The notes under the pieces are model-generated. The model worked only from the letters and a program-made list of their open reading frames with translations. It was not told the origin of the DNA and made no database searches. A stretch of 56,619 bases of DNA from an uncultured Bacteroidales bacterium (GTDB lineage Bacteria; Bacteroidota; Bacteroidia; Bacteroidales; UBA932), in contig CALUPB010000019.1 of the NCBI GenBank assembly GCA_944322585.1, forward strand, positions 1 to 56,619, read 5' to 3'. The position numbers and the translations under genes were made by a program. Position 1 is the stretch's first letter; every line of letters starts with the position of its first letter. Shown here piece after piece: positions 1 through 56,619 of this stretch.

Positions 1-74
1 ATATGTGCGTGCATGTCGTACCGGTCGGCTCCCTTCCTCTCAAAATGGATCTTCCCGTAATACTCGATATCCTC
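1..74 (-). other. Possible coding remnant at window edge
   Basis: Directly after the stop codon of the DUF3575 gene the same minus-strand frame stays open to the window edge and reads like protein (GAG GAT ATC GAG TAT TAC GGG..., giving EDIEYYGKIHFERKGADRYD). No good start codon precedes it; the first ATG lies about 20 codons in. It could be the 5' part of a neighbouring gene, or sequence once continuous with the DUF3575 gene. Too short to identify. Confidence 0.2.
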
Positions 75-727
75 TTAAAATAATTTCCACACTAAAGTAA
101 CTCCGGCGTTAATCGGGCCAATCCAGTGCTTCGTCCCGTTGCCGCTGCGCACCCGCACTCCGTCTATCACATCGTATCTCTCCGTATCGGCGTTCAGGTA
201 GCCTAATCCGAGGGTAAAATCAAGTGCCAGTGCCTTGTTTAGCTGTAGCTGGTAGCCTCCGGTGATACCGCCGCCTAAGAGGTCGCCCTGACGGCCGGTG
301 CCTGAAAACTTGTAGTTGAACTGTCCGGCCTTGAACATCGCGCCCACATACCAGGTTTTCTCCTCACCCGGATACCACCGTACCTCCGGAGCCACTGCCC
401 ACAGGGCGTAGCGGCGGTCTGCATTGTTCCAACTCCACGAGGTCCATGAGCCGTTCACCATGATACCCCATGACGGGCTGATGCGCCACTCGATGCCGAG
501 GTCGGGCGTGAGTGTGGCCCAGCGCAGCAGTCGGTGTTATCTTGCACGGGAGATATCCTGTCATAATATCCCCAATCCAGCCCGTAGCACTTTGCAAGCC
601 ATGGCAGGTCGAAAGCTGCTGTCCGATGGTTTGTGACAGTTGTGTCAGCAGTGTGCTGTTCTTGAGCGCCAGCAGGTATCAGACAAAGTGACATCAGGAC
701 TAATGTCGTTATTTTCAGTTTCATCAT
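75..727 (-). pseudogene. DUF3575 outer-membrane protein, frameshifted
   Basis: An N-terminal piece starts at ATG 727 with a clear signal peptide (MMKLKITTLVLMSLCLIPAG, cleavage near AGAQ). It loses the frame near position 530-540. The remaining part continues in another minus frame down to the TAA at 75 and reads LLRWATLTPDLGIEWRISPS, then the aromatic-rich beta-barrel segments and a terminal WKLF typical of DUF3575 proteins. A DUF3575 protein normally has a V-x-T-N-L-L-x-W-A stretch just where the frame breaks, so a one- or two-base indel is the simplest explanation. Known role of the family: small Bacteroidetes outer-membrane barrels often linked to fimbrial loci, exact function unknown. 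The break could also be a sequencing error. A promoter-like box lies about 225 bp upstream at 952-959. Confidence 0.65.
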
Positions 728-1145
728 ATTATGATTGTATTTAGGAAGCTGTTGACAGTCTCTGCGTTTATCGGGCTGCTTGCGACAATCCCTGCAATTC
801 CTCCCATACAGGAGGGACAATGACAAAACACAGCATATCCGGACGGTAGATGTGCTGCCATTGCACAATGAAAACCATCCGGATTCAACGGAATTTTGCC
901 GGGATTTTATGTCAGATAAAGATAAAAATGAAGTCAGACAGCCGGTACGGACAAATTTACCCCCCCCTGAACGGAAGCAGAAGTCATTTCCGGACAACAA
1001 GACCGGTTTTTCTGTCAGAAATCCTGTCATTGACTTAAAGTTCTTGCATAGAATTGAATCCGGCTATAAAGATAATCATAAATCCGGAACTGCTTCTGAT
1101 TATTCATCAAAATCATGCAGGAAAGATGCATGGAAAATGGCATCT
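728..1145. other. Intergenic region, 418 bp
   Basis: This stretch separates the stop of the EamA transporter from the start of the broken DUF3575 gene. It holds a minus-strand TAAATTTG box (952-959) directly preceded, in the reading direction, by a run of eight G (eight C on the plus strand, 960-967). Near 734-750 there is a fragment resembling the window's AAGCTGTT repeat. Open frames here lack coding character. Confidence 0.5.
952..959 (-). promoter_or_regulatory. -7 box TAAATTTG upstream of DUF3575 gene
   Basis: Matches the Bacteroidetes -7 consensus TAnnTTTG on the minus strand. It is unusual in following immediately on a G8 homopolymer that would lie in the spacer to the -33 element. 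No convincing TTTG -33 element is seen. The leader to the gene would be about 220 nt. Confidence 0.4.
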
Positions 1146-2123
1146 CTATTTCGACCCGAGCCAGATGAAAATCATTCCAATAAGGATGAATGCAAGGTCG
1201 AGGGCCTTGGCCTTGAGATTGCGTTCCCGGAAAATCATTGCCCCGCAGAGGAAGGAAATGATGACCGAGCCCCTGCGGACAAGGGATACTACGGAAATCA
1301 TTGCATCCGGCTGGTTGAGGGCGGTCAGGTATGCGAAGTCTGCGGCGGATATGAAAACGGATATGAGCGGAATGGCCCAGCTCCAGTGGAACGGGGTGGT
1401 TTCCCTGCGTTTCGGAAGCCAAAGGATCATTATGACAGTTCCCATCATCAGGAACTGGTAGAAATTGTACCATCCCTGTACGAACATCGGGCTCAGTTGC
1501 TGCATTATGAATTTGTCGTACAGCCCGCTCATCGCTCCGGTTATGGTGGCGACGGCTATGAAAAGTATCCATCTGTTGTGGGAAAAGTCCACATTCTCTT
1601 TTCTGCTGGAGCGGCTCAACAGGAACAGGGATATCATTGCAAGTACTACTCCTGCCCACTGCCATGCATTGAGCCGTTCACCGAAAAGGAGCATCGCTCC
1701 CACGAGGACAAGTATCGGTCTCGTTGCGTTTATTGGACCGACGATGGTGATGGGGAGATGTTTAAGTCCGAAGTAACCGAATATCCACGATGTCAGTACG
1801 ATGCAGGACTTGAGAATGACGAGCAGATGGGCTTTCAGCAGAGGATGCGCTGCCTGCATTCCTGATGACAGCTGCTCCGCCGTTTCCTGAAATGCCCCGG
1901 ATGTTCCGGGATGTCCGGCAAAAGGGCTGCTGTCGAATATGCTGCCGGCAAACCAGCCTGTGCCTGCAAGAGAATCTATGATGAACGGGGAAAATATGAC
2001 GGTTGAGAACAGCGTATTGAGAAAAAGCACCGGAAGAACGGCATTGTTTTCCAGTGCAGCTTTCTTGGATGTGTCATAAAGGCCGAGCAGGGCGGCGGAA
2101 ACAAATGCCAGCAGCAGCCACAT
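1146..2123 (-). CDS. EamA/DMT-family membrane transporter
   Basis: This 325-residue, very hydrophobic protein has about ten membrane segments in two homologous halves, the layout of the drug/metabolite transporter superfamily. The first helix (MWLLLAFVSAALLGLYDTSK) and the segment HLPITIVGPINATRPILVLV are typical of EamA domains, and a second repeat runs from about residue 185 to the end (ISVVSLVRRGSVIISFLCGA). It sits in the inner membrane; the substrate cannot be told from sequence. The start ATG lies three bases after the slyD stop, so it is surely cotranscribed and probably translationally coupled with slyD. Confidence 0.85.
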   Translation of the reverse strand: MWLLLAFVSAALLGLYDTSKKAALENNAVLPVLFLNTLFSTVIFSPFIIDSLAGTGWFAGSIFDSSPFAGHPGTSGAFQETAEQLSSGMQAAHPLLKAHLLVILKSCIVLTSWIFGYFGLKHLPITIVGPINATRPILVLVGAMLLFGERLNAWQWAGVVLAMISLFLLSRSSRKENVDFSHNRWILFIAVATITGAMSGLYDKFIMQQLSPMFVQGWYNFYQFLMMGTVIMILWLPKRRETTPFHWSWAIPLISVFISAADFAYLTALNQPDAMISVVSLVRRGSVIISFLCGAMIFRERNLKAKALDLAFILIGMIFIWLGSK

Positions 2124-2126
2124 ACA

Positions 2127-2789
2127 CTATTCCTTATGATGGCAATGACCACCACCGTTTCCATGGCAGCATCCTCCCTCATGTCCTTCTCCGTGGCCGT
2201 GTCCTCCGCAATGCCCTTCTCCATGACCTCCGCAGCATCCTTCCTCCTGGCTGTCGCCGTCGTGGCAATGGCCGCCGCAGCCTCCGTGGCATCCGCAATT
2301 GCTCTGCAGGTACTCGCCGTGCAGTCCTTCCTTGAGTTCTTTCTCGGTGGCATCCCTTACGGAAAGGATTTTTCCGCTGAAATTCAATGTCTTGCCTGCC
2401 ATCGGAGAATTGAGGTCGATTTTTACCGATGCTTCACCGACTTCCAGTATTATTCCAGGGACAACGCCTCCGGCCTTGTTTATCAGAGGAATCGTATTTC
2501 CTTTGACCATCAGGTCTTCCCTGATTTCCCCGTTTACTTCGAAAGCGGCCTTGGGCAGGTCAATCACCTTATCAGGATCGACTTCACCGTATCCTTCGGC
2601 AGGAGTCAGAGTGAAAGAGAAACTTTCCCCCGGCTCCAGTCCCTCTACATTCTCCTCGAATTTGGCGAGGAGTGTCCTGGTTCCGTGTATATAGTCCAAA
2701 GGCCTTTCCTCCGGGCATCTGTCCACTATCTGTCCGTCCACTTCCAGTTCATATGTCAGTGCAACGGCTTTGTTCTGTCCTATTTTCAT
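2127..2789 (-). CDS. slyD: FKBP-type peptidyl-prolyl isomerase, SlyD-like, with metal-binding tail
   Basis: This 220-residue cytoplasmic prolyl isomerase and chaperone has the FKBP domain first (KAVALTYELEVDGQIVD, then GLEPGESFSF and PAEGYGE, about residues 5-70). The insert-in-flap chaperone domain follows (about 70-125), then the FKBP-closing strand NSPMAGKTLNFSGKILSVRD. From about residue 165 to the end the protein is almost only Gly, His, Cys and Glu, with repeated HGGC, CCGGH and GHGHG units. SlyD tails of this kind bind nickel and other transition metals in Proteobacteria, where SlyD supplies nickel to hydrogenase. No nickel enzyme is nearby here, so metal buffering is inference. It is followed after three bases by the EamA transporter. 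Confidence 0.9.
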   Translation of the reverse strand: MKIGQNKAVALTYELEVDGQIVDRCPEERPLDYIHGTRTLLAKFEENVEGLEPGESFSFTLTPAEGYGEVDPDKVIDLPKAAFEVNGEIREDLMVKGNTIPLINKAGGVVPGIILEVGEASVKIDLNSPMAGKTLNFSGKILSVRDATEKELKEGLHGEYLQSNCGCHGGCGGHCHDGDSQEEGCCGGHGEGHCGGHGHGEGHEGGCCHGNGGGHCHHKE

Positions 2790-2948
2790 GGTCCTGTCCT
2801 TATTTCAATAATCTTTTTCTAACCCTGTTCAGTCCGGATGGAGCGGTCTTCCGCAGTCCCGCAAACGTTTCATGGGAATGTCCGCCGGACATCCGGAAAT
2901 CAGAGGATTCTTGCGGGATAGGGTTCAACCGGCCCTTAACGTTTCCGC

Positions 2949-4346
2949 TTATCCGGAAAAGTCCACATTTGCGAAGGCAAGGGTCGGTATCTGCCACCGG
3001 GCGCCTTCGCGGGCATCGGAACCGGCCGCTACAATGGATTTCCACAGAGAGATCATGTTCCCTGTTACAAGCATTTCTTTCACGGGATGGATTATTTTCC
3101 CGTTCCTGAAGGCGAATCCTTCCACACCGTACGAGAAATTGCCCGTAGTCCTGTTGCAGTTGCCTCCGTTGAAGCCTGTCACGAGGATGCCCTCCTGCAT
3201 CTCGGCTAAAACAACCTGCAAATTTAGGTTATTTTCTCCATAATTCAAATTCGCGGGCACTGCGCTGTCTTTCCGTTTCAGAAATGGTCGTATGACAGGC
3301 CTGGACGGGCTTTCCACAGTCGGTCTGATGCCCATTTTTTCTGCAGAATATGTATTGGTGAAATACATCCGCACTGTCCCTTCGCTGATGATGTCGCATT
3401 CTGTCGTGGCCACTCCCTCCGAATCGAAAAGTCTCGAACCTGTCTGTCCCGGAGTACGGGCGCAGTCGGTGACAGTCAGTTCTTCGGGAAAGACCTGCTG
3501 TCCGAGAGTCCCGTCCAGGAACGAATCTTTCTGCTGGATGGATGATGCGTTAAGCGCCTGCAGCAGGGGAGCGGCAAGCCTGCCGCTTGAGAGATTGTCG
3601 ACTACCATCGTGAATTTCCCTCCCCTGTGTTTCTTCGGGCCTATCTGCCTGACAGCCCTCTCCAGAGCCTTGTCCGAACAGCCTGCTATACTGATCCTGT
3701 CCATCATGGGAGAGGCGGTCCACCAGTAGCCGCTGTATCTGTTCCCTCTCCGATCCTCTATCGTGATTTCGGACCAGAAAGAGAAGGATGTTTCGGTGTG
3801 CCGTCCCTCGAATCCCTGTGAATCGACAGTGTAGTTGTCGTCTATGGAATCCGAATATTCGCATTCTTCGGAAACGGGGATGTACCGGCTGTCTTTGCTG
3901 AGGCGGCTGAATATCGCGCCTGAAAGGGCGGCCGATATCCTGGCCTCCGGGGTTATCATTCCGTAGGTCTCATCATACAGTCCGAGTTCCTTGCCTGTGA
4001 CTGCATCCGTGGCGTATCTTTCCGGGTCGGGCAGTTTTCTGAATTCGTCCGGGGTGAGCATCCTCGTCCTTTCTATGGCTTTGAGGATGAATCCCTCCAT
4101 TCCCGCAGTGCCGGTGCGGTTGGTGGAGTATACTCCGTACCGCCCGTCTACAAAAAGGTTTATGGTTATCGACCTGTCCGCATTCCGGCTGACTTTGTCC
4201 ACCTCTCCGTTCAGCAGCTGTATCGAGTCGAGTATGCTTTTCCCGAAACATATCCTTGCCTGCGAGGCACCATGACTGACTGCAAATTCGAGGCAGCGCC
4301 GTGTCTCCGATATTTCTTCCGGGGTTATTCCTGAAAAATTATCCAT
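2949..4346 (-). CDS. pmbA: TldD/PmbA family metalloprotease subunit (TldE/PmbA-like)
   Basis: This 465-residue protein is the inactive partner type of the TldD/TldE heterodimer, which degrades unfolded peptides and in enterobacteria matures microcin B17 and processes CcdA. It begins with the family's N-terminal fold (LEFAVSHGASQARICFGKSI, ...LNGEVDKVSRNADRSITINL, which matches the L-x-N-G-E-V-x-x-v-s motif), and it lacks the HExxxH metal site present in TldD. The C-terminal part (GFNGGNCNRTTGNFSYGVEG) matches the conserved GGN...G-x-FS-x-G-V-x-G end of the family. It lies 55 bp downstream of tldD; an AAGCTGTTTTGAAAACAG palindrome occupies that gap. Confidence 0.9.
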   Translation of the reverse strand: MDNFSGITPEEISETRRCLEFAVSHGASQARICFGKSILDSIQLLNGEVDKVSRNADRSITINLFVDGRYGVYSTNRTGTAGMEGFILKAIERTRMLTPDEFRKLPDPERYATDAVTGKELGLYDETYGMITPEARISAALSGAIFSRLSKDSRYIPVSEECEYSDSIDDNYTVDSQGFEGRHTETSFSFWSEITIEDRRGNRYSGYWWTASPMMDRISIAGCSDKALERAVRQIGPKKHRGGKFTMVVDNLSSGRLAAPLLQALNASSIQQKDSFLDGTLGQQVFPEELTVTDCARTPGQTGSRLFDSEGVATTECDIISEGTVRMYFTNTYSAEKMGIRPTVESPSRPVIRPFLKRKDSAVPANLNYGENNLNLQVVLAEMQEGILVTGFNGGNCNRTTGNFSYGVEGFAFRNGKIIHPVKEMLVTGNMISLWKSIVAAGSDAREGARWQIPTLAFANVDFSG

Positions 4347-4377
4347 TGAAAATTTCCGTAAATTTATTGGATTAGTT

Positions 4378-4404
4378 GGAAACTGTTTTCAAAACAGCTT
4401 CTTA
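4378..4404. repeat. Short copy of the AAGCTGTTT repeat
   Basis: Read on the minus strand this is TAAGAAGCTGTTTTGAAAACAGTTTCC. Its first three bases are the tldD stop codon. It forms a near-perfect hairpin (CTGTTTT/AAAACAG) and belongs to the interspersed repeat family found at seven or more places in this window. A role as attenuator between tldD and pmbA is possible but unproven. Confidence 0.5.
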
Positions 4405-5943
4405 TTCCCCTCCTACGATAAGGGAGCTTATCAGAACCGTCGGTATCCCTAAGGAGACAGGTACGCTCTGTTCCTTTCCGCATGTCCATGTCCCGTTGTC
4501 GATCTTCAGGTCATTCCCTACAGCTTCGATACGGGCAAGGGCTTCGGGGCCGTTTCCGATGACATTGATGTCCTTGACCGGTGCCGTGAGCCTGCCGTCC
4601 TCTATCAGAAACCCGCTTCTGACATAGAAAGTGAAATCCCCCTCTCCTATCCTGACCTGTCCGTTGGAGAATTCATCCACATAGATTCCATGGCGGACGG
4701 ATGCGATGATGTCTTCCGGAGCAGCCGTCCCGTTTTCCATGTATGTAGCCCTCATGCGCGGGATGGGATTGAATCTGAACGATTCCCTCCTCCCGTTTCC
4801 TGTAGGTGCCACTCCGTACCAGGAAGCGCTTATCCTGTCATGGAGATATGACGTGAGGATACCGTCCTTTACCATATATGTCTTCTGTCCGGGCACACCT
4901 TCGTCGTCATAGTTGCATGCCCCGCGGTTGCCTGCTATGGTGCCGTCGTCAACTATGCTTATATCCGGGCTGCATATCTTCTGTCCTGTCTTTCCGGAAA
5001 ATGCGGACTGGCCTTTTCTGTTGAAATCGGCTTCGAAGGCATGCCCCATGGCTTCATGCAGCAGAATCCCGGAAGCCCCGGCGCCCATCACTACGGGCAT
5101 TTCACCACCTTTGGGCCTTTTTGCCTCGAACCTGGCATCTATTCCGGACACAGTCTCTTCCGCAAGCTGTTCTGCAAGTGCGTCTCCGATCATTTCCGCC
5201 CCGCATCGGTAACTCCACGACGCGGTTTTGCTTTCCCTCCTGTCTCCCATGACGAATATGGCAGAGACTGTGATGCTGCACATCGGACGGCTGTCACAGA
5301 CGAGTTCCCCGTTGGAATTGAACATCATTATATGGCTCTGGCAGTCGGAAATCCTCGCTATGACTTTCTCTACCCTGCTGTCCCTTGCCCTTACCGAGTT
5401 TTCCAGCCTTTTCAGGAAAGGAAGAAACCTTTCGTGCCGTGCCGTGTCCCATGTCACAGCCGCGGGATACAGGTCTGGATGAGGGGTGGCCGTATGCATG
5501 GCAGCAAATCCTCCCTCCGGCCGAGCCGTTCCCGTGATCCCCGGGACAGCGGTGCAATTCCTTCCGGAAGCCGGAATGCCGACGGCATGTCCGGGTATCT
5601 TTCCCTCCGGCCGTGAAGCGCATACGGAGCCTGCCCTGGCTCCCATTCCGGAAGAAGCTATCGTTGCCGCCGCTTCAGCCGCTGCAAGCATGTCTTTGGG
5701 TACGGTACTTTCGGAATAGGCGTATCCTGTCTTTTCTCCGCTCAGGACACGTATCCCCACACCGAAATCTTCATGATATCCTCCGGAGTTGACTTCACCG
5801 TCCCGCAGCATGAGGTCGTTGTAGACTGTGTATTCGAAATAAAGGTCGCACCAGCTGCCCCCTCCGGACATCCCGGCTGCGACCGTCTGCTCCATCTGTT
5901 TCCTGTCCGTATTGAAAATCCTGAAAAAAACGTCCTGTGTCAT
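4402..5943 (-). CDS. tldD: TldD metalloprotease
   Basis: This 513-residue protein is the catalytic subunit of the TldD/TldE zinc protease. The metal motif HEAMGH is at residues 296-301, inside the conserved GASGILLHEAMGHAFEAD stretch. The family signatures LRDGEVNSGGYHEDFGVGIR (near residue 46) and, toward the end, RIGEGDFTFYVRSGFLIEDG are present. It is about 30 residues longer than E. coli TldD; the extra length is a Gly/Pro/Arg-rich low-complexity insert at about residues 100-160. Its ATG overlaps the stop of the upstream kinase gene by four bases (ATGA), and pmbA follows, so the three genes form one operon. Confidence 0.95.
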   Translation of the reverse strand: MTQDVFFRIFNTDRKQMEQTVAAGMSGGGSWCDLYFEYTVYNDLMLRDGEVNSGGYHEDFGVGIRVLSGEKTGYAYSESTVPKDMLAAAEAAATIASSGMGARAGSVCASRPEGKIPGHAVGIPASGRNCTAVPGITGTARPEGGFAAMHTATPHPDLYPAAVTWDTARHERFLPFLKRLENSVRARDSRVEKVIARISDCQSHIMMFNSNGELVCDSRPMCSITVSAIFVMGDRRESKTASWSYRCGAEMIGDALAEQLAEETVSGIDARFEAKRPKGGEMPVVMGAGASGILLHEAMGHAFEADFNRKGQSAFSGKTGQKICSPDISIVDDGTIAGNRGACNYDDEGVPGQKTYMVKDGILTSYLHDRISASWYGVAPTGNGRRESFRFNPIPRMRATYMENGTAAPEDIIASVRHGIYVDEFSNGQVRIGEGDFTFYVRSGFLIEDGRLTAPVKDINVIGNGPEALARIEAVGNDLKIDNGTWTCGKEQSVPVSLGIPTVLISSLIVGGE

Positions 5944-6593
5944 TCTTCGTCTGTTATACGATGGGTCTCAAGTCTGTCTGCATCTGTTCTGTCTTGCCCG
6001 TCCCCGTCATGCCCTTCAGACCTTTCGGCCAGTGCCCTGATGGATTCAAAAGTATCCTTGTCCCTTACATTCAGAGGACGGGCCTTGCCTCCTTCCGCCA
6101 CGACCCTGAACGGTACCTGCGAATTGTCCGCCAATATCCATCGGTCCGATACCGGTGCATAGTCGTGGAAAAAATAGTCCAGTCCCACCCTGTACCTTCT
6201 TCTGACGGTTTCTTCCGGAATATTGTGTCCTCCGGCGGCCACCCGTGCCCGCACCCTTTTGACGGCAAGGTCGGGGGAATTGAGCCAGAAATAGAGGACC
6301 GTGACGAAGTACCCTTCTTCCTGAGCCGCCTGTACGGTCCTGAGAAGTGTCCTTGTGGCGAGGGTTGTCTCTATCCCGAAATCCTCCTTTCTCTGCAACA
6401 GGTACCTTATCCTCATGAGCATGTATCTGCTGGCCTGGATCGAAGCCCTTTCCGGGCTGAAAGGGGAGAGCCCCTTGGCGAATTCGTCGGAATTGACGAA
6501 CTGTCTGCATTCAAGCATTTCCGGCAGCAGTGTATATGACGCAGTAGTCTTGCCGGCACCGTTGCATCCGGATATTATGTATAGGTTCGGCAT
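5940..6593 (-). CDS. P-loop kinase of the zeta-toxin-like family
   Basis: This 217-residue protein starts MPNLYIISGCNGAGKTTASY; the Walker A motif GCNGAGKTT covers residues 9-17. The following FVNSDEFAKGLSPF and IETTLATRT are the substrate-binding and DxD-like parts of the zeta-toxin/AAA kinase family, and RVRARVAAGGHNIPEETVRRRY is the Arg-rich lid characteristic of it. Zeta toxins phosphorylate UDP-GlcNAc, but chromosomal members of this subfamily often lack an epsilon antitoxin. None is seen here, so a housekeeping or unknown kinase role is as likely as toxicity. It overlaps tldD by four bases and appears to be the first gene of the block. Confidence 0.8.
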   Translation of the reverse strand: MPNLYIISGCNGAGKTTASYTLLPEMLECRQFVNSDEFAKGLSPFSPERASIQASRYMLMRIRYLLQRKEDFGIETTLATRTLLRTVQAAQEEGYFVTVLYFWLNSPDLAVKRVRARVAAGGHNIPEETVRRRYRVGLDYFFHDYAPVSDRWILADNSQVPFRVVAEGGKARPLNVRDKDTFESIRALAERSEGHDGDGQDRTDADRLETHRITDEE

Positions 6594-6654
6594 AATATGT
6601 TCGTTTTCAATTTGTCGCCTCTGTCTGTACCAGTCACCTTCATCTCCCGTTAGT

Positions 6655-6750
6655 GGGCAGTCCTGTAATTTCCGGCCCCGGTCCGCAGGCTGTCCTGTCG
6701 TCTTAGGTTTCCGTCCGCAGGCAGCCCTGTCATTTCCCGGAATGGGTGAC
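6655..6750. repeat. Three degenerate 32-bp tandem repeats
   Basis: Three consecutive 32-bp units start at 6655, 6687 and 6719, each with the pattern (a/g)GGC(a/t)G(t/c)CCTGT..T.....; the first two end in GTCCGC. The third runs into the last seven codons of the TIGR02757 gene. Units are only about two-thirds identical by eye. The rest of the 6594-6729 gap shows nothing else. Confidence 0.4.
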
Positions 6751-7437
6751 TCCGTAACCGAAAAGGGCGAAATCCCCCTTGCACGGGTCGTCAGGGAAAA
6801 TTTCCCTGAAAGCGTCCGTTATCTCCATGGCGGTCACTATGTCCTTGCATCTGCGTGAAGTCAGTCCGAGTGCCGTGGCCTGGTCATATACATGGACGTC
6901 AAGAGGAATGACCAGATCTTTCGGGGAACTGTCCTTCCACAGACCGAGGTCTACCTTGCCGTCATTGCGGACCATCCATCTGCGCATCATGTTTATCTTC
7001 TTGTCCGGGGCTTTCGGGTCGGCCTTCCTTCCATAGATGCGGCACCGTATCTCGGAGTTGCACATGCCCTCTATACTGTCCCTTTCCTGATATACCTGTC
7101 TCAGGTTTGTGCATATCCGGGCGAATTCGCTCCATTTTACCGTACGGTGCAGGCTTGCATCGTCATTCCTGTATTCTCCGGCCATCACATAGTCATAAGG
7201 TCTCCATTCCATTTCTTCCATGGCCCTTCCGCAGTCCCTTACGATCATGCTCCTTCTGCCCCATGCAAGATGGGCGGCGATTATGCCTGCTATTTCGACA
7301 TCTGCAACGGAGCGTTTCCCGACCCGGTATCCGGCGGCCAATCGTTTCGGGAAGATTATAGGATCTTCCTCGAAATATTTCGGGTCATTATATTCTTCGG
7401 CCCAACCGATGAGCTGCTCCTTTATTATCTGTTCCAT
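6730..7437 (-). CDS. TIGR02757 family protein
   Basis: This conserved Bacteroidetes protein of about 235 residues has no firmly known function. Conserved blocks visible are the N-terminal EEDPIIFPKRL, AGIIAAHLAWGRRSMI, the central MMRRWMVRNDGKVDLGLW and the C-terminal IPLDVHVYDQATALGL, which resembles the helix-hairpin-helix/GPD-like helical region the family shares with base-excision DNA glycosylases. I place the start at ATG 7437 rather than the in-frame TTG at 7446, because that TTG lies inside a perfect TATCTTTG promoter box (7444-7451). This leaves about six bases between the box and the ATG, so the mRNA is probably leaderless. Confidence 0.8.
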   Translation of the reverse strand: MEQIIKEQLIGWAEEYNDPKYFEEDPIIFPKRLAAGYRVGKRSVADVEIAGIIAAHLAWGRRSMIVRDCGRAMEEMEWRPYDYVMAGEYRNDDASLHRTVKWSEFARICTNLRQVYQERDSIEGMCNSEIRCRIYGRKADPKAPDKKINMMRRWMVRNDGKVDLGLWKDSSPKDLVIPLDVHVYDQATALGLTSRRCKDIVTAMEITDAFREIFPDDPCKGDFALFGYGVTHSGK

Positions 7438-7443
7438 AACCTG

Positions 7444-7451
7444 CAAAGATA
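7444..7451 (-). promoter_or_regulatory. -7 box TATCTTTG for TIGR02757 gene
   Basis: A perfect Bacteroidetes -7 box on the minus strand ends six bases before the start codon, which implies transcription starting at or next to the ATG. It lies back to back with a plus-strand box at 7465-7472. Confidence 0.6.
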
Positions 7452-7464
7452 ATCATATTTTTGC

Positions 7465-7472
7465 TACTTTTG
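7465..7472 (+). promoter_or_regulatory. -7 box TACTTTTG for TRIC-like gene
   Basis: TACTTTTG fits TAnnTTTG. It is 13 bp from the divergent box of the neighbouring gene. It would give a leader of about 140 nt for the channel gene, containing a small open frame (ATG 7482 to TGA 7520, 12 codons). Confidence 0.5.
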
Positions 7473-7621
7473 CCGACGGACATGAAGGTTCCTGTCTCCC
7501 CGGATTCCCCGACTGCCTGAGAGCGGCGGGTTTCCATTCGGGAAAATGTTCAGGAGCCGGACGGCGGAAGATATACGACAGAATTTACGGGAAATTTCCC
7601 GGTCTTTAACATGGACTGGCT

Positions 7622-8254
7622 ATGGATTTCATAACCCTGATAGACTACATAGGTACATTCGCTTTTGCGATAAGCGGAATAAGGCTGGCGGCAGCGAAGA
7701 ATTTCGACATTTTCGGCGCCTATGTCGTAGGTTTCGTCACTGCCATCGGCGGCGGTACCCTGAGGGATCTGCTTCTGAACATGACTCCGTTCTGGATGGA
7801 GCAGCCGTCGTATGTGATAATTACCGGACTTGCCCTCGTGTTCGTGATAATCTTCAGTAAGTATGTGGTCCGCCTGGACAATACCTTTTTCATATTTGAT
7901 GCCGTGGGTATAGCCCTGTTCACCGTTGTCGGTGTGGAGAGAAGTATAGCCGCCGGTTTTCCCGTGTGGGTCAATATAATAATGGGAGCGATCACCGGGG
8001 CTGCGGGAGGAATGTTCAGGGACATTTTCATTAACGAAGTCCCTCTTATTTTCAGAAAGGATATATATGCCATGGCATGCGCTCTCGGGGGAGTCGTCTA
8101 TTATCTTTGCCTGTGGCTCGGGTGCGGTCATATGCTGACGCAGGTGATAGCGGCTGCCTCGGTGTTTCTGGTCCGGGTCCTTTCGGTGCATTTCGGCATC
8201 AGCCTTCCTTCTCTCCGTCCGATAGATTCCCCTGCTTCCGACAGGGACGGCTGA
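7622..8254 (+). CDS. TRIC-type cation channel family protein (UPF0126/YicG-like)
   Basis: This 210-residue inner-membrane protein has about seven helices in two inverted repeats. Each repeat carries the family's glycine-rich motif followed by Arg-Asp: GGGTLRDLLL in the first and GAAGGMFRDIF in the second. Family knowledge: prokaryotic TRIC homologues are trimeric potassium-permeable channels, physiological role unclear. It starts with MDFITLIDYIGTFAFAISG, the usual N-terminus. It stands alone, divergent from the TIGR02757 gene and convergent with the pseudouridine synthase gene. Confidence 0.85.
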   Translation: MDFITLIDYIGTFAFAISGIRLAAAKNFDIFGAYVVGFVTAIGGGTLRDLLLNMTPFWMEQPSYVIITGLALVFVIIFSKYVVRLDNTFFIFDAVGIALFTVVGVERSIAAGFPVWVNIIMGAITGAAGGMFRDIFINEVPLIFRKDIYAMACALGGVVYYLCLWLGCGHMLTQVIAAASVFLVRVLSVHFGISLPSLRPIDSPASDRDG

Positions 8255-8384
8255 TATTTGCAGGCAGCGGCGGGATATGCGGGAGAGGCTGCAGTGCGGT
8301 GTGTCTGGTGACGGCTGTGCATAACCGGGAGACGGTCGCGGCAGGGGAGAGGACAAGACGAAAGATGAAGGAAATTCCGTCTGT

Positions 8385-9179
8385 TCAGATGATTTTCAGA
8401 AAAGACCTGGGAATGCCGGTATCGAAACTCAGGATTTCTCCGGTGACGGGATGTTTCAGAGTGAGGGTTCTGGCATGAAGGCAGAGACGGTGCAGGGGAT
8501 TGGTCGCGGCCCCGTATTTCCTGTCTCCCGCTACCGGATGCCCGATTTCGGCGGCATGGACCCGGATCTGGTTCTTCCGGCCCGTCTCCAGTTCGAATTC
8601 CACCAAAGCATAGCCGGTATTCCTTTTCCCGGCAACGGAGTCCGTAACGGCGACCGTGTCACGGACGGTCTGTGTCATATGCCTTTCCGGGTGGGCGGAA
8701 TGATGGCGTCTCTCTGCGGTCCCGGGCCGTAACAGCCTGTAGTGCGTGACCGAATATCTGCCGCCGTTGTCATATGGACAGGATGATACCTTGTGTGATT
8801 TCGGATTGTCGGTAAGCCAGCTTTCTACTGTGCCTTCCGGGATTTCAGGCACGCCTTCCAGGACTGCAACATATTTACGCTCCAGAACAGTCTCATTCCA
8901 ACTGTCCTGGAGCGCATATTTGGTTTCAGGGTCTTTGGCGAATACTATTGCTCCTGATGTGTCCCTGTCGAGGCGGTGTACAATGAAGATCCTCTCCCTG
9001 TCTCTTTTCCCACGGTTTTTCTTCTGTCGTGTGCCGTGACGTACATAATCTGTAAGGATTGAATAGGCTGTGATCTCGCCTTCCCGTCCCGTGGACATTG
9101 TCAGGAGACCGCATGGCTTGTCGATGACAATCATGAAATCATCCTCATACAGTATTTCAATCTCCCTGCGGCCTGTCAT
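8385..9179 (-). CDS. RluA-family 23S rRNA pseudouridine synthase
   Basis: This 264-residue protein converts uridine to pseudouridine in rRNA or tRNA. The catalytic motif HRLDRDTSG is present with Asp71 as nucleophile. The substrate-fold motifs IDKPCGLLTMS (about 19-30), LETGRKNQIRVHAAEIGHPV and LHARTLTLKHPVTGE follow. There is no S4 domain. A charged insert (RQKKNRGKRDRER, about 51-63) and a longer His/Arg-rich insert of about 30 residues before YALVEFELETG are not usual. The gene follows hpf by nine bases and closes the operon that begins at 12528. Confidence 0.88.
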   Translation of the reverse strand: MTGRREIEILYEDDFMIVIDKPCGLLTMSTGREGEITAYSILTDYVRHGTRQKKNRGKRDRERIFIVHRLDRDTSGAIVFAKDPETKYALQDSWNETVLERKYVAVLEGVPEIPEGTVESWLTDNPKSHKVSSCPYDNGGRYSVTHYRLLRPGTAERRHHSAHPERHMTQTVRDTVAVTDSVAGKRNTGYALVEFELETGRKNQIRVHAAEIGHPVAGDRKYGAATNPLHRLCLHARTLTLKHPVTGEILSFDTGIPRSFLKII

Positions 9180-9188
9180 TGGGGTATG

Positions 9189-9479
9189 TCAGATTGCCTT
9201 TTTCTCCTTGGCTCTTACAAGCTTGTCCTTCAGGATATCCACGCAGTCCACGAGGGCGTCCTCGAATCTTCTTGCATTTCTCTCGATTACAAGGTCGTTG
9301 CCCGGAATCCTGACATGTACCTTGACATTCTTGTTCTCATGGTCTGCAAGAAGAGACATTGTCACTTCCACAGCCGTGATCTCATCATAGAACTTTGGTA
9401 ATTTAGATACTTTCTTCTCCACGAAATCCAGCAGTTTCTGGTCAGCGTCGAACTTGATCGACTGTACTCTAATCTCCAT
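9189..9479 (-). CDS. hpf: Ribosome hibernation factor, short HPF/RaiA type
   Basis: This 96-residue protein starts MEIRVQSIKFDADQKLLDFV and contains the S30AE fold: two helices packed on a four-stranded sheet, with the conserved EITAVEVTMSL and KVHVRIPGNDLVIE strands. It is the short form without the C-terminal dimerisation domain, and binds the 30S subunit to inactivate ribosomes in stationary phase. I choose ATG 9479 because the longer in-frame start would add a tail with no family match. Its first 11 bases overlap the end of xerC, implying translational coupling. The xerC-hpf pair is commonly conserved in Bacteroidetes. Confidence 0.9.
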   Translation of the reverse strand: MEIRVQSIKFDADQKLLDFVEKKVSKLPKFYDEITAVEVTMSLLADHENKNVKVHVRIPGNDLVIERNARRFEDALVDCVDILKDKLVRAKEKKAI

Positions 9480-10560
9480 TTTTACCTCCGTTTTTTCTTG
9501 CCCTCGGATGGGCTGATTCATAAACTTTCTTCAGTCGTCCGATGGAGTTGTGGGTGTAGACCTGCGTCGCCGCAAGGGACGAGTGTCCGAGAAGTTCCTT
9601 TATGGCATTCAGGTCGGCTCCTCTGTCGAGCAGTTCCGTAGCCAATGTATGCCTCAGGACATGGGGCGATTTCTTTCCCGTAATGCCGGGCACCTCTCCG
9701 AGCTCTCGCTTTATTGTCCTGTCGACATAGCCGGGATACAGGGCTCTGCCGCTGAAAGTGACAAACAGGGGAGATGCAGGTGTCCTATCCGCTCCTACCA
9801 TCATTTCAACCGACTGTAAATATAATGAAATTTCTTTTAAAAGAGAAGGAAGCAGGGGAATTTCTCTCATTTTGTCCCCCTTCCCCCGTACGGTCATTGT
9901 GTTCCTGCTGAAATCGATGTCTCTGATGTCCAGTCCTGTCAGTTCTGACCGCCGGATGCCTGTCGAATACAGTACGGATACGATTGCCCTGCCCAGCCGT
10001 TTTTCGTACAGATGCTTCTTCTGCCCGGGGTCCGCCGGGACATACAGGGAATCTTCCCCTGCATAATATACGGTCTTTGACAGATACTCTTTCATGGACT
10101 CTTCCCTGTAGAATTCGGGAAGCCGTTTCCCGGTTCTGGGACGTGTGACAGTCCTGGCAGGGTTGGAATGCAGGATGCCTTTCCGGAGAAGGTAGCGGCA
10201 GAAGCCGCTCAGTACGGATATGTGCAGGTTGACGGTCCTCGGTGACATATGCCTGTCTTCGAGCAGGTGCACTTCGTAGCTCCTGATGACACACGGTGTC
10301 AGACTCTCTGCGGGAAGTCTTTCATCATCCGGGCACGGCTTTGACACCAGTATCCTGCCGCTTCCGGAACGCTGCCCGCTCCGGGTGTCGGTTTGTCCGG
10401 CATTGACGCGCTCTGTCGTCTGACGGCTGCGGGAAGGGGAGGATGCCGGAACCAGATAATCGCGGAACATCTCCAGTGACTCGCGGTAGATTTCGCAGGT
10501 CCTCGGGGAATAGCGTCTTACACCTGAAATATAGTCTATGTAGCTGTCAATGTATGTCAT
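9469..10560 (-). CDS. xerC: Tyrosine recombinase, XerC-like
   Basis: This 363-residue site-specific recombinase probably resolves chromosome dimers at dif. All catalytic residues are visible: Arg203 (STGIRRSELTG), Lys227 (RGKGDKMREIP), His300 and Arg303 (HVLRHTLAT), His326 (LLGHSSL) and Tyr335 (QVYTH). The N-terminal SAM-like core-binding domain is interrupted at about residues 38-85 by a Ser/Arg/Pro-rich low-complexity insert, and there is a second insert at about 165-187. This makes the protein roughly 60 residues longer than ordinary XerC. It lies in a housekeeping operon (after cca, overlapping hpf), so it is not a mobile-element integrase. Confidence 0.85.
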   Translation of the reverse strand: MTYIDSYIDYISGVRRYSPRTCEIYRESLEMFRDYLVPASSPSRSRQTTERVNAGQTDTRSGQRSGSGRILVSKPCPDDERLPAESLTPCVIRSYEVHLLEDRHMSPRTVNLHISVLSGFCRYLLRKGILHSNPARTVTRPRTGKRLPEFYREESMKEYLSKTVYYAGEDSLYVPADPGQKKHLYEKRLGRAIVSVLYSTGIRRSELTGLDIRDIDFSRNTMTVRGKGDKMREIPLLPSLLKEISLYLQSVEMMVGADRTPASPLFVTFSGRALYPGYVDRTIKRELGEVPGITGKKSPHVLRHTLATELLDRGADLNAIKELLGHSSLAATQVYTHNSIGRLKKVYESAHPRARKNGGKNGD

Positions 10561-10590
10561 TGCCTGTAAAAACGTGGAAAGGGGAGAGAT

Positions 10591-12090
10591 TTACCGTTCC
10601 GGATGCAGTCCGAACCCGGGAGCGACGGAACGCATGTATGAGTCGGCCGCTTCGAAGGAATTCTCTATCTTGCCGTCGAGAATGGCGTTTTTGACCGCTT
10701 CCTTCAGCAGTCCTATTTCCCTGGACGGGCCTATCCCGAAGGTTTCCATTATATATTCTCCGGTAATCGGGTTCTTCCAGTTTCTCAGGGCGTCTTTCTC
10801 CTCGACTTCCTGCATCTTCCTGCGTACGAGTTCGAAATTATGTCTCAGCCTCTCCACCTTGCGCGGATTTTTGGATGTTATGTCCGCATTGCAGAGCAGC
10901 ATCAGGTCGTCAATGTCGTTCCCGGCGTCGAAAAGCAGTCTTCTGACAGCAGAGTCCGTCACTTCGTCCGTCACTAGGGCGATGGGCCTCAAGTGCAGGC
11001 TGACAAGTTTCCGGACGTATTTCATTTTTTCGTTCAGGGGCAGTTTCAGCCTCTGGAATATTTTTGGTGTCATTTTCGCTCCCACGACTTCATGTCCGTG
11101 GAATGTCCATCCGGCCTGTGGATCATAGCGTTTGGTGGCGGGCTTGCCTATGTCATGAAGCAGTGCGGCCCATCTGAGCCACAGGTCCGGTTCCGTCCTG
11201 ACCTTCTCTTTCAGGATGCCGTCCTCGAAGAACCGGTCCTTCAGCTCTCCGGCGGCGATGGCCTGTTTCTCGAATGCGGCTACATTGTCGAGTACTTCGA
11301 GTGTGTGGGAGAAATTCTCCTTGTGGCCTTTGCCGTCCACTGTCTCCACTCCCTTGAGCCTGGTCAGCTGGGGCAGGATGTATTCCAGCAGGCCGGTTTC
11401 GTCCAGCAGCCTGAAACCCATGGACGGGTTGTCGCACACGAGTATTTTGTTCAGTTCCTCCACTATCCTTTCCATGGACAGGATGCCTATCCTTTCCCTG
11501 TTCCTGCGTATTGATTCCAATGATTCCGGGACAATGGTGAACTTGTGCTCCGGTGTGCTGAGCCTTGTGGCGAACCTGATGGCGCGGATCATCCTGAGAG
11601 GGTCGTCGCTGTATGTCGTGTCGGGGTCGAGAGGAGTCCGTATGATGCCCCTGTCAAGGTCGCGGATGCCTCCGAACGGGTCCACCAGCTCTCCGTAGTC
11701 CTCTTTCTGAAGACTGAATGCCATGGCGTTGATGGTGAAGTCGCGTCTCTTCTGGTCATCCTCGAGAGAGCCGTCTTCCACTATCGGCTTGCGGGAATCA
11801 CGTCTGTAGGATTCCCTGCGGGCTCCGACAAACTCTATCTCCACTCCGCGGAAGCGGAGCATGGCCGTGCCGAAATTCCTGAATACCGATACGGTGCTGT
11901 GTACTATGTCCCCGACTTTCTGGGCCAGTTCTATCCCGCTGCCCTCCACCACTATGTCTATGTCCTTGCTGGGACAACCGAGAAAGCAGTCCCTGACATA
12001 TCCTCCTATGACGAATGCCCTGACACCGCTTTCACGCGCGGCATCGGAAACTATCCTGAATATGGGATGTTCCAGAAAACCCTCTATCAT
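10591..12090 (-). CDS. cca: CCA-adding tRNA nucleotidyltransferase with HD domain
   Basis: This 499-residue class II nucleotidyltransferase adds or repairs the 3' CCA of tRNAs. The order is a pol-beta head (FVIGGYVRDCFLGCPSKDIDIVV, with the DID metal-binding aspartates), the RRDFTINAMAF motif, RNA-binding helices (YSDDPLRMIRAIRFATRL), and an HD phosphohydrolase domain in the middle (LRWAALLHDIGKPATKRY). The need for it is visible here: the tRNA-Asp gene at the end of the window does not encode CCA. It lies between the HsdR_N-like gene and xerC with gaps of about 30 bp. Confidence 0.92.
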   Translation of the reverse strand: MIEGFLEHPIFRIVSDAARESGVRAFVIGGYVRDCFLGCPSKDIDIVVEGSGIELAQKVGDIVHSTVSVFRNFGTAMLRFRGVEIEFVGARRESYRRDSRKPIVEDGSLEDDQKRRDFTINAMAFSLQKEDYGELVDPFGGIRDLDRGIIRTPLDPDTTYSDDPLRMIRAIRFATRLSTPEHKFTIVPESLESIRRNRERIGILSMERIVEELNKILVCDNPSMGFRLLDETGLLEYILPQLTRLKGVETVDGKGHKENFSHTLEVLDNVAAFEKQAIAAGELKDRFFEDGILKEKVRTEPDLWLRWAALLHDIGKPATKRYDPQAGWTFHGHEVVGAKMTPKIFQRLKLPLNEKMKYVRKLVSLHLRPIALVTDEVTDSAVRRLLFDAGNDIDDLMLLCNADITSKNPRKVERLRHNFELVRRKMQEVEEKDALRNWKNPITGEYIMETFGIGPSREIGLLKEAVKNAILDGKIENSFEAADSYMRSVAPGFGLHPER

Positions 12091-12120
12091 AATCTCAAGG
12101 TTCGCAAGTTCGTAATCGGT

Positions 12121-12528
12121 TCACCTGTTCATTTCCTCGAATGCCGGCAGCCGGTCAATGAAAGAATAGCCGCTGCCGTCGGGCTTCCTTTCACCGATAT
12201 AGGTATGTCTTCCGTTGGTTATCATTATGTATCTGACATCCAGAACCATGTTATATCGGATTGCCTGGTCGAGCACTTCCTGCCCGATGCCGGTTTCCGG
12301 CCTTTTGCATTCTACGATGGCTATGGGCCTTGCGTCCCGGCCGTAGACGAGGATGTCGGCCCTGTATTTCTTGTTCCCGAACATCAGGGAGGCTTCGCTC
12401 ATCATCATATGCATCGGAACCATGGCTGAGGTGTTCAGAAGCCTGATGAACCACTGGCGCACACCCTCTTCAGGAGTGAGCGCGACTTCTTTCTTCCTCA
12501 GCGGATCCCATACGGTTTTTCCAGACAT
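12121..12528 (-). CDS. HsdR N-terminal-like (PD-(D/E)XK) conserved protein
   Basis: This 135-residue protein has the fold of the N-terminal domain of type I restriction subunit HsdR. It shows the nuclease-like pattern RADILVYGRDARPIAIVECK, that is D...(15)...E-C-K, and ends with QAIRYNMVLDVRYIMITNGRH. Small stand-alone proteins of this type are widespread in Bacteroidetes next to holA and are unlikely to be restriction enzymes; the true role is unknown. It is the first gene of the cca-xerC-hpf operon. Its start codon is only five bases from a TACCTTTG promoter box (12534-12541), so it is probably translated from a leaderless mRNA. Confidence 0.8.
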   Translation of the reverse strand: MSGKTVWDPLRKKEVALTPEEGVRQWFIRLLNTSAMVPMHMMMSEASLMFGNKKYRADILVYGRDARPIAIVECKRPETGIGQEVLDQAIRYNMVLDVRYIMITNGRHTYIGERKPDGSGYSFIDRLPAFEEMNR

Positions 12529-12533
12529 GGTCG

Positions 12534-12541
12534 CAAAGGTA
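12534..12541 (-). promoter_or_regulatory. -7 box TACCTTTG for the cca-xerC-hpf operon
   Basis: A minus-strand match to TAnnTTTG ends five bases before the start codon at 12528. It lies 21 bp from the divergent holA box. Confidence 0.6.
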
Positions 12542-12562
12542 GCAAAATTTCCACGAAATTGC

Positions 12563-12570
12563 TATCTTTG
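12563..12570 (+). promoter_or_regulatory. -7 box TATCTTTG for holA
   Basis: A perfect box lies seven bases upstream of the holA ATG, again implying a leaderless or nearly leaderless transcript. No clear TTTG -33 element is visible in the 21-bp gap shared with the divergent promoter. Confidence 0.6.
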
Positions 12571-12577
12571 TGCCCCT

Positions 12578-13615
12578 ATGGCAAAAGGTTTCGCTGATAC
12601 CGATGCGCAGTGCCGCAAGATATTGGAGGATGTCCGCAAGGGCATCTTCAGTCCGGTATATCTTCTGATGGGGAAGGAACCGTATTATCCTGACCTCGTG
12701 TGCAATGCCATCATAGAGAATGCCCTTGACGAAAGCGAAAGGGATTTCAACCAGACGATATGTTACGGGGCGGATACGGATGTGGATACTGTAGTCACGG
12801 CAGCGCGGCGCTATCCGATGTTTGCGGAACGCCAGCTTGTAGTGGTAAAGGAGGCGCAGAATCTCAAGAAGATAGATGACCTTGCGGTATATTGCGGCAA
12901 ACCGCTCGACACGACTGTCCTGGTGATATGCCTTCACGGCGATTCGGTGGACAAGAGGAAGGCTTTGTACAAGGCTGTTTCCAAAATAGGAACCGTCGTC
13001 GAATCCAACGAACTGCGGGATTATGAGATAGCCAGATGGATAGTGTCGTTCTACGCATCCAGGGGACTGAAGATAGCTCCGGATGCGGCGGCCCTTCTCG
13101 GGGAATATGCAGGGACTGACCTTTCGAAGATTGCCGTGGAGACGGACAAGATGCTGAAGAATCTTCCTGAAGGTGCGGTGACGGTGACGGTCGGGGACAT
13201 AGAGAAGAATGTGGGTATCAGCCGCCAGTACAGTATATTCGAGCTGGCTAAGGAGCTGTCGTACCGCAATTCCGGCAAGGCTCTGAAGATTGCCTCGTAT
13301 ATAGGGGCAGCTCCGAAATTCGCGCTTCCGATGGCGGTAAGCGCTCTTTTTACACATTTTTACCGTATCCTGAAATATCATGCCCTGCTGATGTCTTCCC
13401 CGCATCCGACTCAGGAGCAGAAGGCCAGGGTACTTGGTGTGAATCCTTATTTCATAGGTGAATACGACAGGGCGGTCGCTGCATATCCTCTCAGGAAATG
13501 CATGGCCGTGATAGCCCTGCTGAAGGAATATGATTTCAAGGGCAAAGGGGGAAATGCCGGAGAGGCGACCCCCGACCGTCTTTTGGTAGAGTTAACGGCA
13601 AGAATTTTAAACTGA
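12578..13615 (+). CDS. holA: DNA polymerase III subunit delta
   Basis: This 345-residue protein is the clamp-loader delta subunit that opens the beta sliding clamp. The start MAKGFADTDAQCRKILEDVR, then FSPVYLLMGKEPYYPDLV and ARRYPMFAERQLVVVKEAQN, are characteristic of bacterial HolA. The C-terminal collar helices (FELAKELSYRNSGKALKIA) are present. I choose ATG 12578 over longer in-frame starts because upstream sequence is promoter (box 12563-12570). The ABC transporter ATPase gene follows after eight bases. Confidence 0.92.
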   Translation: MAKGFADTDAQCRKILEDVRKGIFSPVYLLMGKEPYYPDLVCNAIIENALDESERDFNQTICYGADTDVDTVVTAARRYPMFAERQLVVVKEAQNLKKIDDLAVYCGKPLDTTVLVICLHGDSVDKRKALYKAVSKIGTVVESNELRDYEIARWIVSFYASRGLKIAPDAAALLGEYAGTDLSKIAVETDKMLKNLPEGAVTVTVGDIEKNVGISRQYSIFELAKELSYRNSGKALKIASYIGAAPKFALPMAVSALFTHFYRILKYHALLMSSPHPTQEQKARVLGVNPYFIGEYDRAVAAYPLRKCMAVIALLKEYDFKGKGGNAGEATPDRLLVELTARILN

Positions 13616-13623
13616 CAGATATT

Positions 13624-14565
13624 ATGGGACTGATCCAATGCAAGGAGGTATGCCGGAAGTTCGGTGAGAAAGTCGCTCTCGACCATGTCTCCATAGACAT
13701 CCCGCAGGGGCGTATTTTCGGGTTCCTGGGACCGAACGGGGCCGGGAAGACAACGCTCATCAGGATAATCAACAGGATTATAATGCCGGATTCCGGAGAA
13801 ATCCTTTTCAACGGACATCCTGTAAGGCAGGAAGATGTCGAAAGGATAGGCTATCTTCCGGAAGAGCGGGGCCTGTACCGCAAGATGAAGGTCGGGGAGC
13901 AGGCGATGTATTTTGCCCGCCTTAAGGGAATGGGATCGAGGGAGGCTATGTCCGAACTGAAGATGTGGTTCGAGAAGTTCGGCATCCAGAACTGGTGGAA
14001 CAGGAAAGTGGAGGAACTCTCCAAGGGAATGGCTCAGAAAGTCCAGTTCATCACCACTGTGGCCCACCGTCCCTCACTGCTCATATTGGATGAACCTTTT
14101 TCAGGATTCGACCCTGTGAATGCCCAGCTCATCAGGAACGAGATACTCGGACTCAAGGAGAACGGGGCGACAATAGTGCTTTCGACCCATAATATGGAAT
14201 CGGTAGAGGAACTGTGCGACGGGATAGCGCTCATAAACAAGTCGAAACTTGTCATAAGCGGAAGCGTCGACGGGATAAGGCACAAGTACGGCAACAATAA
14301 TGTCGGACTGGTCTATACGTCATCTTCTCCGGTGACTTCGGAGCCGGGCCTTTTCGATGTGCTGTCCGATACTGGAGACAGTTCGCGGCACACGGCCGTG
14401 CTGTCCCTGAAGGAGGGGGCCGGCACTTCTGCCGTATTACAGTGCCTTCTTGACAAAGGGTTGTCCATCAATTCATTCAAGGAACTCATACCGAGAATGA
14501 ACGATATTTTCATCAAACTTGTCACCGGAGGAAGCGAAGAACCGGGGCAGCGGATGCCGATGTAG
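13624..14565 (+). CDS. ABC transporter ATP-binding protein (NatA-like)
   Basis: This 313-residue cytoplasmic ATPase powers the ABC-2 permease encoded next. Walker A GPNGAGKTT is at residues 36-44. The signature VEELSKGMAQKVQF and Walker B SLLILDEPFSGFD follow, then the H-loop STHNMES. The C-terminal part (after about residue 215) is the extra domain common in sodium/drug exporters of the NatA type. The substrate is not known. It is in one operon with holA upstream and the permease 29 bp downstream. Confidence 0.9.
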   Translation: MGLIQCKEVCRKFGEKVALDHVSIDIPQGRIFGFLGPNGAGKTTLIRIINRIIMPDSGEILFNGHPVRQEDVERIGYLPEERGLYRKMKVGEQAMYFARLKGMGSREAMSELKMWFEKFGIQNWWNRKVEELSKGMAQKVQFITTVAHRPSLLILDEPFSGFDPVNAQLIRNEILGLKENGATIVLSTHNMESVEELCDGIALINKSKLVISGSVDGIRHKYGNNNVGLVYTSSSPVTSEPGLFDVLSDTGDSSRHTAVLSLKEGAGTSAVLQCLLDKGLSINSFKELIPRMNDIFIKLVTGGSEEPGQRMPM

Positions 14566-14581
14566 CTTAAGTATTCAAATC

Positions 14582-14587
14582 AGGAGG
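14582..14587 (+). promoter_or_regulatory. Strong Shine-Dalgarno AGGAGG
   Basis: AGGAGG lies seven bases before the ATG of the ABC permease. Good Shine-Dalgarno sequences are rare in Bacteroidetes, whose ribosomes usually sequester the anti-SD, so this one stands out. It supports the chosen start at 14595. Confidence 0.5.
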
Positions 14588-14594
14588 AAAGAAA

Positions 14595-15950
14595 ATGAAT
14601 ATCCGTAATATAGGGGTAATAATATCGAGGGAATATGCTACCCGTGTCAGGAAGAAGTCGTTTCTGGTCATAACATTCATCGTTCCGGTGCTTTTTGCCC
14701 TGCTGTGCACTCTGCCTGCCATAATCATGCTCCTGAGCAAGGAGACGGGCAAGAAGGTGGAGGTGACAGACAGGTCCGGCATTGTCATGCCGTACCTAAA
14801 GGACAGCGATGCCGTCTCGTTCGTCGACTGTTCTGACGGGAATCTCGATACATTGAAGAAGAATATAGTGGCGGACGGAGCGGATGCGATACTCTGCATA
14901 TCTCCGGTCGACCCGGAGACGAAGTCCGTGAAGGTGGACATGTATTCCATCAAACCGGTGTCGGTGGACATAAAGGAAAGCATTGCCTCCATGGTCGGAG
15001 AGGCAGTCGAGGACTACAGGCTTTCATCCTACAGCATCGACGGGCTGAAGCAGATAATGGAGGACGTGAAGGCGGACATCACTGTCTCGACATATACCGT
15101 CGGGGAGGACGGCGAGGACAGGATGACCTCGTCGGAAGTGTATATGATAGTGTCGATAGTCCTGACACTTGTGATATACATGTTCATAGCCATGTTTTCA
15201 GGTATGGTGATGACCAGTGTCATAGAGGAGAAGTCCAGCAAGGTGGCCGAAGTCCTGGTGTCCTCGGTAAAGGCAGTGGAGCTGATGTTCGGCAAGATTA
15301 TAGGTGTGGCCTGCGTGGCGCTGACGCAGTTTTTTCTTTGGATTGTGCTGGCGGCCGTGATAATCGTCGGCATCAACGCCACAGTGGGGCTTGACAGCCT
15401 TATGGGGGCGGATCCGGATCAGGCGCAGGAGATAGCCAGGATGTCCGGGATGGACATGTCGATGGTGGATACTGTTGTGTCCGGCAATGATTCGGAGATG
15501 GCGGCTGTCTTCGAGACTCTGATGGATCTGAACTACGGGCAGCTGATATTTTCCTTTGTGGTATATTTCCTGCTCGGATACCTGCTCTATGCGTCCCTGT
15601 TTGCTGCGATAGGTTCGGCTGTAGACAATGAAGGCGACAGTACCCAGCTCCAGCTGCCGGTGACGATACCCCTCCTGCTGGCATTCTTCATTGCGTTCTA
15701 TGCTTTCGAGGCTCCTGACAGCCAGCTGGCATTCTGGGGTTCCATAATTCCGTTCACGTCGCCGATAGTGATGCTTGCAAGGCTGCCGTTCGGTGTGCCG
15801 GCATGGGAACTGGCCCTTTCGATAGTGCTTCTGCTGCTTACATTCGTGGCCCTGGCATATGTTTCTGCCCGCATTTACAGGGTAGGGCTTCTGATGTCGG
15901 GGAAGAAGACGACATTCGCCGATCTGTGGAAATGGTTGAAACAGAAATAA
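14595..15950 (+). CDS. ABC-2 type permease (NatB-like)
   Basis: This 451-residue membrane protein begins with a cytoplasmic stretch (REYATRVRKKSFLVITFIVP) entering the first helix. A large extracytoplasmic loop of about 150 residues follows, then five to six helices including the conserved MVMTSVIEEKSSKVAEVLVSS motif of the NatB/YhaP class and GYLLYASLFAAIGSAVDNE. It pairs with the ATPase just upstream. Family members export sodium, drugs or peptides; no substrate can be assigned. Confidence 0.9.
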   Translation: MNIRNIGVIISREYATRVRKKSFLVITFIVPVLFALLCTLPAIIMLLSKETGKKVEVTDRSGIVMPYLKDSDAVSFVDCSDGNLDTLKKNIVADGADAILCISPVDPETKSVKVDMYSIKPVSVDIKESIASMVGEAVEDYRLSSYSIDGLKQIMEDVKADITVSTYTVGEDGEDRMTSSEVYMIVSIVLTLVIYMFIAMFSGMVMTSVIEEKSSKVAEVLVSSVKAVELMFGKIIGVACVALTQFFLWIVLAAVIIVGINATVGLDSLMGADPDQAQEIARMSGMDMSMVDTVVSGNDSEMAAVFETLMDLNYGQLIFSFVVYFLLGYLLYASLFAAIGSAVDNEGDSTQLQLPVTIPLLLAFFIAFYAFEAPDSQLAFWGSIIPFTSPIVMLARLPFGVPAWELALSIVLLLLTFVALAYVSARIYRVGLLMSGKKTTFADLWKWLKQK

Positions 15951-16003
15951 AAACTGTTACAAATCAATGAATATCTGTAAAATTATGAACTTGAGGATGT
16001 GAT

Positions 16004-16870
16004 ATGATAACGGACAGGTTGACTATAGCGGCCATATTTCTGGCCATGGCGGTCCCTGCGGCCTTCCCGGTTGCATTGGCCGCCCATGAGGCCGACAGTG
16101 TGCGCTGGTCCCGGACGGTGATGGACGGGACTAGGACGGGAGTTACAGTCCCGGGGAGTGAAAATACGGTCGAGGCGCTCGGTAAGGTTGAAGGCAGGAC
16201 ATATTACGCTCCGTCCGGGCGTGTATTCAGGGGCGGGTCTGTCTGCCGGGTGGCAAGGACTGTCATCGATGCACAGCCCGATATGGCGGCGGTGAAGAGG
16301 GTGATAGGATATTCTCCCGAAGCCATGAAACTGGCATATCCGGAGAGTGCATTGTCCAACTGGTTTGCAGACAATCTGATACGGGCCGCTGAGGCCGCCA
16401 GCGGGCGCAAGGTGGACATCAGTATCGGCAATTTCGGAGGAATACGCGTGGATATGCCTGAAGGTGATGTCATGGTGGATGACATAAGGTCCATGTTCCC
16501 TTTCAGGAACGATCTTGTGTATCTTGCCATGAAGGGCTCGGATGTCCGTGATGTGCTTGAGTTTATGGCCAGGGACGGGTTCCAGGTGCTCGGCGGGGTG
16601 CGGGTAGTGGCCAGGGACGGCAGGATAGTTTCGGCTGAAATCGGGGGCAGGCCGCTGGACGACAATGCCCTGTATGGCGTGGCTACGATATCTTTCCTGC
16701 TTTATGGAGGGGACGGATTGCATCTTGCGGAAAATGCAGTGGAGATGGTGGACACTTCCGTGGAGATATACGATGCCATGCTGAAGCTCATAGAAGAGGA
16801 CACGGCAGCGGGAAGGCAGATAACCGGCCGGGCCGACGGCAGGGTGGTGATCCTTGATGGCGGGGACTGA
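16004..16870 (+). CDS. 5'-nucleotidase C-terminal domain protein (secreted)
   Basis: This 288-residue protein has an N-terminal signal peptide (hydrophobic residues about 5-26, ending AALAAH-like) and then the substrate-specificity half of UshA-type 5'-nucleotidases. The nucleotide-binding motifs ALSNWFADNLIRAAE, IGNFGGIRVDMPEGD, VDDIRSMFPFRNDLVYLAMKG and the late YGVATISFLLYGGDGL are clear. It lacks the metallophosphatase half, which is encoded by the next gene. Presumably both products meet in the periplasm to hydrolyse nucleotides. Confidence 0.85.
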   Translation: MITDRLTIAAIFLAMAVPAAFPVALAAHEADSVRWSRTVMDGTRTGVTVPGSENTVEALGKVEGRTYYAPSGRVFRGGSVCRVARTVIDAQPDMAAVKRVIGYSPEAMKLAYPESALSNWFADNLIRAAEAASGRKVDISIGNFGGIRVDMPEGDVMVDDIRSMFPFRNDLVYLAMKGSDVRDVLEFMARDGFQVLGGVRVVARDGRIVSAEIGGRPLDDNALYGVATISFLLYGGDGLHLAENAVEMVDTSVEIYDAMLKLIEEDTAAGRQITGRADGRVVILDGGD

Positions 16871-16905
16871 AAACGACAATGATCCATCCGGACTGATTGT
16901 TATAA

Positions 16906-16927
16906 GGTGTTTTCAAAACAGTTTCTT
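16906..16927. repeat. Short copy of the AAGCTGTTT repeat
   Basis: GGTGTTTTCAAAACAGTTTCTT includes the TGTTTTCAAAACA palindrome and lies 14 bp before the metallophosphatase start. It is a partial member of the interspersed repeat family. Confidence 0.4.
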
Positions 16928-16940
16928 GAAAATTAAGGTT

Positions 16941-17783
16941 ATGCTTTATAAAAGGACAATATATATTCTGACTGCCATCTTATGCTGGACGGCATTCCTG
17001 CTTCCATGTATCGGACAGTCCGGTGCCAGGGAACTGGTGATATTACACACCAATGATACGCACAGCCATGTGGATCCGGTCAAGGCCGGGCCTGAAGCAG
17101 GGCTCGGGGGTGTGATAGAAAGGGCGGCCTATATCGACAGTGTCAGGTCGGCTGTCGGAAAGAGGAATCTGTTGCTCGTGGATGCCGGTGATTTCAGTCA
17201 GGGCACTTCGTATTTTACCGTGCTGAAAGGGGATATCGAGATAGAACTGCTCAACGGAATGGGGTACGATGCCGTATGTCTCGGCAACCATGAATTCGAC
17301 AACGGGCCGGAAGAACTTGCACGGAGGTTGCGGAATGCGAAGTTCGATGTGGTATGCGCCAACTATGACTTCTCCGGAAGTGTTCTCGACAGGTATGTGG
17401 AACCGTATACCGTGATCCGGAAAGGCGGCAGGAAAATAGGGATAATCGGTCTGCTCGTGGATGTCACCAAGGTGGTGGACAGGAGCGTGGCGGAGACCAT
17501 GAAGTACCTCGACCCTGTGGAAACGGTAAACAGGTATGCCGCGCTGTTGCGCGACAAGGGATGCGACATGGTCATCGTCCTGTCCCATCTCGGGATAGAG
17601 AAGTCGGAATTTACCGACATCCGGCTTGCTGAAGCCTCCCGTAATGTAGACATCATCATCGGCGGGCATTCCCATACTTTCCTTGAAGAGCCTGTGTATG
17701 TCCGGAATGCGGACGGGAAGGAAGTCACGATAGTCACAGACGGCTGTTGGGGACTTTACGTGGGAAGACTCGATATCGAATGA
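16941..17783 (+). CDS. Metallophosphatase, 5'-nucleotidase N-terminal half (secreted)
   Basis: This 280-residue protein has a signal peptide (YKRTIYILTAILCWTAFLL) followed by a calcineurin-like phosphoesterase domain. All metal-site motifs are visible: ILHTNDTHSH (DxH), VDAGDFSQG, CLGNHEFDNGPEEL, VLSHLGIEKS and IIGGHSHTF. It ends just after the catalytic domain, with no C-terminal nucleotide-binding half; that half is the preceding gene. I choose ATG 16941 because it starts the signal peptide; the longer frame runs back into the previous gene. Confidence 0.9.
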   Translation: MLYKRTIYILTAILCWTAFLLPCIGQSGARELVILHTNDTHSHVDPVKAGPEAGLGGVIERAAYIDSVRSAVGKRNLLLVDAGDFSQGTSYFTVLKGDIEIELLNGMGYDAVCLGNHEFDNGPEELARRLRNAKFDVVCANYDFSGSVLDRYVEPYTVIRKGGRKIGIIGLLVDVTKVVDRSVAETMKYLDPVETVNRYAALLRDKGCDMVIVLSHLGIEKSEFTDIRLAEASRNVDIIIGGHSHTFLEEPVYVRNADGKEVTIVTDGCWGLYVGRLDIE

Positions 17784-17840
17784 AGTCCCGACGCGACAGC
17801 GGGGACATGAGCCGTTCAACGTGGATGCGGGAACCTGCCT

Positions 17841-18725
17841 TTACAGGATATTGAGGCTCTGCTCCTTGATCTTTTCGAGGTCGTCCTTCATTTTCACGAC
17901 GATCTTCTGGATGCCGGTGTGGTTGGCCTTGGAGCCTGTGGTGTTGATCTCACGCCCCATTTCCTGTGCTATGAATCCGAGTTTTTTTCCCGGATACGGT
18001 TCGTTGTCGATGGTCTCCATGAAATAGCGGCAGTGCTGGCGGAGCCTTGTCTTTTCCTCGTTGATGTCGAATTTTTCTATATAATAGACCATCTCTTCCT
18101 CAAGACGGTTCTGATCCGGCTGTAAGGACAGTTCTTCGAAACGGGAGACGATCTTTTCCCTGACCGTAGCCGTACGTTCCCCCTCTAGAGCCTCGACCTC
18201 ATCTACATATGCAAGAATCGATGCCACTTTGGCCGTAACATCCCTGTACAGGATTGCCCCTTCAGTAGAACGGAATTCATTCAGTTTCGCTACGGCTTCC
18301 CTGATGCAGGCTTCGACTGCCGGCCAGTTCCCGTCATTGATTATCTCGGGAGCCTGGGAACTGACGGCATCGGGGAGCCGGAGCACGGAAAGCAGAGTCT
18401 GTATTCCTGTCTCTCTGTCCATCGGAATGCCCGCTTCTTCGGCAAGACCGGCCACCTGACTGAAGTAGCTTTTTATGGCTTCGGCGTTCAGCTTCCTTGC
18501 GGCTTCCCCTTCTCCCGGTTCCCATGTCACGAACAGGTCTATGTTTCCTCTCTGCAGCTCCGATGCAATCAGCTTGCGCACTTCCATTTCCCTGTCTTTG
18601 GGAAGCAACTGTGTCTTGATGCTGATATCGGCTGTCTTTCCGTTGAGGGAGCGTATTTCCACGTACAGTTTTCCGGCTTCGAGTACTGTTTCCGCCTTGC
18701 CGTAGCCTGTCATTGACTTTATCAT
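17841..18725 (-). CDS. yicC: YicC/YloC family endoribonuclease
   Basis: This 294-residue cytoplasmic protein starts MIKSMTGYGKAETVLEAGKL, the hallmark N-terminus of the family. The centre (YVEIRSLNGKTADISIK) and the C-terminal DUF1732 region (FDINEEKTRLRQHCRYFMET, PGKKLGFIAQEMGREINTTG) complete it. E. coli YicC is an endoribonuclease promoting decay of the sRNA RyhB. In many bacteria gmk follows; here it does not. It is convergent with the metallophosphatase gene and divergent from glnS. Confidence 0.9.
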   Translation of the reverse strand: MIKSMTGYGKAETVLEAGKLYVEIRSLNGKTADISIKTQLLPKDREMEVRKLIASELQRGNIDLFVTWEPGEGEAARKLNAEAIKSYFSQVAGLAEEAGIPMDRETGIQTLLSVLRLPDAVSSQAPEIINDGNWPAVEACIREAVAKLNEFRSTEGAILYRDVTAKVASILAYVDEVEALEGERTATVREKIVSRFEELSLQPDQNRLEEEMVYYIEKFDINEEKTRLRQHCRYFMETIDNEPYPGKKLGFIAQEMGREINTTGSKANHTGIQKIVVKMKDDLEKIKEQSLNIL

Positions 18726-18766
18726 GTTTCGGACAGTTGTTCCGGTGTGTCTCACCGTTTTTTGGG

Positions 18767-18806
18767 GGAACTGTTAGGTTTTTATCGGAATTTTAAACAG
18801 CTTCTT
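18767..18806. repeat. 40-bp interspersed palindromic repeat, copy B
   Basis: On the minus strand it begins AAGAAGCTGTTTAAAATTCC and ends ACAGTTCC. It sits between the start of yicC and the divergent promoter pair at 18820-18847. It shares ends and length with copies at 56054-56094 and 56184-56223. Confidence 0.55.
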
Positions 18807-18819
18807 GTCTTTCCGGCGA

Positions 18820-18827
18820 CAAAAATA
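18820..18827 (-). promoter_or_regulatory. -7 box TATTTTTG for yicC
   Basis: A minus-strand TAnnTTTG match lies 12 bp from the divergent glnS box. The repeat copy B would be inside the yicC leader. Confidence 0.5.
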
Positions 18828-18839
18828 CTGAATTTTCCA

Positions 18840-18847
18840 TATATTTG
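18840..18847 (+). promoter_or_regulatory. -7 box TATATTTG for glnS
   Basis: A plus-strand match to TAnnTTTG lies 37 bp before the glnS start, back to back with the yicC box. Confidence 0.6.
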
Positions 18848-18884
18848 CGAGTTGTTTTGCATAATATTGAATTTCACAGACAAT

Positions 18885-20558
18885 ATGGAAGAAGTGACAA
18901 AGGGGACGGAAGAGCCCCGCAAACTCAATTTTCTCGAAGAAATCATTGAGTCCGATCTGGCTTCGGGCAAGTACGACAGCATCATGACCCGTTTCCCGCC
19001 TGAACCGAACGGATATCTGCATATCGGGCATGCGAAGAGTATATGCCTCAATTTCGGACTGGCAAGGAAATACGGCGGAAAGACCAATCTCCGTTTCGAC
19101 GACACCAATCCTGTCAAGGAGGATACCGAATATGTGGATTCCATAAAGGATGATATCAGGTGGCTCGGTTTCCAGTGGGAGAACGAAAGATATGCGTCGG
19201 ACTATTTCGACCAGCTGTATGAATGGGCCGAGGAACTGATAATGAAAGGCCTCGCCTATGTGGACGACCAGACGCAGGAGCAGATACGCGAGGGAAGGGG
19301 TACGGTCCAGACGCCGGGAAAAGACAGCCCTTGGCGCAACAGGAGCGCGGAGGAGAACCTGCGCCTGTTCAGGGAAATGCGTGACGGGAAATATGCCGAC
19401 GGAGAGAAGGTGCTCAGGGCCAAAATCGACATGGCGCACCCGAACATGCTGTTCCGCGATCCTATAATGTACCGTATAATCCATGCGAGCCATCATCGTA
19501 CCGGAGACAAGTGGTGCATCTATCCTATGTATGACTATACCCACGGCCAGAGCGACTCCATCGAGCATATAACCCATTCGATCTGTACTCTCGAGTTCGA
19601 TGTGCACAGGCCTCTCTACGACTGGTTCATCGAAAAGCTCGGCATATTCCCGTCACACCAGTATGAGTTCGCCCGTCTGAACCTGACCTATACTGTCATG
19701 AGCAAGCGGAAACTGCTGGAACTTGTGAAGAACGGTTATGTGAGCGGATGGGACGATCCCCGCATGCCTACCATCTGCGGTATCCGCCGCAGGGGATATA
19801 CTCCGGAGTCGATAAGGATGTTCGCGGAGAAGGTCGGGGTAGCCAAAAGGGAACAGCTGATAGACCTTCAGCTGATGGAATGGTGCGTACGTCAGGATCT
19901 CAATGAAAGGTCCAACCGTTATATGGTGGTGCAGGATCCGGTGAAGCTGACCGTCACCAACTGGGAGCCAGGCAAGGTGGAATGGTTCGATGCCCCCCTC
20001 AATCCGGCTGCTCCTGACGGCCCTTCCCGCAAGGTGCCTTTTACCGGGGAACTGTATATCAGCAGGAACGATTTCATGGAGGAGCCGCCGAAAAAGTTCT
20101 TCCGCCTGAAACCGGACGGGGAGGTGCGTCTCAAATACACTTATATCGTGAAATGCAATGAGGTGGTGAAGGACGCGGCCGGCAATGTCATAGAACTGAA
20201 ATGTACATACGATCCGGCCACGAAGCCTGGAGGAGGGGAATGGCGTTCTGTCAAGGGGACGATCCATTGGGTGGCGGCCGAATACGCAAAGCCTGTGGAG
20301 CTGCGTCTTTACGACAAGCTGTTTACCGAGCCTGACATGGGCGGTATTCCGGAGGGGACGGACTACAAGGACTATCTGAATCCCGATTCTCTCGTCGTGG
20401 ACAGGGGATATGCGGAGCCTGCGCTTCTTGATGACAGGAGCGGCATAGCAGTGCAGTTCGAGCGTGTCGGCTATTTCTACAGGGATCCCGACAGCACTCC
20501 GGACAATCCGGTCTACAACAAGACCACTTCCCTTAAGGATTCATATAAGGTAAATTAA
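18885..20558 (+). CDS. glnS: Glutaminyl-tRNA synthetase
   Basis: This 557-residue class I aminoacyl-tRNA synthetase has the HIGH motif within RFPPEPNGYLHIGHAKS and the KMSKS counterpart as VMSKRKLLELV. The acceptor-binding domain and the C-terminal beta-barrel anticodon-binding domain (from about residue 340) follow. Length matches E. coli GlnRS. The start at ATG 18885 (MEEVTKG) is chosen because the promoter box lies at 18840-18847, which rules out the longer open frame. A GlnRS means this organism charges tRNA-Gln directly. Confidence 0.95.
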   Translation: MEEVTKGTEEPRKLNFLEEIIESDLASGKYDSIMTRFPPEPNGYLHIGHAKSICLNFGLARKYGGKTNLRFDDTNPVKEDTEYVDSIKDDIRWLGFQWENERYASDYFDQLYEWAEELIMKGLAYVDDQTQEQIREGRGTVQTPGKDSPWRNRSAEENLRLFREMRDGKYADGEKVLRAKIDMAHPNMLFRDPIMYRIIHASHHRTGDKWCIYPMYDYTHGQSDSIEHITHSICTLEFDVHRPLYDWFIEKLGIFPSHQYEFARLNLTYTVMSKRKLLELVKNGYVSGWDDPRMPTICGIRRRGYTPESIRMFAEKVGVAKREQLIDLQLMEWCVRQDLNERSNRYMVVQDPVKLTVTNWEPGKVEWFDAPLNPAAPDGPSRKVPFTGELYISRNDFMEEPPKKFFRLKPDGEVRLKYTYIVKCNEVVKDAAGNVIELKCTYDPATKPGGGEWRSVKGTIHWVAAEYAKPVELRLYDKLFTEPDMGGIPEGTDYKDYLNPDSLVVDRGYAEPALLDDRSGIAVQFERVGYFYRDPDSTPDNPVYNKTTSLKDSYKVN

Positions 20559-20576
20559 AGAAAAGTCATCCCTTTA

Positions 20577-22175
20577 ATGAAAAAAGGTATGAATCGAATA
20601 TTCCAGGGTATTTCAATGTCCGTATTGTGCTGCCTGATATTGCCGTTGGCGGCAGGTTGCAGCGGGAACGGTACGGCTGTGCGGCTCGACACGTTTCGCA
20701 GTGCGGACGGCAGGGTCTGGAACGGGAGCAAGATAACCGTTTCGGAACCGGCGGATGCAGCGGACAGCGAGGTATGGTTCGCCGAAGGGGACTACAGGAA
20801 CTTCATCCTGACGGGAGAGGCCTGTCTGGAGCCGGGAGCGGAGGCGTCGCTGTATTTCCATACCGGTCTGCCGTCCGATACCGCTTCCGGAGCAGTTGTA
20901 GAATGCGGTTCCGCGGCAAATCCGGAGTCGGATGTTGCGGGTAGTAATCAAGTTGCCGTAGAACCTATTGCTCCGGGAAAGGGCGGAGTCACGAAAGTTG
21001 AAGCCAATGAAGGTATCCGGCTGTCCGGCTATGAGGTGATATTCCACAACGGTCCGATCGACGGTACAAGGAAGACCGGCAGCCTTGCCGCAGTGCGGAA
21101 TCTTTACAGGTCACTTGTCGGAGACTGCGAATGGTTCAGCTTCGAGATTGCTGTCAGGGGGAAGAACATTACTGTGTCGATAGACAGTACGGAGGTGGTA
21201 TGCTATACCGAGCCGGAGGAGCCGTACAGGACGCAGGAGTATGCCTCCAGACTGCTCGGACACGGCAGGATCGCGTTGACGGGAATTCGCGGAAAGATGA
21301 TATTCAAGGATCTTGAAGTGACCCGCCTCAAGGCAGATGCGGTGAATCCGTGCGATACCATGCCTGTTCCGGATGAGAGGAATGACGCCCTGATTCGCCT
21401 GCAGCAACAGAATTTCCCGCTGATAGACTATCATGTACATCTGAAGGGCGGACTGACGAAAGAGATGGCCCATGCGATGTCCATGAATTACGGTATCAAT
21501 TATGGAGTGGCCCCTAATGCCGGTGAAGGCGGTGTCGGCAGGATGCTGGCCGATGATGCCGAGGTCTATGAATATTTCGATGAGGTGAAGGACATGCCTT
21601 TCCTTCGCGGTGTGCAGGGTGAGGGCCGCCGCTGGACAAAGACGTTCTCCCGGGAAGCCCTCGGTGTCTTCGACTATCTTTTCACTGATGCCATGACCAT
21701 AGTCGACCACAAGGGAAGGCTGTCGCGGATCTACAGACCGGAAGAAGTCCGTTACGACGGGATTACGAAGGAGCAGTACATGGACTGCATAGTGGACCAG
21801 ACCGTGAAGATCCTGACCAACGAGCCGGCTGACATCTTCGCCAATCCGACCTATATACCTGATGACATGAATCCCGACTATGCCCGATACTGGACGGACG
21901 AGAGGGTGGAACGTGTCCTGGATGTGCTTGAAAAATATGACATTGCGCTCGAAATAAATGCAAGGTACAGGATACCTTCATTCGAGATAATCAGGAAGGC
22001 CAAGGAAAGGGGGATAAAGTTCACTTTCGGGACCAACAACGTGGATGCCGATTTCGGACGTCTGGAATACTGTGTCGATGCCATAGAGCAGTGCGGTCTC
22101 ACTCCGGATGACCTGTGGTTCCCTTCGATGAGTGTACGCCGCACACGTCCTGTAGTCATTTATAATGATTTATAA
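20577..22175 (+). CDS. DUF1080-like / PHP-domain fusion lipoprotein
   Basis: This 532-residue lipoprotein has a signal and lipobox LPLAAGC with Cys28. Residues about 35-255 look like a DUF1080 (concanavalin-like, 3-keto-disaccharide hydrolase) domain: WFAEGDYRNFILTGEACLEP, EWFSFEIAVRGKNITVSIDS, LLGHGRIALTGIRGKMIFKDLEV. Residues about 265-530 look like a PHP metal-dependent hydrolase: FPLIDYHVHLKGG with the HxH pair, then RGVQGEGRRW, FDYLFTDAMTIVDH, ALEINARYRIPSFEI and KFTFGTNN. It follows glnS by 18 bp, so it is probably cotranscribed, and it ends facing the ROK regulator of the glycan locus. Function unknown; a role in sugar processing is inference. Confidence 0.75.
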   Translation: MKKGMNRIFQGISMSVLCCLILPLAAGCSGNGTAVRLDTFRSADGRVWNGSKITVSEPADAADSEVWFAEGDYRNFILTGEACLEPGAEASLYFHTGLPSDTASGAVVECGSAANPESDVAGSNQVAVEPIAPGKGGVTKVEANEGIRLSGYEVIFHNGPIDGTRKTGSLAAVRNLYRSLVGDCEWFSFEIAVRGKNITVSIDSTEVVCYTEPEEPYRTQEYASRLLGHGRIALTGIRGKMIFKDLEVTRLKADAVNPCDTMPVPDERNDALIRLQQQNFPLIDYHVHLKGGLTKEMAHAMSMNYGINYGVAPNAGEGGVGRMLADDAEVYEYFDEVKDMPFLRGVQGEGRRWTKTFSREALGVFDYLFTDAMTIVDHKGRLSRIYRPEEVRYDGITKEQYMDCIVDQTVKILTNEPADIFANPTYIPDDMNPDYARYWTDERVERVLDVLEKYDIALEINARYRIPSFEIIRKAKERGIKFTFGTNNVDADFGRLEYCVDAIEQCGLTPDDLWFPSMSVRRTRPVVIYNDL

Positions 22176-22268
22176 GCGGAACGGCAAGTGATAGGACGCA
22201 GGACGGAACTGAAAGTTCTTGACAGCTAATTGGGGTGATCTTTTCGTATAGCTTTATAGGCCGACCTC

Positions 22269-23480
22269 TTACACCAGGCCGAGGAGCTTGCTGCGTGAGA
22301 GCATGCAGGCCCCGAGCGCCCCGCCCTTGGAACCGAGCTTGGAAAACTTGACAGTGGTGTCCTTGCTGACGATTATCAGGGAATATTTGTTGATGGCCCC
22401 CATGATAGGCAGCATCAGATAGTCCTTTGCCACAGTGAGCTTTCCTCCTATTACCACAAGTTCCGGATTGAAGATGTTTATCAGTCCCGCTATCGCCCGT
22501 CCGAGTTCCCGTCCGGTGACTTCCATCGCTTCTATGGCAAGCACATCCTCGTCCTCCAGCGCATCGATAATCTCGTCGAGGGAAATGTCCTCGCCTTTCT
22601 CGAATTTCGGTCTGAGCACCGAAGCCCGTCCTTCTTTCAGCCTGTCGGTGAAAAATCTGTGGACTGCAGAGCCTGAAGCCACTGTCTCAAGGCACCCTAT
22701 TTTCCCGCACCGGCACATTATGTCGTTGTCCTTGAACGGGAAATGCCCTATTTCCCCTGAAAATCCGGACTTCCCGTAGGAGAGTTTCCCGTCCAGGATC
22801 ATTCCCATCCCGAGTCCCCAGCTCAGATTGATGAACAGCATGTTCTTCTCCCCGTTGCCCACTCCGCAGATATATTCCCCGTATGCCATGGCCCTGGAGT
22901 CATTGTCGATGAAGACGGCGTTGCCGAGCATGTCCTCAAGGGTATCGGAAAGAGGCCGCTCCTCTCCAAGGAAATAGGAGAAGCTGAAGCCGGTCTCGCA
23001 GTTCACGCGGCCGGTGAGATTGATGCCGTAGGCGAGTATCCTGTCCTTGTCGATACCCAGGCTTTCAATATGGGAAAGAAGCATTCCGCACATTTCCCTG
23101 AAAGACTCTTCCGTACTTTCAAGAACAAACGGCATATCTTCCTGATAGTCGATGAGATTACCCTTGAAATCAGTCACAGCCACACTTATGTGATGACTTC
23201 CTATGTCTGCTCCGACGAGATATCCGGCAGAGGAGCACAGCCCGTAGATGTTCGGCTTGCGTCCTCCCGAAGTCCCCTGTTTGCCGAGATCTTCTATGAA
23301 GCCGTCTTCTATCAGCTCGCTCAGCAGTTTTGTTATGGTAGGGATGCTCGTATTCAGTTCCTTGCTCAGGTCGGCAATGCTGAAGTCTCCGTCAGTGATG
23401 CACAGACCGAGTATCTTCTTTTTCAGGGAACCGTTCTTGCCGTCGTCTATTCTGTCTAAAAAATTTTTCATAAGGGCCAT
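22269..23480 (-). CDS. ROK-family transcriptional regulator
   Basis: This protein of about 400 residues has an N-terminal winged helix-turn-helix (KKKILGLCITDGDFSIADLS, NTSIPTITKLLSELIEDGFI). A ROK sugar-kinase-like domain follows, starting YLVGADIGSHHISVAVTDFK. The zinc motif CRCGKIGCLETVASG is intact. Translation may begin at the internal ATG 23471 (MKNFLDR). By family precedent (NagC, XylR) it is a repressor released by a sugar or amino sugar. It lies next to the transporter and the SusCD operon and is the only regulator in the locus, so it probably controls the divergent region at 26130-26340. It appears to have its own promoter at 23613-23620. Confidence 0.9.
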   Translation of the reverse strand: MALMKNFLDRIDDGKNGSLKKKILGLCITDGDFSIADLSKELNTSIPTITKLLSELIEDGFIEDLGKQGTSGGRKPNIYGLCSSAGYLVGADIGSHHISVAVTDFKGNLIDYQEDMPFVLESTEESFREMCGMLLSHIESLGIDKDRILAYGINLTGRVNCETGFSFSYFLGEERPLSDTLEDMLGNAVFIDNDSRAMAYGEYICGVGNGEKNMLFINLSWGLGMGMILDGKLSYGKSGFSGEIGHFPFKDNDIMCRCGKIGCLETVASGSAVHRFFTDRLKEGRASVLRPKFEKGEDISLDEIIDALEDEDVLAIEAMEVTGRELGRAIAGLINIFNPELVVIGGKLTVAKDYLMLPIMGAINKYSLIIVSKDTTVKFSKLGSKGGALGACMLSRSKLLGLV

Positions 23481-23484
23481 ATCG

Positions 23485-23530
23485 GAAACTGTCCCGTAAC
23501 TGTTTTGAGAAACTGCTCGGCAGCTTCTGA
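23485..23530. repeat. Degenerate copy of the AAGCTGTTT repeat
   Basis: On the minus strand CAGAAGCTGCCGAGCAGTTTC is followed by two more ACAGTT-type units. It lies directly upstream of the ROK gene, in its leader. Confidence 0.4.
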
Positions 23531-23612
23531 ATTTTATCCGTATAAAATTGCACAGTCCCGTATTCTTTTACGGAAAAGATACAGTTTGTTAATTAATTTT
23601 AATAATTGAGGA

Positions 23613-23620
23613 CAAAGTTA
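23613..23620 (-). promoter_or_regulatory. -7 box TAACTTTG for ROK gene
   Basis: A minus-strand match to TAnnTTTG in the gap between the MFS stop and the ROK start. It would let the regulator be transcribed separately from the transporter operon, with a leader of about 130 nt. Confidence 0.5.
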
Positions 23621-23622
23621 TA

Positions 23623-25011
23623 CTATTTTTTCCAATATGCCTCTATTTCTTCCAACGTTTTTCCTGTGGTTTCAGGGACGGCTTTCCACATTATCAGTAT
23701 ATACGGTATGCACATGACGGCAAACAGGAAGAATGTCCCTGCAGGAGTCAGGTTCTCCAAGAGCCATGGCGTCAGCTGGCCTATCAGGTATGTCCCCACC
23801 CAAAGGGCAAGGCCTGCAATCGACATAGCCCGTCCGCGTACGCTGTTGGGATACATTTCTGAAAGCAGGACGAATACTACGGCGCTTATGGATATCGCGC
23901 AGCAGAATACATAGAACAGGAAAAACGCCAGAAGGAATCCGTTCCCGAGTCCCCATGCGTCTCCCCACAGGAAATATGCCCCTATCATCAGAAGGGAGAC
24001 TATCATTCCGGAAACTCCCCAGTATATCAGCTGCTTGCGTCCGACCCGGTCGATAATGAACACGGCTATGACCGTAGTGAGCATGTTGACGGCTCCTACG
24101 AGCACCTGCGAGAACATGGAGTCGCTTCCCGAAAGGCCGGCCTTGCTGAAAATTTCAGGGCCGTAGTACAGGACTGCGTTCACGCCCATGAACTGGCCGA
24201 GTATAGCTATGGCGGAGCCGATGATTACCGCCTTCAGAATACCGGGCTGCAGGAGGGCCTTCCATTCGGACTTAGTCTCTCCGGCGATCGAGGCCCTTGT
24301 CTCTTCAAGCTGGGCAACGGCGTGCGTCATGTCTCCGTATATGCGGGTGAGCGTCCTGATTGCCTTGTCTCCTTTCCCTTTGACTATGAGCCATCTCGGG
24401 CTTTCAGGGATCAGGAAGATGACGATGAAGTACAGCAGGGCGGGGACTGTCATGGAGCCGAGCATTCCGCGCCACATTTCCTCCTTCATCAGGTGGTTCC
24501 AGACTCCGGACCCGTATTCGGAGGATTCTGCGGCATCCTGTATCCAGAAGTTCACAAGATATGCCGCGAGGAAGCCTATGGTGATGGCAAGCTGGTAGAG
24601 GGATACCATCGTACCGCGTCGGTCGGCCGGAGAGACTTCGGAAATATAGATAGGGGATACGATGGACACTATTCCGATGCCGACCCCTCCGATTATCCTG
24701 AAACATACCAGCTGGATGAAGTCGGCGCTGATGGCGCAGCATACAGCCGACATACAGAACAGCGTGGCGGCTATCAGCATCGTTTTCTTCCTTCCGATGC
24801 TGTCACTCAACGCTCCGGCAAAAAGGACGCCGATGATGGAGCCGATGAGGGCGCAGCCGACGTACCATCCCTGCTGGAGGGTATCCAGTCCGAACTGAGC
24901 AGTGACATTGCTTATCGTGCCGGAGATGACAGCAGTGTCATATCCGAAAAGAATTCCTCCGATGGCGGCCACTACCGCCATGAAAAGGACGTATCCTCTG
25001 TTTGTTTTCAT
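23623..25011 (-). CDS. Sugar-porter MFS permease
   Basis: This 462-residue, 12-helix inner-membrane symporter carries the sugar-porter signatures: GGILFGYDTAVISGTI in helix 1, GALSDSIGRKKTM between helices 2 and 3, PESPRWLIVKGK after helix 6 and PETTGKTLEEIEAYW at the C-terminus. It resembles the XylE/GLUT group, so it should take up a monosaccharide or short oligosaccharide with protons. It overlaps the DUF4434 gene by four bases and would carry the product of the outer-membrane and periplasmic steps into the cytoplasm. Confidence 0.92.
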   Translation of the reverse strand: MKTNRGYVLFMAVVAAIGGILFGYDTAVISGTISNVTAQFGLDTLQQGWYVGCALIGSIIGVLFAGALSDSIGRKKTMLIAATLFCMSAVCCAISADFIQLVCFRIIGGVGIGIVSIVSPIYISEVSPADRRGTMVSLYQLAITIGFLAAYLVNFWIQDAAESSEYGSGVWNHLMKEEMWRGMLGSMTVPALLYFIVIFLIPESPRWLIVKGKGDKAIRTLTRIYGDMTHAVAQLEETRASIAGETKSEWKALLQPGILKAVIIGSAIAILGQFMGVNAVLYYGPEIFSKAGLSGSDSMFSQVLVGAVNMLTTVIAVFIIDRVGRKQLIYWGVSGMIVSLLMIGAYFLWGDAWGLGNGFLLAFFLFYVFCCAISISAVVFVLLSEMYPNSVRGRAMSIAGLALWVGTYLIGQLTPWLLENLTPAGTFFLFAVMCIPYILIMWKAVPETTGKTLEEIEAYWKK

Positions 25012-26126
25012 ATCTCGAAGTATTCCCTATATCTGTTGTAGAGGTTTCCTGCCGCCCCGTAGACGGACTGAGGGCTCATGAAATGCGAGAACTCGAAAGT
25101 GATGGCCTTGTCGTATCCGCATCTTTTGGCCGCCTCCAGTTTCATTCTGAGCTTGTCGAACTTGATAGGCAGGAAACGTATCGGCATGTCCCTGTCGAAT
25201 GTCTCGGCATTTGTCCAGCATTTCATCCCGTATTTGTCTGCCAGTTTCTTGTTCACTGTAAAGAAGGCGTCAAGTTCGTCATAGTCTATGTGGCCGTCCT
25301 GGAAGGCACATGCATCCACGACGTCATGTATTCCGTCGAAAATCTCGTTCCATTCCCTTTCATGGTCGGTCACGCTGACTCCGGCAGCGCCTGCCACGGC
25401 CTTCTTCCCGTCTATCCACGGTGATATGAATGTCGGCAGTCCTCCGGAAACTTCCTTGCACTGTTTGCCCATGGCATGGAACGCGTCTATCGCCCCCTTG
25501 GTCTTGCGGCTTATCTCCCCGCTGATATACCAGCCTCCGAAGCTGTCGTATCTGCTGCCGTACATCTCCCATACCTCGTCGATTACATATTTGTTGTCCT
25601 CTATCTCATAGGACAGGTCTCCGGTGTCCCAGTACCGTCCGGAGTCGTACAGTCCGAAATAGAATTTCATCCCGTATTTTCGGGCCAGGCGGCAGAACAT
25701 GTCGATCAGATCCACAGAAGGCATGTAGCAGCCCTTTTTCAGAAGATACGGGGACGGATAGGTGATGAATTTCCTGTAGCCGCTCCTGATGTTGATGACA
25801 GTGTCGATACCGATAGCTTTCATATGCGCGAAATCGGCGTCCCATTCCTTTTCGCCCCAGTTCTGGTGCGGGATGTCATGGGATATTTCATCCAGGAAAG
25901 TTCCGGTTATGCGCAGTCCGTTCGCCTTCGGCACTATCAGCGTGCTTTCCTTTGCGGTCCTGCCCGCAGAACCGGATCCGGCTGCTCCAGCCGTACTTCC
26001 GGCTCCGCCTGCCCCGGCGTTATTCACTGCTTCCGTACCGGTCATGGCCCGTCCTATCTGCGGAATCGCAACTGCCGATGCCGCTGCTATCGCAGCTTTC
26101 CTTATGAATGTTCTCCTGTCCGTCAT
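25008..26126 (-). CDS. DUF4434-like TIM-barrel protein with Tat-like signal
   Basis: This 372-residue protein starts MTDRRTFIRKAAIAAASAVA, a twin-arginine-like signal (RRTFIRK). A Gly/Ala-rich linker covers about residues 33-60. The rest reads like a TIM-barrel glycosidase-related domain of the DUF4434 type: ITGTFLDEISHDIPHQNWGE, ADFAHMKAIGIDTVINIRSG, MKFYFGLYDSGRYWDTGDLS, FGGWYISGEISRKTKGAI, DACAFQDGHIDYDELDAFFT, KCWTNAETFDRDMP and KAITFEFSHFMSP. Acidic residues at strand ends (SGEIS, NAETF) could be catalytic, but no activity is established. It is first in the leftward operon, overlapping the MFS gene by four bases. Confidence 0.8.
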   Translation of the reverse strand: MTDRRTFIRKAAIAAASAVAIPQIGRAMTGTEAVNNAGAGGAGSTAGAAGSGSAGRTAKESTLIVPKANGLRITGTFLDEISHDIPHQNWGEKEWDADFAHMKAIGIDTVINIRSGYRKFITYPSPYLLKKGCYMPSVDLIDMFCRLARKYGMKFYFGLYDSGRYWDTGDLSYEIEDNKYVIDEVWEMYGSRYDSFGGWYISGEISRKTKGAIDAFHAMGKQCKEVSGGLPTFISPWIDGKKAVAGAAGVSVTDHEREWNEIFDGIHDVVDACAFQDGHIDYDELDAFFTVNKKLADKYGMKCWTNAETFDRDMPIRFLPIKFDKLRMKLEAAKRCGYDKAITFEFSHFMSPQSVYGAAGNLYNRYREYFEI

Positions 26127-26162
26127 GGTTATGGATTTTTAAAATAATTTAACAACTTTGTG

Positions 26163-26170
26163 CAAATATA
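26163..26170 (-). promoter_or_regulatory. -7 box TATATTTG for DUF4434-MFS operon
   Basis: A perfect minus-strand box lies 36 bp before the DUF4434 start, in the divergent intergenic region of the glycan locus. Confidence 0.6.
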
Positions 26171-26254
26171 GAATTTTTTAATATGTTTTCAGTCTTATTT
26201 GAAATTTTTATTCAATTTTTCTATGAATATGGTCGGATGTTTTATAAAAAGTTC

Positions 26255-26262
26255 TATATTTG
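26255..26262 (+). promoter_or_regulatory. -7 box TATATTTG for susCD operon
   Basis: A perfect plus-strand box gives a leader of about 75-80 nt before susC. It is flanked by an imperfect inverted repeat (ATGGTCGGATGT at 26229-26240 and ATGTCCGATTGACCAT at 26284-26299), a possible operator. The AT-rich stretch 26195-26212 (TTATTTGAAATTTTTATT) lies between the two promoters. Confidence 0.55.
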
Positions 26263-26342
26263 CAACGACAATGCATGCCAGTCATGTCCGATTGACCATA
26301 TTTAATGTATATATACTATTAACCAATTAACTCTAAAGTCCA

Positions 26343-29300
26343 ATGAGAAAATCTTATCTGATTTCTTTATGCATTTTCTCGTTGACCGTATTTGAACTGG
26401 GGGGGGATCTTAATCCTCTGAATGCAACTGAAGTACGGTCAACTCAAGACGAGAGGACTGTAACCGGTGTCATCCGGGACACTGAAGGAGAGCCGGTCAT
26501 AGGTGCTTCAGTAATGCAGACAGGAACTCTGAACGGAACAGTGACCGATCTTGACGGAAACTTTACTCTTACTGTTCCTTCCGATGCCGAACTGACCGTA
26601 TCTTGTATAGGGTACGAGGAACATGTTTTCAGGCTTGACAGCAGAGACCGTTATGAGATTGTTCTGAATCCGTCTTCCGAATTCCTGGATGAAGTGGTTG
26701 TCGTGGGTATGGACAACCGTCAGACCAGACGGTCGATTACTGGAGCGATTTCCACCATCGACACGAAGGATCTTGTCCAGAGTCCGGTTGCGAACATTTC
26801 GAATGCCCTGGCCGGAAAACTGCCCGGACTTATGACTGTACAGTCGTCAGGTGAACCGGGAGCCGATGCTGCGACTCTTTATATAAGAGGGGTGGGAACT
26901 TACGGAACCAGTACGCCGCTTGTCGTCATCGACGGCCTTCCCCGGGACAAGGCGGATTTCGACATGCTGGACGCCAATGAAATCGAGTCTATCACTATCC
27001 TGAAGGATGCATCCTCTTCTTCGCTGTACGGAATACAGGGAGCCAACGGTGTGGTTGTCGTGACGACAAGGCGCGGCGGCAGCAATACCAAACCGAGGAT
27101 TTCCTTTACGATACAGCAGGCGTTGCAGCAGCCGATACGCCTGCCTCAGCTCATGAGTTCCTATCAGCAGGCCCTCTACAACAAGGTGCTGGATGAAAAT
27201 GACGGACAGCCTGTGACCTATACGGACGAAGTGCTCGAAATGATAAGGACAGGAGCCGATCCTTACCTTTATCCCAACACCAACTGGTTCGATGTGGCCC
27301 TGAAGAAATATTCGTGGCAGCAGCAGTACAACGTGAACATCTCCGGAAGTGCAGGCAAGGACAACAGAGTCACGTATTTTGTCTCGGGAAGCTACATCAA
27401 CCAGGGGACTCTCCTGAACCATAACGATGTGTTCGAGTCCAATTTCGGCGTGAATTCCAAGTATGACCGTTATAATTTCCGGTCCAATATCGATATCAAG
27501 GCTACCAGAATGCTCGACATAAGGTTCGACCTTGCAGGACGGTTCGAGACCCAGATCGGGCCGAGTACGAGCTTTTCCAATGTCTTCAACATCATTACGA
27601 CCCGTTCTCCGAGTTCGCAGTCGGTATTCAACCCGGACGGCACTCTTGCGGCCGGAAGCAATCTGGAAATCCCGTTCCAGGACAACCCGTACGGAGTCAT
27701 TACCGAGAGCGGCTACTACAAGAACATCACCAATGTCATGTACGGTACCATTTCCGCCCGTCATGCACTGGACTTCATCACCAAGGGACTCAGCGTACAG
27801 GCCTATTTCAGTTTCGAGAGTACTGCCAATCTCAACAGGACATGGAGCAGGACTTTCGAGCAGTACTGGTACAGGGGCATAGACAGCGATACGGGAGAGC
27901 CGATATATCAGGACTATTCCGCTGCCGGACAGTTAAATGCAAGTACATGGCGCAGTGTGGACCAGTATACGTATTATGATGTCCGTCTGAATTACGACAG
28001 GGCGTTCGGCGACCACAATGTCAGTGCACAGCTCCTTGCCAACAGGACACTGAAGAATCTGACAGGGTCGGAATACATGTATGCCTATCAGGGGATCAGT
28101 GCAAGGGCGACATACAATTATGCCGACAGGTATTTCCTCGAGGTGAATCTCGGGTATAACGGTTCAGAGAATTTTCCTCCGGGGCGCAGGTACGGACTGT
28201 TTCCGGCATTTTCTGCTGGCTGGGTCATAAGCGATGAACCTTGGCTCAATATGCCGGATGTGGTGAAGATATTGAAAATCAGGGGGTCGTATGGCGTCGT
28301 GGGTAATGACCAGATAGGAGGCTCCCGTTTCCTTTACCTTTCTGATTTCGGGACAGGCGGCGGATGGAAGGATATTTTCAATGACGGATACTATTTCGGT
28401 ACCACCAATGGCGGGTCGGTCTCTGCCGGAGGGTATAACGAGACCCAGGTGGGAAACATGTATGTGACATGGGAGCGCTCCAGAAAGACGAATGTCGGAT
28501 TCGATCTGTCCCTTTTCAGGAACAATGCGGTAAACCTTACTCTGGACTATTTCTATGAAATGAGGGATGACATACTTACCGAGGCAGGACGTGTCCCGGA
28601 CTATGTAGGTATCGCCAACGTCGCCCCGCGTAATTCAGGAAAGGTGATGAACCAGGGATTCGAAGGGGAACTGAACATAAACAAACAGTTCGGCAATGAC
28701 TTCGCCCTGTTTGCAAATGTGCAGTTCACCTATGCCAGGAACAAGGTTCTGGAGAATGACCAGCCTACGCCTGCCTATGCATACCAGGATCTGAGAGGAT
28801 ATGAGATAGGCTATGACCTCGGCTATCATGCGATAGGGTTTTTCCAGGATCAGGATGATATAGACACCAGTCCGAAACAGACGTTTGCGGAGAAAGTGAT
28901 TCCGGGAGATGTCAAGTACCAGGATTACAATAATGACGGTGTCATCGACCCGTCGGACCGTATCCCGATAAAATGCTATTCCGTGCCGACGTTTACCGGA
29001 GGCTTTTCGCTTGGCTTCAACTGGAAGGGATTCGATTTCAGTGTGATGTTCAGCGGCTCGTTGGGCGGGACGGCGCGTCTGTATTCCTACGATGCGAGCA
29101 TCATCAATCTTGACAGATGGACTACGGACAACAGAAGTGCCCGTCTTCCTGTGGCACATACTACTGCCAACAACACTGTAAGTTCGGACTGGAACCTGAT
29201 GAAGACGGACTATCTGAAACTGAGAAATGTGGAGATAGGATATACCGTACCGACATCTTTCCTTAAGAAAATACGCGTCGCCAGTGCGAGGTTTTATCTC

Positions 29301-29429
29301 AGCGCGCAGAACGTTGCGGTCTGGGACAGGATGTGGCTGAAGGACCGCGATCCTGAATCGGCAGGAACATCAGCGCTGCCCTATCCTCTGCAGAGACTTG
29401 TCAACATAGGACTCCGCTTCGAATTGTAA
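26343..29429 (+). CDS. SusC/RagA-family TonB-dependent transporter
   Basis: This 1028-residue outer-membrane protein imports oligosaccharides in complex with SusD. In order: signal peptide (about 1-28), carboxypeptidase-regulatory-like domain (VTGVIRDTEGEPVIGASVMQ to about residue 108), plug domain (DEVVVVGMDNRQTRRSITGA, YIRGVGTYGTSTPLVVIDGL, ITILKDASSSSLYGIQGANG), then a 22-strand barrel ending LQRLVNIGLRFEL. There is no N-terminal regulatory extension. An odd feature is a run of eight G (26399-26406) in the signal-peptide codons GAA CTG GGG GGG GAT, where slippage would knock out translation. It heads the rightward operon; susD follows after 24 bp. Confidence 0.95.
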   Translation: MRKSYLISLCIFSLTVFELGGDLNPLNATEVRSTQDERTVTGVIRDTEGEPVIGASVMQTGTLNGTVTDLDGNFTLTVPSDAELTVSCIGYEEHVFRLDSRDRYEIVLNPSSEFLDEVVVVGMDNRQTRRSITGAISTIDTKDLVQSPVANISNALAGKLPGLMTVQSSGEPGADAATLYIRGVGTYGTSTPLVVIDGLPRDKADFDMLDANEIESITILKDASSSSLYGIQGANGVVVVTTRRGGSNTKPRISFTIQQALQQPIRLPQLMSSYQQALYNKVLDENDGQPVTYTDEVLEMIRTGADPYLYPNTNWFDVALKKYSWQQQYNVNISGSAGKDNRVTYFVSGSYINQGTLLNHNDVFESNFGVNSKYDRYNFRSNIDIKATRMLDIRFDLAGRFETQIGPSTSFSNVFNIITTRSPSSQSVFNPDGTLAAGSNLEIPFQDNPYGVITESGYYKNITNVMYGTISARHALDFITKGLSVQAYFSFESTANLNRTWSRTFEQYWYRGIDSDTGEPIYQDYSAAGQLNASTWRSVDQYTYYDVRLNYDRAFGDHNVSAQLLANRTLKNLTGSEYMYAYQGISARATYNYADRYFLEVNLGYNGSENFPPGRRYGLFPAFSAGWVISDEPWLNMPDVVKILKIRGSYGVVGNDQIGGSRFLYLSDFGTGGGWKDIFNDGYYFGTTNGGSVSAGGYNETQVGNMYVTWERSRKTNVGFDLSLFRNNAVNLTLDYFYEMRDDILTEAGRVPDYVGIANVAPRNSGKVMNQGFEGELNINKQFGNDFALFANVQFTYARNKVLENDQPTPAYAYQDLRGYEIGYDLGYHAIGFFQDQDDIDTSPKQTFAEKVIPGDVKYQDYNNDGVIDPSDRIPIKCYSVPTFTGGFSLGFNWKGFDFSVMFSGSLGGTARLYSYDASIINLDRWTTDNRSARLPVAHTTANNTVSSDWNLMKTDYLKLRNVEIGYTVPTSFLKKIRVASARFYLSAQNVAVWDRMWLKDRDPESAGTSALPYPLQRLVNIGLRFEL

Positions 29430-29453
29430 CAGGACTTAAAAGACATAGACATA

Positions 29454-31145
29454 ATGAAAAGCATATATCATACAATAACGGTTGTCTTTTCGGTGCTCCT
29501 CGCTGCGTCGTGTTCGGACTTCCTCGACAGGGCGCCTGGAGACAACATGACAGAGGAGGAACTTTTCTCCAAGATAGAGACGGCTGAGGACTATCTCAAT
29601 AATGCCTATACTTATATGCCGGATTTCCAGTATAATACCGAACCTCTCAACGGCCGGTACAAGCTCGGTGATGCCACGGACGAAGGCGGTTTCCAGCAGG
29701 CATCCGGATATACGCAGTGTCCGTTCGATATCAATTTCGGCAGCTGGAACCCCGAGGTGATGCCGATGCAGCGCAATTGGGCCGATTATTACGGGGTGAT
29801 CAGAAGATGCAACATGCTGATAAAGAATTATGACCTTATTCCCGAGGAAATGACGGCCGGCGCTGCGACCAACCGTAAGGAAAGGCTGCTCGGTGAGGCA
29901 TACGGCTTGAGGGGATATTTCTATTTCCTGCTGTTCAAGCAGTGGGGAGGCGTGCCTCTTATCACATCTGTCCTTGATCCGGGAGATGAATCCCAGCTGG
30001 CAGGTATTACGAGGGCGTCCGCCGAGCAGACCCTGCAGCGTGTGCTGGATGACATGGACGAAGCTATCAGGCATCTTCCTGTCAAGCATGACGATGCCAA
30101 TTTCGGACGGTTCACGTCCCTTGTCGCGACAGTGATCAAGTCTCAGGTAAAGCTATACTGGGCAAGCCCGTACTGGAACAGGGACAATGACATTTCCCGA
30201 TGGGAGGATGCCGTGGATGCTACCCGCGAGGCTTATAACATGGCTCTCCAGAACGGTCATGCCCTGGCGGAGAAATACAGTTATCTGTTCAACCAGACAG
30301 GCATACAGAATGAGGTGATCTGGACCAAGAATTCGCCGAACAATTACGAATGCTACTGGTGGGACTGGTATGCCATGCCTTTGGGATATAACGGCTGGAA
30401 TGTGGACGGTCCGCTGCAGGAGATTGTGGATGATTTCGAGATGAAAGAGTCTGGGGAAGTGCCTGTGCTCGGCTATACGGAAGACAACCGCCAGATAATC
30501 AATGAAGCGGCGTATGACTATGATCCGCTTAATCCGTGGGACGGAAGGGATGAAAGGTTCTATTCATGCATCCTCTACCATGGAGCGGAACTTCAGGGCC
30601 GCCCGATAGATATATCGGAAGGCGGTCTGGATGACATCAATATCGGTGCAATCACGCGTACACGTTATTTCTACAACAAATATCTGGATCAGAACCACAA
30701 TCTTGTGACGAATGATACATGGACCTACAGGCGTTTTGCAATAATAAGGACGGCAGAACTGTATCTGAACTATGCCGAGGCTCTCAATGAGGTCGACGGC
30801 CCTACAGGTGCGGTCTATACTCTTGTCAATGACATCAGAAAACGGGCCGGTCAGCCTGAACTCCCGTCCGGACTTTCCAAAGAACAGATGCGGGAGAAGA
30901 TCCGGCACGAAAGGAGGATAGAACTGTGCTTCGAGAACCACAGATTCTGGGATGTCCGCAGATGGATGATTGCAGAAGAAGTGGACAAGGGGCCTGTGCA
31001 TGCAGTACATGTGGACAAGGACGGAAACATAACATATCCTGTATTCCAGAACAGGGTATTCGACCCGTCCAAGCATTACCTTTTCCCGATACCGCAGAGT
31101 GAGATAGACAAGAACAATGCTTTGGAACAGAACCCGGGATGGTGA
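29454..31145 (+). CDS. SusD/RagB-family nutrient-binding lipoprotein
   Basis: This 563-residue surface lipoprotein has lipobox LLAASC (Cys20) followed by SDFLDRAPGDNMTEEELFSK, the classic SusD N-terminus. The helical TPR-like scaffold continues (YLNNAYTYMPDFQ, RRCNMLIKNY, GEAYGLRGYFYFLLFKQWGG) and the C-terminus has YLNYAEALNEV, IRHERRIELCFENHRFWDVR and FPIPQSEIDKNNALEQNPGW. It forms the lid over the SusC barrel and binds the glycan. The specificity cannot be read from sequence. Confidence 0.95.
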   Translation: MKSIYHTITVVFSVLLAASCSDFLDRAPGDNMTEEELFSKIETAEDYLNNAYTYMPDFQYNTEPLNGRYKLGDATDEGGFQQASGYTQCPFDINFGSWNPEVMPMQRNWADYYGVIRRCNMLIKNYDLIPEEMTAGAATNRKERLLGEAYGLRGYFYFLLFKQWGGVPLITSVLDPGDESQLAGITRASAEQTLQRVLDDMDEAIRHLPVKHDDANFGRFTSLVATVIKSQVKLYWASPYWNRDNDISRWEDAVDATREAYNMALQNGHALAEKYSYLFNQTGIQNEVIWTKNSPNNYECYWWDWYAMPLGYNGWNVDGPLQEIVDDFEMKESGEVPVLGYTEDNRQIINEAAYDYDPLNPWDGRDERFYSCILYHGAELQGRPIDISEGGLDDINIGAITRTRYFYNKYLDQNHNLVTNDTWTYRRFAIIRTAELYLNYAEALNEVDGPTGAVYTLVNDIRKRAGQPELPSGLSKEQMREKIRHERRIELCFENHRFWDVRRWMIAEEVDKGPVHAVHVDKDGNITYPVFQNRVFDPSKHYLFPIPQSEIDKNNALEQNPGW

Positions 31146-31205
31146 TGCGGCCGGCTTCCGGGATACCTTACAATAGATCAAATAACAACGTTTAAATTCT
31201 GTATT

Positions 31206-32639
31206 ATGAAACAGCTATTTTTATTTGCCGGAGCCATGGCTCTTGCAGGAGGGATGTTGTTCACGTCATGCAAGGACAACACCGAAGAACAGCCGGGAAC
31301 GGTTCCTGAAGTAAGTATTTCCGCTGACGAAACCTTCGCTTCCGACTATACGGCCACGCTTACTCTGACCCTTTCGTCGGCATCCTCATCCGATGTCGTC
31401 GTGAAACTCGCCGATGCGGACGTGGAGTCCGGACAGTCGGAAGTGCCTGCCGTCTACAGCAAGTCGGTAACTATCGGGGCAGGCAAGACAAGCGCTACCG
31501 TGAAAGTCTCTGCCGATGTGCTCGGCCTGACGGAGGGCACGTACCAGTCTGCCATTATGATCGCGTCCGCCGAAGGGGCTGATGTGGCTGAAAATTCCGT
31601 TGTATATATCGGACTCGACTATGTGGAACTTCCGGCCGTTAACCTGTATGCCGACGACCATTTTACTCATACCCGCACTGCCGAACTGCGTCTCAGGCTC
31701 GAAGAGGCCGCTGAAGCGAATGTTACGGTGACTCTCGAGGATGATGCTTCAAGTACGGTTTCGGTAGAATATGAAAAGACTGTGTCCATACCTGCCGGTG
31801 AGACCGAAGCTGCGGTACCGGTGACGGTGGTGATACCGGACGACATGGCGCAGGGAAACTATAAGGCTGTCATAAATATCGCTTCCGTGGAAAATGCGGT
31901 CAGCGGGAATTCACGCTCGGTGACCATCAGCCTTTCCTATCCGTTCGAGGTGGAGATGACGATGGACGGTCTGTTCGATGACTGGGATACTCCGGAAGTG
32001 ACATCCTATCCTCTGCCGGAAGGAGATGTGAAATATCCTGTACTGAGAACACTCAAGCTCGCGGCCAATTCAAAGGATGTATACATGTACTTCGAACTGC
32101 AGGCTCCTGAAGATTTCGGCTATACTGCATTCGATGCCAACACGATGCCTTTCAATGTCATTATCGACCATGACGGGAATGCTGCTACCGGCGCATATAT
32201 CGGAACCATAGACAACGCCACGGCCGGGCAGCCATTCGATCCTATGGGACTTACCTATTATATCGAGGGTGCTCTCCGTGACGGTTCCGGTGATCCGTTC
32301 TCGGTATTCTATTCGATGACCGTATACCGGGCCGACTGTGTCAAGGACGGCGGATTTTTCTGGTCATCAGACGTGACTTTGACTTCTCTTGTAGGTAAAT
32401 ATGACGGAGAGACCATTTACGGAGTCGGTTCGTATGAAGACGGCATAGGCAGGATAGAGGTCAAATTCGACAGGAATTTCTTCGGTATGACAGGCACGGC
32501 CGCAAGGTTTGCCATCAAGGTAATGGACAGCGCCAGGAACTGGGACGCAATCGGACTTCTGCCTCAGGGCAATACGGAGAACGGTGAGTTCAAGCCTGTC
32601 GATATGGCTGTAATCAATCTGCCTGCATATGTGGAATAG
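31206..32639 (+). CDS. Surface lipoprotein with two beta-sandwich repeats and C-terminal binding domain
   Basis: This 477-residue lipoprotein has lipobox MLFTSC with Cys22. Two tandem Calx-beta-like repeats follow: about 35-140 (ISADETFASDYTATLTLTLS ... VTIGAGKTSATVKV) and about 143-245 (LYADDHFTHTRTAELRLRLE ... VSIPAGETEAAVPV). The C-terminal half (about 250-477; MDGLFDDWDTPEVTSYPLPE, then YMYFELQAPEDF and VIIDHDGNAATG) resembles a DOMON/CBM9-like carbohydrate-binding sandwich. It holds the SusE/SusF position in the operon and probably presents glycan at the cell surface. No catalytic motif is seen. Its stop overlaps the next start by 11 bases. Confidence 0.75.
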   Translation: MKQLFLFAGAMALAGGMLFTSCKDNTEEQPGTVPEVSISADETFASDYTATLTLTLSSASSSDVVVKLADADVESGQSEVPAVYSKSVTIGAGKTSATVKVSADVLGLTEGTYQSAIMIASAEGADVAENSVVYIGLDYVELPAVNLYADDHFTHTRTAELRLRLEEAAEANVTVTLEDDASSTVSVEYEKTVSIPAGETEAAVPVTVVIPDDMAQGNYKAVINIASVENAVSGNSRSVTISLSYPFEVEMTMDGLFDDWDTPEVTSYPLPEGDVKYPVLRTLKLAANSKDVYMYFELQAPEDFGYTAFDANTMPFNVIIDHDGNAATGAYIGTIDNATAGQPFDPMGLTYYIEGALRDGSGDPFSVFYSMTVYRADCVKDGGFFWSSDVTLTSLVGKYDGETIYGVGSYEDGIGRIEVKFDRNFFGMTGTAARFAIKVMDSARNWDAIGLLPQGNTENGEFKPVDMAVINLPAYVE

Positions 32640-33669
32640 GTTTCTTATAATCGCTTCGGTACTTCTGCTCGCTTCATGCGGGGCGGGCAGGAGTTCCGGT
32701 AATGATGCCCCGTTCTTTGAAATGCGCGGTATCGTGCTTGCGTGGGATGATGTATGCAATCCTGAAACAGTGGACTGGCTTTCCCTGATGAAGGAAAACG
32801 GTCTCAACACCATAAGTGTGTTCGGGAAAGACTATGCAAGTCCGGAGTATCTGGTTTTCAGGCAGAAATGCATTGACAGCGGTTTCGAGTTCGAATATGA
32901 AGAGCATGCGATGTCATGGCTGCTTCCGAGGGAGCTTTTCAACACCCATCCGGAATATTTCCGTATGGACGAGAACGGACAGAGACAGCCTGACGGTAAC
33001 GGATGTCCGTCTAACGAGGAAGGACTGAAGGTGATAATGGGCAATGTACGTCAGTTCGCCATGGAGCACACTCCGACGAATCACAGATACTATACATGGC
33101 TCTATGACGGGGGAGATATCTGCCACTGCGAAAAGTGCCGGGAATACAATGCCGCCGACCAGGGTCTGATATTCGAGAACCATATAATCAAGGCTCTCAG
33201 GGAGTATGATCCGGAGGCGATGCTGGCGCATCTTGCATACCACAATACGACGCCTGCGCCTTCTGTCGTCAGACCGGAAGAGGGTATCTTTCTGGAGTTC
33301 GCCCCTTTCTACAGGCGCTGGGACAAGCCTCTTTCAGACAGGTCCGCAATCAGGGACGGGGAGACATGGACGCATGGCGACTATCTGGATATGCTCGAAG
33401 CCAATCTGAAAGTATTCCCGGCGGAAACGGCCCAGGTGCTCGAATACTGGCTCGATGTCTCGCAGCGCAGCGGCTGGAAGAAACCGCAAGTCAGGCTGGA
33501 ATGGTACAATGATGTCTATCTCGATGACCTGAAGACATATGCCGGTTATGGCATCAGGAATATAACCTGCTACGGAGCCTGGATAGACAAGTATTATGTG
33601 GATACATACGGCGATCTGACTCCTGTGGAGGATTACGGGCAGGGACTGTTGAACTATAGACAAGAATAG
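32629..33669 (+). CDS. DUF4838-type lipoprotein 1
   Basis: This 346-residue lipoprotein has lipobox LLLASC with Cys17. It reads like a TIM-barrel of the DUF4838 class: RGIVLAWDDVCNPETVDWLS, GLNTISVFGKDYASPEYLVF, EEHAMSWLLPRELFNTHPEY, YYTWLYDGGDICHCEKCREY, AMLAHLAYHNT, IFLEFAPFYRRWDKPL and TAQVLEYWLDVSQRS. The CHCxKC cluster and the conserved Glu/Asp at predicted strand ends suggest a metal-assisted or glycosidase-like site; this is inference. The gene starts inside the end of the previous one (TATGTGGAATAG) and is followed after three bases by a paralogue. Confidence 0.7.
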   Translation: MWNRFLIIASVLLLASCGAGRSSGNDAPFFEMRGIVLAWDDVCNPETVDWLSLMKENGLNTISVFGKDYASPEYLVFRQKCIDSGFEFEYEEHAMSWLLPRELFNTHPEYFRMDENGQRQPDGNGCPSNEEGLKVIMGNVRQFAMEHTPTNHRYYTWLYDGGDICHCEKCREYNAADQGLIFENHIIKALREYDPEAMLAHLAYHNTTPAPSVVRPEEGIFLEFAPFYRRWDKPLSDRSAIRDGETWTHGDYLDMLEANLKVFPAETAQVLEYWLDVSQRSGWKKPQVRLEWYNDVYLDDLKTYAGYGIRNITCYGAWIDKYYVDTYGDLTPVEDYGQGLLNYRQE

Positions 33670-33672
33670 AGT

Positions 33673-34806
33673 ATGAAACGGATTTTTCTGACACTCCTGA
33701 TGGCAGCCGGATGCCTTTCATTCACATTGTGTTCCTGTTCCGAGCCGGCAGTGCAGGCAGATAGCGGGGAAGAGAACGTCGGACAGGATGGCGGGGATGG
33801 AGATGACGGGACAGGTGACACGGATGACCCGGAGCCGGCAGAGCCGGAAAGATGGTTCATCCAGAGAGGTCTTGTGGCATCGTGGAGCGATGTGATGAAT
33901 GCCGATGCCATAGACTATGTGGAGATAGCAAAAGCCAACGGTATCAATACATTCAGTATTTTCGGAGCAGAGCGTACATGGCCCATCTGGCAGAAGTTCG
34001 CAGACAGGTGTGCCGAGGCGGGAATCGATCTGGAATATGAGGAGCACATGATGTCCAGACTGCTCCCGAGAGACCTTTTCAGCACCCATCCCGAGTATTT
34101 CCGGATGAACGAGAAAGGACAACGGGTCAATGACGCCAACGGGTGTCCGTCTTCGGAGGGCGCCCTGGCGGAAATCAGGAAGAATGCAAAGACTCTGGCG
34201 GTGGATTATGCTCCGACCAACGACAAGTATTATTTCTGGCTGGACGACGGCGGCGGAGTGTGTCATTGCGACAAATGCAAGGGACTCAACTATGCCGATC
34301 AGGCACTTCTGTTCGAAAATGCCGTCATAGAGGCGATCAAGGAGGTCAATCCTGAAGCCATGCTGGCGCATCTGTGCTATGCCGCTTCCATAGATCCTCC
34401 GCAGACAGTGAAGCCGCATGAAGACATTTTCCTGGAATTCGCCCCGTTCTACCGGAGCATGTCCGATCCCATATCTTCTGAATGGGCGGTCGGAAGGTAC
34501 AGCATGAAGCACAGCACATATCTCAGGGCGCTCAAGGAGAATTTAGAGGTTTTCCCTCCGGAGACGGCCCAGGTGCTGGAATACTGGATGGACGATTCCC
34601 TGTTCAGTGAGTGGGATCCTACGGATCTGGTGGAAGTGCCGTGGGACAACGGGATGTTCCTTGACGATATAGATACCTATGCTTCGTACGGTATACGCAA
34701 TATAATGTGCTACTGTGTGTATGTCGGACCGTCGTATGTCAACAAGTTCGGATTTCCGGCATTCCTCGAAGAATATGGCCAGGGGCTTTTGAACTATGAA
34801 AGGTAG
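33673..34806 (+). CDS. DUF4838-type lipoprotein 2 (paralogue)
   Basis: This 377-residue lipoprotein (cysteine at 20 or 22) has an acidic Asp/Gly-rich linker (about 30-58) and then the same domain as the gene before it. Shared landmarks are the EEH.MS.LLPR.LF.THPEYFRM block, the HCDKCKGLNYADQALLFEN block with the CHCxKC cluster, EAMLAHL, DIFLEFAPFYRSM, TAQVLEYWMD and YASYGIRNI. Identity by eye is around half, so the duplication is not recent. The linker suggests the domain is held away from the outer membrane. The next gene overlaps its last 11 bases. Confidence 0.7.
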   Translation: MKRIFLTLLMAAGCLSFTLCSCSEPAVQADSGEENVGQDGGDGDDGTGDTDDPEPAEPERWFIQRGLVASWSDVMNADAIDYVEIAKANGINTFSIFGAERTWPIWQKFADRCAEAGIDLEYEEHMMSRLLPRDLFSTHPEYFRMNEKGQRVNDANGCPSSEGALAEIRKNAKTLAVDYAPTNDKYYFWLDDGGGVCHCDKCKGLNYADQALLFENAVIEAIKEVNPEAMLAHLCYAASIDPPQTVKPHEDIFLEFAPFYRSMSDPISSEWAVGRYSMKHSTYLRALKENLEVFPPETAQVLEYWMDDSLFSEWDPTDLVEVPWDNGMFLDDIDTYASYGIRNIMCYCVYVGPSYVNKFGFPAFLEEYGQGLLNYER

Positions 34807-35434
34807 TGGTGTGTTTTTCGTTGTGTGCATGCTGTCGGTTGCGGCGGCATGCCGCAATGAAGCGGGACATGACGGGTTCCTGATAGGCAGGGCAGGGGAG
34901 ATCGACGGCCTTCATGCCCCATGGGACGGACTCGATGACAATACCTCGTTCCGGTGTTTTGCGGATTCGTCCTTTTTTTATTTCCTGTATGAGGTCGAGG
35001 ACAGTACGATGACTTTTTCCGATGATTTCCCCGAAGAACGGGTAGTGGACACGGAAGACAGGGTGGAGATTTTCTTCAGTCCGGGGCCTGATATGGAAAG
35101 ATATTACTGTGCGGAGATAGACCCTCTCGGAAGAGTGATGGATTATTCGTGCGAGTATTATGCCCGGATGGATTACGGATGGGATTTCACTACCCTGTCG
35201 GCGGCCGGGTGGCTGACGTCCGGAGGATATGCAGTAGCCGGCAGGATTTCTCTCGACGAACTTAAGTCGCTGGGAATTGATCCGCATGCAGGCTTCCATA
35301 TGGGAATATTCAGGGCCGATTTCCATCCGGACGGTACGGTCAACTGGTACTCCCATGTAGAGACGGATGATACGGCTCCGGACTTCCACCGGCCCGAGAT
35401 GCTTTTTTATACTGAAACCGGAACACTTGATTAA
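34796..35434 (+). CDS. CBM9-like carbohydrate-binding lipoprotein
   Basis: This 212-residue lipoprotein has lipobox VAAAC with Cys19. The body matches the family-9-like sugar-binding sandwich often fused to xylanases or standing alone in Bacteroidetes: EIDGLHAPWDGLDDNTSFRC, FFYFLYEVEDSTM, DTEDRVEIFFSPGPDM, YCAEIDPLGRVMDYSCEYY, YAVAGRISLDELKSLGI and GIFRADFHPDG. There is no catalytic domain. It starts within the end of the DUF4838 paralogue (TATGAAAGGTAG). Its stop codon TAA opens a copy of the AAGAAGCTGTTTTGAAA repeat. Confidence 0.8.
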   Translation: MKGSGVFFVVCMLSVAAACRNEAGHDGFLIGRAGEIDGLHAPWDGLDDNTSFRCFADSSFFYFLYEVEDSTMTFSDDFPEERVVDTEDRVEIFFSPGPDMERYYCAEIDPLGRVMDYSCEYYARMDYGWDFTTLSAAGWLTSGGYAVAGRISLDELKSLGIDPHAGFHMGIFRADFHPDGTVNWYSHVETDDTAPDFHRPEMLFYTETGTLD

Positions 35435-35470
35435 GAAGCTGTTTTGAAATTTTTCCAAAAGACAATTGAC
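35432..35470. repeat. Interspersed palindromic repeat, copy F
   Basis: TAAGAAGCTGTTTTGAAA begins at the stop codon of the CBM9-like gene, exactly as the copy at 4378-4404 begins at the tldD stop. The 3' half is degenerate. It lies inside the operon between the CBM9-like and DUF5107 genes. Confidence 0.5.
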
Positions 35471-35472
35471 AG

Positions 35473-38388
35473 ATGATCAGAAATTTGGCGGCATTGATTC
35501 TTCTGGCGCTCTTCCCGGTTGTCGGCACGGCCCAGAAAATAACGGTAAAGGATACTTTGTGCAGGACATATCCGTTTTCCGATCCGGATCCTGTCCCCCG
35601 GACTTCCGGAGTCTATCCGTATCACCGTTACGAGACATTTGCCTTCGAGCCGGAAGACGTGACATGGAAAATGGTGGTGCTCGAGAACGATTATCTCCGG
35701 GTGAAGATTTTTCCGGAGATCGGAGGCAAGATATGGTCGGTATACGACAAGACATCGGGCAATGAGATGTTTTATGACAATGATGTCGTGAAGTTCAGGG
35801 AAATAGCCTTGAGGGGACCATGGACAAGCGGTGGAATAGAATTCAATTACGGAGTCATCGGACACGCCCCTTCATGTGCGCATCCTGTCGACTATAAAAC
35901 AGAGTACAAGGAGGACGGAAGCGTCAGCTGCTACATAGGAGTGATGGAGCTTCTTACCCGTACGCGATGGATGGTCGAGATCAATCTCCCTGCGGACGCG
36001 GTTTGGGTACGGACCAGGTCTTTCTGGCATAATTCTTCCGGAACATTCCAGCCGTATTACACATGGGCGAATTCGGCTACGGAAGTTTCCCCCGAGATGA
36101 AGCTGCTGTATCCGGCGCAATATTCGATAGGTCATGACGGCAGGATTTCCGGATATCCTGTGGATGAGTCGGGACGGGATCTTTCCGAGTATGCCATGCA
36201 GGATTTCGGCCTTGACAAGTCATTGCATCCCGGAGGTTCCCACAAGAACTGGTTCGGAGTCTACTGGCCGGAAAAGGATTTCGGGATGCTGCATTATGCC
36301 CTGCGGGACGAGAAGATCGGCAGGAAATATTTCAGCTGGACTCAGTCCGACCAGGGAGAGATATGGGTGGAGCTTCTGACCGATACGCGGCCGCAGTATG
36401 TGGAGCTGCAGAGCGGACGGCTCTTTAACCAGAATCTGTGGGAGAGCGTCGGCACACCGTACAAGCAGACTCTGTTTACACCCTATGGCACGGATGAGTG
36501 GAATGAATATTGGCTGCCTTTCGCCGGTATAGGCGATGATGTGGATATGCTGACTCTCGATGCCGCTGTCAACGTGGATGATAGAGGAGCCGGAATCAAT
36601 GTCGGGATTTATCCCCTGAAGGCTCTTTCGGGCAGGCTTGAACTCAGGGATTCTTCCGGACATGTCCTTGCCGGAAGGGAAATATCCCTTGCTCCGGCAC
36701 ATCCTGCCGTCGAGAAGTTCGATACGGACGGTATGGACGGCCTCGCTGAAATCATGCTCGGAGGAAAGAGACTGTGGTCAAAAGACCGTCAGGATATCGG
36801 CAGACCGGAGACTGTAGACAAGGATTTCAGTCTGGATTCCGCCTATGGACTTGCCGTATACGGGAAATATCTCATCGGTATGAGAAAATATGCCGACGCG
36901 GAATGGCGTATAGACAAGGCTATCGGGCTGGACCCTTCGCTTGTCCCGGCCCTTAATCTGAAAGCACTGCTGTGCCTGCGGAAAACGGATTATGCAATGG
37001 CTTGCGAATATGCAGACAGAGTCCTGTCAATCGATCAGTATGATCCTCAGGCCAATTTCATCAGCGGCAAGGCATGTGCCGCTCTCGGCCGGAAATATGA
37101 TGCCATGGACAGGTTCGAAGTGGCAGCGATAACATCCTCACTCAGAAGTGCCGCCTGTACCGAGCTTGCCCGTATCCATTTCATGGAAGGGGATTATGAT
37201 CTGGCGCGTCAGTATGCACTCAAGAGTCTGACAGGAAACGGACATAATCTCTCTGCATATTATCTGCTTTATCAGATTGAACCGGAAGAAGGCATATTGG
37301 ATGCGGTCAGGGGACTCGACCCTCTTTGCCATTTCCCGGAAATGGAAATGATGCTTGCCGGAACGATAGGCAGGGAAGACCTTGCGGAGTCTGTCAGGGA
37401 AGAGCTCGGCTGGCAGAATTATATGGAGTTCGCCGCATTCTACAGCAGTCTCGGGCTTAAGGACAAGGCAGAACGCCTTCTGGCAGCCTGCCCGGAGCAG
37501 AATGCGCTCGTTTCGCTTTGGCGGGCATGGCTTGAAGGGGATACGTCGATGATATCCGATGCCGAAGCCGGATCCATCGAATTGGTATTCCCGTTCAGGG
37601 AGGAGTCCGTTGCTCCGCTGGAATGGGCGGTGGAAAATGGCGGAGGATGGAGGAGCCGTTATCTGCTGGCTATGCTGCAGGATTTTCTCGGACATAGGGA
37701 CAGGGCAATCGGACTCATGGAAGACAGCAGTCCGGATTATGCTCCGTATTATTGCTACAGAAGCAATCTGACAGGAAATATGGACGATATGCTGAAGGCC
37801 CACGCGCTCGATCCTGAAGAATGGAGGTATATCCAGTATCTCGGACAGAGGTATAACGGGGAAGGACGCTACTCTGAAACAATCGGCCTGCTGAAAAAAT
37901 ATTATGCGCGGCACAGAGACAATTTCCACATCGGCGATACATACGTCAAGGCTCTGATAGCGACAGGTAAGTATCATGACGCGGACAAGGTTATGGCCGG
38001 CATGAGAGTGTTGCCGTTCGAAGGTCAGGCGGGAACACATGTAATGTACCGGGATATTAAATTGCATCTTGCGGCGGAAAGCATAGACAAAGGCAAATAT
38101 GCGGAAGCCCTTGAGAGAATATCCGAAGCCCGGGAATATCCATGGAGACTGGGGGTCGGCAAACCATATGACGAACTCATTGACACTACATTGGAAGACT
38201 GGCTCTCCGCTATTGTGTACCATAGGACCGGCAACACGGAAAAGGCATCCGAACATCTGGCCGAAGTCAGGAACGAGGCGTTGCTGGAAGCCTATCCGGG
38301 GATGGTGACCGAAACCGGAGGACGTTATGCGGATGTAATGTCCATGTTGGGAAATCTGGATGCGTCATCTGACAAGAAACTGTTTTAG
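35473..38388 (+). CDS. DUF5107 protein with C-terminal TPR repeats
   Basis: This 971-residue secreted protein has signal peptide MIRNLAALILLALFPVVGTA. Residues about 30-385 look like the DUF5107 mutarotase-like beta-sandwich: VVLENDYLRVKIFPEIGGKI, GGIEFNYGVIGHAPSCAHPV, RSFWHNSSGTFQPYYTWANS, GGSHKNWFGVYWPEKDFGML. The remainder, from about 460 on, is helical tetratricopeptide-like (KYLIGMRKYADAEWRIDKAI, NLKALLCLRKTDYAMACEYA, LAMLQDFLGHRDRAIGLMED). No activity is established for DUF5107; the fold is one used by enzymes that act on sugars. It is the largest periplasmic candidate enzyme of the locus. Its final codons AAG AAA CTG TTT TAG also resemble the repeat. Confidence 0.8.
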   Translation: MIRNLAALILLALFPVVGTAQKITVKDTLCRTYPFSDPDPVPRTSGVYPYHRYETFAFEPEDVTWKMVVLENDYLRVKIFPEIGGKIWSVYDKTSGNEMFYDNDVVKFREIALRGPWTSGGIEFNYGVIGHAPSCAHPVDYKTEYKEDGSVSCYIGVMELLTRTRWMVEINLPADAVWVRTRSFWHNSSGTFQPYYTWANSATEVSPEMKLLYPAQYSIGHDGRISGYPVDESGRDLSEYAMQDFGLDKSLHPGGSHKNWFGVYWPEKDFGMLHYALRDEKIGRKYFSWTQSDQGEIWVELLTDTRPQYVELQSGRLFNQNLWESVGTPYKQTLFTPYGTDEWNEYWLPFAGIGDDVDMLTLDAAVNVDDRGAGINVGIYPLKALSGRLELRDSSGHVLAGREISLAPAHPAVEKFDTDGMDGLAEIMLGGKRLWSKDRQDIGRPETVDKDFSLDSAYGLAVYGKYLIGMRKYADAEWRIDKAIGLDPSLVPALNLKALLCLRKTDYAMACEYADRVLSIDQYDPQANFISGKACAALGRKYDAMDRFEVAAITSSLRSAACTELARIHFMEGDYDLARQYALKSLTGNGHNLSAYYLLYQIEPEEGILDAVRGLDPLCHFPEMEMMLAGTIGREDLAESVREELGWQNYMEFAAFYSSLGLKDKAERLLAACPEQNALVSLWRAWLEGDTSMISDAEAGSIELVFPFREESVAPLEWAVENGGGWRSRYLLAMLQDFLGHRDRAIGLMEDSSPDYAPYYCYRSNLTGNMDDMLKAHALDPEEWRYIQYLGQRYNGEGRYSETIGLLKKYYARHRDNFHIGDTYVKALIATGKYHDADKVMAGMRVLPFEGQAGTHVMYRDIKLHLAAESIDKGKYAEALERISEAREYPWRLGVGKPYDELIDTTLEDWLSAIVYHRTGNTEKASEHLAEVRNEALLEAYPGMVTETGGRYADVMSMLGNLDASSDKKLF

Positions 38389-38405
38389 CTTTTAAATTCA
38401 CATAT

Positions 38406-39584
38406 ATGGATACTGTTTCATTTGCCGGTATGGCAGAACAATACCGGCTGGAGCTGATGGAGAACTGTCTTCCTTTCTGGCTGGAGCATTCGTTGGACAG
38501 GGAATACGGCGGCTATTTCAGCTGTCTGGACAGGGACGGGAGCGTATATGACACGGACAAGTTCATCTGGCTCCAGGGGCGAGAGGTATGGCTTTTCGCA
38601 ATGCTGTACAACAATGTCGAGAAACGGGAGGAGTGGCTTGATGCGTCTCTTCTCGGGGCTGAGTTCCTGAAGAAATACGGGCACGACGGGAACTATGACT
38701 TCTATTTCTCTTTGACACGAGAAGGGAAGCCGCTGATACAGCCGTACAACATCTTCTCGAACACATTCGCGTGCATGGGCTTCGCGCAGCTTGCGAAGGC
38801 GACGGGGAAGGAAGAATATGCAGAAATAGCCCGGAAGACCTTCGCTCGGATATTGGCGAGGCGGGACAATCCGAAGGGGAAATGGGAGAAGAGCTGTCCG
38901 GGAACTCGGCCGCTGAAAGGCTTTTCGCTTCCGATGATCATCTGTAACATGGCGTTGGAGATAGAGGAAATCATAGAAGACAAAAGTCTTTTGGACAGGA
39001 CGATAGAAGAGTGTCTGCACGAAGTGTTGGGCGTGTTCTACAAGGACGAGGTGGGGATGATGGTGGAGAACGTTTCCGGGACGGACGGGAGCCTTGTAGA
39101 CTGCTACGAGGGCCGGCTTGTCAATCCGGGACACAACCTGGAGGCGCTGTGGTTTCTGATGAGCCTCGGAGAGCGGCTTAAGGACAATGGTTTGATAGAG
39201 AGGTGCGTGAAGATATCGCACAATGTTATAGAATACGGCTGGGACAAGGAGTACGGAGGTATCTATTATTTCATGGACCGACTGGGTCATCCTCAGCAGC
39301 AGCTGGAGTGGGACCAGAAACTGTGGTGGGTTCACATCGAGTCGGCGATAGCGATGCTGAAGGGTTATCTGCTGACTGGAGACATGACGAGTCTGGATTG
39401 GTTCGAGAAACTGCATGAGTACATGTGGGACCATTTCAAGGACAAGGATTATCCGGAGTGGTACGGCTACCTTAACCGCCGAGGTGAAGTGCTGTTGCCG
39501 TTGAAGGGCGGTAAATGGAAGGGCTGCTTCCATGTCCCGAGAGGCCTCTACCAGATATGGCAGATCGCGGAATGCTGTCGATAA
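38406..39584 (+). CDS. N-acylglucosamine 2-epimerase family enzyme
   Basis: This 392-residue cytoplasmic (alpha/alpha)6-barrel enzyme has the AGE/RnBP signature EGRLVNPGHNLEALWFLM (His243) and the C-terminal PEWYGYLNRRGE ... GGKWKGCFHVPRGLYQIWQ. These fit N-acylglucosamine 2-epimerase (GlcNAc to ManNAc) better than cellobiose 2-epimerase, whose members lack the NPGH and KGCFHVPR forms. No signal peptide is present, so it acts after uptake. As last gene of the rightward operon it suggests the imported product is an amino sugar that is interconverted at C2. Confidence 0.85.
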   Translation: MDTVSFAGMAEQYRLELMENCLPFWLEHSLDREYGGYFSCLDRDGSVYDTDKFIWLQGREVWLFAMLYNNVEKREEWLDASLLGAEFLKKYGHDGNYDFYFSLTREGKPLIQPYNIFSNTFACMGFAQLAKATGKEEYAEIARKTFARILARRDNPKGKWEKSCPGTRPLKGFSLPMIICNMALEIEEIIEDKSLLDRTIEECLHEVLGVFYKDEVGMMVENVSGTDGSLVDCYEGRLVNPGHNLEALWFLMSLGERLKDNGLIERCVKISHNVIEYGWDKEYGGIYYFMDRLGHPQQQLEWDQKLWWVHIESAIAMLKGYLLTGDMTSLDWFEKLHEYMWDHFKDKDYPEWYGYLNRRGEVLLPLKGGKWKGCFHVPRGLYQIWQIAECCR

Positions 39585-39620
39585 TTATGCCAGCCCCATA
39601 CTTCATTGTTGTCTATACTT

Positions 39621-39660
39621 GTTTGATTGGACGGCGTTCTGTTTGATTGAGCGGCATTCT
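39621..39660 (+). repeat. Two tandem 20-bp repeats
   Basis: GTTTGATTGGACGGCGTTCT is followed directly by GTTTGATTGAGCGGCATTCT, with three mismatches. They lie in the gap after the epimerase gene and mark the boundary to the accessory patch. Confidence 0.6.
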
Positions 39661-39776
39661 GGTGCAAAAACGGAAGATGATGTTCCGGATAAGACAATTT
39701 TTCTTATCTTCGCGAAATATGCGGAAGTTGTGCCGCCTGTTGCGAGTGATGAACATTAACCAAACCGTTGTCAGCC

Positions 39777-41324
39777 ATGCTGTATCCGATAGGTATCCAG
39801 AATTTTGAAGACCTTAGGAGAGGAGGATATGTCTATATAGACAAGACCGGGAAGATATATGACCTTTTCTCTACAGGGAAATACTATTTTCTCAGCCGGC
39901 CGCGTCGTTTCGGGAAAAGCCTTCTTGTGTCGACGATGGAGGCGTATTTCGAAGGGAAGCGCGAGCTTTTCGAAGGGCTTGCGATAGAGAAACTGGAAAA
40001 AGACTGGACCCGATATCCTGTCCTCCATCTTGACCTGAGCGGAGTGGCTTACGATAGAAAGGATGTCCTGATCAAGGTGCTTGACCAGAAGTTGTCTGAA
40101 TGGGAAGGACAATACGGAATATCCGCTGCATCGGATGTGCCGGGATTGCGGTTCCAGAAAGTTATCAGTACAGCATACGGGACTACGGGCAGACAGGTAG
40201 TGATTCTGATAGACGAATACGACAAGCCTATAATCGACAACCTGGACAACCCCGAGCTGCAGGAATATTACCGGAGCACATTGCAGGGATTTTACGGAGT
40301 AATGAAGGCTAAGGACGAGTGCATCCGTTTCGGATTTTTGACGGGAGTGACGAAGATAGGTAAGCTGAGTGTGTTCAGCGGGCTTAACAACCTGCGTGAC
40401 ATCTCGATGCTTCCCCGGTATTCGGACATCTGCGGGATTTCGGAGACAGACCTTCACGAATATTTTCCGGATAGTGTCAGGGAACTTGCGGAAGCGAACG
40501 GCCTGACAGAGGATGAATGCTACAGGAAACTTGCGGATATGTATGACGGCTATCATTTCAGCGAGGATTCCGTCGGGATGTACAACCCGTTCAGTCTACT
40601 GAATACCTTTGCGGGACAGAAGTTCCATGACTACTGGTTCGAGACGGGGACACCGACGTTCCTGGTGAAACTGCTGAAGCAGACGGGGTACGACATCTCC
40701 AGACTGTCGGAAGATGAAGTGGAGATAGATACAGCCATGATATCGGGTGTGAATGACTATGTGAACGACCCTATCCCGGTGATGTACCAGAGCGGTTATC
40801 TAACGATCAAGGGCTATGACGGGATGTTCGGAGTCTACAGATTAGGGTTTCCGAACATGGAGGTGAAGCAAGGTTTCATGAAGATGCTGTTGAATGTGTA
40901 TTCACCGTCACCGGAACAATCCGGGAGTGTTCTCGTGTCGAAGCTGTACCGTGCGGTTACCGGAGGCAGACCGGAGGATATGATGAAGATATTGGAGGCA
41001 TTGTTCGCACGAGCGAACTACCAGATCCAGGGAGATGCGGAGAAGGACTTCCAGTATGCTATGTACATCATCTTCGAACTGCTCGGAGAATACGTCCAGA
41101 CGGAGAAACAGACGAGCAACGGGAGGATAGACATCCTTCTTCAGACGAAGGACTACATATACGTCATGGAACTGAAGGTGGACGGCACAGCGGACGAGGC
41201 CTTGGAGCAGATAGAGGAGAAAGGCTATGCGAAACCGTTCGCCGCCGACCCACGCAAGCTCTGTAAAATCGGTGTCAGTTTCTCCTCCTCCACCCGCCGT
41301 ATAGAAGAATGGAAAATCATCTAA
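39777..41324 (+). CDS. AAA-ATPase-like / PD-(D/E)XK nuclease-superfamily protein
   Basis: This 515-residue protein belongs to a family present in many copies in Bacteroidales genomes. The N-terminal ATPase-like domain has the typical start MLYPIGIQNFEDLRRGGYVY, IDKTGKIYDL and the P-loop variant RPRRFGKSLL (41-50), then VVILIDEYDKPIID as Walker B. The C-terminal nuclease-like domain has GRIDILLQTKDYIYVMELK, a D...E-x-K pattern, and ends SFSSSTRRIEEWKI. Function unknown; defence or mobile-element roles have been suggested for relatives. I use ATG 39777 rather than the in-frame TTG three codons earlier. A TATCTTCG sequence at 39705-39712 may be its promoter. Confidence 0.85.
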   Translation: MLYPIGIQNFEDLRRGGYVYIDKTGKIYDLFSTGKYYFLSRPRRFGKSLLVSTMEAYFEGKRELFEGLAIEKLEKDWTRYPVLHLDLSGVAYDRKDVLIKVLDQKLSEWEGQYGISAASDVPGLRFQKVISTAYGTTGRQVVILIDEYDKPIIDNLDNPELQEYYRSTLQGFYGVMKAKDECIRFGFLTGVTKIGKLSVFSGLNNLRDISMLPRYSDICGISETDLHEYFPDSVRELAEANGLTEDECYRKLADMYDGYHFSEDSVGMYNPFSLLNTFAGQKFHDYWFETGTPTFLVKLLKQTGYDISRLSEDEVEIDTAMISGVNDYVNDPIPVMYQSGYLTIKGYDGMFGVYRLGFPNMEVKQGFMKMLLNVYSPSPEQSGSVLVSKLYRAVTGGRPEDMMKILEALFARANYQIQGDAEKDFQYAMYIIFELLGEYVQTEKQTSNGRIDILLQTKDYIYVMELKVDGTADEALEQIEEKGYAKPFAADPRKLCKIGVSFSSSTRRIEEWKII

Positions 41325-41381
41325 TTCTAAAACAATTTCATATTAATCAATACTTCGGTAAATTTTAACCGAAAATTTTAA

Positions 41382-41546
41382 AATTTAACAATCGAGTCGG
41401 ATAAATTGTATCTTGCGGTTCCGAATGACTGCGTGTTTATGGAAGATGCCGGAAAGCTCGGATTTGTAAACCATGCTTCCGGACACAGACCGCCGTCTGA
41501 GGCTTTGGACAAGGGGTATGACTTTATGACGGGAATACTCTTTTAA
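41382..41546 (+). pseudogene. C-terminal remnant of an unidentified protein
   Basis: Downstream of the ATPase gene a 54-codon open frame without a proper start reads very protein-like: SDKLYLAVPNDCVFMEDAGK, GFVNHASGHRPPSEALDKGY, DFMTGILF, stop. Shortly after, another frame (about 41552-41650) gives VNANWPFKFGGPFYSHIFID with no start. Codon use looks genuine. I cannot name the family; it may be the tail of a hydrolase decayed after an insertion or deletion. The rest of 41325-41677 is AT-rich, with a small inverted repeat around 41354-41372 (CGGTAAATTTTAACCG). Confidence 0.4.
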
Positions 41547-41677
41547 TTGTTTCAGTCAACGCTAACTGGCCGTTCAAATTTGGGGGGCCGTTCTACAGCC
41601 ATATATTCATCGACAAGATAGAGGCGGACAGGAATGTCATGGTGCGGCATCCGGATAGACGGGGCCGCATCTCCGTA

Positions 41678-42889
41678 TCATGTCAGGAGCAGCGCCCCGA
41701 AGCCGGCCAGCAGTGCTATGAGGCAGTTGATGAGCTTGGCATAGAGGAAACTGCGCTTGTCTTCCGCGAGAAGGGGGAGGGAGGAATGTCCGTCCTGGGA
41801 AATGCAGCTTGCCAGCAGGACAGGCAGCGGGACAAGCCCGCCCGCATACAGGGTCACGAAGATGAGGTGTGGCCCGGATTCCGGGATTATTCCTATCGCT
41901 ACGGCCAGAAGTATCATCAGGGAAGGATTGCCGCTTACCCATCTGCTGATGTCCACATATCCGGATACGAGCCCGATCAGGAAGATGACTCCGAATGTCC
42001 AGGCGAAAATATTCGGCATATGCTTCAGAATGATGTGCCGCCAGAGGGTTTCCCTGATGAACCTGTCGGACCGGAAGCACAGGATTACGAGCATGACGAT
42101 GCTCAGAATGGCGAATATCAGGTTCATCCACCATTCGCTGAGCAGGTTTATCCGCAGATGACCGTCTTCCGGTACTGCATGGTCATGTGCAAGCCACCCT
42201 GCCGCGAGGGCGACGGCAAAGACTGCTGTCGCAGCCGTCAGTACGAGTCTCTGCCATATGAGGCTCCGTTGTCCGGTATCCGTGTGGCAGGAGCCTGTGC
42301 CTCCGGAGCAGGATTTGTGGCAGTGGATGCTGCCCTTGTCACCATGCGGATCATGTCCGGTATGGGACAGACTGTCCTCTGAATGGCTGCAATTCATGTA
42401 TCGGGATCCGGATTCCCCGGATACGGTCGTCATATTATTGCCGTCCCGCTCAGGTGTATCTGAAGCATTACTGCATTCAGGACAGTGTACTGACCTGTGG
42501 ATACCTTGCGGCCATATGGCATCCACTGCAATTCCCGATATGACGGCTACGGCGAACAGTATGGCGAATATCCACAGAGCCCTGTCGGGCATCATCGCCA
42601 GCATGACGAATGCCTCATCGCCTGAAGAGGCGATCATCATTGCAATCAGGGCTCCGAAACTCATCAGACGTCTGTTGTAGAGGGAAACAGTGGCGAATCC
42701 TCCTATGCATCCCGGTATCGAGCCGAGAACGGCTGCAATAAGCACCTGCCTGAAACTGCTGCCCCGGGCTTTGCTGAATATCCTGCCGTGGGACCCTATG
42801 TCGAACGACTCGATCATCATCATCATTATTATGACGATGCCTGTGATGAGCACGGAGTTGAGCAGGGTATCTGTAAGAAGGTGAAGCAT
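41678..42889 (-). CDS. Putative heavy-metal/manganese exporter (10-TM, ArsP_2-like)
   Basis: This 403-residue inner-membrane protein has about ten helices in two halves that each carry a G-x-I-P-x-(C/S)-G-type motif: LGSIPGCIGGFATVSLY in the first and IGIIPESGPHLIFVTLY in the second. Two further landmarks are ASSGDEAFVMLAMMP and SQDGHSSLPLLAEDKRSFLY. Between the halves (about 128-205) is a hydrophilic loop rich in His, Cys and Ser, likely a metal-binding or sensing loop. The family is annotated as putative manganese or other metal exporter; no member's substrate is inferable here. It follows the DUF1573 gene by 33 bp and probably shares its promoter. Confidence 0.8.
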   Translation of the reverse strand: MLHLLTDTLLNSVLITGIVIIMMMMIESFDIGSHGRIFSKARGSSFRQVLIAAVLGSIPGCIGGFATVSLYNRRLMSFGALIAMMIASSGDEAFVMLAMMPDRALWIFAILFAVAVISGIAVDAIWPQGIHRSVHCPECSNASDTPERDGNNMTTVSGESGSRYMNCSHSEDSLSHTGHDPHGDKGSIHCHKSCSGGTGSCHTDTGQRSLIWQRLVLTAATAVFAVALAAGWLAHDHAVPEDGHLRINLLSEWWMNLIFAILSIVMLVILCFRSDRFIRETLWRHIILKHMPNIFAWTFGVIFLIGLVSGYVDISRWVSGNPSLMILLAVAIGIIPESGPHLIFVTLYAGGLVPLPVLLASCISQDGHSSLPLLAEDKRSFLYAKLINCLIALLAGFGALLLT

Positions 42890-42922
42890 TACGTTGCGAA
42901 GTCGGTTATATGGAGGCTGTCC

Positions 42923-44017
42923 TTATTCTATCCATCCGGTGATGAAAAGGTTTACTATCGGGCGGATGGGGGAGTTGGTGGTAAGGGTGACTATCACGAG
43001 CGTCTCTCCTTCAGGCATTCCCGATGTGTCAAGGCTGACGTTCAGGCTTCCCTTGCCGCCTGCCGGGATTTCCGGTATGTCCGTGTGGGTGGCCTGTTCC
43101 GACTCGACATCCACTTTATAGACCTTCAGCGGACTTTTCCCCATATTCGAGAATTCCCAGCTTGCGGTCACTTCCGTTCCGGCAGGCCTTTTCCCGAAAG
43201 AATATGTGCTGCTTTTGAATACCGGTTTCGGTCCGTCGGCCCGTTCCCGGGCTGAAAGGCTGTCGAAGTTCTCCTTTGTAAAGGCGAATATCTTCAGCTT
43301 TTCCCCTGACGGTTTCCCGTCAATGACCGGGGTGGCATAATACCAGTTCTTGCCCCACATGCCGTCTACGGCCGTGACCTTGAACCGGAGGGTTGCCGTA
43401 CTGTGCGCCGGTACGGGAGACGGATCGACTTCGAGGGACAGCCCTTCCGATACATCGGTAAATGTCAGATGCATCGGAGAGGAGCCTATATTGGCTATCT
43501 GCACTTCCTCGCTTTTAGAGCCTCCCATTTCGAGATTGCCGCATTTGAGTCCGGTATCTTTCAGCCCGAGTTTGCCTGAATGGACCGGGAACCTTGTCTC
43601 GAGAGGTTCCTCTTTCTGATGGCTGACGCCGCGTATACGCAGGATAACCGGCTTGCTGAGGCCGGATATATGTGCGGTAAGGGCCTTGTCGAACGGGTAG
43701 GGGCCCTCATCATTGGTGTATACGGCAGATATTACCGCTGTCCTGCCGGGCTGGACAGGCTCCCTGCTCCAGGAGACATCGGTACATCCGCATGTCGTGT
43801 TCACTGTGTATATCACTACCGGTTTCGCCCCGATATTCTTCATCCTGAATTCGCATTTCAGGGCTCCGTCGCTCAGGAGGACATCCCCGAAGTCCCATAC
43901 AGTCCTGTCGAATTCGACTGTCCCTCCGAACTTCTCCTGGGCGGGTGACAGCAGGGGACATAGGCAGAGAAACAAGGACATGTAAAGGATATGGAATATG
44001 TTCCGGCTGTTTTTCAT
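42923..44017 (-). CDS. DUF1573-domain secreted protein
   Basis: This 364-residue protein has signal peptide IFHILYMSLFLCLCPLLSPA. Two DUF1573 (ASH-like beta-sandwich) domains are present: an N-terminal one (VWDFGDVLLSDGALKCEFRM, VYTVNTTCGCTDVSWSREPV, with the conserved TTCGCT) and a C-terminal one (YSFGKRPAGTEVTASWEFSN). A middle sandwich lies between. The family is abundant in Bacteroidetes, periplasmic or surface-located, function unknown. It heads the minus operon ending in the metal exporter. Confidence 0.82.
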   Translation of the reverse strand: MKNSRNIFHILYMSLFLCLCPLLSPAQEKFGGTVEFDRTVWDFGDVLLSDGALKCEFRMKNIGAKPVVIYTVNTTCGCTDVSWSREPVQPGRTAVISAVYTNDEGPYPFDKALTAHISGLSKPVILRIRGVSHQKEEPLETRFPVHSGKLGLKDTGLKCGNLEMGGSKSEEVQIANIGSSPMHLTFTDVSEGLSLEVDPSPVPAHSTATLRFKVTAVDGMWGKNWYYATPVIDGKPSGEKLKIFAFTKENFDSLSARERADGPKPVFKSSTYSFGKRPAGTEVTASWEFSNMGKSPLKVYKVDVESEQATHTDIPEIPAGGKGSLNVSLDTSGMPEGETLVIVTLTTNSPIRPIVNLFITGWIE

Positions 44018-44074
44018 GTACGGTCTGTTTTATAAAACATTTACGTTATGTCCCGGATTTCCGGCGGCAGACTG

Positions 44075-44082
44075 CAAAGATA
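44075..44082 (-). promoter_or_regulatory. -7 box TATCTTTG for DUF1573-exporter operon
   Basis: A perfect minus-strand TAnnTTTG box 58 bp before the DUF1573 start. Confidence 0.6.
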
Positions 44083-44133
44083 AGACTTTTCGTCAAACTT
44101 TAGCATTGCGTCAGACGCTTGCGGAACTTGTGC

Positions 44134-44164
44134 TTTGAATTTTCAAAATATTCATATAAATTTG
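44134..44164 (+). promoter_or_regulatory. Full promoter TTTG-N19-TAAATTTG for ferredoxin
   Basis: Both Bacteroidetes elements are present with canonical spacing: TTTG at 44134-44137 and TAAATTTG at 44157-44164, 19 bp between. This is the best promoter in the window, fitting a highly expressed ferredoxin. The leader is about 80 nt. Confidence 0.75.
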
Positions 44165-44250
44165 TCGCTTGTTTTACAGGCGGGGACATTCCCTGCCGGA
44201 GTACGGACCCGATCCGGAGATACGACACATTAACAATTAAAGATAAGATT

Positions 44251-44421
44251 ATGGCTTACAAGATTTCAGAAGACTGTGTAGCTTGCGGCACCTGCATCAA
44301 CGAGTGCCCTCAGGGAGCTATTTCAGAAGGGGACATCTATAAGATAGATCCGTCTCTTTGCGTTGATTGCGGAACATGCGCAGACGTATGCCCTATGGGC
44401 GCTATCGCTCCTGAGGCATAG
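44251..44421 (+). CDS. 2[4Fe-4S] ferredoxin
   Basis: This 56-residue clostridial-type ferredoxin has two CxxCxxCxxxCP clusters: CVACGTCINECP and CVDCGTCADVCP, each followed by a G-A-I segment. It is a low-potential electron carrier, the expected partner of the pyruvate:ferredoxin oxidoreductase encoded 7 kb away. It starts at MAYKISEDC, the usual N-terminus; longer open reading upstream contains the promoter and is not translated. It stands as a single-gene unit with a strong promoter and terminator. Confidence 0.95.
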   Translation: MAYKISEDCVACGTCINECPQGAISEGDIYKIDPSLCVDCGTCADVCPMGAIAPEA

Positions 44422-44438
44422 TTCAGTCCTGCAGCTAA

Positions 44439-44476
44439 AAAAAGTCCCTGAAGCCGCAAGACTTCAGGGACTTTTT
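44439..44476. terminator. Bidirectional rho-independent terminator
   Basis: A perfect 15-bp stem, AAAAAGTCCCTGAAG and CTTCAGGGACTTTTT, with an eight-base loop. It is flanked by A-tract and T-tract so it works both ways, closing the ferredoxin gene (plus) and the M16 peptidase gene (minus), which converge here. Confidence 0.9.
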
Positions 44477-44481
44477 CTATA

Positions 44482-47295
44482 TTACTGTTGCGGCCTCATG
44501 ACGATTTCGATGAAATTGCCCTGCTCCAGCACACTCTGCAGCACATTCATGATATTCTCCGCGGAGATTTCCCCGACAGCCTCCTCATAGAGGGCATCGA
44601 AGTCTTCACCGCCGTAATTGTACCAGTTCTGGAGGTTGCTGAGCCAGTATGTGTTGCTGATACGGGACTCAGGTATCTTCTTCTTGAAATTCTCGACGGC
44701 CATGGAGACCTGTTCGTCCGTAGGACCTTCTTCAGCCAGTTTCGTCAGGCCCTCTACCGCGAGTCCGCGCAGCCTGTCCGACTGCTGCGGATTGGTATTG
44801 AAGTAGACCTGGATGATTGCCTTCTCTTCCGGAAGACGCTGGAGGCTCATGTTGGCCGATGCCCCGTATGTGCCGCCTTCCTCCTCCCTGAGGGTCTCCG
44901 TATATATCATGTCCAGGATATAGGACGCGGCGTCAAGCATGACGGAAGACTTGACACTGAACGGAATATTGGCCGTCCATACCTGGAGGACAGTATTCAT
45001 CGGCGTCTGCATCCCGGTCTCGAACACATCCTCTATCCTGCCGGAAGCTATCCGCGGTATGTTGTCCACCCACTCGGTAGCCTTCTTCCCCTTAGGAAGG
45101 GAACCGACATATTTCTCCACAAGCGGCTTCAGGCTTTCAAGTTCCACATTCCCCACAATATATACGGTAGCGCCGGCCGCATCCTTGAACAGCTGGTCCC
45201 TGTAGACCCTTTCGATAGTCTCCATCGAAGCCTTTTCGATGATTTCCTCGGAAATGGTCACATTCCTCGGATTATTCCCGTAGAGATCCCTGTTCATCCT
45301 GTTCTGGAAGATGAAATCCGGCTGACTTTCGAGGTTCGGAAGGATTGCCTTGATCTGCTCTATTCCGAGCAGGTATTCGTCGAAGTCGAACCTCGGGTCG
45401 ACGAATTTCAGATACAGGAGCTGGAATGCGGTCTCAAGATCTTTCGGGGAGCCGGTGGCAATGATACCGTGCCTGATCCCGCTTATGGAAGTCGTCACGC
45501 TTGCTGTCTTGCCTGCCAGCATTTTCGAAAGTTTTGTGTTCGGGAACTTCGATATGCCTGAATTGTGCTCGAAGAGTTCATAGATGTTGTCCTCGAATGA
45601 AGGAAGATCCTCTGTGGCGATAATGCTCCGGCCTCCGTCCTTTACGAGCCTTATGATGACCTGGTCTTTCTTGTAGTCGGTCGGGAGCACGACTACCCTT
45701 ACCCCGTTTTTGAGAGTCCATTCGGTGGCTCCGTATACGGTTTCACTCTCCTTTTTCACCTTCGCTCCCTTGAGTGCGGCAGGGTCGAGAAGAGGCTCGT
45801 CGATGCTTTCCTCGGCATTCTCGGCTATCTCGGAAGATTCCACTTCTTCTATAGCCTGAAGGAAGTCAGCTTCTGCAGGATGGACCAGACCTTCCTTTTC
45901 AGGAGCCTTGTAGACTATTACCATATTGGTGTCCGGAGCCATCCCGGCGACTGCACCGTCGAGGATGTCCGTATTGATCCGGCTGCAGAAGGCCTTTGCG
46001 TATTCATATGCTTCCGACGGTTCCATATATGAAGTGTTGTCGAAGAAGTTGCCGGTGTACAGGTCGATGAATTCTGAATTCGTCCTTGTGCCGGCTGCAT
46101 CGGCTGCCTTCTCGTAAGCCCTCAGTATATTGTCCTTTGCCCTGCTGACTTCGGCATCGGAGAACCCGTACATCTTCATTTTTTCGATTTCCGTCAGGAA
46201 AGCCTTGAATGCGGGGATTGCCTCGCCGTCCTTGCATGCTATATTGCCCATTGTCACCTGGCATGTCTCGCACAGGTTGCCGATGCCGATGCTTGCACCG
46301 AGGAAAGGCGCGTCCGGTTTCGAAGCTATGTCGCTGAACCTTTCCCTCATGATCAGGGCTATGTATGTGTCCACCAGATCGAGGAACATCCCTACATCGG
46401 TGCTGTTGAGCTCCTCCGGCCTTGCAGGGCTTTTCCACATTATTTCCATGCCTGTGGAGGAGGCCTCCGGATCGGTTATGATTCCCACAAGAGGTTCCCG
46501 GTTGTCCGGAATCATGTGCATTTCCTTCGGCTTCGGATTTTCAGCTGCAGGAATGTCCCCGAACAGTTCCCTTATCTTAGCCTCCACGTAGTCGACATCA
46601 ATGTCACCTACCACGATTACGGCCTGAAGATCCGGCCTGTACCATGTCCTGTAGAAGTTTACAAGGCTTTCCGGCTTGAAGTTCTCAAGATTCTCCTGAC
46701 TTCCTATGAGAGTGCATGTGGCATATTTTGAGTCTCCGTAATAATAAGGGAGGGATTTCTCGTGCATTCTCCATGATGCCGTGTTCCGGGATCTCTTTTC
46801 CTCGATGATGACTCCGCGCTCCTTGTCTATCTCCACCGGGTCGCATGTCACGAAATGTGAGTAGTCATGCATGATCAGCAGGCATGTGTCCACAATGCCG
46901 GAGCGGGAGACGGGAATGTTGTTCAGCATGTAGGTGGTCTGCTCCACCCCTGTGGCTGCGTTCACGTTGCGTCCGAATTCGGCTCCGATACTCTGGAGAT
47001 AGTCCAGTATCTGCTTGTCCGGAAAATTCTTCGTGCCGTTGAAGCACATGTGCTCGAGGAAATGGGCGAGTCCGTCCTGGTCAGGGGTCTCCTGTATGGC
47101 CCCGACATCGGTTGCCAGATAGAATTCGGCCCTTCCTTCAGGCTTGTCGTTGTGTCTTATGTAATAGGTGAGTCCGTTGTCCAGCTTTCCCTTGCGGACA
47201 GCGGGATCGTCCGGAAGCTGCTGTATCTGCGGAGCCTGACCGAAGGACACCGCAACAGCCGCCAGCAGCACTGATAATGTCAGAATGCGTTTCAT
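44482..47295 (-). CDS. M16 family zinc metallopeptidase (secreted)
   Basis: This 937-residue protein has signal peptide MKRILTLSVLLAAVAVSFGQ. It has two fused M16 units. The first has the inverted zinc motif HFLEH (His78, Glu81, His82) and the downstream acidic ligand in VIIEEKRSRN. The second half lacks HxxEH and is the inactive clamshell partner, as in pitrilysin/PqqL-type proteins. Landmarks include LDNGLTYYIRHNDKPEGRAE, IGAEFGRNVNAATGVEQTTY, FYRTWYRPDLQAVIVVGDID and the late TEWTLKNGVRVVVLPTDYKK. It likely degrades peptides in the periplasm or at the surface. Confidence 0.93.
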   Translation of the reverse strand: MKRILTLSVLLAAVAVSFGQAPQIQQLPDDPAVRKGKLDNGLTYYIRHNDKPEGRAEFYLATDVGAIQETPDQDGLAHFLEHMCFNGTKNFPDKQILDYLQSIGAEFGRNVNAATGVEQTTYMLNNIPVSRSGIVDTCLLIMHDYSHFVTCDPVEIDKERGVIIEEKRSRNTASWRMHEKSLPYYYGDSKYATCTLIGSQENLENFKPESLVNFYRTWYRPDLQAVIVVGDIDVDYVEAKIRELFGDIPAAENPKPKEMHMIPDNREPLVGIITDPEASSTGMEIMWKSPARPEELNSTDVGMFLDLVDTYIALIMRERFSDIASKPDAPFLGASIGIGNLCETCQVTMGNIACKDGEAIPAFKAFLTEIEKMKMYGFSDAEVSRAKDNILRAYEKAADAAGTRTNSEFIDLYTGNFFDNTSYMEPSEAYEYAKAFCSRINTDILDGAVAGMAPDTNMVIVYKAPEKEGLVHPAEADFLQAIEEVESSEIAENAEESIDEPLLDPAALKGAKVKKESETVYGATEWTLKNGVRVVVLPTDYKKDQVIIRLVKDGGRSIIATEDLPSFEDNIYELFEHNSGISKFPNTKLSKMLAGKTASVTTSISGIRHGIIATGSPKDLETAFQLLYLKFVDPRFDFDEYLLGIEQIKAILPNLESQPDFIFQNRMNRDLYGNNPRNVTISEEIIEKASMETIERVYRDQLFKDAAGATVYIVGNVELESLKPLVEKYVGSLPKGKKATEWVDNIPRIASGRIEDVFETGMQTPMNTVLQVWTANIPFSVKSSVMLDAASYILDMIYTETLREEEGGTYGASANMSLQRLPEEKAIIQVYFNTNPQQSDRLRGLAVEGLTKLAEEGPTDEQVSMAVENFKKKIPESRISNTYWLSNLQNWYNYGGEDFDALYEEAVGEISAENIMNVLQSVLEQGNFIEIVMRPQQ

Positions 47296-47367
47296 ATTGC
47301 GTTTTGTATGAATGGTTTATACGTTGTTCGGTGCCGGATTGCATCAATAAAACCGGGCCGAAGCCAA

Positions 47368-47375
47368 CAAAGATA
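47368..47375 (-). promoter_or_regulatory. -7 box TATCTTTG for M16 peptidase gene
   Basis: A perfect minus-strand box 72 bp before the peptidase start and 11 bp from the divergent methylase box. Confidence 0.55.
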
Positions 47376-47386
47376 CAATATTTTTC

Positions 47387-47394
47387 TAACTTTG
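47387..47394 (+). promoter_or_regulatory. -7 box TAACTTTG for the restriction-modification genes
   Basis: A plus-strand TAnnTTTG box, back to back with the peptidase promoter. It leaves a long leader (about 125 nt) before the methylase, containing a small hairpin around 47406-47428. Confidence 0.5.
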
Positions 47395-47523
47395 CATATT
47401 CTTGCAGTACCGCACTGCTGTGTGGTATCCGTAGAAGGGCAGTCCGGACAGTGCCGCAGAAAGGGAATGCCGGTGCGATTATGAACTTGCGAAACATGAG
47501 TTATTGAATACAGAGGACGGGAT

Positions 47524-48690
47524 ATGGCGATAAACGGGAAAAATGATGTTCCGGTACTTCCAGGTACGGGGAATGTGCTCCAGCCGCTGATAAAGTGGGC
47601 AGGAGGCAAGGAACATGAACTGAAATATATTCTTCCGAATATCCCGGATTTCAGGAATTATTATGAACCTTTCGTGGGAGGAGGCGCCGTATTCACGGCG
47701 GTCGAGGCTGAAAACTATTATATAAATGACCTTTCAGATGAACTGATAGCCCTGTACAACGGCATTTCGAGACGGAATACATGGCTATTCCGGTATGCGG
47801 CGGCGATTGACCGCTCATGGGCAGATGCCCATGCCTTCTGCGACAGTCATATCGATGAATTGAAGCGTATTTACAGTGCGTGCCGGGATGGCATTACCGG
47901 CAAGAGCGGGTTGAAGGAGGCTGCGGAAGGCTTCGTCTCAAGACATGAGGAAGAGCTTGCACGCCTGTTTTCGGGTTGTTTCCTGGGGCATATGCCGGTA
48001 TTCCTTGACGAACTGAAGAAAAACATTGCCAGGAAATTCTGGCGGATGAAGGAACTTGAGGAAAAGCTCGAAACCCTGCCTGAAGAGGATCTTTATGACA
48101 ATATAGAGACATCTGTCAAGAGTGCCGTATATATGGGATACCGTTCGATGTACAACGACAGGGCCCTGGCGAGACGCAACGCTTCCATGCACTGCGCCCT
48201 GTTCCTGTTCATCCGCAATTACTGCTACAGCGGGATGTTCCGGTACAATGATGACGGGGAGTTCAATGTCCCGTACGGAGGGATCGCCTATAATGCAAAG
48301 AGCATGTCGAGGAAAATTGCCTACTACCGTTCGAAACCGTTGCGTGAAAGGTTGCGGAATACCCGCGTCTACAACCTCGATTTCGAGGAATTCCTTCGGC
48401 AGTGCAATCCCGGAGAGGATGATTTCGTCTTCCTGGATCCTCCGTATGATACGGAATTCTCGTCTTATGCAGGGAATGATTTCACGAGGGACGACCAGAG
48501 GAGACTTGCCCGGTATATGATTGACGAATGCAGGGCCAAATGGATGATGATAATCAAGAATACCGACTTTATCTACGGACTCTATGCAGTGGACGGGATA
48601 AATATCCGTGTGTTCGACAAGGAATATTTAGTCAGTTTCATGAACAGGAACGACAGGAAGGCCAAACATCTTTTAATTACTAACTACTGA
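47524..48690 (+). CDS. DNA adenine-N6 methyltransferase, Dam/D12 class
   Basis: This 388-residue alpha-class methylase has motif X/N-terminus LIKWAGGKEHEL, the SAM-binding motif YYEPFVGGGAVF (about 47-57) and the catalytic motif IV DPPYD (about residue 305, FVFLDPPYDTEF). YCYSGMFRYNDDGEFNVPYG is the conserved part of the target-recognition region. It is longer than E. coli Dam by over 100 residues, through a charged helical insert at about 100-200. The next gene is an HNH nuclease overlapping by one base (TGATG), so this is the protecting half of a type II system. The recognised sequence is not readable from here; relatives modify GATC. Confidence 0.9.
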   Translation: MAINGKNDVPVLPGTGNVLQPLIKWAGGKEHELKYILPNIPDFRNYYEPFVGGGAVFTAVEAENYYINDLSDELIALYNGISRRNTWLFRYAAAIDRSWADAHAFCDSHIDELKRIYSACRDGITGKSGLKEAAEGFVSRHEEELARLFSGCFLGHMPVFLDELKKNIARKFWRMKELEEKLETLPEEDLYDNIETSVKSAVYMGYRSMYNDRALARRNASMHCALFLFIRNYCYSGMFRYNDDGEFNVPYGGIAYNAKSMSRKIAYYRSKPLRERLRNTRVYNLDFEEFLRQCNPGEDDFVFLDPPYDTEFSSYAGNDFTRDDQRRLARYMIDECRAKWMMIIKNTDFIYGLYAVDGINIRVFDKEYLVSFMNRNDRKAKHLLITNY

Positions 48691-49484
48691 TGGCTAAAGA
48701 AAGAATAACGGAATCGGAACTCGTGCTTCCGAGCCTGTATCTGATGAACCGTAGAGGCGGTTCGGTCAGTACATCCGACCTTATCGTCGCCCTTGAGGAC
48801 ATGATGAAGCCCGAGGGGCAGGACATTGCCATAATAGCAAACAGGCATGACAGCTATTTCTCGCAGAAGGTCAGGAATCTGAAAAGTCATGACACTTTCC
48901 AGAAGAAAGGGTATGCGGTTTACCGGGACGGACGGTTTTACATTACTGAAGAAGGGCGGAAGTTCGTTGAGGACAACATGTCCAACATAGAATATCTGCT
49001 CGGATCCGATTTCGGATACTCCGATGTCAGACAGGCATTCGGAAGGATAGCGAAATCGAAGAAACATCTGCCTGTGCCGTATCGGGAAACAGTGGAAGAA
49101 GGAGCTGTAAGGACCGGTGAGACGGTTTCACGCAAACGTTCGAAGAAGCTGAGGGATGCCGCTGCCCGGCATTTTTCCGAGAACGGGATCATCCGGTGTG
49201 CCTGCTGCGGCTTCGAGTTCGGTGAGTTCTACGGTCCCGAATATTCGAAAAGCTGCATTGAGATGCATCATATCAGACCGATATTCAGCTATTCAGGGGA
49301 GAGCGAATCTGCAACCATTGAGCAGGCCCTCAAAAACCTTCTCCCTGTCTGCCCGAACTGTCACAGGACCATACACCGCAACCATATTTCAGGTGACCGT
49401 TTGCAGGCATTCATTGACACTGTCCGGAGCATGCATCATAAGGCGCAGTGTTCCGGAGCGTCCTGGAACGGGGCCGCTCATTAA
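48690..49484 (+). CDS. HNH restriction endonuclease
   Basis: This 264-residue protein has an N-terminal winged-helix-like half (ELVLPSLYLMNRRGGSVSTS, then RDGRFYITEEGRKFVEDNM). A basic linker (SRKRSKKLRD) follows. The C-terminal HNH nuclease has zinc-binding pairs CACCGFEF and CPNCHRTIH and the catalytic core CIEMHHIRPIF ... NLLPVCPNCHRTIHRNH. Its start shares one base with the methylase stop, the usual tight coupling of a restriction-modification pair. It probably cleaves the unmethylated site of the adjacent Dam-like enzyme. Confidence 0.88.
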   Translation: MAKERITESELVLPSLYLMNRRGGSVSTSDLIVALEDMMKPEGQDIAIIANRHDSYFSQKVRNLKSHDTFQKKGYAVYRDGRFYITEEGRKFVEDNMSNIEYLLGSDFGYSDVRQAFGRIAKSKKHLPVPYRETVEEGAVRTGETVSRKRSKKLRDAAARHFSENGIIRCACCGFEFGEFYGPEYSKSCIEMHHIRPIFSYSGESESATIEQALKNLLPVCPNCHRTIHRNHISGDRLQAFIDTVRSMHHKAQCSGASWNGAAH

Positions 49485-49547
49485 AAGCGGTTGCCCTCAC
49501 AGGTACCTGATACGCGTTGCCCAATTTTTAGACCGGCGTTATTTAAG

Positions 49548-50069
49548 ATGGAAGATTTCAGGATACGGGTGTTCATGGCAGTCTATGAGGCAGGCAGTTT
49601 CACGAAGGCTGCCGCCGGCCTCGGTATCAGCCAGCCTGCCGTGAGCCAGAATGTGGCGGAACTGGAGCGGATGCTGGGAACTTCCCTGTTCGTGCGTTCC
49701 GGAGGCAGGGTGTCTGTCACGCCAGCAGGTGAGCTTTTCCGCAGTTTCGCCTCCCGGGTCGAAGATGCCTACCGCGATATCAGGACTGTATTCATGACCC
49801 CGGTTCCGGACGGAACGGCATGCAGGATATATGCGGATGCCGTTGCCCGGGAATATCTCTTTCCTGAAATATCGCGGATCCTCGGAGTCATCTGTCCCTC
49901 CCTCGGAATCGGACTTGCCGCTACACAGCAAGGGGCCGACATCAGTATTCTGTCGGCCCCTGTACGGCATCCGGACGGTGTGACTTTCACTTTCCATGTA
50001 TGTCCGTCATCCCATCCCCTCTCTCCCGTGTTGGTTTCCATCATCAGGAATATGCTGGAAACCCGTTGA
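49548..50069 (+). CDS. Compact LysR-type DNA-binding protein
   Basis: This 173-residue protein starts MEDFRIRVFMAVYEAGSFTK and carries a complete LysR winged helix (AAAGLGISQPAVSQNVAELE, RMLGTSLFVRSGGRVSVTPA). Unlike ordinary LysR proteins of about 300 residues, its effector domain is cut to some 85 residues (about 88-173), enough for a fragment of one subdomain. There is no frameshift, and similar short forms occur in Bacteroidetes, so it may be functional. It lies 63 bp after the HNH gene. Confidence 0.75.
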   Translation: MEDFRIRVFMAVYEAGSFTKAAAGLGISQPAVSQNVAELERMLGTSLFVRSGGRVSVTPAGELFRSFASRVEDAYRDIRTVFMTPVPDGTACRIYADAVAREYLFPEISRILGVICPSLGIGLAATQQGADISILSAPVRHPDGVTFTFHVCPSSHPLSPVLVSIIRNMLETR

Positions 50070-50097
50070 AATGCAACTTTGGAAACTGTACGGTTTC

Positions 50098-51132
50098 TTA
50101 TTTGTGCACAGCCTTCAGCCAGCGGTCAAGAGAGTTGTAGAACTCATCGCGTGCATAGCTGAATCCGTCATGTCCCTCGCCGACGTATTTCTCGGCAGAG
50201 TAGCCCCATCCGTGTCCTCCTGAAGGGAAGATGTGCATTTCAGTCGGCACTCCGGCTTTTATGAGTGAGCGGTACAGCCTGATACTGTTTTCGGCAGGCA
50301 CTGTCTTGTCATCGCTGCAGAGGACGATGAATGCCGGGGCATTGTCGGATGCCACCTGGTTTTCGAGGGAATATTTCCTTTCGAGATTTCTGTACTGCCG
50401 GCAGGCCTTGTCCCACTCTTCCCATGAGCGGCCTTTCCGTGCCGTGAATTCATCTTTCTTGCCTATGAGTGAGTTATGGGTTCCCTTGTGTGTGACTTTC
50501 ATGTCGAATGTCACCACAGGGTAAACGAATACCGAAAAGTCCGGCCGTGTGACGGCATCGCAGTACATTACGGATGTCGTCACGGCCAGATGTCCTCCGG
50601 CAGAGAAGCCCATTACCCCGATCTGGTCTACTCCCCATTTCTCCGCATTTGCCCTGCAGTAGCGGAATGTGTTCTGTACGTCGGTCAGAGGCACGTTCCA
50701 GTGTCCGTTCGGCAGTCTGTATTTGACTACGGCTACGGTGATGCCCCTTTCAAGCATCCATTCGGCTACATATACGCCTTCATTGTATGATGACACGATG
50801 CTGTATCCTCCTCCTGGACAAACTATAACCATCTGTCCGTTAGGCTGCTTCGGGAAATACAGGTCGAACCTCGCATTGACATTTATGTTCCCGATGTTGC
50901 CGTACTCATTGATCTTTTCCGGGCCCTCCAGCCCGTTGCTCTCTTCCATTTCGTATCCGGCTGAGATTATTTTCTTCGCCACTACGGGGTCGGTGTTGTC
51001 CACGAGCTTCTCTCCGTACAGGAGAACCGTCTTGTCCGGTCTCAGACCCGTGTTCGGCTGTGCTGAAAGAGAGATTCCCGCCAGACATGCCGAGATTGCA
51101 ATCATTGTTGAAATTAAACGTTTCATAGTCAT
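50098..51132 (-). CDS. Secreted alpha/beta-hydrolase, acetyl-esterase-like
   Basis: This protein of about 344 residues (more likely starting at MKRLIST, 51126) has a signal peptide ending SLSAQ. The oxyanion motif CPGGGYSI, nucleophile GFSAGGH, acid CSDDKTVPAEN and His in FPSGGHGWG complete a serine-hydrolase triad of the BD-FAE/acetylxylan-esterase type. It could remove acetyl groups from polysaccharides. It is isolated, downstream of the oxidoreductase terminator. Confidence 0.85.
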   Translation of the reverse strand: MTMKRLISTMIAISACLAGISLSAQPNTGLRPDKTVLLYGEKLVDNTDPVVAKKIISAGYEMEESNGLEGPEKINEYGNIGNINVNARFDLYFPKQPNGQMVIVCPGGGYSIVSSYNEGVYVAEWMLERGITVAVVKYRLPNGHWNVPLTDVQNTFRYCRANAEKWGVDQIGVMGFSAGGHLAVTTSVMYCDAVTRPDFSVFVYPVVTFDMKVTHKGTHNSLIGKKDEFTARKGRSWEEWDKACRQYRNLERKYSLENQVASDNAPAFIVLCSDDKTVPAENSIRLYRSLIKAGVPTEMHIFPSGGHGWGYSAEKYVGEGHDGFSYARDEFYNSLDRWLKAVHK

Positions 51133-51193
51133 ATATTATAATTTGTGAACTTCCGATGGCCTGTATGGAAGAACCTTGAAACAGGCCTCCGTA

Positions 51194-51243
51194 TAAAAAG
51201 GGACCATGCCCGGAATCCGGATATTCCGTCACGGCCCCTTTTA
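51194..51243 (-). terminator. Terminator after pyruvate:ferredoxin oxidoreductase
   Basis: A two-part hairpin: outer stem AAAAGGGACC / GGCCCCTTTT (one mismatch) and inner stem CGGAAT / ATTCCG around CCGGAT. On the minus strand it ends in CCCTTTTT. It separates the oxidoreductase gene from the esterase gene. Confidence 0.7.
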
Positions 51244-51268
51244 TTATGATGTCTGCAAAGCGAAAGGA

Positions 51269-54200
51269 TTACTCTTTCCCTGCAAGTCTCTTGTATGTGT
51301 TGAGACGTATCTTTGCGAACTCCTCCGTTTTCTGGAGCAGTTCTCCGGCTTTCTCCGGGAACATCTTGTAAAGGGATGCAAACCTTACTTCACCTTTCAG
51401 GAAGTCCTGGAACTTGCTCCAGTCAGGCTCCTTGCTGTCGAGGGAGAACGGATTCTTCCCTTCCTCTTCGAGTGCAGGGTTGTACCTGTAGAGATGCCAG
51501 TATCCGCACTCTACTGCAAGTTTCTCCTCTTTCTGGCTCAGCCCCATACCTGCCTTCAGCCCATGGTTGATACATGGCGAGTAGGCGATGATGAGGGATG
51601 GTCCGTCATAGGCCTCGGCTTCCTTCAGCGCATTGAAGAACTGTGCTGGGTTCGCTCCCATTGCAACCTGTGCAACATAGACATAGCCGTAGCTGATGGC
51701 CATCATTCCGAGGTCTTTCTTGCGGATTTTCTTTCCTGAAGCAGCGAACTTGGCAATTGCCCCGGCAGGAGTTGACTTGGATGACTGTCCGCCGGTGTTC
51801 GAGTATACCTCGGTATCGAGTACGAGCACATTCACGTTCTCTCCTGAAGCGAGGACATGGTCGAGTCCGCCGTATCCGATGTCGTATGCCCATCCGTCGC
51901 CTCCGAATATCCACTGGCTGCGTGAAGGGATGAAATGCCTGTATTCGAGCAGGGCCTTGCAGGTGTCGCAGCCGCATTCCTCCATGAGAGGGATGAGTTC
52001 GTCAGCGACTTCCCGTGTTACCTTGGCATCGTTGCGGTTTTCAAGCCACTTCGTGAACAGAGCCTTCATCGTGTCTGAGCAGCAGCTGCATGAGAGTCCC
52101 TTTTCCATGAGTCCGGCTACGGTAGCACGTGCCCTGTCGGAACCGAGTTTCATTCCGAGACCGTATTCTGCATTGTCCTCGAACAGTGAATTCGCCCATG
52201 CCGGGCCGTGTCCGTTGATGTCCGTGCAATACGGTGAGGCAGGGAATGACGCTCCGTAGATGGAAGAGCATCCTGTCGCATTGGCAATCATCATATGGTC
52301 GCCGAAGAGCTGGGTGATGGTCTTGATGTACGGAGTCTCGCCGCATCCTGCGCATGCGCCGGAGAATTCGAACAGAGGCTGTGAGAACTGTGCGTTCTTG
52401 ATGTTCTGGAACTTGTTCTGTACAGTGTCCTTGTAGCCGATGTTGGAGTGCAGCCAGTTGAAGTTTGCCTGCTCGTGCTCCTGCGATTCTGCCGGAACCA
52501 TGACGAGAGCCTTCTCCTTTGCAGGGCAGACATCTGCGCAGTTGCCGCAGCCTGTACAGTCGGCAGGGGATACCTGCATCGTGAATGTGTAGTCCTTGAA
52601 CACGGCCTTGCCCTGTGCCTTCTTGAGGCCTGCAGGAGCGGCGGCCGCCTCTTCTGCCGTCATCAGGAACGGACGGATGGCTGCGTGAGGGCAGACGAAT
52701 GCGCAGGTGTTGCACTGTATACAGTTCTCTGCCTTCCATTCAGGCACGAATACGGCTACTCCGCGTTTCTCGTAGGCTGCCGTTCCGTCAGGGATAGTCC
52801 CGTCGGCGGCATCCTTGAATGCGCTTACAGGCAGAAGGTCTCCGCACTGTGCGTTCACTACGTCAGCGACCTGTTTTACGAATTCAGGGGCAAGCCTGTC
52901 CTTGTTAGGGTTCTCGAACTTGGCTGTGATGTCCTTCCAGTCTTCAGGAACATTCACCTTGATGTACTCTCCGCCCCTGTCTACTGCGGCGTAGTTCATC
53001 TTCACCACATTTTCGCCTTTCTTGCCGTAGCTCTTGTCGATGGCCTTCTTCATGTATGTCACAGCGTCCTCGTAAGGGATGATGCCTGTGATCTTGAAGA
53101 ATGCGGACTGGAGGATGGTGTTGGTCCTTCCTCCGAGCCCTATCTCGGATGCGATCCTGGTGGCATTGATTATATACAGGGAAATGTTCTTCTTGCCGAT
53201 GACGGACTTCACGTTTTCCGGAATCCTCTTTATAGTCTCCTCCTCGTCCCAGATACTGTTGAGAAGAAGGGTGCCGTTCTGTTTGATGCCTTTGAGCACA
53301 TCGTACTTGTGAAGGTATGAAGGGACATGGCAAGCGACGAAATCAGGTGTGGACACCAGGTAAGGAGCCTTGATAGGGGAGTCTCCGAAGCGGAGGTGCG
53401 AGCATGTATATCCGCCGGACTTCTTGGAATCGTAGTCGAAATATCCCTGGCAGTATTTGCTGGTGTGGTCGCCGATTATCTTGATGGTATTCTTGTTGGC
53501 TCCGACAGTACCGTCCGATCCGAGTCCGTAGAACTTGCACTCGGTGGTTCCCGGCTTTACGATGGATATTTCTTCCTTGACAGGCAGTGACTTGAATGTC
53601 ACGTCATCCACGATGCCGATGGTGAAGCCGTTCTTAGGCTCGGCGAGTTCGAGATTCTCGTAAACTGCAACGATCTGGGCAGGAGAAGTGTCCTTTGAGG
53701 AAAGTCCGTAGCGGCCGCCGATGATCATCGGAGCGTTTTCAACTCCCTGGAAGAGGGCCTTTACGTCAAGGTAGAGAGGCTCTCCGAGTGCTCCCGGTTC
53801 CTTTGTCCTGTCGAGGACGGCGATCCTTTTCACGCTCTTAGGCAGGGCTTTCATGAAATATTTTGCGGAGAAAGGCCTGTAAAGACGGACGACAAGCACA
53901 CCGGCTTTCTTGCCCTTTGTGGCGAGATAGTCCACGGTCTCCTTGACGGTCTCGGTAACCGATCCCATTGCGATGATGATGTTCTCCGCATCAGGAGCAC
54001 CGTAATAGTCGAACGGACGGTAGTCCCTTCCGGTGGCTTCGCTGATTTCTCCCATGTACCTTGCGACGATGTCAGGTACGGCCTCGTAATATTCGTTGCA
54101 TGCTTCGCGGGCCTGGAAATATACGTCCCCGTTCTGTGCCGTTCCGCGTGTTACCGGAGCGTCAGGATTGAGAGCCTTCTCCCTGAATCTTGCAAGGGAT

Positions 54201-54799
54201 TTCGTACTGATCATTTCCCGGAGCTTGTCTTCATCGATCAGCTCGATTTTCTGTATTTCATGCGAGGTGCGGAATCCGTCGAAGAAATGGATGAACGGGA
54301 TGCTGGACTTGATTGTGGAAAGATGTGCCACTGCTGCCATGTCAAGAGCTTCCTGAACAGAAGCGGAAGCAAGCATGGCGAATCCCGTCTGGCGGCAGGC
54401 CATTACGTCCTGGTGGTCTCCGAAGATGGAGAGCGCATGCGATGCGAGCGCACGTGCCGACACATGGAATACGGTAGGAAGCATTTCACCTGCAATCTTG
54501 TACATGTTGGGGATCATCAGAAGAAGTCCCTGGGAAGCGGTGAATGTCGTGGTGAGGGCTCCTGCCTGAAGCGAACCGTGTACGGCACCGGCCGCGCCTC
54601 CTTCACTTTGCATTTCGGTAACCTTGACGGTCTCTCCGAAGAGATTTTTCTTTCCCTGAGCTGCCCACTCATCGACGTACTCTGCCATAGTCGATGACGG
54701 TGTGATAGGGTAGATCGCAGCGTGCTCGCTGAAAAGATAAGCGATGTGGGCAGCTGCGTAGTTACCGTCACAAGTGATAAATTTTTTCTCGTTTGCCAT
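51269..54799 (-). CDS. nifJ: Pyruvate:ferredoxin (flavodoxin) oxidoreductase
   Basis: This 1176-residue homodimeric enzyme oxidises pyruvate to acetyl-CoA and CO2 and reduces ferredoxin. The order is domain I pyrimidine-binding (KFITCDGNYAAAHIAYLFSE, YPITPSSTMAEYVDEW), domain II, the gamma domain (GLGSDGTVGANKNTIKIIGD), two [4Fe-4S] clusters (CIQCNTCAFVCPHAAI and CTGCGNCADVCPAKE), then the TPP-binding domain (GACAGCGETPYIKTI, GGDGWAYDIGYGGLDHVLAS, EVYSNTGGQSSKSTPAGAIA). Length is that of a full single-chain enzyme. It marks an anaerobe and pairs with the ferredoxin at 44251. Confidence 0.97.
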   Translation of the reverse strand: MANEKKFITCDGNYAAAHIAYLFSEHAAIYPITPSSTMAEYVDEWAAQGKKNLFGETVKVTEMQSEGGAAGAVHGSLQAGALTTTFTASQGLLLMIPNMYKIAGEMLPTVFHVSARALASHALSIFGDHQDVMACRQTGFAMLASASVQEALDMAAVAHLSTIKSSIPFIHFFDGFRTSHEIQKIELIDEDKLREMISTKSLARFREKALNPDAPVTRGTAQNGDVYFQAREACNEYYEAVPDIVARYMGEISEATGRDYRPFDYYGAPDAENIIIAMGSVTETVKETVDYLATKGKKAGVLVVRLYRPFSAKYFMKALPKSVKRIAVLDRTKEPGALGEPLYLDVKALFQGVENAPMIIGGRYGLSSKDTSPAQIVAVYENLELAEPKNGFTIGIVDDVTFKSLPVKEEISIVKPGTTECKFYGLGSDGTVGANKNTIKIIGDHTSKYCQGYFDYDSKKSGGYTCSHLRFGDSPIKAPYLVSTPDFVACHVPSYLHKYDVLKGIKQNGTLLLNSIWDEEETIKRIPENVKSVIGKKNISLYIINATRIASEIGLGGRTNTILQSAFFKITGIIPYEDAVTYMKKAIDKSYGKKGENVVKMNYAAVDRGGEYIKVNVPEDWKDITAKFENPNKDRLAPEFVKQVADVVNAQCGDLLPVSAFKDAADGTIPDGTAAYEKRGVAVFVPEWKAENCIQCNTCAFVCPHAAIRPFLMTAEEAAAAPAGLKKAQGKAVFKDYTFTMQVSPADCTGCGNCADVCPAKEKALVMVPAESQEHEQANFNWLHSNIGYKDTVQNKFQNIKNAQFSQPLFEFSGACAGCGETPYIKTITQLFGDHMMIANATGCSSIYGASFPASPYCTDINGHGPAWANSLFEDNAEYGLGMKLGSDRARATVAGLMEKGLSCSCCSDTMKALFTKWLENRNDAKVTREVADELIPLMEECGCDTCKALLEYRHFIPSRSQWIFGGDGWAYDIGYGGLDHVLASGENVNVLVLDTEVYSNTGGQSSKSTPAGAIAKFAASGKKIRKKDLGMMAISYGYVYVAQVAMGANPAQFFNALKEAEAYDGPSLIIAYSPCINHGLKAGMGLSQKEEKLAVECGYWHLYRYNPALEEEGKNPFSLDSKEPDWSKFQDFLKGEVRFASLYKMFPEKAGELLQKTEEFAKIRLNTYKRLAGKE

Positions 54800-54906
54800 A
54801 ATCGTTAAAGTTTATGAGACATAGTTTTTATTTTATTTTTACATGTTTTGCCGGCATTGTCCCGGATTCTGTTTGCCGTGCCCGTGCACGGAAACGATAA
54901 TCATTG

Positions 54907-54914
54907 CAAATTTA
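54907..54914 (-). promoter_or_regulatory. -7 box TAAATTTG for pyruvate:ferredoxin oxidoreductase
   Basis: A minus-strand TAnnTTTG box with a leader of about 100 nt. A TTCGG rather than TTTG lies 19 bp upstream, a weak -33 candidate. Confidence 0.5.
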
Positions 54915-55044
54915 TGTAATTTTTCTGTATAATCCGAAGATTCCGGCAACTGTTTTGACTGTTTCGCAGGGCAGGGGCGGTCGCAGGTCCGAATCCGGTT
55001 CCCACACCTTGTCCCGGCAACTGTTCCCGACAGCTTCCGTAACG

Positions 55045-55105
55045 GAAAAGGACGGCTCTGTCCGATTTTCCGCTGCATGTCAGCAAAGGGCAGGCCGTCC
55101 TTTTC
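55045..55105 (-). terminator. Long hairpin after fabD
   Basis: A 12-bp perfect stem, GAAAAGGACGGC and GCCGTCCTTTTC, encloses 37 bases. It lies 18 bp after the fabD stop and ends in a T-rich strand on the minus side. The large loop is unusual for a simple terminator, so a small structured RNA is an alternative. Confidence 0.6.
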
Positions 55106-55122
55106 ATTGTTGTATCGTAATA

Positions 55123-56010
55123 TCAGAGGGTCGTGATGCCTTCGATTGTCACGGCATCGCCGGCGATCTTCTTTATCAGTCCCTGAAGAACTGTTCCCGG
55201 TCCTATTTCCATGAAATAACCGGCTCCGTCCGCAACCATGTTCTTTACCGTCTGTGTCCACTTTACAGGTGAAGTCAGCTGGGACAGAAGGTTTTTCTTG
55301 ATTGTGTCCGGATCCGAGGATGGCATTGCGGTGACGTTCTGGTAGACAGGGCAGACAGGAGTCCTGAACGATGTGCTTTCGATGCCTTCGGCAAGTTCGA
55401 GTCTGGCCGGCTCCATGAGCGGGGAGTGGAACGCGCCTCCTACCTGGAGCACGAGCGCTCTTTTTGCTCCCGCCGCCTTGCATTTCCCGCAGGCTTCATT
55501 GACAGCTTCCACCTCTCCGGAGATTACGATCTGTCCTCCGCAGTTGTAGTTGGCGGGAACGACGGTTCCGCTGCACTCCGAACATATTTCCTCGACTTTT
55601 TCATCAGGCAGGGCGATGATTGCCGCCATGGTGGAAGGCTTGATCTCGCATGCCTTCTGCATTGCGGTGGCACGGATGCTGACAAGTTTCAATGCGTCCT
55701 CGAAATCCATTGCGCCTGCCGCGGCAAGTGCGGAAAACTCTCCGAGAGAGTGTCCTGCCACCATGTCCGGCCTGAAGCCGTCGTAGCATTTTGCAAGCAC
55801 TGTGGAGTGCAGGAATATGGCCGGCTGGGTCACTTTGGTAGCCTTGAGGTCTTCAGGTGTCCCTTCGAACATGATATCGGTAATCCTGAATCCGAGAATT
55901 TCGTTCGCTTTTTCAAGCATTTCCTTGGCTATGGGATTGGTGTCATAGAGATCCTTTGCCATTCCGGGGAACTGTGAGCCCTGGCCGGGAAAAACATATG
56001 CTTTCTTCAT
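55123..56010 (-). CDS. fabD: Malonyl-CoA:ACP transacylase
   Basis: This 295-residue cytoplasmic enzyme loads malonate onto acyl carrier protein for fatty-acid synthesis. The start KKAYVFPGQGSQFPGMAKDL, the active-site GHSLGEFSALAAAGA (Ser88), the Arg in SIRATAMQKA, the catalytic His in GGAFHSPLMEPA and the late EIGPGTVLQGLIKK are all present. I choose ATG 56010; the longer frame upstream has no family similarity and covers a repeat copy. It is monocistronic, unlike many fabD genes. Confidence 0.95.
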   Translation of the reverse strand: MKKAYVFPGQGSQFPGMAKDLYDTNPIAKEMLEKANEILGFRITDIMFEGTPEDLKATKVTQPAIFLHSTVLAKCYDGFRPDMVAGHSLGEFSALAAAGAMDFEDALKLVSIRATAMQKACEIKPSTMAAIIALPDEKVEEICSECSGTVVPANYNCGGQIVISGEVEAVNEACGKCKAAGAKRALVLQVGGAFHSPLMEPARLELAEGIESTSFRTPVCPVYQNVTAMPSSDPDTIKKNLLSQLTSPVKWTQTVKNMVADGAGYFMEIGPGTVLQGLIKKIAGDAVTIEGITTL

Positions 56011-56053
56011 AATCGTTTGTTTTATGTTGAATGTACTTTCTTCCGTTGTCCAT

Positions 56054-56094
56054 GGAAACTGTCCGGATTTTTGTGGAATTCCAGGCAGCTTCTT
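56054..56094. repeat. Interspersed palindromic repeat, copy A
   Basis: On the minus strand it begins AAGAAGCTGCCTGGAATTCC and ends GGACAGTTTCC, 41 bp. It lies in the fabD leader, 44 bp before its start. Confidence 0.55.
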
Positions 56095-56154
56095 CAAGGT
56101 CCTGGCCGGATTTGCATCAGCGGCATCCGGACAATACCATATTGAAGAATGCCG

Positions 56155-56162
56155 CAAAAGTA
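56155..56162 (-). promoter_or_regulatory. -7 box TACTTTTG for fabD
   Basis: A minus-strand TAnnTTTG box about 145 bp before the start. The transcript would include repeat copy A. Confidence 0.45.
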
Positions 56163-56183
56163 CCAAGAATTTTTGAAAAATTC

Positions 56184-56223
56184 AGAAGCTGTTTAAATTT
56201 TTGAAAAATTTCAGACAGCTTCT
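56184..56223. repeat. Interspersed palindromic repeat, copy C
   Basis: AGAAGCTGTTTAAATTTTTG opens and ACAGCTTCT closes a 40-bp element whose ends are perfect 9-bp inverted repeats. It sits between the fabD promoter and the tRNA-Arg promoter. Confidence 0.6.
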
Positions 56224-56245
56224 ATGTTGCTTTAAAGAAAATGAT

Positions 56246-56253
56246 TATTTTTG
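56246..56253 (+). promoter_or_regulatory. -7 box TATTTTTG for tRNA-Arg
   Basis: It fits TAnnTTTG and ends 10 bases before the first tRNA nucleotide. Confidence 0.55.
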
Positions 56254-56263
56254 CACCCCGATT

Positions 56264-56338
56264 GCTCCCGTAGTTTAATGGATAGAATTTCGGATTCCGG
56301 TTCCGACGGTTGCGGTTCGATTCCGCACGGGAGTACCA
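56264..56338 (+). tRNA. tRNA-Arg (anticodon CCG)
   Basis: A cloverleaf is readable: acceptor GCTCCCG / CGGGAGT, D-arm with AGTTTAATGGAT, anticodon stem TCGGA / TCCGA around loop TTCCGGT (anticodon CCG), and T-arm TGCGGTTCGATTCCGCA. The discriminator A and an encoded CCA follow. It reads the arginine codon CGG. Confidence 0.95.
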
Positions 56339-56427
56339 AAAGGTGGTGTAAATCAACGATCTGGATAGACACTGGAGGTCGGAAAGTGAAGACACAGTTG
56401 ATTTTTTTGAAAAATGTGCTTGTATTG

Positions 56428-56458
56428 TTGTACAATTCAAAAATAATGCATACCTTTG
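56428..56458 (+). promoter_or_regulatory. Promoter TTG-N20-TACCTTTG for tRNA-Asp
   Basis: TTG at 56428-56430 and TACCTTTG at 56451-56458 are separated by 20 bp, close to the Bacteroidetes optimum. The tRNA begins 42 bp later. Confidence 0.55.
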
Positions 56459-56499
56459 CATCCGCTTTTCCGGAAAAGGATAAGGATGATTGAAATATT

Positions 56500-56573
56500 G
56501 GTGCGGTAGTTCAGCTGGTTAGAATACGGGCCTGTCACGCCCGGGGTCGCGGGTTCGAGTCCCGTCCGCACCG
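56500..56573 (+). tRNA. tRNA-Asp (anticodon GTC)
   Basis: Acceptor GGTGCGG / CCGCACC, D-arm AGTTCAGCTGGTTAGAAT, anticodon stem CGGGC / GCCCG around loop CTGTCAC (anticodon GTC), T-arm CGCGGGTTCGAGTCCCGT, discriminator G. The CCA end is not encoded and must be added by the CCA enzyme at 10591-12090. Confidence 0.95.
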
Positions 56574-56619
56574 CAACAAACATTGAAAACCAATGTTTTA
56601 CAAAACAAACACCCGATTT

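Follow-up and report, generated by a model that had tools for sequence, protein, structure and literature searches.

A Bacteroidales polysaccharide utilization locus with short GH163-related lipoproteins and a DUF4434 protein as candidate glycosidases

How might a glycan be cut by a locus in which no gene carries the name of a glycoside hydrolase (GH) or polysaccharide lyase (PL)? The question arose in a window of 56,619 nucleotides (the whole stretch of DNA analyzed) from an uncultured, gut-type Bacteroidales bacterium, very probably of the genus Cryptobacteroides. Our answer, to which we give about even credence as a whole scheme, is a polysaccharide utilization locus (PUL) for a glycan containing N-acetylhexosamine (HexNAc), with DUF4838 lipoproteins as surface cutters and a DUF4434 protein as a periplasmic exo-enzyme.

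Layout of the locus

Two divergent operons occupy positions 22269 to 39584, and the gene order, strands, and domain names were confirmed, as follows.

22269..23480, minus: ROK-family regulator with N-terminal winged HTH (PF00480, E 2e-52; HTH_24, E 6e-6; NCBIfam NagC, 182 bits)
23623..25011, minus: sugar-porter MFS permease, inner membrane (PF00083, E 2e-112; TIGR00879, 364 bits, cut-off 237.8)
25008..26126, minus: DUF4434 TIM-barrel protein with Tat-like signal, ortholog of BT_0435 (PDB 4h41) (PF14488, E 2e-85)
26127..26342, no strand: divergent promoter region with TATATTTG at 26255 (plus) and 26170 (minus)
26343..29429, plus: SusC-like TonB-dependent transporter (PF07715, PF13715)
29454..31145, plus: SusD-like lipoprotein (PF07980, E 4e-55; lipobox AASC)
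31206..32639, plus: lipoprotein, probable surface glycan-binding protein (lipobox FTSC; PF15418, 27.7 bits, cut-off 27; weak PF08522)
32629..33669, plus: DUF4838 paralog a, short GH163-related lipoprotein (PF16126, 69.6 bits)
33673..34806, plus: DUF4838 paralog b, short GH163-related lipoprotein (PF16126, 56.4 bits)
34796..35434, plus: CBM9-like lipoprotein (PF06452, 29.3 bits, cut-off 23.4, E 1e-6)
35473..38388, plus: DUF5107 domain with TPR repeats, probably exported (PF17128, E 3e-102)
38406..39584, plus: N-acyl-D-glucosamine 2-epimerase (PF07221, E 3e-72; NF052547, 658 bits)

The plus-strand genes are spaced by -11 to +60 bases, the MFS and DUF4434 genes overlap by 4 bases with the ROK gene 142 bases beyond, and a script scan found the box TATATTTG once on either strand within the 216 bases between the divergent genes; together these argue for the operon structure. 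We take the box to be the Bacteroidales -7 motif. The SusD-like protein is the best of 51 SusD matches in the genome, and its gene adjoins the susC homolog among genes predicted to process glycans, as in a PUL.

A preliminary description of this DNA had recognized a PUL with SusC/SusD, lipoproteins, MFS permease, ROK regulator, epimerase, and DUF proteins in two divergent operons, which our coordinates and Pfam matches bear out, but its gene list overlooked the CBM9-like lipoprotein. It had also seen no known GH or PL signature. By Pfam name this stands, as none of the 11 locus genes matches a model named GH or PL and the DUF proteins match under DUF names only. By family it does not: DUF4838 (PF16126, above its cut-off here) is annotated as GH163 in one row of a published table (PMC9870897). 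To speak of no recognizable glycosidase was too strong, given that DUF4434 also matches a solved structure whose deposited name is that of a putative fucosidase.

A lipoprotein gene with a PF06439 domain (20577..22175; 39.8 bits) adjoins the locus. It follows the GlnRS gene at a distance of 18 bases, is encoded on the other strand from the ROK operon, and had no tblastn match at 1e-8 in 38 regions from the genus.

The DUF4838 lipoproteins

Both DUF4838 copies have the signals of lipoproteins, so a surface location is possible. Both exceed the PF16126 cut-off of 26.6 bits, over about half of the profile (positions 41 to 214 and 42 to 213 of 325). Because DUF4838 already bears the GH163 label, a divergent GH163-type branch is more likely than a new family. 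According to a review, a GH163 enzyme of Bacteroides thetaiotaomicron acts at the cell surface, where it cleaves GlcNAc-beta-1,2-Man of complex N-glycans; the short clade found here could widen GH163 beyond that single named activity.

Residues H125, R151, C158, D192, C197, C199, and C202 (paralog b numbering) are identical in all 50 DUF4838 sequences compared. D192 follows strand beta4, where paralog b has an Asp-Asp pair, and b also has E303 at the end of beta7; paralog a has Tyr at 191, before D192. D192 and N/D191 are candidates for catalytic residues, and b looks the more likely catalyst. Cutting of glycosidic bonds by these proteins, with a role for D192, would fit the predicted model of b, a TIM barrel (pLDDT 91.5). 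Its best matches by fold in the PDB are GH20 lacto-N-biosidases, GH42, GH84, and GH20 hexosaminidases, with TM-scores to the query of at most 0.53 among the 50 matches listed.

We compared profiles by hhalign on hand-clipped barrels, as C-terminal discoidin domains otherwise align misleadingly. The short clade gave 86.7% with GH42 and 45.7% with GH20 in partial alignments, versus 19.6% and 31.4% for canonical DUF4838, all of these being uncalibrated single-pair probabilities. A search of the PDB with the short-clade profile found no glycosidase. The zinc site of GH42 could be a counterpart of the cysteine motif. We rejected this likeness: the Bacteroidales GH42 in the alignment is without these cysteines, and the short-clade profile retrieved no GH42 structure.

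The DUF4434 protein

The DUF4434 protein matches only the DUF4434 model in Pfam and no GH model. Its predicted structure is a TIM barrel (pLDDT 86.5) with E204 after beta4 and E308 at the end of beta7, both among the five columns invariant in 61 sequences (W95, Y200, E204, W304, and E308). A structure search with the model returned, after 4h41, Cwp19, GH164, galactanases, and a GH10 xylanase, and hhalign placed E204 on the NE glutamate of GH42 (96.8%, an uncalibrated single-pair probability). The modeled barrel, with Glu ending beta4 and beta7, thus has the appearance of clan GH-A. That clan usually has Asn before the acid/base Glu; here the preceding residue is Gly (38), Thr (7), or Gln (4) in the 49 nearer sequences and Asn in 3 of 12 distant ones. 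Fold, conservation, and synteny suggest that DUF4434 cleaves glycosidic bonds by way of E204 and E308. A Tat-like (twin-arginine-like) motif occurs in 83 of 84 DUF4434 proteins of 330 to 400 amino acids.

In GH29 alpha-L-fucosidases the nucleophile is an Asp that ends strand beta4. We rejected this family for DUF4434: weak PDB profile matches to fucosidases (E 9e-4) stop before strand beta4, and no Asp occurs in columns 198 to 205 of the 49 nearer sequences. The structure 4h41, that of BT_0435, has been available since 2012 as a "putative alpha-L-fucosidase." DUF4434 is a highly conserved protein with a solved structure whose label does not hold up here. Among the open-licence papers listed in our searches, none was a functional study of DUF4434; the passages of PMC4032388 concern DUF4038, another family.

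The DUF5107 protein has a hydrophobic N terminus without a lipobox and matches the TPR protein structure 5cd6 (E 1e-24); neither Pfam nor PDB sequence matches gave evidence of a glycosidase.

Recurrence across genomes

At least 584 stretches of DNA encode a DUF4434 relative, and further genomes of the same genus also carry the DUF4838/DUF5107 module, so the cluster is not a chance grouping. We searched the 80 best-scoring stretches, a sample that leans to near relatives, by tblastn, accepting matches at E 1e-10 that covered 15% or more of the query and lay no farther than 9 kb from DUF4434; 53 of the 80 loci have 8 kb on both sides. In 76 relatives from these loci, DUF4434 is 75 to 88% identical to the window protein. 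The permease accompanies it in 74 loci, the ROK regulator in 46, and the epimerase in 44, while the surface genes vary: both DUF4838 genes, the CBM9-like gene, the DUF5107 gene, and the 31206 lipoprotein gene were each found in 1 of the 80. A NAGPA-like partner, which fits HexNAc glycans, occurs in 14. Another swapped partner that fits them is a cluster of four proteins, whose single scanned member combines GH20 with CE2. The partners are not all linked to HexNAc, as one locus (L104) has a GH92 gene. GH89 is encoded in 14 of 23 genomes, but we rejected it as a general partner, since tblastn with four GH89 proteins found it within 9 kb in 0 of the 80 loci. This swapping of surface genes around DUF4434 makes its role testable, and an activity for BT_0435 would explain the recurring cassette.

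The constancy of DUF4434 amid variable surface genes also suits another account, in which it is the sole catalyst, while the DUF4838 lipoproteins, together with the CBM9-like one, have lost catalysis and bind glycan at the surface. The missing Asp191 of paralog a and the fusion of a CBM9-like stretch to DUF4838 in several relatives (tblastn, open reading frames) point the same way. We consider this account unlikely, though worth weighing: D192, H125, R151, and the four cysteines are kept in 50 of 50 DUF4838 sequences, and DUF4838 modules occur apart from DUF4434. Two such loci (L189 and L191) hold SusC/D, the lipoprotein, three DUF4838 copies, and DUF5107; a profile search at 1e-3 found no DUF4434 there, and the four other open reading frames scanned matched no GH model. 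Homologs of the 31206 lipoprotein adjoin SusD in both, as in L187 and L193.

Sugar and genome context

The epimerase exceeds the NF052547 cut-off (658 versus 600 bits), and its closest solved structures are N-acylglucosamine 2-epimerases (6f04, E 8e-152; 2gz6, E 7e-151), with cellobiose epimerases at E 1e-18 or weaker. We saw no export signal on it. An epimerase of the true GlcNAc/ManNAc type makes a HexNAc sugar likely. The ROK regulator hints only weakly at GlcNAc by sequence; NagC is its best NCBIfam match, at 182 bits, below the cut-off of 650. A search for nagA at E 1e-3 came up empty in this genome, which is 93.5% complete, whereas 14 of 14 control genomes matched; this weakens a simple GlcNAc-6-phosphate route; nagB is present.

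The genome encodes GH20 twice and GH29 once elsewhere, and with no Pfam GH name in the locus one might suppose that it scavenges oligosaccharides cut by those enzymes, with little or no cleavage of its own. The locus itself, however, encodes three proteins predicted to be TIM barrels and to carry conserved acids (DUF4838 a by homology), which makes this improbable. More improbable by far is a sialic acid locus in which ManNAc made by a lyase is epimerized to GlcNAc. The epimerase, MFS permease, and SusC/D would serve such a route, but no lyase or sialidase Pfam model matches in the locus, and the genome's two matches to the lyase superfamily PF00701 are on contigs other than this one; one of them neighbors a SusD that has an MFS of its own. 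We give hardly any credence to a 3-keto-glycoside route in which the adjoining PF06439 lipoprotein is the cleaving enzyme: FAD oxidoreductase genes occur close to DUF4434 in 16 of the 80 other loci, but no oxidoreductase model matches here, and the gene's position behind GlnRS and its lack of matches in the 38 regions from the genus speak against it.

Proposed pathway

Our preferred reading, surface cutting by DUF4838 followed by periplasmic hydrolysis by DUF4434, would run as follows. SusD, the 31206 lipoprotein, and the CBM9-like lipoprotein would bind the HexNAc-containing glycan, which the two DUF4838 lipoproteins, as remote short relatives of GH163, would cut at the cell surface. SusC would import the fragments. 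DUF4434, exported folded via the Tat pathway, would work in the periplasm as an exo-glycosidase of the clan GH-A type and release a monosaccharide, E204 serving as acid/base and E308 as nucleophile. The MFS permease would take up this sugar, and the epimerase would interconvert ManNAc and GlcNAc. Of this scheme, the genes present, their signal motifs, the predicted folds, the conserved residues, and the synteny were observed here; cleavage by DUF4838 and DUF4434, the roles of E204, E308, and D192, the place of each step, and the substrate are inferred.

We further suggest, as a reading somewhat less likely than not to hold in full, that DUF4434 represents a new clan GH-A family of Tat-exported periplasmic exo-enzymes releasing N-acetylhexosamine. 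With the permease, and often the epimerase and ROK regulator, it would form a cassette for the final step, which Bacteroidales would combine with many different SusC/SusD surface modules, here one with short GH163-like cutters.

These results reshape the preliminary proposals. The TIM-barrel or mutarotase-like look given to the DUF proteins is borne out for DUF4434 and DUF4838, as predicted TIM barrels with plausible catalytic acids; for DUF5107 the structure matched is that of a TPR protein. The GlcNAc or ManNAc substrate keeps the support of the epimerase and little from the ROK regulator. A new glycosidase family was overstated for DUF4838, while DUF4434 could still found one in clan GH-A; as a novelty of this locus it falls away, being present in 80 of 80 loci and in B. 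thetaiotaomicron.

Comparison with known systems

Among the nearest known systems is the BT_0435 region of B. thetaiotaomicron (BT_0435, BT0438-BT0443), which shares the DUF4434 ortholog. Its SusC, BT_0439, has been linked to the use of host glycans and was observed with galacto- and milk oligosaccharides, and induction of operon BT0439-BT0443 by an unknown substrate has been seen in vivo. That region has a GH89 alpha-N-acetylglucosaminidase at BT0438, its closeness to BT_0435 judged from locus numbers, whereas the window has DUF4838, CBM9-like, and DUF5107 genes instead.

With GH163, the DUF4838 copies share PF16126, D192, H125, R151, and the four cysteines, and the window copies are lipoproteins. 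They are barrel only, whereas the canonical set, taken from one scanned protein (L134), adds GH67N-like and discoidin domains. Paralog b is just 17 to 21% identical to 14 canonical DUF4838 sequences, and the beta6/beta7 region, where the short clade carries E255 and E303, differs.

DUF4434 resembles clan GH-A (GH42, GH164, GH10, and others) in its TIM barrel and the Glu at beta4 and beta7, but differs in having no Pfam GH match and, in the 49 nearer sequences, no Asn before the acid/base Glu. Finally, DUF4434 loci with GHL10, DUF5018, or NAGPA partners have DUF4434, MFS, ROK, and SusC/SusD in common with ours, combined with another SusC (27 to 28% identity in most) and other hydrolase candidates.

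Architecture of the locus

Gene calls and Pfam profiles resolved positions 22269-39584 into two divergent operons, within a genome of 2.87 Mb that is 93.5% complete and carries 51 SusD matches. The operons contain the following genes:

Minus-strand operon: DUF4434 (25008-26126), sugar-porter MFS permease, HTH-ROK protein
Plus-strand operon: SusC, SusD, lipoprotein, DUF4838 copy a (32629-33669), DUF4838 copy b (33673-34806), CBM9-like lipoprotein, DUF5107-TPR protein, N-acylglucosamine 2-epimerase (AGE)

The DUF4434 and MFS genes overlap by 4 bases, and plus-strand intergenic spacings range from -11 to +60 bases. The divergent gap is 216 bases, with one TATATTTG box per strand. The DUF5107 protein matched a TPR protein (PDB 5cd6); a mutarotase-like helper role for it is a guess.

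After the epimerase gene, 39768-41324 (plus strand) encodes an AAA-ATPase-like and PD-(D/E)XK protein that is probably unrelated to the locus. At 20577-22175 (plus strand), 18 bases behind a GlnRS gene, lies a gene for a lipoprotein that combines a 3-keto-disaccharide-hydrolase domain (PF06439) with a PHP-like stretch at its C-terminus, which scored 46 bits, under the cut-off of 212, against NF006251 (a PHP model). This protein had no tblastn match at 1e-8 in 38 regions of the genus.

DUF4838 paralogues

The preliminary description proposed a locus without a recognisable glycoside hydrolase. By Pfam name this stands, as a Pfam profile search assigned none of the 11 genes to a GH or PL family, but its strong form, a complete lack of glycosidases, does not, since a published table lists a DUF4838 protein as GH163 (PMC9870897). 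One B. theta GH163, according to a review, cuts GlcNAc-beta-1,2-Man in complex N-glycans and was found at the cell surface (PMC10154615). Both window DUF4838 copies exceeded the Pfam cut-off, over approximately half of the profile.

We aligned 50 DUF4838 sequences (alignment A2, numbered by copy b): 36 from the short clade, to which the barrel-only window copies belong, and 14 canonical proteins. H125, R151, C158, D192, C197, C199, C202, and N216 were identical in all 50. Position 191 is Asp in 27/36 short-clade sequences, Asn in 11/14 canonical ones, and Tyr in window copy a; position 303 is Glu in 35/36 short-clade sequences and is not conserved in canonical ones. In the model of copy b (pLDDT 91.5), D191 and D192 directly follow beta4, and E303 is at the end of beta7. 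This model had 84 Foldseek matches at E 0.001 or better, led by GH20 lacto-N-biosidases, then GH42, GH84, and GH20 hexosaminidases. GH84 and GH85 use substrate-assisted hexosaminidase chemistry, which the Asp-Asp or Asn-Asp pair would fit. Because of the pattern at residue 191 and E303, copy b is the better catalyst candidate; copy a may bind or act differently.

DUF4838 was fused to a CBM9-like stretch in related regions from other genomes (L167, L176, L169, L173, and among L195 to L206), which sits at the N-terminus or the C-terminus depending on the protein. In L167 and L169, a Pfam scan at 1e-3 did not call this stretch.

Structure and family of DUF4434

The window DUF4434 protein matched PDB 4h41, titled BT_0435 of B. 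theta, at E 6e-193, with 86-87% identity in the Foldseek alignment. The depositors' fucosidase label for 4h41 found no support at the GH29 nucleophile position. Across 61 aligned family members, W95, Y200, E204, W304, and E308 are invariant. Based on the model (pLDDT 86.5; beta4 at 196-200, beta7 at 302-308), the predicted arrangement of strands and glutamates is the clan GH-A layout. After 4h41, Foldseek placed Cwp19 and GH164 best, followed by galactanases, a GH10 xylanase, GH39, and others, with TM-scores near 0.5; pyruvate carboxylase, whose barrel is not that of a glycosidase, is also listed.

When all 61 sequences were used, profile comparison gave GH42 at 96.8%, with E204 falling on the NE glutamate, the acid/base of GH42. 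GH29 followed at 95.9%, in an alignment that stops before beta4, then GHL10 (61.5%), GH84 (1.1%), and GH20 (0.2%). The 49 nearer sequences alone gave GH42 at 86.1%, GH29 at 12.1%, and GHL10 at 2.7%. The claim that the locus would define a new glycosidase family survives in a weaker form: at least one protein, DUF4434, could found one. B. theta offers a direct test of this reading.

An RRx[FLI][ILVF] motif lies within the first 45 residues of 83/84 family members (330-400 aa), and Tat export is therefore likely from sequence. Such export would be unusual for a glycosidase, unless it has a known cofactor. In another related region (L069:17635-19821), a calcineurin-like phosphoesterase is fused to DUF4434.

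Synteny of the two parts

A pattern search matched at least 595 stretches, at least 584 of which encode a DUF4434 relative; the best 80 of these were retained, and neighbors within 9 kb were counted by tblastn. MFS was found in 74 loci (within 600 bases of DUF4434 in 70), SusC in 55, ROK in 46, epimerase in 44, SusD in 38, GHL10 in 29, DUF5018 in 28, an NAGPA-like protein in 14, and a second SusD type in 9. GH89 was found by tblastn within 9 kb in 0/80. An FAD-dependent oxidoreductase (PF12831) was present in 16/80, and also in regions L114, L121, L123, L125, L127, and L129. One cluster, found in four DUF4434 loci, has a GH20-CE2 member, and GH92 or DUF6259 occurred in single loci. Each window surface-module gene (DUF4838 a, DUF4838 b, CBM9-like, DUF5107, lipoprotein) was found in 1/80 loci; therefore, the pairing of DUF4434 with this module is rare among its nearest loci. 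A DUF4434 match occurred in 20/61 genomes; all 20 belong to the window's genus, which accounts for 37 of the 61, and two of the matches were weak.

Other genomes of the genus also carry the DUF4838/DUF5107 module; a DUF4838 relative was detected at 1e-10 in 39/200 genomes. DUF5107 accompanied DUF4838 in 6/20 regions read (L187 to L192), some regions being cut off by a contig end. Both L189 and L191 contain SusC, SusD, the lipoprotein, three DUF4838 copies, and DUF5107, with no match to the DUF4434 profile at 1e-3. In L187, DUF5107 and the epimerase instead flank two distant DUF4434 paralogues, and L192 has DUF4434, DUF4838, and DUF5107, with a GH3 gene 1 kb further. GlnRS is nearby in 9/20 regions, five of them also with a close epimerase homologue; such regions represent another type of locus within the genus.

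Substrate and proposed pathway

A HexNAc substrate is favored because the window epimerase is AGE-type, because BT0438 of B. theta, near BT_0435 judged by locus number, is an alpha-N-acetylglucosaminidase, and because the B. theta SusC BT_0439 has been associated with host glycans. Complex N-glycans would be one option, by analogy with GH163. Counting against a simple HexNAc route, nagA had no match at E 1e-3 in the window's own genome, which may miss about 6%, and matched in 14/14 control genomes; nagB was found. Elsewhere in this genome are two GH20, one GH29, two weak partial GH42-model matches, and no GH84.

The analysis documents which genes are present, their signal motifs, the folds predicted for them, the residues conserved, and the synteny. 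In the pathway that we propose, DUF4838 would cut the glycan at the cell surface and SusC would import the fragments. DUF4434 may then cleave as a periplasmic exo-enzyme, with uptake of the product by MFS and epimerization presumably following.

Judged by synteny, the locus resembles two parts joined together: a terminal cassette of DUF4434 and MFS, in many cases with ROK and epimerase, and a surface module (SusC/D, DUF4838, DUF5107). It is a PUL of an already known kind, in a new variant.
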